This document shows, in pieces, positions 1 through 44,189 of a DNA stretch of 44,189 nucleotides (position 1 is its first letter; each line of letters begins with the position of its first letter). Both the position numbers and the translations under genes were made by a program. The notes under the pieces are model-generated. The model saw only the letters and a list, made by a program, of their open reading frames with translations, was not told the origin of the DNA and did not search any database. Origin of the DNA: Lachnospiraceae bacterium (GTDB taxonomy: Bacteria > Bacillota > Clostridia > Lachnospirales > Lachnospiraceae); NCBI GenBank assembly GCA_022800815.1, contig JAAWRC010000029.1, positions 1 through 44,189 on the forward strand, given 5' to 3'.

Positions 1-321
1 TTCCGTCATGTTAATTTGATTTCTGCTGTCAACAGCCGGATATCCATTTTCTCCAAGGCGATTAACAATACTTCGAATCATTTCCAAATCAGCTATCTTG
101 TTTTCTTCTGCTGCCTTCTTATAAAGATCTATACAGATGTTTATAATTTCTTCTGCATTCTCCTGAGGTTCTTCTGGAATAGCCTGAATATCAATTACTG
201 TTTCCGAAACTGTATCTTCTTCCGGGGGTGCATCGCTGCACCCCGAAACACTAAGCATCAGTAAAAAACTAATTACTACTAAACCACTCTTCCAGAACCA
301 GGCGGTCTTTCTTAACAACAT
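1..321 (-). CDS. Putative lipoprotein, 3' end outside window
   Basis: The first 107 codons of a gene that runs off the left edge. The start at 321 is preceded by AGGAGG with 8 bases of spacing, which decides the start. The N-terminus has two basic residues, a hydrophobic stretch (about residues 12-24) and a lipobox ending SVSGC, so Cys28 should be lipid-modified and the protein anchored outside the membrane. The following residues are acidic and then form likely helices rich in Glu, Lys and Ile. The gene starts inside the 3' end of the penicillin-binding protein gene in another frame (53-bp overlap), so the two are translationally coupled and share one operon. I do not recognise the family with certainty; small lipoproteins of unknown function next to such PBPs occur in clostridia. 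Base composition is AT-rich like the PBP gene. Confidence 0.8.
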   Translation of the reverse strand, partial: MLLRKTAWFWKSGLVVISFLLMLSVSGCSDAPPEEDTVSETVIDIQAIPEEPQENAEEIINICIDLYKKAAEENKIADLEMIRSIVNRLGENGYPAVDSRNQINMTE

Positions 322-2392
322 ATCCACTTCCTCCTCTTCCTTTTACATCTTCTACCATGCTGATAATCAATATAGGACGTTCTACCGTATCTTCTGCTGT
401 AAAAATTGCAAACCATCCTAATTCCGTACCCGAAGTATCATCCTTCGATGCCTTGATTTCTGCCGTACCTGTTTTTCCTGCTAAAAGAATGTCATCCCGA
501 TGGGCTGCATATCCAGTTCCATTAGAATCATTCACAACCTTCTTTGTTCCTTCCAATACACGGCTTGCTGTCTCATTAGAAAAGGCACCCGGAATCCAAT
601 ACTCAGCCACTGCTTCATTCTGATATACCAAATAAAGCTTTATGACATTTCCCTTATTACAGAGAGCAGAATAGATACATGCCATATGTAATGGATTCAC
701 TAAAACCTGCCCTTGACCGTAACCGCTATCGGCTAACTGTATTTCTGTTTCAATTCCCTCTGAATTAGAATACTGCGACTCTGCCATCTTAATCTCAAAT
801 GGCAGTTCCTCATTAAAACCAAGTCCTGTCAAAGAACTTTCCATCTCTTCTGAACCAATCTTTAATGCTGCCTTTGCGAAATAAATATTGTCGGAATATA
901 TCAAGGCATTCTCTAAAATGACTGGTTCATATGCATGGAGTGTTGTTACATGATAGGAACCCCACGATTCATCCTTTTGCCAGCTTAAGCCTACGTTCCC
1001 GTAATCTTCCATTGGATCGATTGCTCCTGATTCCAAGCCGACCGCAGCGGTAATTGGCTTGAATGTAGACCCCGGACACCACACTTGCTGGAACCGATTA
1101 TACATTGGCTTATTCTCATCCTCGTTAAGCGCAGTCCACTGTTCACTGGACAATCCCATAATAAAATCGTTATTGTCATAGGCCGGTGCGCTGACCAAAG
1201 CCAATACCTCTCCGGTATAAGGATTCATGGCCACCGAGCAGCTTTTATCTTCCTTAAACTGTTCGTACAAGGAAATCTGCAAATCGGCATCTATCGTAAG
1301 CTGAATATCCTGCCCATGCTGTACCAAGATACAAGCCAGTTCCTCCTTCTCTTTGCCTTCCGAGTTTACAATGTAAATCCTGCAACCGTTCTGGCCTTTC
1401 AGTTCACTCTCGAACAATCCCTCCATTCCACTTCTGCCGATTACACTATTGGATGTATAGCCTTCTCCTGCATGTTCCTCTAAATCTTCCGCAGTAACAC
1501 TTTGAACATATCCGACCAAATGTGCAGCTGCTTCTCCTAATGGGTATTCACGCACTTCAACATCAGATATCATCACTCCGGGAATCTCCAGCAACTTTTC
1601 ATGCCTTTCATTCTCCTTTAGGACTTCTTCGTCTGGACTGATAGACATTAACTCAATTTCTTCCACTCTTGGAATCGTTTTAATAGGAACAAAAGAATCA
1701 TCCTTTACCCATTTTGCAGACAGTTTCTTTTCTATCGCTTCCGGTGTGATTTCCAATAGTTCTACAATCTGTGCGATTGCTTCCTCTCTGTTTTCCAACT
1801 TGCCCGGAACGATTCCAACCGAAGATGCTGTACCTTTTCTTGCAAGGACACGTCCGTTCCTATCCAGAATTTCTCCTCGTTCTGCCTGTGTAGTGGAAAC
1901 TCTTACTTTATCTGTAGAAGTTAGATTCGGAAAAATCATGGAATCATCCCAAACCAACTGATATCCTTCTTCGTCCTTTAGGAAAAGTGCTTCATTCTCA
2001 AAGCTGATAGTTCCTGCAACTGTATCGAAAGAAGTCTGGTAGGTTACCGTCATTTGCTCCTCATCATATGCAATAATCTGGACAGCCATATTCTGGACTT
2101 CTATACCTTCATAAATAGCTGAATTTCGAGTTACAAAATCCTCCTGACTGACATTTCCCGATGCCTCAATATGTAGCATCGCATACATTTCTTCATACTC
2201 CTGTTTTGGAATATGATCCATGTACTCCACCAGAAGTTCTTCCGGTGTCCTCCAGGCATTTTCCTTTGTTGCCAACATTCCTGCCACACATACTACAGAA
2301 ATTACCGCAGCTATTCCTATAACAGCAATCGCAATCCATAGGAGCCTGCTTCTTGTTTTCTTTCGCCTGTTTCTGCTTTTTCCTTTCTTCAT
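269..2392 (-). CDS. MecA/PbpC-like class B penicillin-binding protein
   Basis: A transpeptidase that cross-links peptidoglycan outside the membrane. The 707-aa protein has a basic N-terminus, one membrane segment (about 17-41), an NTF2-like MecA_N-type domain (about 46-160), a PBP dimerisation domain (about 168-350) and a transpeptidase domain. The active-site motifs are all present: S442-TFK, S500-DN and K640-TGT. Several blocks (WQKDESWG, SDNIYFA, LADSGYGQGQ) resemble those I remember from staphylococcal PBP2a (MecA) and B. subtilis PbpC, but this protein keeps KTG where MecA has KSG. I chose the start at 2392 because GGAGG lies 5 bases upstream of it; a start at 2404 would put that ribosome binding site inside the gene. 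Three BlaI/MecI-like operators lie upstream, suggesting induction by beta-lactams. The gene is AT-rich compared with its neighbours, which suggests transfer. Whether it confers resistance cannot be read from sequence. Confidence 0.9.
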   Translation of the reverse strand: MKKGKSRNRRKKTRSRLLWIAIAVIGIAAVISVVCVAGMLATKENAWRTPEELLVEYMDHIPKQEYEEMYAMLHIEASGNVSQEDFVTRNSAIYEGIEVQNMAVQIIAYDEEQMTVTYQTSFDTVAGTISFENEALFLKDEEGYQLVWDDSMIFPNLTSTDKVRVSTTQAERGEILDRNGRVLARKGTASSVGIVPGKLENREEAIAQIVELLEITPEAIEKKLSAKWVKDDSFVPIKTIPRVEEIELMSISPDEEVLKENERHEKLLEIPGVMISDVEVREYPLGEAAAHLVGYVQSVTAEDLEEHAGEGYTSNSVIGRSGMEGLFESELKGQNGCRIYIVNSEGKEKEELACILVQHGQDIQLTIDADLQISLYEQFKEDKSCSVAMNPYTGEVLALVSAPAYDNNDFIMGLSSEQWTALNEDENKPMYNRFQQVWCPGSTFKPITAAVGLESGAIDPMEDYGNVGLSWQKDESWGSYHVTTLHAYEPVILENALIYSDNIYFAKAALKIGSEEMESSLTGLGFNEELPFEIKMAESQYSNSEGIETEIQLADSGYGQGQVLVNPLHMACIYSALCNKGNVIKLYLVYQNEAVAEYWIPGAFSNETASRVLEGTKKVVNDSNGTGYAAHRDDILLAGKTGTAEIKASKDDTSGTELGWFAIFTAEDTVERPILIISMVEDVKGRGGSGYVVKKDRLVLEEWFSSN

Positions 2393-2465
2393 ATTGACCT
2401 CCATTCATTTTGCTTTGCTGATATGGTCATATTCTATTTTCAATGTACACTATATCCTCAGAATA

Positions 2466-2478
2466 TTACATTTGTAAG
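2466..2478. promoter_or_regulatory. BlaI/MecI-like operator, copy 1 (leader)
   Basis: TTACA-TT-TGTAA inverted repeat followed by GATTT, located in the 5' leader of the PBP gene. It matches the TTACA-N2-TGTAA core known for BlaI/MecI repressors and the two other copies upstream. Confidence 0.65.
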
Positions 2479-2542
2479 ATTTTTGGGTAAAAAATTTCTC
2501 TTTGATGGGTATATCGTACTATACATTCCTCCTTTCCTTTTA

Positions 2543-2555
2543 TTACATGTGTAAG
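2543..2555. promoter_or_regulatory. BlaI/MecI-like operator, copy 2 (leader)
   Basis: TTACA-TG-TGTAA, perfect 5-bp arms, followed by GATTT as in the other copies. It lies downstream of the predicted transcription start, so a bound repressor would block elongation. Confidence 0.7.
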
Positions 2556-2603
2556 ATTTCGTAACAAAAAAATATCGCCCGAACTTCTGCTGCACTTGTG
2601 TAA

Positions 2604-2632
2604 ATATTACATCAGTAAGATTTAAAAGTCAA
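2604..2632 (-). promoter_or_regulatory. Sigma-A promoter of the PBP operon
   Basis: On the minus strand TTGACT (2627-2632), a 17-bp spacer and TAATAT (2604-2609). The third operator lies in the spacer and overlaps the -10 box, a layout expected for repression. The predicted leader before the PBP start is about 200 bases. Confidence 0.75.
2607..2619. promoter_or_regulatory. BlaI/MecI-like operator, copy 3 (promoter)
   Basis: TTACA-TC-AGTAA followed by GATTT, one mismatch from the other two copies. It overlaps the -10 box of the PBP promoter. No BlaI or BlaR gene is visible in the window; it would have to lie beyond the left edge or elsewhere. Confidence 0.65.
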
Positions 2633-2646
2633 GTTATCTTTATATA

Positions 2647-2710
2647 AAAAGGCTTCTGCCGGTAAGTATCATACATTTTCGCAAAAGTGATACCTTTTAG
2701 CAAAAGCCTA
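2647..2710 (-). terminator. Long terminator-like hairpin between rlmD and the PBP operon
   Basis: On the minus strand AGGCTTTTGC pairs with GCAGAAGCCT (one G-T pair) and an inner arm GGTATCA pairs imperfectly with TGATACTTACC. The outer arm runs straight into CCTTTTTTATATA. It fits a factor-independent terminator for rlmD and insulates the PBP promoter. The rest of 2711-2824 holds nothing I recognise. Confidence 0.6.
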
Positions 2711-2824
2711 TTATTCAGCAGAGTCTCAAAACACCCCACTGTTTTAATATTCAAATGTTTCATTCAAAAGACCTGAAAACACACATTCATTTTCTCCCCT
2801 TAATATCCTACAAACCGCAGAAAA

Positions 2825-4240
2825 TCAAGGTTTCTTTGAAAGCAGACAAACGGTTTCAATATTCGCCGTACCCGGGAACATGTCGACGCAGCACGCACGC
2901 TGCACCTGGTAGCCGGCGGCGGCAAATTCCTTCAGATCCCTCGCCAAGGAGGTGGGCTTACAGCTGACGTACACGATCCGTTCCACGCCGTATGCCAGGA
3001 TCTTGGGAAGGGCCTTTGGATGGATCCCTTCCCTGGGCGGATCCAACACGATTAACTCCGGCCTTTCCTTGATGGAGTCCAGCGTCTTTAACACGTCGCC
3101 CGCCAGGAACTCACAGTTGCGAAGGCCGTTTAAATCGGCGTTTTCCCTGGCGGCGGCGACGGCTTCCTCCACGATCTCCACGCCGATCACCTTTTTGGCC
3201 ACGGGCGCCAGCACCTGTGCGATCGTGCCCGTTCCACTGTAGAGGTCATAGATCAGCCCATCCCCCGCCTCCCCGGCGTAGTCCCTGACCGTCCGGTAAA
3301 GGACCTCCGCCCCGGAGGAATTGGTCTGAAAAAAGGAAAAGGGCGTGATCTTGAAGCGGAGCCCCAGAAGCTCCTCGAAAAAAAAGTCCTGCCCGTGCAG
3401 CACCGTGGTTCTATCGCTTCGCACCACGTCTGCCGGACTGTCATTTCTCATGTGAAGAACCCCCGCCAGCCTTCCTTTCAGGGGAATGGACCGCACCATG
3501 CTGGCAAAACGATTGAGAAATTTCTCTTCGCTCTCCATCTCTCCCGTCTGTCCGCTCGTCACCAGGGCCGTCAAAATCTCTCCCGTTTTCCATCCCTTCC
3601 GAATCAGCAGATGACGCAGATAGCCCTCGTGTTTCATTTTCCGGTAAAAAGACAACCCCTCTTCTCTGCAAAGCTCCAGGGTTTCCGTGAGGATCTTCTG
3701 AAAATCTTCGTCCGCAATCCTGCAGTCCTCCACCGTCACAATGTCATGAAAACTTCCCCGCTTATGCATTCCCAAAGTCAGCGGACCGTCCTTTACCGCA
3801 TCTCCAAAAGAGTATTCCATCTTGTTTCGATAAGAAAAAACAAGAGGACTTCCGGCGATCCCCTCAAACACGGAACCGGGACAATATTCCCCGATCAGCT
3901 TTCTCACCATCCCCTCCTTCAGCTTCAGCTGTTCTTCATAGGGAAGCGACTGATAACTGCAACCGCCGCAGACACCAAAATGCGGGCAGAAATTCTCCTC
4001 CGTTTCCAGAGACGAGACTTCCAGAACTTCAAGAAGCCTCCCCTCCCATCTTCCGCTTCGGTGCTTTCCGGCCACCGCACGGATCTTCTGACCCGGAAGC
4101 GTCCGCTTTACCAGGACTGCCTCCCCCTCCACGTGCAGGAGCCCCCTGTCGGGAAAATTCAAATCCTCCACCACGCCCTCAAAAATCTCGCCCTTTTTCA
4201 TTTCGTTCCCTAACCCCTTGTCTGTCCAAATTTTTCGCAT
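2825..4240 (-). CDS. rlmD: 23S rRNA (uracil-C5)-methyltransferase, RlmD/TrmA family
   Basis: Uses S-adenosylmethionine to methylate C5 of a uridine in 23S rRNA. The 471-aa protein starts with a TRAM RNA-binding domain (about 14-75), followed by four cysteines for a [4Fe-4S] cluster (C85, C91, C94, C173). The C-terminal Rossmann domain has the SAM motif DLYSGTGT (332-339), the DPPREG motif (400-405) and the catalytic Cys427 in VSCKP. Clostridia often carry several TrmA-family paralogs, so the exact target (U1939 or U747) is uncertain. An internal Met at 4201 also has a ribosome binding site (AGGGA) and may be the true start; the first start has AAGGA at 10 bases. It is transcribed alone towards the PBP operon and ends before a strong hairpin. 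Confidence 0.85.
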   Translation of the reverse strand: MRKIWTDKGLGNEMKKGEIFEGVVEDLNFPDRGLLHVEGEAVLVKRTLPGQKIRAVAGKHRSGRWEGRLLEVLEVSSLETEENFCPHFGVCGGCSYQSLPYEEQLKLKEGMVRKLIGEYCPGSVFEGIAGSPLVFSYRNKMEYSFGDAVKDGPLTLGMHKRGSFHDIVTVEDCRIADEDFQKILTETLELCREEGLSFYRKMKHEGYLRHLLIRKGWKTGEILTALVTSGQTGEMESEEKFLNRFASMVRSIPLKGRLAGVLHMRNDSPADVVRSDRTTVLHGQDFFFEELLGLRFKITPFSFFQTNSSGAEVLYRTVRDYAGEAGDGLIYDLYSGTGTIAQVLAPVAKKVIGVEIVEEAVAAARENADLNGLRNCEFLAGDVLKTLDSIKERPELIVLDPPREGIHPKALPKILAYGVERIVYVSCKPTSLARDLKEFAAAGYQVQRACCVDMFPGTANIETVCLLSKKP

Positions 4241-4348
4241 TTTCTGCGGTTCCTTTTGTAAGCCGCCGTCCCCAAAGACTCCGCATCCGGCCCCCCTTCA
4301 GGTCTGTCGGGCGCCCCGCAGCCGCTGGCTAAAGTCGTAACAGAAGAA

Positions 4349-4366
4349 GGCTGCCCTGCGGCAGCC
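4349..4366 (-). terminator. Terminator after the small membrane protein gene
   Basis: GGCTGCC-CTGC-GGCAGCC, a perfect 7-bp stem. On the minus strand it is followed by TTCTTCTGTT. It lies 46 bases past the stop of the upstream gene. Confidence 0.6.
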
Positions 4367-4411
4367 TCCTGACATTTCTTTCAGACGAAAGCCCTCATTT
4401 CCCCCGAAGGC

Positions 4412-4711
4412 TTATTCAAAAGCCTCCTCCTCGGCCTTGGAAATGCTCTCGGATTCTTCCCCGGGTTCTCCGTCCTCGTCATCAAAAAAATCATCGTCGA
4501 AATCGTCCTCGAAGTCCTCTTCGAAATCTTCCAGATAATCCGGCGTAAAGAACCGATACACGGCGTATGCAATCCCGGCCACGGCAGCCACCGCACCAAC
4601 GATCGCCAGCACCCAAAGGACCTTGCTCTTCTTCTCCTCCTGCTTCTCGCTCTTGCGGATCAGCTCGTTCAGTTTGCTCGTGCTCAAGATTTCTTCCAGC
4701 TTTTTATTCAT
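4412..4711 (-). CDS. Small membrane protein with acidic tail, function unknown
   Basis: A 99-aa protein with a charged, helical N-terminus (about 1-28), one membrane segment of Val/Ala/Ile (about 31-53) and a tail made almost only of Asp, Glu, Phe and Ser. I chose the ATG at 4711, which has AAGGA at about 9 bases; an upstream TTG would extend it by seven residues. With Lys/Arg before the membrane span and the acidic part after it, the positive-inside rule puts the tail outside the cell. It has its own extended -10 promoter and its own terminator. I do not recognise a function; similar single-span acidic proteins are common and uncharacterised in clostridia. Confidence 0.65.
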   Translation of the reverse strand: MNKKLEEILSTSKLNELIRKSEKQEEKKSKVLWVLAIVGAVAAVAGIAYAVYRFFTPDYLEDFEEDFEDDFDDDFFDDEDGEPGEESESISKAEEEAFE

Positions 4712-4752
4712 ATCCACACGTCCTTTCTGCAAAACCTTTACATTTTGCAGTT

Positions 4753-4761
4753 ATTATATCA
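4753..4761 (-). promoter_or_regulatory. Extended -10 promoter of the small membrane protein gene
   Basis: On the minus strand TGATATAAT (extended -10), with no good -35 box 17 bp upstream. It lies between pcrA and the small gene, so the latter need not depend on read-through. Confidence 0.5.
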
Positions 4762-4807
4762 CTATTCTTTCCATTTTACTATCGAAATTTTCCAGATTAT
4801 AATAATT

Positions 4808-7171
4808 TTATATTTTTTCCAGCTTTGCAAAGGTCGCATACATCCGCTTCTGCCCGGCCCGGTCAAATTCCACCGTCACCTCAAAATCCTTCTTTTGTTC
4901 CGTGATCCTCGAAACCACGCCCTCGCCGAACTTCACGTGCCGGACCCGGTCTCCTTCGCCGTAAGAAAGCGACTTCGCCTTTGTGACGGTAAACTGCTTT
5001 CCCATGTAGGCCTCCTTCACGCCGGCGCCCAAGGAAACGCTCTTTCCGTATCTGGCCGCCGGAGCCGTCCAAGGCCGGTAAGGCTTCCGCCTCTCCTCCT
5101 CCGGCTCCCACAGTTTTGCTCCCGGGGAGCTTTTCCCCGAAAACTCAAACACGTCATCCGACAGCACTCCCGGCCCGTTGCCAGGATCCGGAGCTCTGTC
5201 ATTCCACCGACCGAAAGAAAACAGGGGGGAACTCTCCTCCCGCCTGAGGCATTCCGGCGGAATCTCCTTCACAAATCTGGAGGGAACGAAGAACCGGTTT
5301 TCCCCCCTTACCATCCGCTGCCTGGCACAGGTGAGCACCAGCCGCTTCATCGCCCGGGTGATCCCCACGTAGCAGAGACGCCTCTCCTCCTCCACCTCCT
5401 CCGGTTCCCCGGAGCTTATGGACATGATGCCCGGAAAAAGTCCCTCCTCCATGCCTGTCAGATACACCTGCGGAAACTCCAGCCCCTTGGCGCTATGGAG
5501 GGTCATGAGCGTCACCCGGTCCTCGGAATCCCCCATGGAATCCACGTCGGCGACCAAGGCCACCTCCTCCAGAAATCCCCTCAGGGTCGGTCTCTCCTCA
5601 CTACCCTCCAGGCTTTCCTCGTAGGCGACCGCCTTGTTCTTCAGCTCATCAATATTCTCAAGCCTGGTCTCCGCCTCCACTGTATCCTCCCGCTCTAGCT
5701 CCTCCCGGTATCCGGTATCCGTCAGGATATCATCAATCAGGTCTGCGATGGAGCAGTAGGACAGCTTGCTTTTCAGAACCTGAATCTGGTCCACGAAGGC
5801 CCGAATCTTTCCGGCCGCCCGTCCGATGCCGGGGATCCTCTCCGTCAGGCGGCAAGCCTCGTAAAAGCTCTTCCCATTGACTTCCGCATAGGTCATCAGC
5901 TTCCCCACGCTGGCCGCCCCGATGCCCCGCTTCGGCACGTTGATGATCCGCTGGACCGCCAGGTCGTCCAGGCCATTCTCAATGGTCTTTAAATAACAGA
6001 GAATGTCCTTGATCTCCTTCCTCTGGTAGAAATTGACACCGCCCACCAGGCGGTAGGGAATCCCCCGGTTCACACACCGCTCCTCCAAAAGACGGGACTG
6101 GACGTTGGTGCGGTAGAGCAGGGCGAAATCCGCATACCTGGCACCGCCCCGGACGCACCCCAGAATGTCCTCCGTTATGGCGTCCGCTTCCTCGTAGGCG
6201 CTGTCATACTGGCGAAACAGGACCGGCTCTCCCTCTCCGCTCTCCGTCCAGAGGGTCTTGTCCTTCCGCCCTGCGTTGTTGCGTATCACGCCGTTGGCCG
6301 CACACAGGATGTTCCCCGTGGAGCGGTAATTCTGCTCCAGCCGGATGACCTTCGCCTCCGGAAACACCTGCTCGAAACCCAGAATGTTCTGGATGTTGGC
6401 TCCCCTGAAGCTGTAAATGGACTGGTCGTCGTCCCCCACCACGCAGAGATTCCGGTATTTGGAGGACAGCAGGGCAATCAGCCGGAACTGGGCCGTATTG
6501 GTGTCCTGGTACTCGTCCACCATGATGTAGCGGAACCTTTCCTGATAGTGATCCAGCACCTGCGGATTCACCTGGAACAGCTCCACCGTTTTCATGATCA
6601 GATCATCAAAATCCAGTGCGTCATTCTTCTTTAGCTGTGCCTGATACTCCCTGTACGCCTCCGCCGTCTTCCTCCGGGAAAAATCCCAGTCCGACTGAGC
6701 GGCAAAGTCCTCCGCCGTGACCAGCTCGTTCTTGCAGGCGGAGATGGCGGACAAAAGCGCCTTCTCCTTATACTGCCTCGGATCAAAATTCAGTTTCTTG
6801 ATCACCTGGCGCATCAGCGTCTTCTGGTCGTCGCCGTCATAGATCGTAAAATCCGTCGTATATCCCAGGCATTCGATATGGCGCCTCAAGATCCGGACGC
6901 AGGCCGAGTGAAAGGTGGACACCCACACGCCGGAGGCCCCGTATTCCACCATCCGGTCCACCCGCTCCCGCATCTCCCCGGCCGCCTTGTTGGTAAAGGT
7001 GATGGCCAGGATGTTCCAGGGATTTACCTGGCACTCCTCGATCAGATAAGCGATCCGGTGGGTCAGCGCCCTGGTCTTTCCCGAACCGGCTCCCGCCAGC
7101 ACGAGGAGCGGCCCCTCCGTCGTCTCCACGGCCTCCCTCTGCATGGGATTTAATGCATCGTAACTGTTCAT
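4808..7171 (-). CDS. pcrA: ATP-dependent DNA helicase PcrA/UvrD
   Basis: A superfamily 1A 3'-5' DNA helicase for repair and for removing recombinase or stalled RNA polymerase from DNA. The 787-aa protein has the Q motif near the start (LNPMQREAV), Walker A AGAGSGKT (26-33), the DEYQDTN motif II, the GDDDQSIYSFRGA motif III, and a later VTLMTLHSAKGLEF block (motif V). The C-terminal ~50 residues (GDRVRHVKFGEGVV onward) form the Tudor-like domain that in PcrA binds RNA polymerase. Length and order are normal for the family. GAGG lies 8 bases before the start. It follows the SPFH gene by 55 bases on the same strand, so read-through from the pspA promoter is possible. Confidence 0.95.
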   Translation of the reverse strand: MNSYDALNPMQREAVETTEGPLLVLAGAGSGKTRALTHRIAYLIEECQVNPWNILAITFTNKAAGEMRERVDRMVEYGASGVWVSTFHSACVRILRRHIECLGYTTDFTIYDGDDQKTLMRQVIKKLNFDPRQYKEKALLSAISACKNELVTAEDFAAQSDWDFSRRKTAEAYREYQAQLKKNDALDFDDLIMKTVELFQVNPQVLDHYQERFRYIMVDEYQDTNTAQFRLIALLSSKYRNLCVVGDDDQSIYSFRGANIQNILGFEQVFPEAKVIRLEQNYRSTGNILCAANGVIRNNAGRKDKTLWTESGEGEPVLFRQYDSAYEEADAITEDILGCVRGGARYADFALLYRTNVQSRLLEERCVNRGIPYRLVGGVNFYQRKEIKDILCYLKTIENGLDDLAVQRIINVPKRGIGAASVGKLMTYAEVNGKSFYEACRLTERIPGIGRAAGKIRAFVDQIQVLKSKLSYCSIADLIDDILTDTGYREELEREDTVEAETRLENIDELKNKAVAYEESLEGSEERPTLRGFLEEVALVADVDSMGDSEDRVTLMTLHSAKGLEFPQVYLTGMEEGLFPGIMSISSGEPEEVEEERRLCYVGITRAMKRLVLTCARQRMVRGENRFFVPSRFVKEIPPECLRREESSPLFSFGRWNDRAPDPGNGPGVLSDDVFEFSGKSSPGAKLWEPEEERRKPYRPWTAPAARYGKSVSLGAGVKEAYMGKQFTVTKAKSLSYGEGDRVRHVKFGEGVVSRITEQKKDFEVTVEFDRAGQKRMYATFAKLEKI

Positions 7172-7226
7172 TTCCGTATCCTCTCATCCCAGACAGGCGG
7201 CCCCGGCTCCCATGTAAGCGGGAAAA

Positions 7227-8189
7227 TCAGAGCTTCTGCCCGCAGTTGGGGCAAAAATTGGCCCCTCCGGTCTTTGTCCCGCAGTTGGGGCAAAAATTGG
7301 GCTTCTGCCCGTTTCCCATCTGACCGCCAGGCTGACCGGCCCATCCGGTCTGCCCCATCTGCTCCGCCATCTGCCGTCCCATCATCATCCCCATCTGCAT
7401 GCCCGCCATGTCCGCAGCCATGCGGCCGCCCGCACCGCCTCTCGCCATGGCGTCCGTCATGGCCATCTGCTGGTACCGGCCCATGTCGCCGACCATGCTG
7501 TGGGAAGCGGCCTTCGTGATCATCTTCTGCACCCCTTCCGGGTAGGAGACGCTCTGGATGGAAAATCCCGTGATGGCGATGCCAAACTTCCGCATCTCCA
7601 TGTCCAAGTCCGTGCAGATACCCCGCCCGATGTCCGAGGCGTTGGCCTGCAGGTTGAACATGTCCTTCCCCTCCCTGGAAATCCATTTCATCAGCAGGGG
7701 ATCCAGTCCGGAAAGCACCCGCTCCTTCACGTCGTCTACCGCATACTGTTCCTTAATGCCCGCCACCTTGTCGATCAAGGCCATATGGTCGGAAACCCGG
7801 CAGGCAAAGGTGCCGAACGCCCGAATCGGAAGCCCGCCGGGAAGTCCCGGGGCCGGAAGATTCACCGCATTCTTCGTCCCCCATTTCACCGTGAACTCCT
7901 TCGTGTTGATAAACAGCACTTCCGCCCGTATCCCGCTGTTGAATCCAAATTTAAAGCCCTTTAGCGTAGAAAGGAAGGGAATAATGTCGGATTCGATATC
8001 GAAGCTTCCCTCATCCCGGAATACACCCTCCACCTTTCCATTGTACATAAAAATAGCGTCCTGACCGGGACGGATCACCAGGCGGCTTCCCTTTTTGATC
8101 TCGTCATTCTTCCATTTCCAGAAAATAATGTCGTCCCGGTACTCCTGCCATTCCACCACGTTGGCCATCTGGCCTCCAAAAAGTCCCAT
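7227..8189 (-). CDS. SPFH-domain protein with two C-terminal zinc ribbons (YdjI-like)
   Basis: A 320-aa protein of the YdjI type, known in B. subtilis as the partner that brings PspA to the membrane. The N-terminal ~220 residues are the SPFH (band 7) domain. Then comes a Met/Gly/Ala/Gln-rich linker with repeated short motifs (about 225-290). The end carries two zinc-ribbon half-sites, each with a CPNCG core, 13 residues apart. No membrane span is visible, so it is probably cytoplasmic and binds membrane peripherally. GAGG lies about 9 bases before the start. It follows the PspA gene by 38 bases and is surely cotranscribed with it. The pairing supports a membrane-stress role; the stress sensed is unknown. 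Confidence 0.85.
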   Translation of the reverse strand: MGLFGGQMANVVEWQEYRDDIIFWKWKNDEIKKGSRLVIRPGQDAIFMYNGKVEGVFRDEGSFDIESDIIPFLSTLKGFKFGFNSGIRAEVLFINTKEFTVKWGTKNAVNLPAPGLPGGLPIRAFGTFACRVSDHMALIDKVAGIKEQYAVDDVKERVLSGLDPLLMKWISREGKDMFNLQANASDIGRGICTDLDMEMRKFGIAITGFSIQSVSYPEGVQKMITKAASHSMVGDMGRYQQMAMTDAMARGGAGGRMAADMAGMQMGMMMGRQMAEQMGQTGWAGQPGGQMGNGQKPNFCPNCGTKTGGANFCPNCGQKL

Positions 8190-8227
8190 GTTCCGCTCCT
8201 CTCAACCGTTCTTCCCGTCTCGCTCCG

Positions 8228-8908
8228 CTATTTCCCCAGCTTCGCCTTGAGGGCCGCAAGCTCGTCCTCCACTGCGGAGGAAGGGGCGGAATCGTATTTG
8301 CTTTTCAGGGCGTCCAGGTCGGAATCCCCCTGCTTCCGGCCAAGCTCCGCCATGGCGTTGGCCTCGTCCAACATCTTGTTCGCCTTGTCCTCCATGCGGT
8401 CGAAAGCACTCAGATTGCTCCTTGCCCCGTCCACGCTGGCGCCGATCTTGTTTAGCTTTTCCTGGGTCTTCGCCACCTTGACCTTGGCCTTGATGGCATC
8501 CCGCCTCGTATTTAACTGGGCGATGTCGGAACAGAGCTTGTCGTGCATCTGCCGCATCTTGGCCGCATTCTCCGCCGCCAGGTCATAAGACTGCTTAAGC
8601 GCCTCCTGTTTGGAGGCAAGAGCTCCCTTCTGGGCCAGGAACTGTCTTGCGTCCTCGTCGTTTCCCGCCAGAATGGCCTTCTCCGCATACTGCTGCATCT
8701 TGTCAATCTCGGCATCGCACTCGTCCAGCTCCCGCTTCGCCCTCGTCTCGTCGGCCATGACGGAAGCCGTCTCCGCCTTCACCTTCCCCAGATCGCTCTC
8801 CAGATTCCTCATGTACTGGTCGATCATCTTCTCCGGATCCTCTGCCTTGTCTAAAAGCGCATTGATGTTGGACGACATGATGTCCTTAAATCTCTGGATA
8901 ATTCCCAT
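8228..8908 (-). CDS. pspA: PspA/IM30-family membrane-stress protein
   Basis: A 226-aa coiled-coil protein of the PspA/Vipp1 family, relatives of ESCRT-III, which polymerise on damaged or stressed membranes. The start has the amphipathic helix typical of the family (MGIIQRFKDIMSSN), followed by the conserved DPEKMIDQYMR block and long charged helices without breaks to about residue 185. The C-terminus ends in a short helix (VEDELAALKAKLG), also seen in many clostridial members. AGGAGG lies 7 bases before the start. The gene is first in an operon with the SPFH/zinc-ribbon gene and has a perfect consensus promoter. No PspF-type activator or PspC gene is visible nearby, so control differs from E. 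coli. Confidence 0.9.
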   Translation of the reverse strand: MGIIQRFKDIMSSNINALLDKAEDPEKMIDQYMRNLESDLGKVKAETASVMADETRAKRELDECDAEIDKMQQYAEKAILAGNDEDARQFLAQKGALASKQEALKQSYDLAAENAAKMRQMHDKLCSDIAQLNTRRDAIKAKVKVAKTQEKLNKIGASVDGARSNLSAFDRMEDKANKMLDEANAMAELGRKQGDSDLDALKSKYDSAPSSAVEDELAALKAKLGK

Positions 8909-8943
8909 CGTGAATCCTCCTCCTTAACAGGGTTGTTTTTTTC

Positions 8944-8972
8944 ATTATAAGTCATTTGTGCGCCGATGTCAA
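8944..8972 (-). promoter_or_regulatory. Perfect consensus sigma-A promoter of pspA
   Basis: On the minus strand TTGACA (8967-8972), 17-bp spacer, TATAAT (8944-8949). It is identical to the consensus, which suggests high constitutive expression or a strong repressor. I see no clear operator beside it. Confidence 0.85.
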
Positions 8973-8993
8973 AACGGTTCTGTTCCCGTCTCT

Positions 8994-9929
8994 TCAAACC
9001 AGGACCCGAACCTTCTGTTCCACGCAGCGCACGGAAATGTCCGTCTGCCTGCCACAGATCTCCCCGTCCACGTGGACGAGAAGGGGCTTTTCCGTGTGGA
9101 GGGACGCTTCCCGGCAGGAAAAGGTGCGCACGCCCTTCAAATGCGTGTGCTTCCCGACCAGAGACGCCGCCAAAATTGCCGTCAGGCGCAGCCTGGACAC
9201 GCCGGACACCACACAGAGATCCAGGTATCCGTCGGCCGGGTCGGCCTTCGGAGCAAACCGAAATCCGCCTCCCTCGTATTTTTGAATGTGGGAGGAGATA
9301 AAACGAATCTTTTTCAGGTTGATCTTCTTCACTCCGTCCAGAACCAGGCATCCGTCGACGCTTTTGCAGAGAACGATCCGCTTGACACCGATGACCAGAT
9401 AGACCAGCTTCCCCATATGGAGCCGGTTAAAAAATTTTTTCAGCCTGGTGATAAAAAGATTCTGGCACACCTCCGCATCGTATCCAGCCCCACTGCTCAC
9501 CAGAAACCGCCGGTGGGCCGGCCGCCCATCCGTATAGGAGAGAATCCCGTAATCGATGGAACGGACCTTCTTTGACCGGAGCAGCCAATGCAGCGCCTTT
9601 CCGGAATTTTTGGGAAGCTTCATGCCCCTGGAAAAGTCATTGCCGGAACCGGAGGGGATGTATCCGAGGGTCACCGGCACCGACATGGAGAGGCCGTTCA
9701 GCACCTCGTTGAGGGTGCCGTCGCCGCCAAGGGCCACGATGGTCTTGGGCTCCTCGTCCGGGTGTCTGGGCGAGGTGAGAGTCGCCGCCAGCTCCGTGGC
9801 ATGCCCCGGACGCTCCGTCAGATAAAACTCATAGGGGACCCGCTCCTGGTCGAGCCGTCTCCTGATCTGCTGCCAGATTCCAAGCCCCTTCCCCGAGCGG
9901 GAATGAGGATTTATGATAAAGTAATACAT
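8994..9929 (-). CDS. Diacylglycerol/lipid kinase family protein (DagK/YegS/BmrU type)
   Basis: Phosphorylates diacylglycerol or a related lipid, feeding phospholipid recycling at the inner face of the membrane. The 311-aa protein begins with the typical MYYFIINPHS(R)SGKG block, followed by the nucleotide-binding GGDGTLNEV motif and SGSGNDFSRG, all hallmarks of the family. The C-terminal half is the usual beta-sandwich with conserved GGGFRFAPKA and HVDGE. I chose the start at 9929 because AGGAGG lies 7 bases upstream; the longer reading from 9989 has no ribosome binding site. Substrate choice between DagK and other lipid kinases cannot be read from sequence. It is transcribed towards the pspA promoter and is probably monocistronic. 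Confidence 0.9.
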   Translation of the reverse strand: MYYFIINPHSRSGKGLGIWQQIRRRLDQERVPYEFYLTERPGHATELAATLTSPRHPDEEPKTIVALGGDGTLNEVLNGLSMSVPVTLGYIPSGSGNDFSRGMKLPKNSGKALHWLLRSKKVRSIDYGILSYTDGRPAHRRFLVSSGAGYDAEVCQNLFITRLKKFFNRLHMGKLVYLVIGVKRIVLCKSVDGCLVLDGVKKINLKKIRFISSHIQKYEGGGFRFAPKADPADGYLDLCVVSGVSRLRLTAILAASLVGKHTHLKGVRTFSCREASLHTEKPLLVHVDGEICGRQTDISVRCVEQKVRVLV

Positions 9930-9959
9930 GTCGCTTCCTCCTGCCGGTATGATACCGTC

Positions 9960-9989
9960 ATTGTACCACAGAACCCCCCGCAGATACAA
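9960..9989 (-). promoter_or_regulatory. Probable promoter of the lipid kinase gene
   Basis: On the minus strand TTGTAT (9984-9989), 18-bp spacer, TACAAT (9960-9965). The start codon follows at 9929. It lies back to back with the tRNA promoter. Confidence 0.5.
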
Positions 9990-10025
9990 AGAAAAATTTT
10001 CTAAACAAAAATCGTGGGAAAAGTA

Positions 10026-10054
10026 TTGACAATTGACACAATACGGGGTATACT
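10026..10054 (+). promoter_or_regulatory. Promoter of the tRNA-Val/tRNA-Met operon
   Basis: TTGACA (10026-10031), 17-bp spacer, TATACT (10049-10054). A second TTGACA overlaps the spacer but is too close to the -10 box to work with it. The tRNA genes begin 46 bases further on. Confidence 0.8.
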
Positions 10055-10100
10055 ACCTAGGCAGTCAGAAAAACTGGATGATATCTAGAATAACAGTTCA

Positions 10101-10173
10101 GGGGTCTTAGCTCAGCTGGGAGAGCATCTGCCTTACAAGCAGAGGGTCACAGGTTCGAGCCCTGTAGGCCCCA
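10101..10173 (+). tRNA. tRNA-Val (anticodon TAC)
   Basis: A complete cloverleaf can be drawn: acceptor arms GGGGTCT and AGGCCCC, D arm GCTC..GAGC, anticodon loop TTACAAG holding TAC, and T arm with GTTCGAG. The discriminator base is A and CCA is not encoded. Confidence 0.95.
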
Positions 10174-10177
10174 TTAT

Positions 10178-10251
10178 GGCGGAATAGCTCAGTTGGCTAG
10201 AGCACACGGTTCATACCCGTGGTGTCGAGAGTTCAAATCTCCCTTCCGCTA
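10178..10251 (+). tRNA. tRNA-Met (anticodon CAT)
   Basis: Acceptor arms GGCGGAA and TTCCGCT, anticodon stem CACGG/CCGTG with loop TTCATAC holding CAT, T arm with GTTCAAAT. The first acceptor pair is G-T, and no run of three G-C pairs stands below the anticodon loop, so it is an elongator Met; an Ile tRNA with modified CAT cannot be excluded. CCA is not encoded. Confidence 0.9.
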
Positions 10252-10258
10252 CGCAGCA

Positions 10259-10290
10259 AAGTCCGAATCCGACGTGGGTTCGGACTTTTT
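10259..10290 (+). terminator. Terminator of the tRNA operon
   Basis: AAGTCCGAA pairs perfectly with TTCGGACTT and is followed by further T residues. It begins 8 bases after tRNA-Met. Confidence 0.85.
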
Positions 10291-10381
10291 CATATTGCGC
10301 TTTATATGTTTCATTCATACATTACGTTTTCTCCAACATTTACACCCTTTATCTCATTACCATTTTCAGGAGGGAAGCATT

Positions 10382-11278
10382 ATGGGGAACAAAGCAATCG
10401 TAACAGGGGGAAGCAGGGGAATCGGCAGGGGCATTGCCCTCGCCCTGGCGTCAGAAGGCTATGACCTGGCAATCACTTATGCCCGCAAGCGGGAGGCGGC
10501 GGAGTCGGTGGCGGAGGAGATTCGCAGCCGGTATGGCAGGGAATGCCACTGCCATCAGGCTTCCCTGGAGATTCCCGGCGTCGCCCACGACATGTTCGTA
10601 AAGGCGGTCGCCGACCTTGGGGGACTAGACCTTTTAGTCAACAATGCGGGCCTCACCATCTGCGAGAGCATTCAGAATATCACCGAGGAAAAGCTGGACC
10701 ATCTGCTGAATCTGGATTTCAGGACCTTCGTCATCCTCATGCGGGACGCTACCCGCTATATGATCGACCACAAGATCAAGGGGAACATTGTCAACATCAC
10801 CTCCTCCAGGGGAGAGCGGGCCTATCCGGAATGCGGCATTTACTGCGGCCTGAAAGCCGGGCTGATTCACGCCATCAAGGCCTTTGCGCTGGACGTCTCC
10901 GCCTACGGAATCCGCATCAACAACGTGGCTCCCGGTGCGACCCGCATCCGCACCAAGGCCGAGATTGCCGCCATGACGACGGGAGAGGCCAGCGACTATT
11001 TCTGGCGTGAGGAGTACGAGGATAAGACAAAGGAGATCACCTCCGATTTCTGGGACGATCTGGGGGAGCTGATCCCCCTGGGCCGGGCCGGGACCCCGGA
11101 GGACGTCGCAAACGCAGTCCTCTTCCTGGCCTCGGAAAAGGCTTCCTATATCACGGGCGTCACCCTCCGGGTGGACGGCGGGCTGATTCTCCCCGGCATG
11201 CCGGAGGGCTTCGCCGGACAGGGCGTGACCTCCTCCGAAGGCTGGGGACGGCCGACAATGGAGGGCGACGGGGAATGA
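10382..11278 (+). CDS. Short-chain dehydrogenase/reductase (SDR), sugar-type
   Basis: An NAD(P)-dependent oxidoreductase of the classical SDR family, 298 aa. It shows the cofactor motif TGGSRGIG (8-15), NNAG (87-90), the catalytic Ser141/142 and the YxxxK pair Tyr154/Lys158. The C-terminal segment has the usual ITGVTLRVDGG block. The start at 10382 has AGGAGG 8 bases upstream; the reading frame stays open back into tRNA-Met, so the longer form is not real. A 3-bp shift ATGA joins it to the next gene, a lactonase, so the pair is likely translationally coupled. The context suggests oxidation of an aldose to a lactone, which the lactonase opens; the substrate is unknown. A weak promoter (TTGCGC-N17-TACATT) may lie about 75 bases upstream. 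Confidence 0.85.
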   Translation: MGNKAIVTGGSRGIGRGIALALASEGYDLAITYARKREAAESVAEEIRSRYGRECHCHQASLEIPGVAHDMFVKAVADLGGLDLLVNNAGLTICESIQNITEEKLDHLLNLDFRTFVILMRDATRYMIDHKIKGNIVNITSSRGERAYPECGIYCGLKAGLIHAIKAFALDVSAYGIRINNVAPGATRIRTKAEIAAMTTGEASDYFWREEYEDKTKEITSDFWDDLGELIPLGRAGTPEDVANAVLFLASEKASYITGVTLRVDGGLILPGMPEGFAGQGVTSSEGWGRPTMEGDGE

Positions 11279-12282
11279 CATTTACCTTCTACACGGGCTC
11301 CTACGCCCTCGAAAACGAACCCGGCATCTGCCTGTTCCGGCTGGACGCAGAAAAACAGTCCCTCGATCGGCTGGAGGGCTTTTCCGGAATCCACCATCCC
11401 TCCTACCTCTGCCTCGACAGGGGCCACAGCATGCTCTACGCCGTCCAGGAACAGGTTCCGGAGGGAATGGTCCACGGGCTTTCCGTCACCGAGGCGGGGC
11501 TGGAGCTCCATTCGTCCCTCCCATCCGGCGGAGCCGACCCCTGCCACCTCTCCATGAGCGGCGGCGGGCTATGCGTGGCAAACTATACCAGCGGCTCCCT
11601 GGCCGTCTGCGAGCTGGGGGAGGATGGCGGCTTAAAGAGGAGAAGCAGCTTCTCCCTGCATGAGGGAAAAGGGACAAATCCCCTCCGGCAGGAATGCGCC
11701 CACGTCCATTTTTCGAAGGAGCACGAGGGGCTTCTCTACGTCACGGACCTGGGGCTGGACCGGGTATTCGTATACCGGGAAACGGACGGTTCCCTCCAGG
11801 ACACCGGGGTTCGCCTTGCGCTCCCGGCCGGTTACGGTCCCAGACACCTGGAATTTGACCCGGGAAGGCCGGAGATGGTCTACGTGCTCTGTGAGCTGGC
11901 CGGAAAGGTCGTCGTATTTAAAAAAGAAGAAAAAAATTACGTCCTCGTACAGGAGGCGGACATACTCCCCTCCGGTTTTAAAGGCGACAATATTTCCGCC
12001 GCCGTAAAACGGTCAGGAAACCTGCTTTTCGCCAGCAACAGGGGCCACGACAGCATCGCCGTCTTCCGCATCCAGGCGGACGGAACCCTGACACCCACCG
12101 GAATCTTTCCCTCCGGCGGAAGAACTCCCAGGGATTTCGAGATCTTTGGCGATTTCCTGGTGGCCGCCAACCAGGATTCCGATTCTCTGACCGTGTCAAA
12201 GCTGGACCGAAGACGGGGAAGCCTCTCCCTCACGGACCTCGGGGCAGGGCTTGTGAGGCCCTGCTGCATCTGCCGCTCTTGA
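11275..12282 (+). CDS. Lactonase, 6-phosphogluconolactonase (YbhE/Pgl) family beta-propeller
   Basis: Hydrolyses a sugar lactone to its acid; a seven-bladed beta-propeller of 335 aa, the usual size. Family features are the early FYTGSYA strand, HPSYLCLD, DPCHLSMSGGGLCVANY (blade 2-3), CAHVHF, YVTDLGLDRVFVY, and the FASNRGHDSIAVF repeat, followed by GRTPRDFEI. These blocks are the conserved propeller blades and include His and Arg residues of the active site. It overlaps the stop of the SDR gene by 4 bases. Together they form an oxidation-plus-lactone-opening pair, followed by a broken Ldh-family dehydrogenase. The members of this family act on 6-phosphogluconolactone or on free sugar lactones, and the sequence does not decide between them. 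Confidence 0.85.
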   Translation: MTFTFYTGSYALENEPGICLFRLDAEKQSLDRLEGFSGIHHPSYLCLDRGHSMLYAVQEQVPEGMVHGLSVTEAGLELHSSLPSGGADPCHLSMSGGGLCVANYTSGSLAVCELGEDGGLKRRSSFSLHEGKGTNPLRQECAHVHFSKEHEGLLYVTDLGLDRVFVYRETDGSLQDTGVRLALPAGYGPRHLEFDPGRPEMVYVLCELAGKVVVFKKEEKNYVLVQEADILPSGFKGDNISAAVKRSGNLLFASNRGHDSIAVFRIQADGTLTPTGIFPSGGRTPRDFEIFGDFLVAANQDSDSLTVSKLDRRRGSLSLTDLGAGLVRPCCICRS

Positions 12283-12366
12283 GCGGCGAAATTCCTGCCA
12301 GAGACAGGCAGGGCAATCGTTCGCCGGGCGTGCCCCGCACGCCGGCATTCAGGAGGAAGTCAAGAA

Positions 12367-13276
12367 ATGGGATATACTTATCTGCCTGTAAAGCAGGTCA
12401 GAACGTACTGTGAACAGATTTTTATCAGCCACGGATTTTCCGAGAAGGAGAGCCGGGGGATCGTCGACGTGGTCCTCACCGCAGACCTGTACGGGATAGA
12501 GTCCCACGGCGTCCAGCGCATGATCCGCTACCACAATTCCCTGGTGCGGGGGCTGGTCCACACGGACGCAAAGCCCTGGGTGCTCTTTGAGACAAAGCTT
12601 TCCGCCGTGCTGGACGGCAACCGCACCATGGGCCAGGTGACCGCCAGGGCCGCCATGGAGCTGGCCATCGCCAAATGCAGGGAGCACGGTTTTGGCGCCG
12701 TAACCGTCCGAAACTGCAACCATTACGGCATTGCCGGCTAGAAAGCTTGAGATCTACGACAAGCGGGGCGACGCCTTGAAAGACGGCTGGGCCGCAGACG
12801 AATACGGAAACAGCTGTACCGACGCCGGACGGGTCCTGGACAATATCAACGCCAAGCGCCCCGGCGGCATTTTCCCCGTCGGCGGCGGCTCCGTGGACAC
12901 AGGCTCCCACAAGGGCTACGGCCTGGGGATCATTGCGGAGCTGTTCACAGGCATCTTCGCCGGGGGCCACACCTACCCCCACGTGGAGAACGGCGGCATG
13001 GGCGACACCTCCTTCGGCTTCATGGCCCTGGATTACGGCCTGTTCGGCGATAAAAAAGAAATCCGGGAACGGATGTCCACGCTCCTTGAGGAGCTTCGGG
13101 AGAGCGAGCCGGCAGACGGACAGTCCAGAATCTACACCCACGGAGAAAAAGAAATGGAGTCCATGGCCGAAAAGCAAAAAAACGGCATCCCGGTCAATGA
13201 GAAGACGCTGGAACAACTGAAACGGATCGGCGAATACGCCGGCGTTTCCTTTGCGGCGTACCTGGGCGAAAGATAA
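12367..13276 (+). pseudogene. Broken Ldh-family (type 2 malate/L-lactate) dehydrogenase
   Basis: The remains of an NAD(P)-dependent oxidoreductase of the YiaK/AllD/Ldh2 family. The first 124 codons (12367-12741) are intact, have a GGAGG ribosome binding site and contain IESHG and NHYGIAG, then hit a TAG. The second part continues in another frame from about 12743 (RKLEIYDKRG...) to the normal C-terminus at 13276. Compared with the intact paralog at 33859, about 62-63 codons are missing between HYGIAG and the KxE strand, including the conserved GTNP segment that helps bind cofactor. The loss is not a multiple of three, so a deletion rather than a sequencing slip is likely. The remaining sequence is well conserved, so the event looks recent. 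It is the third gene of the SDR-lactonase operon. Confidence 0.85.
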
Positions 13277-13298
13277 ATCCCCCGTTCACCGCAAGCAC

Positions 13299-13369
13299 AA
13301 AAAAGCTCCCTTCCTCTCCGTCCGAAACCGCACAGAAGCGTGTTCCGGACAAAAGGAACGGAGCTTTTT
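13299..13369. terminator. Bidirectional terminator between the Ldh pseudogene and gpmI
   Basis: AAAAAAGCTCC pairs with GGAGCTTTTT, and the inner CGTCCG region pairs with CCGGAC. Both strands show a T run after the stem. It serves the converging pseudogene and gpmI transcripts. Confidence 0.7.
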
Positions 13370-13377
13370 CACATCTC

Positions 13378-14919
13378 TTATTTGTGAACGAGCAGCGACT
13401 TCCCGCTCATCTCCTTCGGCTGTTCCATCCCCATCATCTCGATCAGCGTCGGAGCGATGTCCGCCAGGCAGCCACCCTCCCTCAGGGTATAATCCCTGTC
13501 ATAGTTGATCAGAATGAAGGGCACCGGGTTGGTGGTGTGGGCCGTGAAGCTTCCGCCGTGCACGTAATCGACGAGCTGTTCCGCATTTCCATGGTCCGCA
13601 CAGAGGAACATCTGGCCTCCCACTTCCTTCACCGCCTCCACGGCTCTTCCCACGCAGGAATCCACCGCTTCCACCGCCTGGATGGCCGCCGTCTCCACGC
13701 CGGTGTGTCCCACCATGTCGGGGTTGGCGAAATTGATGATGATCACGTCGTAGCTGCCGGACTTAATGGCCTCCACCAGCTTGTCGCATACCTCGTAGGC
13801 GCTCATCTCCGGTTTTAAGTCATAGGTTGCCACCTTGGGGGACTTGACCAGAATCCGGTCCTCGCCCGCATTGGGCTCCTCCACGCCGCCGTTGAAGAAG
13901 AAGGTCACGTGGGCATATTTTTCCGTCTCGGCGATCCTGGCCTGGGTCATGCCGTGGGCCGCCAGGAACTCCCCGAAGGTGTTGGTGATCTCCACCTTGT
14001 GGAAGGCCACCAGCTTGTTGGGAATGGTCACGTCGTACTCCGTGAAGCACACGTAAGTGGTCTTCACCCGCTCTCCCCGGTCAAAGCCGTCGAACTCGTC
14101 GGCGCAGAACACCCGGGTCAGCTCCCTGGCCCGGTCGGGGCGGAAGTTGTAGAAGATAATGGAGTCACCATCTTTTATGGTCGCCACGGGCGCACCGTTT
14201 TCCACCACCACCGTGGGCACCACGAACTCGTCGTTCACGCCCTCGTCGTAGGACGCCTGGATGAGCTCCACCGGGTCGGTTCCGGTCTTTCCCTCTCCCC
14301 TGGTGAGCGCCCGGTAGGCAAGCTCCACCCGATCCCAGCGATTATCCCGGTCCATGGCATAATAGCGCCCGCTCACGGAAGCCACCTTCCCCACGCCGAT
14401 CTCCTTCATCTTCTCCACCAGCTCGGCCACGTAATCCTTCCCGGATGTGGGAGGGGTGTCACGGCCGTCTAAAAAGCAATGGACGTAAACCTTGGAAAGG
14501 CCCTCCCGCTTTGCCAGCTCCAAAAGGCCGTAGATATGGGTATTGTGGCTGTGGACGCCGCCGTCAGACACCAGCCCGTAAAGGTGGAGGGCGGAATCAT
14601 TCTTCTTGCAGTTTGCCACGGCCTCCTTAAATGCCGCATTCTGAAAGAACTCCCCGTCCTGGATCTCCTTGGTGATCCGAGTCAGCTCCTGGTAGACGAT
14701 GCGCCCCGCTCCCATGTTGAGATGGCCCACCTCGGAGTTTCCCATCTGTCCCTCCGGAAGCCCCACGGCCATGCCGCTGGCATTCCCCTTCACGAAGGGG
14801 CACTCCGCCATCAGCTTATCCATGACCGGGGTCTTCGCCTCGTAAACGGCATTTCCGTCATGTCTCTCATTGAGGCCGTAGCCATCGAGGATCATCAGCA
14901 CTGTAGGTTTTTTACTCAT
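13378..14919 (-). CDS. gpmI: 2,3-bisphosphoglycerate-independent phosphoglycerate mutase
   Basis: Interconverts 3- and 2-phosphoglycerate in glycolysis; a cytoplasmic Mn-dependent alkaline-phosphatase-type enzyme. The 513-aa protein shows the metal ligand Asp12 in ILDGYG, the catalytic Ser62 in MGNSEVGHLN, then the DGRDTPP block, the NFRPDRAREL block, NPDMVGHTG and the C-terminal ADHGNAE metal site. Length is normal for the family. The start at 14919 has AAGGAG 7-8 bases upstream; the open frame continues upstream but contains no start with a ribosome binding site. It has its own promoter and ends just before a bidirectional terminator, so it stands alone, unlike genomes where gpmI is joined to gapA-pgk-tpiA. 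Confidence 0.97.
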   Translation of the reverse strand: MSKKPTVLMILDGYGLNERHDGNAVYEAKTPVMDKLMAECPFVKGNASGMAVGLPEGQMGNSEVGHLNMGAGRIVYQELTRITKEIQDGEFFQNAAFKEAVANCKKNDSALHLYGLVSDGGVHSHNTHIYGLLELAKREGLSKVYVHCFLDGRDTPPTSGKDYVAELVEKMKEIGVGKVASVSGRYYAMDRDNRWDRVELAYRALTRGEGKTGTDPVELIQASYDEGVNDEFVVPTVVVENGAPVATIKDGDSIIFYNFRPDRARELTRVFCADEFDGFDRGERVKTTYVCFTEYDVTIPNKLVAFHKVEITNTFGEFLAAHGMTQARIAETEKYAHVTFFFNGGVEEPNAGEDRILVKSPKVATYDLKPEMSAYEVCDKLVEAIKSGSYDVIIINFANPDMVGHTGVETAAIQAVEAVDSCVGRAVEAVKEVGGQMFLCADHGNAEQLVDYVHGGSFTAHTTNPVPFILINYDRDYTLREGGCLADIAPTLIEMMGMEQPKEMSGKSLLVHK

Positions 14920-14976
14920 TGTCGTTCTCCTTTTTGCATCTATTGACAGACAAACGCTATTCTCTTCCAACTTTGA

Positions 14977-15005
14977 ATTGTACTCCATTTTCACCCGTCA
15001 CGCAA
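14977..15005 (-). promoter_or_regulatory. Promoter of gpmI
   Basis: On the minus strand TTGCGT (15000-15005), 17-bp spacer, TACAAT (14977-14982). The gpmI start is about 50 bases downstream. Confidence 0.6.
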
Positions 15006-15022
15006 GACCCCCGCTTAAATTC

Positions 15023-15607
15023 TCACAATTCCTCCATCTGCGCATTCACCTGCGCCTCGCAGGAGCGCATGGCGAGAATCGTCTTTTCCATCAGCTCCTC
15101 CAGCGTCCATCCCAGCATTTCGGCGCCGTCCCGAATCACGTCCCTGGAACACCCCGCAGCAAAGCGCTTGTCCTTGAATTTCTTTTTCAGGCTGGACACC
15201 TCCATGTCTGTCACGCTCTTCGAAGGACGCATTCTGGCCGCCGCCCCGATAAGCCCCGTCAGCTCGTCTGCGGCAAAGAGCACCTTCTCCATCTCGTGCT
15301 CCGGCCTCACGTCACTCACCAAGCCGTAGCCGTGGCTGCAGACCGCATGAATCAGCTCCTCCTCCGCTCCCCCCTCTTTAAGGAGCTCCGGTGCCTTTTT
15401 GCAGTGTTCCTCCGGATACCGCTCAAAATCAATGTCATGGAGCAATCCGGCGATTCCCCAGAAGTCTTCCTCCTCCCCGTATCCCAGCTCCTTTGCATAA
15501 TAACGCATGACTCCCTCCACGGTCAGGCCATGAAGAATGTGAAACTCCTCCTCGTTGTATCGCTTCAACAGTGTCAGGGCCTCCTCCCTCGTGAGCGCCG
15601 TTTTCAT
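15023..15607 (-). CDS. HD-domain phosphohydrolase, substrate unknown
   Basis: A 194-aa metal-dependent phosphohydrolase of the HD superfamily. The metal-binding residues are visible as His26 (HILHG), His57-Asp58 (LLHDID), a later His (CSHGYG) and an Asp in FAADE. The N-terminal ~115 residues hold the HD fold; the rest is helical and ends with a Met/Glu-rich tail. Clostridia have a widespread unnamed family of this size and pattern, whose natural substrate (a nucleotide or a cyclic nucleotide) is not known to me. AGGAGG lies about 9 bases before the start. It follows rpoC on the same strand but behind a strong terminator, so its expression is probably mostly independent; I see no clear promoter in the ~70-base gap. 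Confidence 0.8.
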   Translation of the reverse strand: MKTALTREEALTLLKRYNEEEFHILHGLTVEGVMRYYAKELGYGEEEDFWGIAGLLHDIDFERYPEEHCKKAPELLKEGGAEEELIHAVCSHGYGLVSDVRPEHEMEKVLFAADELTGLIGAAARMRPSKSVTDMEVSSLKKKFKDKRFAAGCSRDVIRDGAEMLGWTLEELMEKTILAMRSCEAQVNAQMEEL

Positions 15608-15633
15608 CTTTCCAGTCCTCCTTTTGTCTGATC

Positions 15634-15665
15634 AAAGCCCACGGGGCTTTTCCCCGTGGGCTTTT
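15634..15665. terminator. Terminator after rpoC
   Basis: AAAGCCCACGGGG pairs with CCCCGTGGGCTTT around a 5-base loop. The stem is perfect and flanked by A/T runs on both sides, so it can work on both strands; rpoC is the gene that needs it. Confidence 0.85.
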
Positions 15666-15675
15666 CTCCGTTCTT

Positions 15676-19437
<3,762 letters not shown>

Positions 19438-19492
19438 GAGTGATTCTCCCTTCTATCAATGTCCATGTCCCGATGCCCGCACCGGGAACGCC

Positions 19493-22400
19493 TCAGAAAT
19501 CGTCATCGTTCTCCCCCGCATAGTCATCCGGCTCATCCAGATAATCATCCAGGTCCGACTCCTCATCCTCCACGTCGACCAGCTCGCCGCCGTTGTCAAA
19601 CTCCTGCTTCTGATAACCCATGGACCCATAATCCTCCTCACGGTCATTGTATACCCGGTCGCTGTTTAACAGCGCATTGATATCCGTATTTCCGTAATCG
19701 ACGCTCTCCGTGATCTCCACCTCCGTGTTGTCGTCACGCAGAAGGCGCACGTCAAGCCCCAGGGACTGGAGTTCCTTCAAGAGCACCTTGAAGGATTCGG
19801 GAACGCTGGGCTCCGGAATGTTTTCACCCTTGATAATGGCCTCGTAGGTCTTCACGCGCCCCACCACGTCGTCGGATTTCACCGTCAGGATCTCCTGCAG
19901 GGTGTAGGCCGCACCGTAAGCCTCCAGGGCCCACACCTCCATCTCGCCGAACCGCTGGCCGCCGAACTGGGCCTTGCCGCCCAGGGGCTGCTGGGTCACC
20001 AGGGAGTAGGGGCCGGTGGAACGGGCGTGGATCTTGTCGTCCACCAGGTGATGCAGCTTCAGATAATGCATGTGGCCGATGGTGACGGGACTGTCAAAAT
20101 ATTCTCCCGTCCGGCCGTCCCTGAGACGCACCTTGCCGTCCCTCCGAATGGGCACGCCCTTCCACAGCTCTCTGTGATCCTTGTTTTCTTCCAGGAAACT
20201 CATGACCTCCGGCTGCAGAGAATCCTGATGTTTCTTTACAAACTCTTCCCACTCCAGATTGACGTAATCATTGGCCAGATCCAGAGTGTCCATGATGTCG
20301 TCCTCGTTGGCCCCGTCAAACACGGGAGTGGACACGTTAAAGCCCAGGGCCCTGGCCGCCAGGGACAGATGGATCTCCAGCACCTGCCCGATATTCATGC
20401 GGGAAGGCACGCCCAGGGGATTTAACACGATATCCAGCGGACGCCCGTTGGGGAGGAACGGCATATCCTCCACGGGTAGCACCCGGGAAACCACGCCCTT
20501 GTTTCCATGGCGGCCGGCCATCTTGTCGCCCACGGAAATTTTTCTCTTCTGGGCAATGTAAATGCGCACCGTCTCATTGACGCCGGGGGAAAGCTCGTCG
20601 CCGTTCTCCCTGGTAAACACCTTGGCGTCCACCACGATACCATATGCGCCGTGGGGCACCTTCAGGGAAGTGTCGCGGACCTCCCTCGCCTTCTCACCGA
20701 AGATTGCGCGGAGAAGCCGCTCCTCCGCCGTCAGCTCCGTCTCTCCCTTGGGAGTGACCTTGCCCACCAGGATGTCCCCCGCACGAACCTCCGCACCGAT
20801 GCGGATGATTCCCCGCTCGTCCAGATCTTTCAGTGCGTCCTCGCCCACGCCGGGCACGTCCCTGGTGATCTCCTCCGGTCCCAGCTTCGTATCCCTTGCC
20901 TCCGCCTCATACTCTTCAATATGGACGGAGGTGTACACATCATCCTGCACCAGGCGCTCGCTCAAAAGAACGGCGTCCTCATAGTTATAGCCCTCCCAGG
21001 TCATAAAACCAATGAGGGGATTCTTTCCCAGGGCAATTTCACCGTTCCTCGTGGAGGGACCGTCCGCAATAACCTCCCCGGCCTCCACCCGGTCCCCCTT
21101 GGACACGATGGGCTTCTGGTTGTAGCAGTTGCTCTGGTTGCTTCTTGCAAATTTGGTCAGACGGTACACGGCCCTGCCGCCGTCCTCATTTCGGATCACG
21201 ATCTCATTGGAAGCGGAACGCTCCACCACGCCGGCCTGTTTCGCCACCATGCACACGCCGGAGTCCACGGCCTCCTTGCCCTCCATGCCGGTCCCCACCA
21301 CGGGGGCCTCGGTGGAGAGGAGCGGCACCGCCTGCCTCTGCATGTTGGAGCCCATCAAGGCGCGGTTGGCATCGTCGTTCTCCAGAAAGGGGATCATGGC
21401 CGTGGCCGCAGAGAACACCATCTTCGGCGAGACGTCCATCAGATCCACTTTTCTCTTTTCAAACTCCGACGTTTCGTCCCGGAAACGACCGGATACGTTA
21501 TTTCTTACAAAATGCCCCTCCTCGTCCAAAGCCTCGTTGGCCTGGGCGACGATGTAATTGTCCTCCTCGTCGGCCGTCAGGTACACCACCTCGTCGGTGA
21601 CGACGGGGTTCTTCGGATCCGCACTCTTGTCCACGATCCGGTAGGGGGCCTCCACGAAGCCGTACTGGTTCACCCTCGCATAGGTAGCCAGGGAGTTGAT
21701 CAGGCCAATGTTGGGGCCTTCCGGCGTCTCGATGGGACACATTCTTCCGTAATGGGAGTAATGGACGTCTCGGACCTCGAAGCCTGCCCGCTCCCTGGAG
21801 AGACCGCCAGGGCCCAGGGCCGACAGACGTCTCTTGTGAGTCAGCTCCGCCAGGGGATTATTCTGGTCCATGAACTGGGAGAGCTGGGAGCTCCCGAAAA
21901 ACTCCTTCACCGCAGCCGTCACCGGTTTGATGTTGATCAGGGACTGAGGAGTAATGCCCTCGATGTCCTGAGTCGTCATGCGCTCCCTGACCACCCGTTC
22001 CATCCTGGAAAGGCCGATCCGATACTGGTTCTGAAGAAGCTCGCCCACGGCGCGGATCCTCCGGTTGCCCAGATGGTCGATGTCGTCGTCGTTCCCGATC
22101 CCCTCCTCCAGATGCATGTTGTAATTGATGGAGGCAATGATGTCCTCCCTGGTGATGTGCTTGGGGACCAGGTCATGGACGTGCCTGTGAATGGCCTCCT
22201 TAAGCTCCTCCTCCGAAGCCCCGGCATATTCTTCCAGTATAGATTTTAACACCGGGTAGAATACTGATTCCGTAACCCCTGCTTCCTTCGGGTCGAAATC
22301 CACGTATCCCGCCAGGTCCACCATCAGGTTGGAGAGCACTTTCACCCTCCGGTTCTCCGTCTCAATGTACACGAAGGGGACCGCCGCATCCTGAATCTCG

Positions 22401-23359
22401 ACCGCCAGCGCTTTGGAAACCTTCGTGCCGGCCTCTGCCAGGATCTCCCCGGTCTCCGCATTCACCACGTCCTCCGCCAGGACATGGCCTGCGATCCGAT
22501 TCTTAAAATGCAGCTTTTTATTGAATTTATACCGGCCCACCTTCGCCAGATCATATCTCCTGGGATCGAAAAACATGCTGTTTAAAAGGCTTTCCGCACT
22601 GTCCACGGAAAGGGGCTCGCCGGGACGGATCTTCTTATACAATTCCAGAAGGCCGCTCTCGTAATTGTCCGAGGTGTCCTTGGCGATGCTGGCCTCGATC
22701 TTCGGCTCGTCGCCGAAAAGATTCCGAATCTCCGCATTGGTCCCGATGCCCAACGCCCGGACCAACACCGTGACGGGCACCTTTCTCGTCCTGTCCACGC
22801 GGGCAAAAAACACGTCGTTGGAGTCCGTCTCATATTCCAGCCAGGCACCCCGATTGGGAATCACCGTGCAGGAATACAGGGTCTTGCCAACCTTGTCGTG
22901 GGCAATCCCGTAATAGATGCCGGGGGAGCGGACCAGCTGGCTTACGATCACCCGCTCGGCGCCGTTGATCACGAAAGAACCGGTATCCGTCATCAGGGGC
23001 AGGTCACCCATGAAAATCTCATGCTCGCTGATCTCATCCGTTTCCTTATTCATCAGACGCACGCGCACCTTAAGCGGCGCCGCATAGGTTGCATCCCGTT
23101 CCTTGCACTCTTCGATGGTATATTTAATATCGTCTTTACATAAGGTAAAATCAGCAAACTCCAGGCTCAAATGCCCGCCGAAGTCCGCAATGGGAGAGAT
23201 GTCCTCAAAGACTTCCTTCAGGCCTTCGTTCAGAAACCACTGATAGGAATCCTTCTGGATTTCGATCAGGTTCGGCATTTCAAGAACTTCTTTCTGTCTC
23301 GAATAGCTCATCCTGATGCCTTTACCGGCTTTCACCGGGCGTATTCTGCAATTTTCCAT
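19493..23359 (-). CDS. rpoB: RNA polymerase beta subunit
   Basis: Catalytic subunit of RNA polymerase, 1288 aa, with the typical clostridial start ([18 protein letters not shown]). The rifampicin pocket (around residue 490) reads as wild type: [13 protein letters not shown] and LSALGPGG are intact, with Asp, His and Ser present at the positions where resistance mutations usually occur. So the sequence predicts a rifampicin-sensitive enzyme. The C-terminus carries an acidic extension ([10 protein letters not shown].. to DDDF) after the conserved end. AGGGG lies about 9 bases before the start. It has its own strong promoter and a ~130-base structured leader; the usual neighbours rplJ and rplL are not present upstream, where a divergent membrane-protein gene lies instead. 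Confidence 0.98.
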
Positions 23360-23422
23360 TGACCGTTCACCCCTGTTTTCTTTCTTATCAACTGCGAGTC
23401 ATCCGTATGTCATCATGGCAGT

Positions 23423-23459
23423 CCTGACGGATCTTACACAAAAATGTACATCCATCAGG
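23423..23459 (-). promoter_or_regulatory. Inverted repeat in the rpoB leader
   Basis: On the minus strand CCTGATGGAT pairs with ATCCGTCAGG (one G-T pair) around a 17-base loop. It lies between the predicted transcription start and the rpoB start codon. No T run follows, so it is not a normal terminator; it could affect mRNA stability or autoregulation. Confidence 0.5.
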
Positions 23460-23495
23460 GATTTGGGCACATGAAACCACAATAGCGTACATTAC

Positions 23496-23524
23496 ATCTT
23501 ATCACCTCAAGGCCAGGCTGTCAA
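23496..23524 (-). promoter_or_regulatory. Sigma-A promoter of rpoBC
   Basis: On the minus strand TTGACA (23519-23524), 17-bp spacer, TAAGAT (23496-23501), preceded by an A-rich stretch like an UP element. The leader to the rpoB start is about 130 bases. Confidence 0.8.
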
Positions 23525-23586
23525 TTCATTTTTTTCTTATAATTTCCATTTTTTACATGTTTTATGCATTTTCCTCCTCCTATCCC

Positions 23587-23615
23587 TTGCAACTTGTCTG
23601 GAATGATGTTATAAT
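23587..23615 (+). promoter_or_regulatory. Promoter of the membrane protein gene divergent from rpoB
   Basis: TTGCAA (23587-23592), 17-bp spacer, TATAAT (23610-23615). Between this and the rpoB promoter lie about 60 bp of A/T-rich sequence with no other feature I recognise. Confidence 0.65.
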
Positions 23616-23675
23616 TCAGGATGTCCGTTTAGGCCTTATCGCCTATATGCGAAAAAAATTCAGGAGGTACTCCCG

Positions 23676-24176
23676 ATGCCCTTGTGGTTGAAAATCATAC
23701 TTATCATTCTGGTGATCCTGGTCATCATCCTGGCCATCCTGTATTTCCTGGGCTCGAAGATGCAAAAAAAACAGGCCCAGCAGCAATCCATGATGGAGGC
23801 CATGGCCCAGACCGTCTCCATGTTGGTCATAGACAAAAAAAGGCTGAGGCTGCGAGATGCCGGACTTCCGAAGATGGTATACGAACAGACGCCAAAATAC
23901 CTGCGGAGAGCCAAGGTTCCCATCGTGAAGGCGAAGATCGGGCCGAAGATCATGACCATGATGTGCGATGAGAAGGTGTTCGCCGTGCTCCCCGTGAAGC
24001 AGGAGGCCAAGGTGGTCATCAGCGGCATTTACATCACCGCCGTGAAGAGCGTCCGCGGCGGGGCGATTACCCCGCCCCTCAAAAAGAAAAAGCGTTTCGG
24101 GCGGAAAAAAGACAAGGCAGCCGACTCGAAGACGACCGCCACGACAACAAAGGGAAACGGCAAAAAACAAAAATAA
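23676..24176 (+). CDS. Single-span membrane protein with basic tail, function unknown
   Basis: A 166-aa protein starting with a very hydrophobic Ile/Leu/Val segment (about 5-26), probably an uncleaved anchor. A helical part with Gln/Met follows (30-50), then a compact folded region (about 51-130) with a conserved-looking IDKKRLRLRDAG block and a beta-rich stretch (VFAVLPVKQEAKVVISGIYI). The last ~30 residues are Lys/Arg-rich and repetitive, probably disordered and able to bind nucleic acid or acidic lipids. AGGAGG lies 8 bases before the start, and it has its own promoter and terminator. I recognise no family. Similar unnamed proteins occur in Lachnospiraceae as far as I recall. Confidence 0.75.
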   Translation: MPLWLKIILIILVILVIILAILYFLGSKMQKKQAQQQSMMEAMAQTVSMLVIDKKRLRLRDAGLPKMVYEQTPKYLRRAKVPIVKAKIGPKIMTMMCDEKVFAVLPVKQEAKVVISGIYITAVKSVRGGAITPPLKKKKRFGRKKDKAADSKTTATTTKGNGKKQK

Positions 24177-24192
24177 CATGTATAAGAACATT

Positions 24193-24222
24193 CCCGCCTG
24201 CGGCTGCCGCAGGCGGGTTTTT
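24193..24222 (+). terminator. Terminator of the membrane protein gene
   Basis: CCCGCCTGCGG pairs perfectly with CCGCAGGCGGG around a CTG loop and is followed by TTTTT. It lies between converging genes and may also serve glpK, although the T run is on the plus strand. Confidence 0.85.
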
Positions 24223-24231
24223 CGCACTTCT

Positions 24232-25734
<1,503 letters not shown>

Positions 25735-25760
25735 TTACGCTCCTCTCCTTCAGACACAAA

Positions 25761-25842
25761 CAGGTAATTGCGAAACGCAAAATTGCCGAGTGGATTCTGA
25801 CAACTGATCCACCCAAAGCCTGCAGCGCCAAACATTCCAATG
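25761..25842 (-). repeat. Truncated copy of the 214-bp palindrome-ended repeat
   Basis: One terminal part of the repeat family: starts CAGGTAATTGCGAAAC and continues through TCTGACAA..GATCCACCC and CCTGCAGCGCCAAACATTCC. As its reverse complement it matches about the last 80 bases of the copy at 42261-42474 with few changes. It lies between glpK and the zinc alcohol dehydrogenase gene and stops at about that gene's stop codon. Confidence 0.8.
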
Positions 25843-25849
25843 ATCGACT

Positions 25850-26908
25850 TTATTCAAAAACAACCGCCACCTTCCCACACTGCCCCTCCGCCATGAGCCT
25901 GTACGCCTCGTCCGCCTTTTCCAGCGGGAATTCATGGGTGATCAAGACGTCCGGGTGGATGTTCCAGCGGACCAGGCGTTCCGTCAGCTCCTCCATCTTC
26001 CAGAGGGAGGTCACCCAGGAACCGTAGATCGTCTTCTGTCCGTGAATGATGTCGGGACTCGGCTGGAATGTACAGCTTCCGCCCTCTCCCACGAAGGCAA
26101 TCCTGCCCCATTCCCTGGTCGCCTGGATCGCCAGCCTTCGTCCTCCGTCGCTGGCCGAAGCGTCAATGGCCCGCTCAACTCCCTTTCCGCCCGTCAGCTC
26201 CAAAATCTGCGAAAGCGCCTCCTCTCCCGGTTTAACCACGTAATCTGCCAGGCCCAGCTTCTTCGCAAGTCCGATCCGGTATTCATTCATCTCCACGCCG
26301 ATCAGCCGATTTGCCCCCATGGCCCTTGCCAGCATCAGGGCCGCAAGCCCCACCGGACCAAGCCCCGTCACCAGAACCGCGTCATTTCCGCAAACTCCTA
26401 TTTTTTCAATCGCCTCGTACACGGTGCCGAAACCGCAGGCGATCTGTGCCCCGTCCTTGTAGGTAAGCTCGTCCGGAAGCGCAATCAAATCCTTCTCCTC
26501 CGCCAGAATGTATGGCGCCATGCCTCCGTTCCTCTGCCAGCCATAAGCCTGCCGGAACGGACTCTTGCAGGAGATGTAATATCCCCTCCGGCAATCGTTG
26601 CAGACGCCGCAGCCGGAAATATGATACACGATGACCCGGTCACCCTTTTTGAACCTCCGCAGTCCCTCCCCTTCCTCCACGATGACTCCGCAGGGTTCAT
26701 GGCCCGCCACCGTGCCGGGAATATATCCCTCCGGCCCCCTGCCGGTATGCTCCCTGTAAATGCACCGGATATCGCTTCCACAGATCGTCGTCGCCTTGGT
26801 CTGGATCAGCACCTGCCCGTGCCCCGGCACCGGTACTTCAAAATCCTTAAGCTCCACCGTGCTGTTTCCCGGCAGAACCGCACCTTTCATCATCCTTGCC
26901 GTTCCCAT
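25850..26908 (-). CDS. Zinc-dependent alcohol/polyol dehydrogenase (MDR family)
   Basis: An NAD(P)-dependent oxidoreductase of the medium-chain family, 352 aa. Catalytic zinc ligands are Cys43 (ICGSD) and His70-Glu71 (AGHEP). The structural zinc site is complete: C100, C103, C106 and C114. The cofactor-binding motif GLGPVGLAAL follows at about 185. This pattern is that of sorbitol, threonine or butanediol dehydrogenases; the substrate is open. I chose the start at 26908, with GGGG 7 bases upstream; the longer reading from 26947 has a poorer site. Its own promoter lies upstream, behind the epimerase gene. The setting beside a sugar transporter and an epimerase suggests a polyol or ketose substrate. 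Confidence 0.85.
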   Translation of the reverse strand: MGTARMMKGAVLPGNSTVELKDFEVPVPGHGQVLIQTKATTICGSDIRCIYREHTGRGPEGYIPGTVAGHEPCGVIVEEGEGLRRFKKGDRVIVYHISGCGVCNDCRRGYYISCKSPFRQAYGWQRNGGMAPYILAEEKDLIALPDELTYKDGAQIACGFGTVYEAIEKIGVCGNDAVLVTGLGPVGLAALMLARAMGANRLIGVEMNEYRIGLAKKLGLADYVVKPGEEALSQILELTGGKGVERAIDASASDGGRRLAIQATREWGRIAFVGEGGSCTFQPSPDIIHGQKTIYGSWVTSLWKMEELTERLVRWNIHPDVLITHEFPLEKADEAYRLMAEGQCGKVAVVFE

Positions 26909-26962
26909 ATGTATCCCCTTTTCTTTCATAAGAATCTCACGCTCCAACTGCTCCTCAGTTTG

Positions 26963-26991
26963 AGTGTAACATGCCCCCTGTTTTTTTTCAA
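26963..26991 (-). promoter_or_regulatory. Possible promoter of the zinc alcohol dehydrogenase gene
   Basis: On the minus strand TTGAAA (26986-26991), 17-bp spacer, TACACT (26963-26968). It lies in the gap after the epimerase gene. Confidence 0.5.
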
Positions 26992-27026
26992 TATGAAATA
27001 CTTCCTATTATTTATATGGGGCCGCC

Positions 27027-27920
27027 CTACGCCAGTTTGCCGCGCAGGAAATCCGCACCGTCCTTTGCATATCCGATCATAGTCTCGACATCTGCGCCAT
27101 GGCTCATGTCGCGCCAGCAGCAGATCTCCGTATTTCCCATCGTCATGAAGGGTTCCATGACGATGTAACCTGCATAACCGCTCTCCTTCACGGCTCCCAT
27201 GATCGCATCCCAATTCATGTTGGTCCTGCCCTCAAACCCGGGAACGCGGCGGTTGGATTCTCCCACGTGAAGATGTCCCATGCGTCCCTTGGACTGGGCG
27301 TATTTGATTGCGTCCGCAATATTGTCCTCCTCGATATTCATATGGAAAGTGTCCAGCAAAAGCTTCGCATTGGGGGAACCGAGGTCCTCGCAGAACTTGA
27401 CGCCCTCCTCGGCCGTATTCATGATAAACTGCTCAAAACGGTTGACGATCTCAAAGCAGTAATCAACGCCGCAATCCTCGGCCGTCTTGATGATCTCGCG
27501 CATGCTCTCAAGGCTTAAGTCACGAACGTGCCTCTTATATTCAGGCGTGCACACCGGCACCCCCGGGCGGCGAAGCCACTGGGAATAGTTGATGCCGCTC
27601 CAGCGGTCGCTTCCCACCTCGTACATCGCCTGAAGAACTCTCTTCGCCTTTTCAATGCCGATGCGCCTCACGGCGGGGTCGTCCGCCGCAATGTCGTCCT
27701 TCACGGTCCATCCGTCATTGATGGAGAGACACATCCCTGCATCCGCCACGGCCTTTTTATACTCGCGGCGTTCTTCCGTCGTCATGTCAAGGATCGCCTG
27801 CATGCCGATCTCGTTGACCTCGCAACCCGCCTTCTTTGCCATCTCCAGCCATTTATACGCCCCTGCGTCAACGGCCTCGGTGCCAATCCAATACGCATAG
27901 TGAAGTCCGATCTTGTTCAT
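27027..27920 (-). CDS. D-tagatose/D-allulose 3-epimerase-family sugar isomerase
   Basis: A TIM-barrel enzyme that moves the hydroxyl at C3 of a ketose, 297 aa. The metal-site residues known for D-tagatose/D-psicose 3-epimerases are all present: E157 (FEIVNR), D190 and H193 (LDTFHMN), H218 (HLHVGE) and E256 (MEPFM), with R224 in SNRR. The N-terminal half differs strongly from the second epimerase in the window (for example NYSQWLRRPG, and no YSYWP), so the sugar is probably different. The start at 27920 has GAGGAGG 6-7 bases upstream. The gene lies behind the ABC transporter genes and a hairpin, on the same strand, so it is likely a distal part of that operon. Exact substrate and direction are inferred only. 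Confidence 0.85.
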   Translation of the reverse strand: MNKIGLHYAYWIGTEAVDAGAYKWLEMAKKAGCEVNEIGMQAILDMTTEERREYKKAVADAGMCLSINDGWTVKDDIAADDPAVRRIGIEKAKRVLQAMYEVGSDRWSGINYSQWLRRPGVPVCTPEYKRHVRDLSLESMREIIKTAEDCGVDYCFEIVNRFEQFIMNTAEEGVKFCEDLGSPNAKLLLDTFHMNIEEDNIADAIKYAQSKGRMGHLHVGESNRRVPGFEGRTNMNWDAIMGAVKESGYAGYIVMEPFMTMGNTEICCWRDMSHGADVETMIGYAKDGADFLRGKLA

Positions 27921-28020
27921 TGTGATACCTCCTCGTTCTGTCATTGTCTTGTTACAATCCGATGAAATGCGTCATCACCAGTACGTGCCGGCGCATTCCC
28001 CGGGATACTCCGTAATGTAA

Positions 28021-28047
28021 CTCTTGCCCGCATAAAGCGGGCAAGAG
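28021..28047. terminator. Perfect 11-bp hairpin after the first sugar-binding protein gene
   Basis: CTCTTGCCCGC-ATAAA-GCGGGCAAGAG. On the minus strand it is not followed by a T run, so it probably protects the upstream mRNA end or partly terminates, giving more binding protein than epimerase. Confidence 0.7.
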
Positions 28048-28126
28048 CATTGCAAATATGATTACATAGAATTCATAGATGTCATGATTGTCTGAATTTC
28101 AGATCATTTTGGTATTTCGCTTAAAA

Positions 28127-29302
28127 TCACTGATCAAATGCAGCGTACTCATCCACGTTGCTGGAATCAATCCACTGAACGGGGACGTAAATCGTCTGCT
28201 CCTGGTCATAAGTGCCGGCAAGAATCTCAAGACCGGCCACGACGCCGTCATAACCAAGGGCATTCGGGAACTGAGCCGCAGTGCCATACATCTGGCCACC
28301 CTGGATCAGCTGCTTCGCCACGGCGTTGCCGTCGATTCCGGTTACGACGATGCCTTCGCTCTGAGACTCCTGAAGAGCTGCGATGGCGCCCTGTGCGGGA
28401 GTGTCGGAGAACGTCCAGATACCGTTGATCTCAGATCCGTATACCTGATACAGCTCGTTCATCTTCTGCTGGGCCTTGTCAACGTTAACGTTGGGGATGT
28501 CGCCCTCGCCCTCGGCGATGAGTTTCACATCAGGCCAGTTCTCAAGCTCGGCCATGGCGCCCTGCTCGCGGATTGCTGCGTTGGGGTTGGTGGAATCCGT
28601 CAGGATAAGGACGTTTCCTTTGCCGCCAAGCCGTTCGCAAAGCTTCTCCATCTGCATGCGTCCGGCTTCCTCGTTGGCCGAAACGATGACGGCGTCACAC
28701 TTCTCGCTGCCGTCGCAAGGAGCGTCAACGATCAGCGTCTTGACGTCAGATTCAACAAGCAGATTGAATGCGGGTACGGAGCTCTTCGGATCCATGGCTA
28801 CGAAAACAACGATGTCAAATCCGTTGTCGATGGTGTACTGGGCATTCTCAAGCTCTTTGGCGAGATCGCTGTTGTCATCGAGAACCTGGGCTTCGATATT
28901 GTAATCAACCATTGCCTGGGCCTCTTCCACCGCAGTCAGGAAACCGCTCTCGATGGAAGCATAGAAAAGCTCGCTTCTCTGTTTTACGATGAGGGCGATC
29001 TTAACGTCATGGCCAACGCCAAGGAGATCTGCTTTCATCTCCATCTTTGCCTGATCGACAAAAGCGGTGCCGGCTTCGGCGGCCTTCGTCTCTGCAGCTT
29101 CCGTTCCGGCAGCTTCCGTCGTGTCTGCGGGAGCAGCCGTGGTGTCTTCCGCGGGAGCTTCGGTCTCCGCCTTGGGAGCTTCCGTCTCTGCCGCAGGGGC
29201 GGCCGTGGTGCTGCCACCGTCATCGGAGCCGCCGCATGCGGCAAGGCTGGATACAACCAGTACCATTGCGAGAATCAATGCGAATAATCTTGATTTCTTC
29301 AT
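28127..29302 (-). CDS. Sugar ABC transporter substrate-binding lipoprotein (system 1)
   Basis: Captures sugar outside the cell for import by the neighbouring ABC system. The 391-aa protein has a signal peptide with lipobox LAAC (lipid-modified Cys23), then a low-complexity linker of Ala, Thr, Glu and Pro (about 24-76), and a periplasmic-binding-protein fold of the ribose/galactose type (Peripla_BP_4). Family features include IVVFVAMDP, the DAP..GS block and the GIDGNAVAKQ segment near the C-terminus. GGAGG lies 6 bases before the start. It is third in the operon ATPase-permease-binding protein and followed by a strong hairpin and the epimerase gene. The ligand is likely a pentose or hexose/ketose; allulose or allose is a guess from context. 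Confidence 0.9.
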   Translation of the reverse strand: MKKSRLFALILAMVLVVSSLAACGGSDDGGSTTAAPAAETEAPKAETEAPAEDTTAAPADTTEAAGTEAAETKAAEAGTAFVDQAKMEMKADLLGVGHDVKIALIVKQRSELFYASIESGFLTAVEEAQAMVDYNIEAQVLDDNSDLAKELENAQYTIDNGFDIVVFVAMDPKSSVPAFNLLVESDVKTLIVDAPCDGSEKCDAVIVSANEEAGRMQMEKLCERLGGKGNVLILTDSTNPNAAIREQGAMAELENWPDVKLIAEGEGDIPNVNVDKAQQKMNELYQVYGSEINGIWTFSDTPAQGAIAALQESQSEGIVVTGIDGNAVAKQLIQGGQMYGTAAQFPNALGYDGVVAGLEILAGTYDQEQTIYVPVQWIDSSNVDEYAAFDQ

Positions 29303-29400
29303 TTTTTTCCTCCATTTTTAAGAGTCTTTCTTATAAGTCTTTCTATGTAATCATTGTGAAACAGCATTTTTAGTGAAACAGTATTTTTATGAAAACTTTT

Positions 29401-30387
29401 TTAAGCCACCGCCTTCTTTTTCTTTCCGATCTTGATCTTGCCCTTGATCGAATCGTAGTAGACGGCCAGCAGGATCAAAATACCCTTCACGACCATCTGC
29501 CAGTAGCTATCAATCTTCAGATGGGTCATGCCGGAGTTCAGCACGCCGATGATACAGGCGCCGAGGAAGGAACCGAAGATGGTTCCGAAACCACCACTGA
29601 AGGCAGTACCGCCGATAACGGCTGCCGCAATTGCGTCCGTGCTGTACTCCTCGCCAATCTTAGGCTGTCCGGAACTCAGGCGGGAAGCCATGATCACGCC
29701 GGAAAGACCGGCCAGCAGACCCATGATGGTATAAGCGGCAACGGAAACCTTCGCATAGGAGATGCCGGAGTGCTTCGCCGCCTCCATATTGCCGCCGACC
29801 GCATACATATGGCGGCCAAGGCGGGTCCGCCCCAGAATCAGGCCCACGATAATCAGGGATATGACCATGATGATGAAAATCACCGGAATGCCGAGCACGC
29901 TGCTCATCCCGATCGCATTAAAAGTCTCATTGGTGGAAACAATGGGGGAACCGCCGGTGAAAATATATCCCGCACCGCGGATCGCCTGCTGGGTGGCAAG
30001 GGTGATGATGAAAGGCGGCAGCATCGTCGCCGCACGGATCACGCCGTTGAGCGCCCCGACCAGACCGCCGGCCAAAATGGCGATCAGAACGGAAAGCCAC
30101 ACGTTCCAGCCAAGGCCCGTATTCAAAACGACTGCGATCACGCTGGTCGCCGCAACCGTCGAACCGATGGACAGGTCGATACAGCCGATGATGATGACAC
30201 AGGTAATGCCGGCTGCCAAAAGCGCATTCACGCAGATGTTTCTCAGCACGGAAATCAGGTTATTGGTCGTCATGAATCCCTTTGTCGTGATCCAGAGAAT
30301 GACCATCAGCAAAACCAGAATGGTCAAAGGGCCTGCATATTGCTTGATGCTTTTCACAAAGCCTGATGAACTTTTCTTATTTTCCAT
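29401..30387 (-). CDS. Sugar ABC transporter permease (system 1, RbsC/AlsC type)
   Basis: Membrane channel of the ABC importer, 328 aa, with 8-10 hydrophobic segments typical of the BPD_transp_2 family. Conserved parts include NLISVLRNICVNALLAAG, the GCIDLSIGS block after the third segment, GGSPIVS, the GRTRLGRHMYAVGGN loop that contacts the ATPase, and IAAAVIGGTAFSGG near the end. A basic tail (KIGKKKKAVA) lies inside. It starts 3 bases after the stop of the ATPase gene, with AGGAGGGG inside the latter's end, so the two are coupled. It is probably a homodimer. Confidence 0.92.
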   Translation of the reverse strand: MENKKSSSGFVKSIKQYAGPLTILVLLMVILWITTKGFMTTNNLISVLRNICVNALLAAGITCVIIIGCIDLSIGSTVAATSVIAVVLNTGLGWNVWLSVLIAILAGGLVGALNGVIRAATMLPPFIITLATQQAIRGAGYIFTGGSPIVSTNETFNAIGMSSVLGIPVIFIIMVISLIIVGLILGRTRLGRHMYAVGGNMEAAKHSGISYAKVSVAAYTIMGLLAGLSGVIMASRLSSGQPKIGEEYSTDAIAAAVIGGTAFSGGFGTIFGSFLGACIIGVLNSGMTHLKIDSYWQMVVKGILILLAVYYDSIKGKIKIGKKKKAVA

Positions 30388-30389
30388 TT

Positions 30390-31883
30390 TTATTCCCCTC
30401 CTGTGGCATAGCGCATAATTTTGACCTGAGTGAATTCTTCCTCCGCACCGTCGAGAACAGTCGCAATCTCTCCTTCGTGCATGACCACGACGCGGCTCGA
30501 CATGTTGATGATCTCCGGAAGGTCACTGGAAATGAAAAGGATCGAGACGCCCTCGCTGGCAAGCCGTCTCATCAGCTGATAGATCTCGTGCTTGGCGCCC
30601 ACGTCGATGCCGCGGGTCGGCTCGTCCAGAATCAGAATCTTCGGTTCGGAGGCCAGCCACTTGGAGATAACGACCTTCTGCTGATTACCGCCGGAAAGGT
30701 TTCCGCAGGCCTGGTCCGGCCCGGAGGTCTTGATGGAAAGCTTATGCCGGTATTCTTCGATGATTTCATTTTCGATCTTCTTATTGACGCTGATCCCCTT
30801 GATGAACTTCTTAAGCACCGTGATGGTCAGATTCGTCCCCACGCTATGCCCCAGCACCAGGCCGCATCCGCGCCTGTCCTCCGGGACCATGCCGATTCCC
30901 GCGTCGATGGCGTCCTGCACGGTCTTAAAGGAAACCTGTTCGCCAAAGAGGGTCATGGTTCCCGAGTCCAGCTTGTCCAGGGCGAAAATCGCCCTCATGA
31001 GCTCCGTGCGCCCTGCGCCTACCAGTCCGGAGAAACCAAGAATCTCGCCCCTTCGGAGCTGGAAGGAACAATTCTTAAGCTTTTTGTTGGTGAAGTTCTT
31101 CACATCCAGGATCACTTCTCCGCCTTCCGCCCGCTCGCCCTCATAGACCTCGGCGATGGCGCGTCCGACCATCATCTCGATGATCTGGTCCTCCGTGGTC
31201 TCCGCCACGTTCAGCGTATCAATGTAGGTGCCGTCACGCATGATCGTGATCCGATCGCCGATCTCAAAGGTCTCGTTCATGCGGTGAGAGATATAAATGA
31301 TCCCCGTCCCCGCCGCTTTCAAATTCGCAACGATCTTGAACAGCTCCCGGATCTCCACCTCCGTCAGGGAGGAGGTCGGCTCGTCCATGATCACGATCTT
31401 GGCATTGTGGGAAACCGCCCCTGCGATCTCGACCATCTGCTGCTGCGCAATCGACAGATCTCCCACCTTCGTGTGGGCATCCAGATTCAGGTGCATGTCG
31501 TCCAGAATCTGCTGCGCCTGCTTGTACAGCTGCTTGAAATTCACGAATCCGTATGTACCCATCTCCTCGCCGCGGAAAATATTCTCTGCAATGGTCATAT
31601 TTTCACACATGGACAGCTCCTGGTGGATCATGGATACGCCCAGCGCCCTCGCATGAAGGGGGGAATCAACCACCACCTGCTCGCCGTCGATCTCGACGGT
31701 TCCCTCGTCCGCCTTGTACAGACCGTCAAGAATCTTCATCAGCGTCGACTTCCCGGCTCCATTCTCTCCCATCAGGATGTGAACTTCTCCTTTGCGCAAG
31801 TCGAAGTGAACACCCTTCAGGGCATGTACGCCGCCAAACCTCTTTTCGATGTTTGACATTACTAATACATTTTCATCTGCCAC
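30390..31883 (-). CDS. Sugar ABC transporter ATPase, two ABC domains (system 1)
   Basis: Energises the importer. The 497-aa protein has two fused ABC domains, as in RbsA/AlsA. Domain 1 has a full Walker A, GENGAGKST (39-47), but a degenerate signature (LSIAQQQ). Domain 2 has a degenerate Walker A (GLVGAGRTE) but a full signature LSGGNQQKV, the usual hybrid arrangement in this family. The start is GTG at 31883, with GGAGG 7 bases upstream. It is first in the operon with the permease and binding protein. The promoter (TTGACA-N17-TAATAT) lies about 150 bases upstream, back to back with that of the allulose epimerase gene, so the two units probably share regulation. Confidence 0.93.
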   Translation of the reverse strand: MADENVLVMSNIEKRFGGVHALKGVHFDLRKGEVHILMGENGAGKSTLMKILDGLYKADEGTVEIDGEQVVVDSPLHARALGVSMIHQELSMCENMTIAENIFRGEEMGTYGFVNFKQLYKQAQQILDDMHLNLDAHTKVGDLSIAQQQMVEIAGAVSHNAKIVIMDEPTSSLTEVEIRELFKIVANLKAAGTGIIYISHRMNETFEIGDRITIMRDGTYIDTLNVAETTEDQIIEMMVGRAIAEVYEGERAEGGEVILDVKNFTNKKLKNCSFQLRRGEILGFSGLVGAGRTELMRAIFALDKLDSGTMTLFGEQVSFKTVQDAIDAGIGMVPEDRRGCGLVLGHSVGTNLTITVLKKFIKGISVNKKIENEIIEEYRHKLSIKTSGPDQACGNLSGGNQQKVVISKWLASEPKILILDEPTRGIDVGAKHEIYQLMRRLASEGVSILFISSDLPEIINMSSRVVVMHEGEIATVLDGAEEEFTQVKIMRYATGGE

Positions 31884-32035
31884 TATTACACCTCCGTTTG
31901 ATCATATTACCCGAATTTGCTCATGAACACATTCATGATAAAGATAAACGATGCTCCATTTACCATGTCTTCCGGGGGGATATCTGCGCTTTCCTGAAAT
32001 GCCCCTTCCTTCAAGCATTTTTCATTGCCTTTATT

Positions 32036-32064
32036 ATATTATATTAATTTGTCGTTTTTGTCAA
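32036..32064 (-). promoter_or_regulatory. Promoter of ABC transporter operon 1
   Basis: On the minus strand TTGACA (32059-32064), 17-bp spacer, TAATAT (32036-32041). The leader to the GTG start is about 145 bases; I see no clear hairpin or operator in it (31884-32030). Confidence 0.85.
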
Positions 32065-32123
32065 TGATTTCTTTAATATACTCTCTTATTTTGTTCAAAT
32101 GTACTATTTATTTTATTTTTTTG

Positions 32124-32152
32124 TTGCTCTAATTCAAACAATATGGTATAAT
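32124..32152 (+). promoter_or_regulatory. Promoter of the allulose epimerase gene
   Basis: TTGCTC (32124-32129), 17-bp spacer, perfect TATAAT (32147-32152). It diverges from promoter 1 with about 60 bp between the -35 boxes. The whole stretch 31884-32267 is very A/T-rich and otherwise empty. Confidence 0.7.
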
Positions 32153-32267
32153 ATTTGCTATTTTTTTTGCTTCACACTATTGACCGAATTCATTTTTCAT
32201 GCTATGCTGTTTTTCGTATTTTGCTTTTTGGGTATATTTTCACAAAAAAAGAAAAGGAGAACGGGGT

Positions 32268-33143
32268 ATGTTATACGGTATCTACAATGCGTACTGGACC
32301 CACGAGTGGTCCGCAAACTATGAATATTACATTCCGAAGGTGAAAAAGCTGGGCTTTGACGTGCTGGAGATTTCCTGCGCCGCACTGACAAGGGATTATG
32401 CCACCGACGAAAAGATCCGCGATCTGAAGAAATGCGCAGATGACAACGGAATCGTCCTGACGGCGGGATATGGCCCCACAAAAGAACAAAATCTGTGTTC
32501 GTCCGACGAGGCGGTCGTGAAAAAAGCCATGGCTTTTTTTGAAATGATCCTGCCCAAGCTCCAGATGATGGATATCAAGGTACTGGGCGGCGGCCTGTAT
32601 TCTTACTGGCCCCTGGACCCGTCCATGCCGATGGACAAGGAAAAGGATACGGAGCGCGCCATTCAGAACATGCGAAAGCTCTCCAAGGTGGCCGAAGCCT
32701 GTGACGTGACCCTGGGCATGGAAGTATTGAACCGTTATGAGGGCTATATGATGAACACCTGCGAAGAAGCCCTGCGGTTTATCGACGCAGTGGACAGTTC
32801 CCATGTAAAAGTCATGTTGGATACGTTCCACATGAACATCGAGGAGGATAACATGGCCGCCGCCATCCGTCTGGCAGGCGACAAGCTGGGACATCTGCAC
32901 CTGGGCGAGCAGAATCGCCGCGTCCCCGGCAAGGGCAGCATGCCGTGGCAGGAGATCGGACAGGCCCTTCGGGATATCAATTATCAGGGAGCCGCAGTTA
33001 TGGAACCCTTCGTCATGCGGGGCGGAACCGTCGGTTCTGAGATCAAGGTCTGGAGGGACCTGGTGCCGGACGTGACAGAAGAGATCCTGGACCTGGATGC
33101 GAAGGGCGCAGTGGAGTTCGTCCGTCACGTATTCGGGATATAG
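32268..33143 (+). CDS. D-psicose (D-allulose) 3-epimerase
   Basis: Interconverts D-fructose and D-allulose (or related ketoses) by epimerising C3; a Mn/Co-dependent TIM barrel of 291 aa. The metal ligands E152, D185, H211 and E246 fall at the same numbers I remember for the Agrobacterium enzyme, as do H188, R217 and E158 around the substrate. The N-terminus (GIYNAYW), the GGGLYSYWP loop and the C-terminal GGTVGSEIKVWRD closely resemble the clostridial psicose 3-epimerases. The ATG at 32268 has AAGGAG about 8 bases upstream; the open frame extends further but has no ribosome binding site. The VOC gene follows after 11 bases. Preference among allulose, tagatose and fructose must be measured. 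Confidence 0.9.
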   Translation: MLYGIYNAYWTHEWSANYEYYIPKVKKLGFDVLEISCAALTRDYATDEKIRDLKKCADDNGIVLTAGYGPTKEQNLCSSDEAVVKKAMAFFEMILPKLQMMDIKVLGGGLYSYWPLDPSMPMDKEKDTERAIQNMRKLSKVAEACDVTLGMEVLNRYEGYMMNTCEEALRFIDAVDSSHVKVMLDTFHMNIEEDNMAAAIRLAGDKLGHLHLGEQNRRVPGKGSMPWQEIGQALRDINYQGAAVMEPFVMRGGTVGSEIKVWRDLVPDVTEEILDLDAKGAVEFVRHVFGI

Positions 33144-33154
33144 GAGGAATCGGA

Positions 33155-33544
33155 ATGGGAATTGAAGTGAAGGGTGTCTCCCATATTGGGCTGTACATCA
33201 AGGATGTTGAACGTTCCAAAAAATTTTATACCGAGGTTCTCGGCTTTGAAACCATCTGCGAATTTGTCTCCCTGGAAGGAAACAGGATGGCTTTCGTAAA
33301 AAGCGGAAATCTGATCATCGAACTGATCCAGCACAAAGTACGGATGGACCGGAGGGACGGCCTGTTCGACCACATCGCCATGGAAGTGGAGGACATCGAG
33401 CAGACCAGCAAACAGCTTAAAGCCCTTGGCACCACATTCGAGTCAGATATCTATTTTGACGATCTGGTCTTTGAGCGGGGTGTAAAATACCAGGCATTCC
33501 GCGGGCCGGACGGAGAACATCTGGAAATTTATCAGACGCTTTGA
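33155..33544 (+). CDS. VOC-family (glyoxalase-like) protein
   Basis: A 129-aa protein of the vicinal-oxygen-chelate superfamily, made of two babbb units. The first metal-ligand candidate is His10 (VSHIGLYI), with Glu in NLIIELIQ (about residue 55), His in FDHIAMEV (about 71) and Glu in EHLEIYQ near the end: the glyoxalase I pattern of four ligands. AGGAGG lies 6-7 bases before the start and the gene follows the allulose epimerase by 11 bases, so it is in the same operon. The family includes lyases, dioxygenases and isomerases or epimerases; its job here is not clear. It could detoxify a dicarbonyl formed from the ketose, which is only inference. Confidence 0.85.
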   Translation: MGIEVKGVSHIGLYIKDVERSKKFYTEVLGFETICEFVSLEGNRMAFVKSGNLIIELIQHKVRMDRRDGLFDHIAMEVEDIEQTSKQLKALGTTFESDIYFDDLVFERGVKYQAFRGPDGEHLEIYQTL

Positions 33545-33564
33545 GTTCATTTCCGCAAGAAAGC

Positions 33565-33598
33565 AGCCGGTAACGGTATAGAGACGTTACCGGCTTTT
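33565..33598 (+). terminator. Terminator after the VOC gene
   Basis: AGCCGGTAACG pairs perfectly with CGTTACCGGCT and is followed by TTT. It ends the epimerase-VOC operon. Confidence 0.85.
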
Positions 33599-33677
33599 GC
33601 GGTTGTGGCAAAGCCTCGTTTTCTTCCATGTTTTTTTCGAAAAGAAAAATTTAGAAATGTAAAAAGACACGGTGTGC

Positions 33678-33706
33678 TTGACAGAAAACGGTTTCGATGC
33701 TACCAT
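33678..33706 (+). promoter_or_regulatory. Promoter of the Ldh-family gene with an operator-like spacer
   Basis: TTGACA (33678-33683), 17-bp spacer, TACCAT (33701-33706). The spacer begins with GAAAACGGTTTC (33684-33695), an imperfect palindrome resembling both a catabolite-response element and the GAAAAC-A-GTTTTC site by the second transporter promoter. Confidence 0.65.
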
Positions 33707-33735
33707 GAATATAATCAAATAATTTGCAAGAAGAA

Positions 33736-33786
33736 ATGCAATATAAAATATCAGTGACGTTCTTTTATATTATATTGCATTTTTTG
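33736..33786 (+). promoter_or_regulatory. Attenuator-like hairpin in the Ldh-family gene leader
   Basis: ATGCAATATAA pairs with TTATATTGCAT, with more A-T pairs inside, and a run of T follows directly. It lies after the promoter and 70 bases before the start codon. Its form is that of a weak terminator inside a leader. The rest of 33545-33858 is empty. Confidence 0.55.
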
Positions 33787-33858
33787 TGTATGCAATTTCC
33801 GAACGGGAATTGTCAACGAGGCAGACAGCGGCCGTTTCGGCCAACAGGAGGTATTCTC

Positions 33859-34980
33859 ATGGAAAAAGACACAAGACCCTACATTCCCTGGCAGCTTGCA
33901 GACGATTTTATGACCGCAGTCTTTGTGAAGCTGGGGGTTCCGGAGCCGGATGCCAGGCTCTGCGCCGACGTGCTTTTGGAGAGCGACCGGCGGGGCATCG
34001 AGAGTCACGGCTGCAACCGTTTCAAGCCCATCTATGTGGACCGCATCCGGGCCGGGATCCTGAATCCGGTCACAAACATCACGCTTTTGAAAGAAACTCC
34101 CACCACCGCAGTCCTGGACGCCGGCGACGGCATGGGCATGGTAGCCAGCAAAAAAGCCATGGAGCTTTGCACCAAAAAGGCCCGCAAATACGGCATGGGC
34201 ATGGCCGCCGTGCGAAATTCTTCGCATTACGGCATCGCCGGATACTGGGCCACCATGGCGACCAAAGAAAACATGATCGGCATCACCGGCACCAACGCCC
34301 GTCCCTCCATCGCCCCCACCTTCGGCGTGGAGAACATGCTGGGCACCAATCCCCTGACCTTTGGCATTCCCACCGACGAGGACTTCCCCTTCGTGCTGGA
34401 CTGCGCCACCTCCATCATTCAGAACGGGAAGATCGAGTACTACGCCCGCATCGGCCACGACGTCCCGGCCGGCATGGTGATCGGGAGGGACGGCTCGGAG
34501 CTTACAGACAGCGAACAAATTCTAAAAGACATCCGCAGCCAGAGGGCGGCGCTGGCCCCCTTAGGCGGCCTTGGCGAGCTCTTCGCCGGCTACAAGGGCT
34601 ATGGCTATGCCACGGTCGTGGAGATCCTCTCGGCCGCCCTCCAGTCCGGCCTCTTCTTAAAAGCCCTGGACGGCAAGGACGAGGCGGGAAACATCCGCCC
34701 CTATCACCTGGGCCATTTCTTCATGGCCATCGACACGGAAGCCTTCCTGGGAGCCGAAGCCTTCAAAAAGACCTGCGGGGACATTTTAAGGCAGCTCAGA
34801 GCCTCCGAAAAAGCGCCGGGCCAGTCCCGCATCTACACGGCCGGCGAAAAAGAATACGAGGTATGGATGGAGCGGAAGGACAAGGGAGTCCCCGTGACGG
34901 CCGCCGTCCAGAAGGAATTCATCCAGATGCGGGACGAATTCGGCCTGACGGAATTCCGGTTCCCCTTTGAGGCCCCCTGA
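33859..34980 (+). CDS. Ldh-family (type 2 malate/L-lactate, YiaK-like) oxidoreductase
   Basis: An NAD(P)H-dependent reductase/dehydrogenase of the Ldh2 superfamily, which acts on 2-keto or 2-hydroxy acids (lactate, malate, ureidoglycolate, diketogulonate). The 373-aa protein has IESHG with His50, SSHYGIAG with His123, the GTNARPSIAP and MLGTNPLTFG segments that bind cofactor, and the GYKGYGYATVVEIL helix. Length is normal. I chose the ATG at 33859 because AGGAGG lies 7 bases upstream; an earlier in-frame start at 33724 lies in the leader hairpin. It has its own promoter and a weak terminator. It is the intact relative of the pseudogene at 12367. It sits next to the ROK regulator and the second transporter, suggesting a sugar-acid substrate. 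Confidence 0.9.
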   Translation: MEKDTRPYIPWQLADDFMTAVFVKLGVPEPDARLCADVLLESDRRGIESHGCNRFKPIYVDRIRAGILNPVTNITLLKETPTTAVLDAGDGMGMVASKKAMELCTKKARKYGMGMAAVRNSSHYGIAGYWATMATKENMIGITGTNARPSIAPTFGVENMLGTNPLTFGIPTDEDFPFVLDCATSIIQNGKIEYYARIGHDVPAGMVIGRDGSELTDSEQILKDIRSQRAALAPLGGLGELFAGYKGYGYATVVEILSAALQSGLFLKALDGKDEAGNIRPYHLGHFFMAIDTEAFLGAEAFKKTCGDILRQLRASEKAPGQSRIYTAGEKEYEVWMERKDKGVPVTAAVQKEFIQMRDEFGLTEFRFPFEAP

Positions 34981-34985
34981 CGTTT

Positions 34986-35012
34986 CCCTGTAAAACAGGG
35001 TTCCTCCTTTTA
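34986..35012 (+). terminator. Probable terminator after the Ldh-family gene
   Basis: CCCTGT-AAA-ACAGGG followed by a T-rich stretch (TTCCTCCTTTT). The stem is only 6 bp. Confidence 0.5.
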
Positions 35013-35026
35013 CTAAAATGAAAGCC

Positions 35027-35055
35027 TTGACAGAAAATAAACAAGCAAGTATGCT
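35027..35055 (+). promoter_or_regulatory. Promoter of the ROK regulator gene
   Basis: TTGACA (35027-35032), 17-bp spacer, TATGCT (35050-35055). The element GCAAGTAT (35045-35052) overlaps the -10 box and is repeated inverted as ATACTTGC at 35091-35098, a possible autoregulatory pair of half-sites. Confidence 0.7.
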
Positions 35056-35116
35056 TATTACAAGAACTTTTTCCGATGACTTTTAAAAATATACTTGCAA
35101 AAGGTGGAACAGGCAT

Positions 35117-36241
35117 ATGGCAGTGACTCCGGAAATCCGGAAATTAAACAAACGTAACACGTATCTATATATTTATCGGCATAAGGAATGCTCCAAGCAG
35201 GAGCTGGCATCCAGCGTGGGACAGAGCCTGCCGACGGTCAATCAGAATCTGAATGAACTGCAGGAGGAGGGCTTTGTCCGCATTGCGGGACACTATAAGT
35301 CCACCGGTGGCCGCAAGCCCATGGTCTTACAGTGTACGCCGGAGGCACGGGTCGCCGTGGGCGTGCAGATCCTTGCCGGCCAGGTTACCGCCGTACTGCT
35401 CGATCTGTACGGGAAGGTTCTTTCCTGCAAAATCCTCAAAGAATCTTACTCCAACGACGAAGCCTATTTTCAGAAGACCGGCCGTTTCATTGCCGATTTT
35501 GTGGACCTGGCCGGATACCCGGAGGAACGGCTTCTGGGGATCGCCGTCGCCACTCAGGGCGTCGCCGATTACGACCACAAAAGGCTGGTCTACGGCCGGA
35601 TCCTAAACAATTACGGTCTCTCCTCCGACCAGCTCTCCGCCTACATCGGAAGACCCTGTATCCTGATGCACGACAGTGAGACCGCCGCCTTTGCCGAGAG
35701 CTTCCACCGGCCAAATCTGCGGGACTCCAGCTACATCTTCCTGAACGATTATTTGGGCAGCGCCTCCATCATCAACGGCAGCCTGTACCGGGGCAACCAC
35801 GGCCGGGGCCAGCTTCTCGAACACGTGAGCCTGGTGCGGGGCGGACGCAAATGCTACTGCGGCCAGTACGGATGCGCCGAGAGCTATTGCGGTGCCTACG
35901 GCCTGCGCAAGATGTCCGGACTGCCGACAGAGGAATTCTTCCGCCGTCTCCGCAGCCAGGATGCGCAGGTTCAGAACATGTGGGATGAATACCTGGACTA
36001 TCTGGCGCTCCTTCTGCACAACGTCCTGATGACCATGGATGTGGACATCATCCTGGGCGGCCTCCTCCGCAAATACATGGTCCCGGAGGATCTCAAGGTC
36101 ATCGAAGAAAAGATCCGCCGCCAGACGGACTTCGACATCCCGGAGCAGACCATCACCCTGGAATACGTCACCGACTATCCAGCGGCCCGCGGGGCCGCCC
36201 TCTATCTGGTCCAGGATTTTCTCGACCATTTCGAGACCTGA
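35117..36241 (+). CDS. ROK-family transcriptional regulator (NagC/XylR type)
   Basis: A sugar-responsive repressor of 374 aa. The N-terminal winged helix (about 5-75) has KQELASSVGQSLPTVNQNLN as its helix-turn-helix. The rest is the ROK sugar-kinase fold (about 80-370). The zinc-binding ROK signature is CYCGQYGC with C246, C248 and C253, and His236 comes just before as the fourth ligand. The phosphate-binding Asp-Gly-Gly seen in active ROK kinases is not evident at residues 95-100 (LDLYGK), so it is probably a regulator, not a kinase. AGGTGG lies about 8 bases before the start. It stands alone, between the Ldh-family gene and transporter operon 2, both of which carry a GAAAAC-type palindrome at the promoter. 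Confidence 0.9.
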   Translation: MAVTPEIRKLNKRNTYLYIYRHKECSKQELASSVGQSLPTVNQNLNELQEEGFVRIAGHYKSTGGRKPMVLQCTPEARVAVGVQILAGQVTAVLLDLYGKVLSCKILKESYSNDEAYFQKTGRFIADFVDLAGYPEERLLGIAVATQGVADYDHKRLVYGRILNNYGLSSDQLSAYIGRPCILMHDSETAAFAESFHRPNLRDSSYIFLNDYLGSASIINGSLYRGNHGRGQLLEHVSLVRGGRKCYCGQYGCAESYCGAYGLRKMSGLPTEEFFRRLRSQDAQVQNMWDEYLDYLALLLHNVLMTMDVDIILGGLLRKYMVPEDLKVIEEKIRRQTDFDIPEQTITLEYVTDYPAARGAALYLVQDFLDHFET

Positions 36242-36280
36242 TACACAAAATCCAAGTTTTTCTCCGCATCTTTGTGCACA

Positions 36281-36317
36281 AAAACGGTTGTCTGTTTTTC
36301 GACAGACAGTCGTTTTT
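36281..36317 (+). terminator. Terminator after the ROK gene
   Basis: AACGGTTGTCTGT pairs with ACAGACAGTCGTT (one bulge) and is followed by seven T. It separates the regulator from transporter operon 2. Confidence 0.8.
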
Positions 36318-36398
36318 TTACTCTTTCCCTTTCACTGCAAAAATTTTATCGGAAAAATCCACAATGAAAAGTTTTTTTGAAAATTTTTATTAAACATA

Positions 36399-36427
36399 TT
36401 GACAAACGTATGAGAATGGTATATCCT
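36399..36427 (+). promoter_or_regulatory. Promoter of ABC transporter operon 2
   Basis: TTGACA (36399-36404), 17-bp spacer, TATCCT (36422-36427), preceded by an A/T-rich stretch. The leader to the binding-protein start is about 145 bases; apart from the palindrome listed next I see nothing in 36454-36578. Confidence 0.75.
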
Positions 36428-36440
36428 AAAGCCACAAACA

Positions 36441-36453
36441 GAAAACAGTTTTC
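36441..36453. promoter_or_regulatory. Perfect palindrome GAAAAC-A-GTTTTC, operator candidate
   Basis: A 6+1+6 bp perfect inverted repeat 13 bases after the -10 box, at or just after the transcription start. It lacks the central CG of a classic catabolite-response element, so a local repressor is more likely. Confidence 0.55.
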
Positions 36454-36578
36454 AAAAAGTAATTACGCTAAGTGTTTGCGAAAAGAGGTTGTGAAGAGCC
36501 GGCAATTTCGCATGAACCTCAGTCCCGTATCCACAAGATCCGATCCGGATCTCTGATGAAAATGAAAAGGAGATTGTT

Positions 36579-37703
36579 ATGAAAAAAAGGAATCTGTTGA
36601 AAAAGGCTGTTGCGACGCTTATGGCAACCGGACTGCTTTTGTCCATGGCCGCCTGCGGAAACGGGGACTCCGGGTCCACGGAGGCCGCTTCCGGCACCAC
36701 CGGGGCCGCCGAGACAAAGGCCGAAGATGCCGACACCACTGCCGCTGCCGCTGCGGAGGGCGAGACCAAGGCTGACGGAGAAAAATACCGCATCGGCCTC
36801 TCCATGGGCACCAGCAACACCGAATTCTGCATGAAGGTGATGGCCGAGGTCCAGAACGCCTGCGACGCCAACCCCGACGTGGAGCTGACCACCCTCTCCG
36901 CAGACAGCGATGCCAACACCCAGGTCACCAACATCGACAACCTGGTGACCTCCGGCGTGGATGCCATCTTAGTCTACCCGGTGGATCCCGAAATCTGCGC
37001 CGACGCCATGAAGCGGGCCAGGGACGCCGGCATCCACGTGGTCATCGTCGACCAGATGCCTTCCGACACGGACAGCTTCGACGTGGGCATCAGCGTTTCC
37101 ATGCATGACCTGGGCGCAGGCGTAAACGAGATGGCCTCCGACTGGATCGACGCCACCTTCCCCGACGCCGAGGACGGCAGCGTCAAGGTGGGCGTCCTGG
37201 GCCTCTGGTCCACGGAACAGTTTGCGGAGCGCTGCGACGTGTTCAACGAGATCGCCGACTACAATCCCAAGGCCGTCGTCTGCGAGAGCTACGACCACAA
37301 TGCCTCCAACTTTGCCACCGAGACCGCACAGAACGTGGAGATCCTGCTGCAGAAGCATCCCGACATCAACGCCATCCTCTGCTTCACCGACACCCAGGCC
37401 ACCATCGCCGAGGAAGCCATTCAGAAGAACAAGGATGCCATGAACCTGAACACCGATGAGATCGGCATCTTCACCGTCGACCACTCCACCGCCTCCTTCG
37501 AGCTGCTCGGCCGTTCCGCCGACGGGGAAAGCTGCCTGCGGGGCATCGTGACCACAAACCTGGCCGTGGGACAGCTGATGTACGACTGTGCGATGAAAGA
37601 CTACGACGCAAATGAACTGGCGGACGGTAAAATCCTGTACCAGGATATCTACAAGATCGACACCACCAACATGGCCGATTACGAACAGTACATCCTGAAC
37701 TAA
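36579..37703 (+). CDS. Sugar ABC transporter substrate-binding lipoprotein (system 2)
   Basis: A second sugar-capturing lipoprotein, 374 aa. The signal peptide ends with SMAAC (lipid-modified Cys26), followed by a short Thr/Ala/Glu/Gly-rich linker (to about 67) and a ribose-type binding fold (Peripla_BP_4): RIGLSMGTSN, VTNIDNLVTSGVDAI, VIVDQMPSD, and the INAILCFTDTQATIAEEA block. AAGGAG lies about 6-7 bases before the start. It is first in the operon binding protein-ATPase-permease, the reverse of system 1, and is followed by a 12-bp hairpin and a mini repeat. Its sequence differs clearly from that of system 1, so the ligand may differ. Confidence 0.9.
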   Translation: MKKRNLLKKAVATLMATGLLLSMAACGNGDSGSTEAASGTTGAAETKAEDADTTAAAAAEGETKADGEKYRIGLSMGTSNTEFCMKVMAEVQNACDANPDVELTTLSADSDANTQVTNIDNLVTSGVDAILVYPVDPEICADAMKRARDAGIHVVIVDQMPSDTDSFDVGISVSMHDLGAGVNEMASDWIDATFPDAEDGSVKVGVLGLWSTEQFAERCDVFNEIADYNPKAVVCESYDHNASNFATETAQNVEILLQKHPDINAILCFTDTQATIAEEAIQKNKDAMNLNTDEIGIFTVDHSTASFELLGRSADGESCLRGIVTTNLAVGQLMYDCAMKDYDANELADGKILYQDIYKIDTTNMADYEQYILN

Positions 37704-37761
37704 ACCTGCCATGACCACACAGACCATCCGAAACGACTAAAACATTTGACAGACCCGAAAA

Positions 37762-37797
37762 GTTTCCCCTGCGAGCAAAGAAAGGCGCAGGGGAAAC
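37762..37797. terminator. 12-bp hairpin after the second sugar-binding protein gene
   Basis: GTTTCCCCTGCG pairs perfectly with CGCAGGGGAAAC around a 12-base loop. There is no T run. Its position mirrors the hairpin after the binding protein of system 1. Confidence 0.7.
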
Positions 37798-37818
37798 GCT
37801 TATCGAGACCAAGCCAAT

Positions 37819-37881
37819 AGGCAATTGCGAAACTGCAAAGCATGGGAGGGATTCTGACAATTCCACGTTTCGCAATTGCCT
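37819..37881. repeat. 63-bp mini copy of the palindrome-ended repeat
   Basis: Perfect 15-bp inverted ends, AGGCAATTGCGAAAC and GTTTCGCAATTGCCT, around a core containing GATTCTGACAATT. It keeps only the two ends of the 214-bp element. Confidence 0.8.
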
Positions 37882-37918
37882 GATAATACCCTTATAATAA
37901 TGAAAGGACGGTGATATT

Positions 37919-39394
37919 TTGTCCATATTAAAAGTAGAAAACCTGACCAAAAGATATCCCGGCGTCGTGGCCCTCGACCAGGTGAGCTTTGAGATCGAGC
38001 CCGGCGAAATCCGGGGCCTGATCGGCGAGAACGGTGCGGGCAAGTCCACCATCATCAAATCCATCGCCGGCGCCATCTCCTTCGACGAAGGCAAGCTGAT
38101 CATAGACGGCAGGGAATACACCTCCATCGCCCCGACGGAGGCGATCAAGCAGGGGATTTCCGTGATCTATCAGGAGTTCAACCTGATCCCCTCCATGACA
38201 GTGGCCGAAAATATCTTCCTGGGGGAGCGGATCGGCAGTAAATTCAAAGTGGATTTTAAAGAGATGAACCGGAAGGCCCGGGAGATCTTTGACCGCTTCG
38301 GCGTGGAGATCGACACGACCGCCCCGGTGGGCAGCCTCTCCACCGCACAGATGCAGTTGGTGGAGATCGCCAAGGCGATCTCCAAGGACGTGAAGGTCCT
38401 GTTCATGGACGAGCCCAGCGCCTCCCTCTCCGTCTCCGAGACCAAGGTCATGTTCGAGATCGTCTGTGCCCTGAAACAGGACGGCCTCGCCATCGTCTAC
38501 GTCTCCCACCGACTGGAGGAGCTCTTCGAGATCTGCGATTCCGTGACGGTCATGCGGGACGGACACACCATCGAGACCAGAAAGATCGAGGACCTCGACC
38601 GGCATACCCTGATCAAGCTGATGGTCGGCCGTGAGTTGAACGAGACCTACCCGGAGCGCATCCCGGTCTCCGACGAGGTGGTCCTGGAGTTAAAGAACGT
38701 CTACGGAAACGGCGACGTGGGCATTGACCTGAAATTACATAGAGGAGAAATCCTGGGCCTGGGCGGCCTTGTGGGCTGCGGGCGGACGGAGCTGGCCAAG
38801 ATGATCTACGGAGCCGTGCCCATCGAACGGGGCGAAATGCTCTTATTCGGAGAACCCGTCCGCTTAAGCTCTCCGGCGGACGCCATCGAAAAGGGGATCG
38901 GCCTGATCCCGGAGGACCGAAAGACCGAGGGCGTGTTCATCGACTTCCCCATCGACTGGAACGTGGTCGTCCAGTGCCTGAGGAAGATCTCGAAAAACAG
39001 CGTCGTGGACACCGGGAAAATGGACGAGATCAGCAAGCGCTACATTGGCGAAATGAAGATCGCCACCCCCAGCCCTCACCAGCTGGTCAAGAACCTCTCC
39101 GGGGGCAACCAGCAGAAGGTGGTCGTGGCCAAGGTGCTGGCGACCCAGACCAAAGTCATCATCTTTGACGAGCCGACCCGAGGGATCGACGTGGGGGCCA
39201 AGCAAGAGATCTACCGTCTCATGAACGATCTGACCAAGCAGGGGATCTCCATCCTGATGATCTCCTCCGACATGGAAGAGCTTTTAGGCATGAGCGACCG
39301 CATCGTCGTGCTGAACGAGGGCGCCATCGCCGGAGAGATTGAAAAAGCGGAGTTCTCCCAGATCGCAGTCATGGAACTGGCATCGTCCAATTAA
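37919..39394 (+). CDS. Sugar ABC transporter ATPase, two ABC domains (system 2)
   Basis: A 491-aa fused ATPase of the RbsA type. Domain 1 has a full Walker A GENGAGKST and a degenerate signature (LSTAQMQ), and its Walker B VLFMDEPSASL. Domain 2 has GLVGCGRTE in place of Walker A and a full signature LSGGNQQKV, followed by Walker B VIIFDEPTRGID. The start is TTG at 37919 with AAAGGA about 10 bases upstream; no ATG lies nearby. A leader of more than 200 bases with a hairpin and a repeat separates it from the binding-protein gene. The permease gene follows after 14 bases. Confidence 0.93.
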   Translation: MSILKVENLTKRYPGVVALDQVSFEIEPGEIRGLIGENGAGKSTIIKSIAGAISFDEGKLIIDGREYTSIAPTEAIKQGISVIYQEFNLIPSMTVAENIFLGERIGSKFKVDFKEMNRKAREIFDRFGVEIDTTAPVGSLSTAQMQLVEIAKAISKDVKVLFMDEPSASLSVSETKVMFEIVCALKQDGLAIVYVSHRLEELFEICDSVTVMRDGHTIETRKIEDLDRHTLIKLMVGRELNETYPERIPVSDEVVLELKNVYGNGDVGIDLKLHRGEILGLGGLVGCGRTELAKMIYGAVPIERGEMLLFGEPVRLSSPADAIEKGIGLIPEDRKTEGVFIDFPIDWNVVVQCLRKISKNSVVDTGKMDEISKRYIGEMKIATPSPHQLVKNLSGGNQQKVVVAKVLATQTKVIIFDEPTRGIDVGAKQEIYRLMNDLTKQGISILMISSDMEELLGMSDRIVVLNEGAIAGEIEKAEFSQIAVMELASSN

Positions 39395-39408
39395 GAAAGG
39401 AAAAGACA

Positions 39409-40416
39409 ATGGAAAATAAAAAGAAATTTGACATCGGCAAACTGATCAGCGATAATGTCGCCTGGTTCGTACTCCTGATCCTGGTCGTATTTTTCGGCAT
39501 TTTCTCCGAAAACTTTTTCAGCTTCCGCAACATCATGAACCTGTTATCCCAGAACGCTTACCTGTTAATTGCGGCGACCGGCATCACCTTCGTGATGATG
39601 AGCAGCGGCATGGATCTCTCCGTGGGATACGTCATGTCCACCATCGGCATCGTCGGCGCAAAGCTTCTGATGGATGCGGGACTTCCCACCCTGGTGGTCA
39701 TTCCCATTATGATTCTCCTGACCATCGCCATCGAGCTTTTAAACACCTTCCTCTCCATCAAGCTGAACCTGACGCTGCTGGTCGTCACCATCGCCACGAT
39801 GACCATCTTCCAGGGAGCGACTTATATCATCTCAGAGTCCAAGACCATCAACAACCTGCCCGACAGCTTCAAGTTCCTGGGACAAAAATACCTCTTTAAT
39901 TCCATCCCGATCGCTGTTATCATTATGGTAGTGCTCTTTTTGATCATGAGCTTTGTACTGAACAAAACCTATTTCGGCCGCTATGTCTATGCGCTGGGCG
40001 GCAATCCGGAGGCAGCCCGCCTGGCCGGCATCAATATCAACAAAATGCGCTACATGATCGCCGTCATCGAGGGCCTGTTCATCGGCATCGCAGTGGTGCT
40101 TCTGATCGGCCGCTTGGGTTCCGCCGTCTCCACCGTCGGCGTCGGCACCGAGTTCAGCGTCATGACCGGCATCTTCCTGGGCGGCGTCTCCATCCGGGGC
40201 GGCGAAGGAAAACTGTCCGGCGTATTTGCAGGTATCCTCTGCATTGCGCTGCTCACCAACGGCATGCAGCTGGCCGGAATCAACATCTATTATCAGTATG
40301 TGGTCCGTGGTTTGATCCTGCTGGCCGCCATTGGCTATGACGTCTATCAGCTCAACCGCCGGAACAACATGAAAAAGAAAAAGCTGGAAGAAGCAAGAGA
40401 GGCGAAACGATCATGA
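39409..40416 (+). CDS. Sugar ABC transporter permease (system 2)
   Basis: A 335-aa BPD_transp_2-family membrane protein with 8-10 hydrophobic segments. It has NIMNLLSQNAYLLIAATGITF, the SSGMDLSVG block, the FGRYVYALGGNPEAARLAGI coupling loop, and EFSVMTGIFLGGVSIRGGEG near the end. The C-terminus is basic and cytoplasmic. It starts 14 bases after the ATPase gene, behind AAGGA. Its last 4 bases overlap the start of the dehydrogenase gene (ATGA), so this polyol enzyme is translationally tied to the transporter. Confidence 0.92.
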   Translation: MENKKKFDIGKLISDNVAWFVLLILVVFFGIFSENFFSFRNIMNLLSQNAYLLIAATGITFVMMSSGMDLSVGYVMSTIGIVGAKLLMDAGLPTLVVIPIMILLTIAIELLNTFLSIKLNLTLLVVTIATMTIFQGATYIISESKTINNLPDSFKFLGQKYLFNSIPIAVIIMVVLFLIMSFVLNKTYFGRYVYALGGNPEAARLAGININKMRYMIAVIEGLFIGIAVVLLIGRLGSAVSTVGVGTEFSVMTGIFLGGVSIRGGEGKLSGVFAGILCIALLTNGMQLAGINIYYQYVVRGLILLAAIGYDVYQLNRRNNMKKKKLEEAREAKRS

Positions 40417-42023
40417 AACTATCTATCAAAGATTTAAAGAACAAAAAAGTCTGGGAGGAGGCCGGAATCGGGCTGCCCTCCTACGATGTAACCGCCCTGC
40501 AGGAGAGGACCAAAACCTCTCCCCGCTGGGTCCACTTCGGGATCGGCAATATTTTCCGCATCTTTCTCGGTGGAATCGCAGACCGGCTGATCTCCCAGGG
40601 ACTCCTGGACACGGGGATCGTCTGTGCCGAGACCTTCGACTACGACATTGCGGACAAAATCTATGCCCCCTGCGACAACCTCTGCCTGGCCGTCACCCTG
40701 TACGAGGACGGCTCCATGAAAAAACAGGTCCTCGGTTCCCTGGCCGAGTGCGTCAAGGCCGACAGCGCCGACGAAGCGAGCTGGGCCCGCATGAAAGAGA
40801 TCTTCCGGGATCCCGGTCTCCAGATGGTCTCCTTCACCATCACGGAGAAGGGCTACGGACTGCGGGGAACCGACGGCAATTATCTCGGCTATGTCCGAAA
40901 GGATATGGAAAACGGCCCTTCCGCCCCCACCGGGGCCATGGCCGTGGTGGCGGCCATGCTGCTCGCACGTTTTCAGGCGGGAGCGGCTCCTCTCGCCCTG
41001 GTCTCCATGGACAACTGTTCCCACAACGGGGCGCTCCTTCGTACCTCCGTGCTCACCGTCGCCGAAGAATGGCAGAAAAAAGGCTTCGTGACCGGGGACT
41101 TCCTCTCCTATATTCAGGATGAGGAAAAAGTCTCCTTCCCCTGGACCATGATCGACAAGATCACCCCCCGCCCCGCCGACTTTGTGGCCGAGGGGCTTGC
41201 GAAGGACGGCGTGGAGGGTATGGACATCCTCGTGACCTCCAAAAACACCTACATCGCTCCCTTTGTCAATTCCGAGGCGCCCGGATACCTGGTGATCGAG
41301 GATCGTTTCCCCAACGGGCGGCCTCCCCTGGAGAAGGCCGGTGTGTACATGACAGACCGGGAGACCGTGAACAAGTCCGAGCGGATGAAGGTCACCGCCT
41401 GCTTAAACCCCATCCACACGGCCCTGGCCCCCTACGGAATGCTCCTCGGCTATGAATACTTCGCCGACCTGATGGACGATGAGGAGCTCAAGGTGCTGGC
41501 TCACAACGTCGGGTACGTGGAGGGACTGCCCCGCGTCGTCGACCCCGGAATCTTCTCCGCCAGGGAATTTCTGGACGAGGTGATCGAGAAGCGGATGCCC
41601 AACAAATACCTGGGAGACAGCACGGCCCGCATCTGCACCGACTCCTCCCAGGGCGTCGGCGTCCGCTTCGGCGAGACCATCCGCTCCTATGCGGCGGAAT
41701 TTGGCACCGCCGACATGCTGGAGGCGATCCCCCTGGCACTGGCCGGATGGCTGCGCTACTTCTACGCCGTCGACGACGAAGGTAACGCCTTTACCCTGGC
41801 CCCCGACCCGCTGGCCGAGGAACTCCACCGCATCGTGACGGAGGTGCCCCTGGGCAGTCCCGACAAGCTGACAGACCAGGTCCACCGCATCCTCTCAAAC
41901 ACAGAGATCTTCGGCAGCGACCTCTACGAGGCCGGCGTGGGCCAGAAGGTCGAAGTCCTCTTCCTCGAAGAGATCGCCGGGCCCGGAGCCGTCCGCGCCA
42001 CCCTGAAAAGACATCTGGCGTAA
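40413..42023 (+). CDS. Mannitol dehydrogenase-family (fructuronate reductase-type) oxidoreductase
   Basis: An NAD-dependent polyol or aldonate dehydrogenase of the long-chain family (MtlD/UxuB), 536 aa. The N-terminal Rossmann domain has the WVHFGIGNIFR motif (about 39-49). The C-terminal helical domain has the catalytic-lysine region with SERMKVTACLNPIHTALA (about 325-342), a variant of the family's K..LNG.H signature. Family members oxidise mannitol, arabinitol, altronate or mannonate, or run backward. It overlaps the permease gene by 4 bases, so it belongs to transporter operon 2. Together with an allulose epimerase in the region, a polyol such as mannitol, allitol or altritol is a reasonable guess. 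Confidence 0.85.
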   Translation: MKLSIKDLKNKKVWEEAGIGLPSYDVTALQERTKTSPRWVHFGIGNIFRIFLGGIADRLISQGLLDTGIVCAETFDYDIADKIYAPCDNLCLAVTLYEDGSMKKQVLGSLAECVKADSADEASWARMKEIFRDPGLQMVSFTITEKGYGLRGTDGNYLGYVRKDMENGPSAPTGAMAVVAAMLLARFQAGAAPLALVSMDNCSHNGALLRTSVLTVAEEWQKKGFVTGDFLSYIQDEEKVSFPWTMIDKITPRPADFVAEGLAKDGVEGMDILVTSKNTYIAPFVNSEAPGYLVIEDRFPNGRPPLEKAGVYMTDRETVNKSERMKVTACLNPIHTALAPYGMLLGYEYFADLMDDEELKVLAHNVGYVEGLPRVVDPGIFSAREFLDEVIEKRMPNKYLGDSTARICTDSSQGVGVRFGETIRSYAAEFGTADMLEAIPLALAGWLRYFYAVDDEGNAFTLAPDPLAEELHRIVTEVPLGSPDKLTDQVHRILSNTEIFGSDLYEAGVGQKVEVLFLEEIAGPGAVRATLKRHLA

Positions 42024-42035
42024 AAACAACTGACA

Positions 42036-42249
42036 CAGGTAATTGCGAAGCCGCAAAATTGCAGGAACATTCTGTCAATATGTCCGTCCAAAGCCTGCAG
42101 CGCCAACCGTTCCGGCAAGCCCAGAACCGCAGAAGACACTCGGGCATGAGCCCTCCTGCCTTCTCTGGTCTTGCCTCCACGGCGCAGAGGGCTTTTCCCG
42201 GAAATATTGCCAGAATGTTCGACAGATTTTTGAGACTCGTAATTACCTG
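42036..42249 (+). repeat. Full 214-bp palindrome-ended repeat, copy 1
   Basis: Starts CAGGTAATTGCGAAG and ends CGTAATTACCTG. Its reverse complement matches the next copy along most of its length, including CCCTCTGCGCC..TGG and GGCTTTGGA.GGA. It encodes no convincing protein. Confidence 0.85.
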
Positions 42250-42260
42250 AAACACCTATA

Positions 42261-42474
42261 CAGGCAATTGCGAAACCGCAAAACGTGGAAAGGATTCTGA
42301 CAATTGCATCCAGGAAAAGCCCTCTGCGCCATGGAAACGAGACCATGGAAAACGGGAGGGTCTGGCCCTCCCGTTTTCTGCGCTTATGGGCTCGTTGGAA
42401 TGTTTGGCGCAGCAGGCTTTGGATGGATCAATTGTCAGAATCCACTCGACAATTCCATGTTTCGCAATTACCTG
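42261..42474 (-). repeat. Full 214-bp palindrome-ended repeat, copy 2, inverted
   Basis: Starts CAGGCAATTGCGAAAC and ends GTTTCGCAATTACCTG. Exactly the same length as copy 1, in the opposite direction and 11 bases away. Together they fill 42024-42503, which has no gene. Confidence 0.85.
42349..42377. terminator. Terminator-like hairpin inside repeat copy 2
   Basis: AAAACGGGAGGG-TCTGG-CCCTCCCGTTTT, a perfect 12-bp stem ending in T. Copy 1 has no equally good version. It may end the transporter operon 2 transcript. Confidence 0.6.
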
Positions 42475-42503
42475 ACATCTATCTATAAAGAAAGGATCAC
42501 ACA

Positions 42504-43484
42504 ATGGCTGATTATTATCGGAAGTTATTTGAACCGGAGTACGGGGAAGCCGCCCCGGACGCGATCATCGACGTGGGAAGCGACGTCGGCGTGGGCCTCG
42601 ACCTGGAGCATCCCACGGAGAGCCGCATCTGGCAGAATTTTGAGACCATCACCCTCCTGACGGAAAAATGGAGAAAGGTCTTCTGTTTCCCCAAGATCAT
42701 GAGCATCCCCACGGAAAACATATTCATCCGTTCCGACGACTACGACCTCCCCGTCCGCATCTACAAGCCGGAAGGGGAAGGCCCCTTCAAGACCATGGTA
42801 TTTTTCCACGGCGGCGGCTGGACGATGAACAACGTGGATGTCTACGACTACGTCCACCGCTATTTCGCAAAATACGGAAACGTGCTGGTCATCGCCCCCG
42901 ATTACCGTCTCGCCCCGGAACACCGCTATCCCAAGGGCTTCAACGACTGCTACAACACCGTCGTCTGGGCCGCAGAACACTGCCAACAGTACGGCGGCGT
43001 CCCGGAAAACCTCTGTCTGTGCGGCGACTCCGCCGGCGGAAATCTGTCCGCCGCCGTCTGCCTGCGCTCCCGCAATGAAAACGGGCCAAAGATCGCAAAG
43101 CAGTTCCTCTTCTTCCCGGCAGCCGCCTTCAACCTCGGCTACCGCACCGAATCGGAAAAGCGCTACGGAAACGGGGAATACTTCCTCGCCATGAACAGCG
43201 AGTCTGGGATCCAGATTCCCTATCTGAACGACCCGGAGGAGGCGAAGCTCCCCTACGTGTCACCGCTCTTTGCAGACGACCTCACGGGACTTCCTCCCAC
43301 CTGCTTCCTTGCGGCAGAATGCGACCCCCTCCTGGACCAAGAGCTGATGTTCGCCGCCAAGCTCAAAGACCAGGGCAACGAGGTGGACTTCCGCCTCTAC
43401 AAAGGAATGGTGCACGCCTTCCTCAACCGCCCTCAGCAAAAAACCTTCGAGGCCATGGACGACGTCATCGCGGCCATGCCGTAA
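42504..43484 (+). CDS. HSL-family alpha/beta hydrolase (carboxylesterase)
   Basis: An esterase of the hormone-sensitive-lipase family, 326 aa. The oxyanion-hole motif is HGGGW (102-106), the nucleophile Ser176 is in GDSAGG, the acid is Asp274 in ECDPLLDQ and the base His304 in GMVHAF: a complete catalytic triad. No signal peptide is seen, so it is cytoplasmic. It may remove acetyl or other acyl groups from imported sugars, which is inference. AAAGGA lies about 8 bases before the start. It follows the dehydrogenase gene on the same strand, but 480 bases of repeats with a terminator-like hairpin intervene, so expression may be separate. Confidence 0.9.
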   Translation: MADYYRKLFEPEYGEAAPDAIIDVGSDVGVGLDLEHPTESRIWQNFETITLLTEKWRKVFCFPKIMSIPTENIFIRSDDYDLPVRIYKPEGEGPFKTMVFFHGGGWTMNNVDVYDYVHRYFAKYGNVLVIAPDYRLAPEHRYPKGFNDCYNTVVWAAEHCQQYGGVPENLCLCGDSAGGNLSAAVCLRSRNENGPKIAKQFLFFPAAAFNLGYRTESEKRYGNGEYFLAMNSESGIQIPYLNDPEEAKLPYVSPLFADDLTGLPPTCFLAAECDPLLDQELMFAAKLKDQGNEVDFRLYKGMVHAFLNRPQQKTFEAMDDVIAAMP

Positions 43485-43499
43485 ACGGATGTACAAGAA

Positions 43500-43535
43500 A
43501 ACAAGTAGGGGAGAGTTCTTTTCCCCTACTTGTTT
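43500..43535 (+). terminator. Terminator after the esterase gene
   Basis: AACAAGTAGGGGA pairs perfectly with TCCCCTACTTGTT and is followed by a T-rich stretch. Confidence 0.8.
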
Positions 43536-43620
43536 CTATAATATTTCAACTGATCATAAAAAAGTCAGAACTCCCGAAATCTCTTTCTGCATGGCAGAAA
43601 ATCACTTTTTGCGTATTAAT

Positions 43621-43651
43621 CGAGTAGGGAAGAGCTTTTATTCCCTACTCG
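43621..43651. repeat. Second GAGTAGGG hairpin
   Basis: CGAGTAGGGAA pairs perfectly with TTCCCTACTCG. Its sequence is close to the terminator 110 bases upstream, as if duplicated. No T run follows on the plus strand. Confidence 0.65.
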
Positions 43652-43709
43652 CTGCGCAGGGCGCTTGCCGCTAGGCGGCTAATTTCTTCTTGCGCCCCTG
43701 TGCATAAAT

Positions 43710-43742
43710 AAAACCCCGAAAATCTACATTTCCGAGGTTTTA
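43710..43742 (-). terminator. Terminator of the rRNA-tRNA operon
   Basis: On the minus strand AAAACCTCGGAAA pairs with TTTTCGGGGTTTT (G-T pairs allowed) and is followed by ATTTAT. It begins 5 bases after tRNA-Cys. Confidence 0.75.
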
Positions 43743-43746
43743 TAAG

Positions 43747-43817
43747 AGGCGACAGCCGGATTTGAACCGGCGATAGAGGTGTTGCAGACCTTTGCCTTAC
43801 CACTTGGCTATGTCGCC
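43747..43817 (-). tRNA. tRNA-Cys (anticodon GCA)
   Basis: Acceptor arms GGCGACA and TGTCGCC, anticodon loop with TGCAA holding GCA, T arm with GGTTCAAATCC. The discriminator is T, as expected for Cys. CCA is not encoded. Confidence 0.95.
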
Positions 43818-43833
43818 ATATGAAATTGTTGCA

Positions 43834-43905
43834 TGACTCCAAGGGGATTTGAACCCCTGTTACCGCCGTGAAAGGGCGGTGTCTTAACCGCTTGACCATG
43901 GAGCC
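43834..43905 (-). tRNA. tRNA-Glu (anticodon TTC)
   Basis: Acceptor arms GGCTCCA and TGGAGTC (one G-T pair), anticodon stem CCGCC/GGCGG with loop CTTTCAC holding TTC, T arm with GGTTCAAATCC. The discriminator is A; CCA is not encoded. Confidence 0.95.
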
Positions 43906-43951
43906 TTATGAGATTTTAGAACTCCGCGGAGCACGGTACTTTCTTCACTCG

Positions 43952-44023
43952 CTCCCCGAGTAGGGCTCGAACCTACAACAACTCGGTTAACAGCCGAGTG
44001 CTCTACCATTGAGCTATCGAGGA
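43952..44023 (-). tRNA. tRNA-Asn (anticodon GTT)
   Basis: Acceptor arms TCCTCGA and TCGGGGA (one G-T pair), anticodon stem CTCGG/CCGAG with loop CTGTTAA holding GTT, T arm with GGTTCGAGCC. The discriminator is G, as expected for Asn. CCA is not encoded. Confidence 0.95.
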
Positions 44024-44145
44024 TCATTCTCTTTTCTGAGATGTCTTCCACATCCCCCACCGGTATTAGGATATCCCCTTCCGGTTCTCCCTATACCTTC
44101 AAAACTACACATTGACCAACCATCTCTTCCAACACCTTTCCCACC

Positions 44146-44189
44146 TGGATAAGCCCTCGACCGATTAGTAGCAGTCAGCTCCATGCATT
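44146..44189 (-). rRNA. 23S rRNA, 3' end (partial)
   Basis: The minus strand reads AATGCATGGAGCTGACTGCT..CTAATCGGTCGAGGGCTT, the well-known 3' end of bacterial 23S rRNA. The exact end is uncertain by a few bases. The spacer 44024-44145 to tRNA-Asn holds no 5S rRNA sequence. Confidence 0.85.

Follow-up and report, generated by a model that had tools for sequence, protein, structure and literature searches.

The window, that is the whole 44,189-nucleotide stretch of Lachnospiraceae DNA analysed here, carries beside the glycerol kinase gene glpK a group of sugar-use genes with two ABC importers and two epimerase genes. One importer belongs to module B, together with epiB, and the other to module A, together with rok, mdh and est. 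The features lie as follows, with their window coordinates and strand.

24232..25728, minus: glpK, glycerol kinase (NF000756, 836 bits, cut-off 498)
25761..25843, no strand: zADH-glpK interval, with part of a dispersed inverted-repeat element
25850..26929, minus: zADH, zinc-dependent medium-chain dehydrogenase (PF08240, PF00107; every NCBIfam match below cut-off)
26935..26993, minus: glpP-promoter-like stretch 5′ of zADH (alignment scores against 500 shuffles)
27027..27920, minus: epiB, ketose 3-epimerase-like protein of module B (PF01261; NF051856, 260.5 bits, below the cut-off of 300)
28127..31883, minus: importer B (sbpB, permB, atpB), module B
28127..29302, minus: sbpB, sugar-binding lipoprotein of importer B (PF13407)
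29401..30387, minus: permB, importer B permease (PF02653)
30390..31883, minus: atpB, importer B double ATPase (PF00005, two stretches)
32268..33143, plus: dpe, D-psicose (allulose) 3-epimerase type (NF051856, 463.5 bits, cut-off 300; closest solved chain 7x7w)
33155..33544, plus: voc, VOC/glyoxalase-fold protein paired with dpe (PF00903)
33678..33785, plus: promoter-like sites and leader of ldh2 (terminator-like hairpin at 33736-33785; the GAGAG motif of the relatives is absent)
33859..34980, plus: ldh2, malate/lactate dehydrogenase family, Ldh_2 (PF02615)
35117..36241, plus: rok, ROK-family regulator of module A (PF00480 and an N-terminal winged helix)
36579..40416, plus: importer A (sbpA, atpA, permA), module A
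36579..37703, plus: sbpA, sugar-binding lipoprotein of importer A (PF13407)
37919..39394, plus: atpA, importer A double ATPase (PF00005)
39409..40416, plus: permA, importer A permease (PF02653)
40413..42023, plus: mdh, mannitol dehydrogenase family, UxuB-like (PF01232, PF08125)
42036..42474, no strand: mdh-est interval, with two copies, each of about 214 bp, of a dispersed inverted-repeat element
42504..43484, plus: est, hormone-sensitive-lipase-type esterase of module A (Abhydrolase_3, PF07859; LipP1, 254.9 bits, below the cut-off of 350)

Each named open reading frame is open, full-length and matched to a family, so the gene set listed in the first-pass annotation is real, and the opposite gene order of the two importers is borne out; to that inventory voc (33155-33544), which had been overlooked, must be added. 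Probable start codons lie inside the longest reading frame for dpe (ATG 32268), ldh2 (ATG 33859) and zADH (ATG 26929). The pair of repeat elements has 84 matches across the genome of the window.

The assignment of dpe as a D-psicose 3-epimerase is supported by the curated model NF051856 (463.5 bits against a cut-off of 300), which epiB does not reach (260.5 bits). In an alignment that includes both proteins, the columns E157, E163, D190, H193, H218, R224 and E256, which we take to be the catalytic and metal-binding positions of these epimerases, are invariant in all 13 sequences. The full catalytic set initially credited to a single epimerase is present in dpe, but it is not restricted to that protein, since epiB carries it too. 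Among the 32 named dpe loci, six have a voc gene immediately next to the epimerase gene. The earlier statement that no kinase except glpK is visible holds within the locus, where the genes at 25850-43484 include no FGGY kinase of the kind found with an ABC importer and dpe in the clostridial allulose-type operon, but it does not extend to the genome, which has 14 FGGY_N matches, glpK counted in, and 12 PfkB matches. In another Lachnospiraceae genome (L038), a glpK gene (75% identical) directly follows dpe.

Across the genus, the chromosomal site is laid out as tRNA-Cys, ldh2, glpP-glpK and rpoB, and the subsets of genes present at it vary between genomes, those of the relatives being called by script and named by eye except where Pfam, NCBIfam or tblastn is given. 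All 11 genomes of the genus contain glpK, and ldh2 adjoins glpP/glpK or module B in all seven genomes read; glpK and ldh2 are the standing genes of this site. The glpK site was read with wide flanks in the genomes other than G001, G003 and G009, and its simple form is found in G002, G005, G006 and G010. At the same site, G004 carries ldh2 and module A (ROK, importer, mdh, esterase) with no epimerase match, and G007 and G008 carry module B only (importer and epimerase), their dpe-voc and zADH being located on other contigs. The tRNA-Cys gene directly follows ldh2 in G005 to G008, and module A intervenes in G004 and in the genome of the window (G000). A genomic island borne by an integrase was considered for module A and rejected, as its genes include no integrase and visual inspection of the ldh2 side showed no duplicate of the tRNA-Cys end. 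A plasmid-borne locus was also rejected, the plasmid search giving 20 records that each covered at most 1% of the query.

The two modules differ in age. At four-fold sites, the distance between the window's genome and G004 is 0.00-0.14 for module A, against 0.33 for rpoB and 0.34 for glpK, and the low distance of module A relative to rpoB indicates its recent exchange. Only G004, among 397 genomes of the family, carries a close relative of sbpA; beyond G000 and G004 sbpA has 10 matches, of which eight were fetched. The dpe distances to G007 and G008 are 0.76 and 0.74, those of rpoB 0.70 and 0.87, and module B and dpe are, by their sequence divergence, as old as the chromosome backbone. The identity profile along the window agrees with different ages of the halves. 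A protein tree of glpK in the genus, considered for dating gains and losses, had too low a resolution and was set aside.

The same three of 11 genus genomes share dpe and epiB, and zADH is found in six of nine dpe genomes versus 13 of 175 overall (raw counts, uncorrected for kinship), so that a link between dpe, epiB and zADH is supported at the level of gene distribution. With mdh in two of nine dpe genomes versus 76 of 175 overall, again as raw counts uncorrected for kinship, no link between mdh and dpe is apparent. Relatives of zADH lie on the same contig as relatives of dpe in G067, G087 and G095. For the relatives of mdh, 11 of the 16 loci place the gene next to uxuA or uxaC, as counted by tblastn on all 16 because the gene caller had overlooked mdh in seven of 15 loci; these 16, read with wide flanks, come from 87 mdh matches and are mostly the best-scoring relatives other than G004. 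For the binding proteins sbpA and sbpB, a search for solved relatives that could name a ligand found only distant general sugar binders. One importer family occurs near tannase genes in three relatives.

The zADH gene occupies the position held in relatives by glpP, and no glpP was found in the window's genome. Its upstream stretch (26935..26993) aligns to the glpP promoters of relatives with scores set against 500 shuffles, which preserve single-base content only, the compared sequences of G007 and G008 being close to each other. It is likely, from this arrangement, that zADH replaced glpP, the local glycerol regulator gene. In glpP-bearing relatives, the ldh2 leader shows a promoter followed by a motif and a terminator; this order is clear in G004 to G008, five of the six glpP-bearing genomes read, and the motif is degenerate by eye in G002. 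In G001, G006 and G009, the motif was not seen in the leader of glpP. A wider rewiring can be proposed from these features, albeit as a speculative scenario that we consider doubtful: a ketose-linked zADH would have replaced the antiterminator gene behind the glpP promoter, creating a new zADH-glpK operon free of glycerol antitermination, ldh2 would have lost the GlpP motif, dpe-voc and epiB would have been gathered, and glpK would perhaps serve the new route. A lactonase gene of the window (11275-12282) was tried as the lost partner of zADH and rejected; with 24.6% identity to the lactonase adjacent to zADH in G007, it is hardly an orthologue.

The locus had been presented as one candidate joint rare-ketose/polyol system. 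In such a system, either importer would take up a polyol or ketose, zADH or mdh would yield the ketose, the two epimerases would shift it in the direction of fructose or some other ketose that the cell can use, and phosphorylation would fall to a kinase encoded elsewhere. All the genes do stand together in the window, and the single G067 contig with relatives of dpe, zADH, rok, an importer, FGGY and mdh implies at least one case of a wider joint system. Its rare-sugar component is upheld by the dpe model, the co-occurrence of dpe and epiB and the association of zADH, but the whole 17.6 kb as a single system is not supported: G004 has module A without epimerases, G007 and G008 carry module B but no module A, the halves differ in age and mdh is scarce in dpe genomes, leaving one pathway quite unlikely. 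No operator-like palindrome common to both halves was seen, and the genomes point towards two halves that answer unrelated signals. A sugar-acid route, comparable to those of Thermotoga and Luteolibacter LG18, is also improbable: zADH would oxidise an aldonate or cyclitol derivative, the substrate of epiB would be a keto acid, for example 5-keto-L-gluconate, and mdh would reduce the product. One enzyme annotated as D-tagatose 3-epimerase in LG18 is a 5-keto-L-gluconate 4-epimerase (PMC12632266), a lactonase adjoins zADH in G007 and G008, and the window proteins match IolM (zADH, 154.3 bits), IolO (epiB, 94.3 bits; dpe, 118 bits) and fructuronate/tagaturonate reductases (mdh). However, these matches all lie below the curated cut-offs (450, 300 and 603/359, respectively), the top models and top solved relatives of epiB are ketose 3-epimerases, G007 and G008 have epiB without mdh, and UxuA (mannonate dehydratase, PF03786) has no match at E 0.001 in the window's genome, which is 97% complete. 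The fructuronate reductase model is itself a poor test here, as a uxuA-adjacent relative of mdh also fails it at 133.9 bits.

Misassembly, with zADH or dpe-voc joined to the site by a repeat artefact, is suggested by the repeat fragment exactly between zADH and glpK and by the abundance of that repeat family in the genome. Yet the other side of zADH meets the glpP-promoter-like stretch with no repeat between, so the glp site is indicated on both flanks of the gene; the search for repeat ends gave none in 25776-37818, hence none at the dpe-voc joins, and voc is followed by the promoter and leader of ldh2 itself, which makes an artefact very improbable.

The locus is probably a mosaic of several sugar-use gene sets, distinct from one another and differing in age, at a variable site beside glpK, where two importer cassettes would have been added to the standing genes. 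We infer the substrates, the direction of the reactions and the regulation as follows. Through cassette B (importer and epiB) the cell would import a sugar, or an acid resembling one; epiB would epimerise its keto form at C3, and dpe would catalyse C3 epimerisation of the same keto form. The dpe-voc pair and zADH, found elsewhere in sister species, lie here beside this cassette. An alcohol and the keto form would be interconverted by zADH, and kinases whose genes lie elsewhere in the genome would feed the product into central metabolism. Cassette A (rok, importer, mdh, est) would be a separate unit controlled by its own ROK regulator. Its import substrate would be acylated (a sugar, a polyol or a sugar acid), est would remove the ester and mdh, an orphan UxuB-like dehydrogenase, would provide a redox step. 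Selection for joint use, with module A as well, may nevertheless lie behind the assembly of dpe-voc, zADH and epiB in the window.

Which gut bacteria can use allulose, a dietary sweetener, and by what means, is of practical interest. The locus illustrates that genes which look like one pathway when a single genome is considered can be cassettes that differ in age and share a site, and it offers testable units, namely the dpe-epiB-zADH set, the importer family near tannase genes and the possible loss of GlpP control through gene replacement. No title on this gene set was found in a titles-only search of the open-licence literature, which is not proof of absence.

Several known systems bear comparison with the locus. 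In the Thermotoga IolM/IolO route, a dehydrogenase is reportedly followed by an enzyme resembling D-tagatose 3-epimerase and then by a reductase of keto acids. The L-glucose/L-galactose pathway of Luteolibacter LG18 has the same series (PMC12632266); compared with both, the window proteins stay below the curated models and the locus has no dehydratase, KDG kinase or aldolase. The UxuA/UxuB hexuronate route shares with the window an mdh of the family that adjoins uxuA/uxaC, but the window's genome is without a detected UxuA and its mdh scores 110.3 bits against the fructuronate reductase cut-off of 603. In Bacillus subtilis, GlpP acts on a terminator 3′ of the promoter of its glycerol genes (PMC9604022), and the promoter, motif and terminator of the ldh2 leaders in glpP-bearing relatives follow the same order; the differences are that GlpP would there be directed at an Ldh_2 dehydrogenase gene and that the window has zADH in place of glpP. 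Of the named dpe loci, 32 in all, 21 include an ABC ATPase and 17 an FGGY kinase, with a single partial or weak case for either gene; unlike many of them, the window dpe has no adjoining kinase of its own and has voc instead, with glpK 6.5 kb away. The dpe protein resembles the D-psicose (allulose) 3-epimerases of Clostridia (7x7w, 3vni, 7e9w) in passing the curated model and in its catalytic columns, whereas the top solved relatives of epiB are D-tagatose 3-epimerases (4pfh, 4q7i, 2ou4), with which it shares the catalytic residues, and the two window epimerases differ around QWLRRP of epiB, where dpe reads SYWPLD.

The locus around glpK is rather more plausibly a composite, in which separate gene sets of different ages share one chromosomal site, than a single rare-sugar system. 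The genes that the first-pass annotation had grouped as a candidate rare-ketose/polyol system are all present, complete and matched to their families, together with a VOC-family gene that it had missed. The window is one entire contig of its genome (G000), and tRNA genes come after est. Module A below comprises rok, importer A, mdh and est; module B comprises importer B and epiB.

Features of the glpK locus in the window
25728-24232, leftward: glpK
25761-25843: repeat fragment, between zADH and glpK
26929-25850, leftward: zADH, zinc dehydrogenase
27920-27027, leftward: epiB, epimerase
31883-28127, leftward: importer B, with ATPase (atpB), permease (permB) and binding protein (sbpB) in that order
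32268-33143, rightward: dpe, epimerase
33155-33544, rightward: VOC-family gene
33859-34980, rightward: ldh2, Ldh_2 family
35117-36241, rightward: rok
36579-40416, rightward: importer A, with binding protein (sbpA), ATPase (atpA) and permease (permA) in that order
37818-37882: short repeat copy, between sbpA and atpA
40413-42023, rightward: mdh, mannitol dehydrogenase family
42036-42249 and 42261-42474: two full repeat copies, between mdh and est
42504-43484, rightward: est

Elsewhere in the window (12367-13276), an Ldh_2-like gene, identified by eye from its translation, is fragmented over different reading frames; it comes after an SDR and a lactonase gene (the latter at 11275-12282), close to tRNA-Val/Met.

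While glpK was detected in all 11 genomes of the genus, its site was read in seven of the ten other than G000 (G002, G004-G008 and G010). There, ldh2 points away from glpP-glpK in G002, G004, G005 and G006, and from glpK in G010, where glpP is absent from the site; the interval from ldh2 to glpP is occupied in G007 and G008 by importer B and epiB (78-95% identical). G004 carries rok, importer A, mdh and est (96-100% identical) on the far side of ldh2; searches of this genome for epiB and zADH at E 1e-60 and for dpe at E 1e-80 returned nothing. Since tRNA-Cys immediately follows the end of ldh2 in G005-G008, module A is an addition between the two. A short recombinase-like ORF, recognized by eye, lies past the tRNA genes flanking module A in G004 (L077:2286-2549). 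By identity of the fetched stretches, G007 corresponds to the named record L012 (uncultured Lachnotalea sp.) and G008 to L011 (Lachnospiraceae bacterium). Both carry dpe and the VOC gene on a separate contig, with an MFS gene on one side and on the other an AAA-ATPase-like gene (the latter by eye), and zADH on a third, adjoining a lactonase gene and an AraC regulator. Only G000 among the 11 genomes has epiB, dpe and mdh together.

The gene sets also differ in age, as measured by Jukes-Cantor distances at four-fold degenerate sites. Between G000 and G004, the site genes rpoB, glpK and ldh2 stand at 0.33, 0.34 and 0.22, and module A at 0.13 (rok), 0.07 (sbpA), 0.00 (atpA and permA), 0.04 (mdh) and 0.14 (est); in 300-base windows, identity is 98.7-100% over 38093-41692 versus 76.7-95.9% from rpoB through glpK. 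The exchange of module A is therefore recent. The backbone, module B and dpe are of roughly equal age: measured from G000 to G007/G008, rpoB lies at a distance of 0.70/0.87, dpe at 0.76/0.74, epiB at 0.89/1.18 and atpB at 0.66/0.65. The distances of zADH are larger (1.65/1.40).

The regulatory gene glpP (PF04309) exceeds the cut-off in eight of the 11 genomes, gives only a weak hit in G003 and went undetected in G000 (97% complete) and G010 (80%). In the window, zADH occupies the place that glpP holds in six relatives. When the 100 bases before zADH were compared with the six glpP upstream regions, 0, 1, 4, 7, 8 and 28 of 500 shuffles scored as high; against the sequences preceding five other zADH genes, 66 to 440 did. 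From this match, zADH appears to have taken the place of glpP behind the glpP promoter. G000 contains 84 matches to an inverted-repeat element of about 214 bp whose ends read CAGGYAATTGCGAAAC, a count in which many places appear once for each strand. The fragment of this element between zADH and glpK raises the question of a misassembly; the promoter match, however, anchors the opposite side of zADH at the glp site.

In Bacillus subtilis, GlpP acts at a terminator immediately behind the promoter (PMC9604022). In the ldh2 leaders of G004-G008, a GAGAG[C/T] motif precedes such a terminator, and the leader of G002 has a degenerate form, seen by eye. The two genomes lacking glpP, G000 and G010, have no such motif in the ldh2 leader, although G000 retains a hairpin. 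A scan for motif plus terminator across 17 same-genus loci returned the five ldh2 leaders (G004-G008) and three other places. This distribution suggests that ldh2 may once have been under GlpP control, lost together with glpP; the motif was not seen in the leaders of glpP itself in G001, G006 and G009, which speaks against a simple rule. Motif and terminator stand upstream of ldh2 at L077, L078, L079, L148 and L149, all in glpP-bearing genomes, and ldh2 is a possible new candidate target of GlpP.

Patterns of co-occurrence support a link among dpe, epiB and zADH. At the thresholds used, epiB (E 1e-60; a 38% match in G010 is left out) and dpe (E 1e-80) have one and the same distribution in the genus, three of 11 genomes (G000, G007 and G008); zADH is found in these and G001. 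Because rpoB makes G004 a nearer relative of G000 than either G007 or G008, the common epiB/dpe pattern requires at least two gains or losses, and the poorly resolved glpK tree likewise requires two changes. Among 175 relatives, in raw counts that ignore kinship, zADH is present in 6/9 genomes with dpe versus 13/175 overall, and mdh in 2/9 versus 76/175. Outside the genus, relatives of zADH and dpe share a contig in three genomes, separated by about 5 kb in G067 and in G087 and by about 24 kb in G095; the contig of G067 also bears rok, importer, FGGY and mdh relatives.

In module A, mdh is an orphan member of a family resembling UxuB. Its relatives, present in 76 of 175 genomes, have uxuA (ten) or uxaC (two) as neighbours at 11 of 16 wide-flank loci, one gene of each kind being Pfam-confirmed; UxuA was not found in G000 and occurs in 2/11 genus genomes, the G006 copy in pieces only. 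Among 397 family genomes, sbpA has no close relative besides that of G004, and nine further genomes match at 29-35% identity. Three of the eight distant sbpA-type loci read (L221, L225 and L226, the last called by tblastn alone) carry a gene for a subtype B tannase close to the importer (645 bits in L221 and 635 in L225; cut-off 300), and two of the three also have a UbiD-type decarboxylase gene, that of L225 scoring 448.5 bits, under the cut-off of 650. The importer beside the tannase is CUT2-type, and these loci are possibly a cluster for gallate-ester use in Lachnospiraceae. Together with the esterase in module A, the tannase near related importers makes it a reasonable conjecture that this module imports an acylated sugar, polyol or sugar acid.

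The first-pass annotation had seen no sugar kinase other than glpK and had left entry into central metabolism open. Indeed, no FGGY kinase adjoins dpe in the window, whereas the genome has 14 FGGY_N and 12 PfkB matches, so this step is not a real gap. Of 32 named dpe loci, some of them short, 21 contain an ABC ATPase and 17 an FGGY kinase, counting one ATPase and one kinase that are partial or weak. In another Lachnospiraceae genome, glpK (75% identical) immediately follows dpe (L038:10010-12475). The VOC gene directly adjoins dpe repeatedly (window 33155-33544; L011-L015, L042 and L144), in six of the 32 loci plus L144 at 40%.

On the D-psicose 3-epimerase model, dpe scores 463.5 bits and epiB 260.5 (cut-off 300); the two are 36% identical. 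The catalytic residues, earlier credited to one epimerase, are kept in dpe and equally in epiB. As epiB and zADH fall under the curated cut-off of each specific model matched, neither substrate can be named, and the alternatives for the epimerase set are free ketoses and keto acids. For comparison, in Luteolibacter LG18 the product of a gene annotated as D-tagatose 3-epimerase turned out to be a 5-keto-L-gluconate 4-epimerase, after which a tagaturonate reductase acts (PMC12632266).
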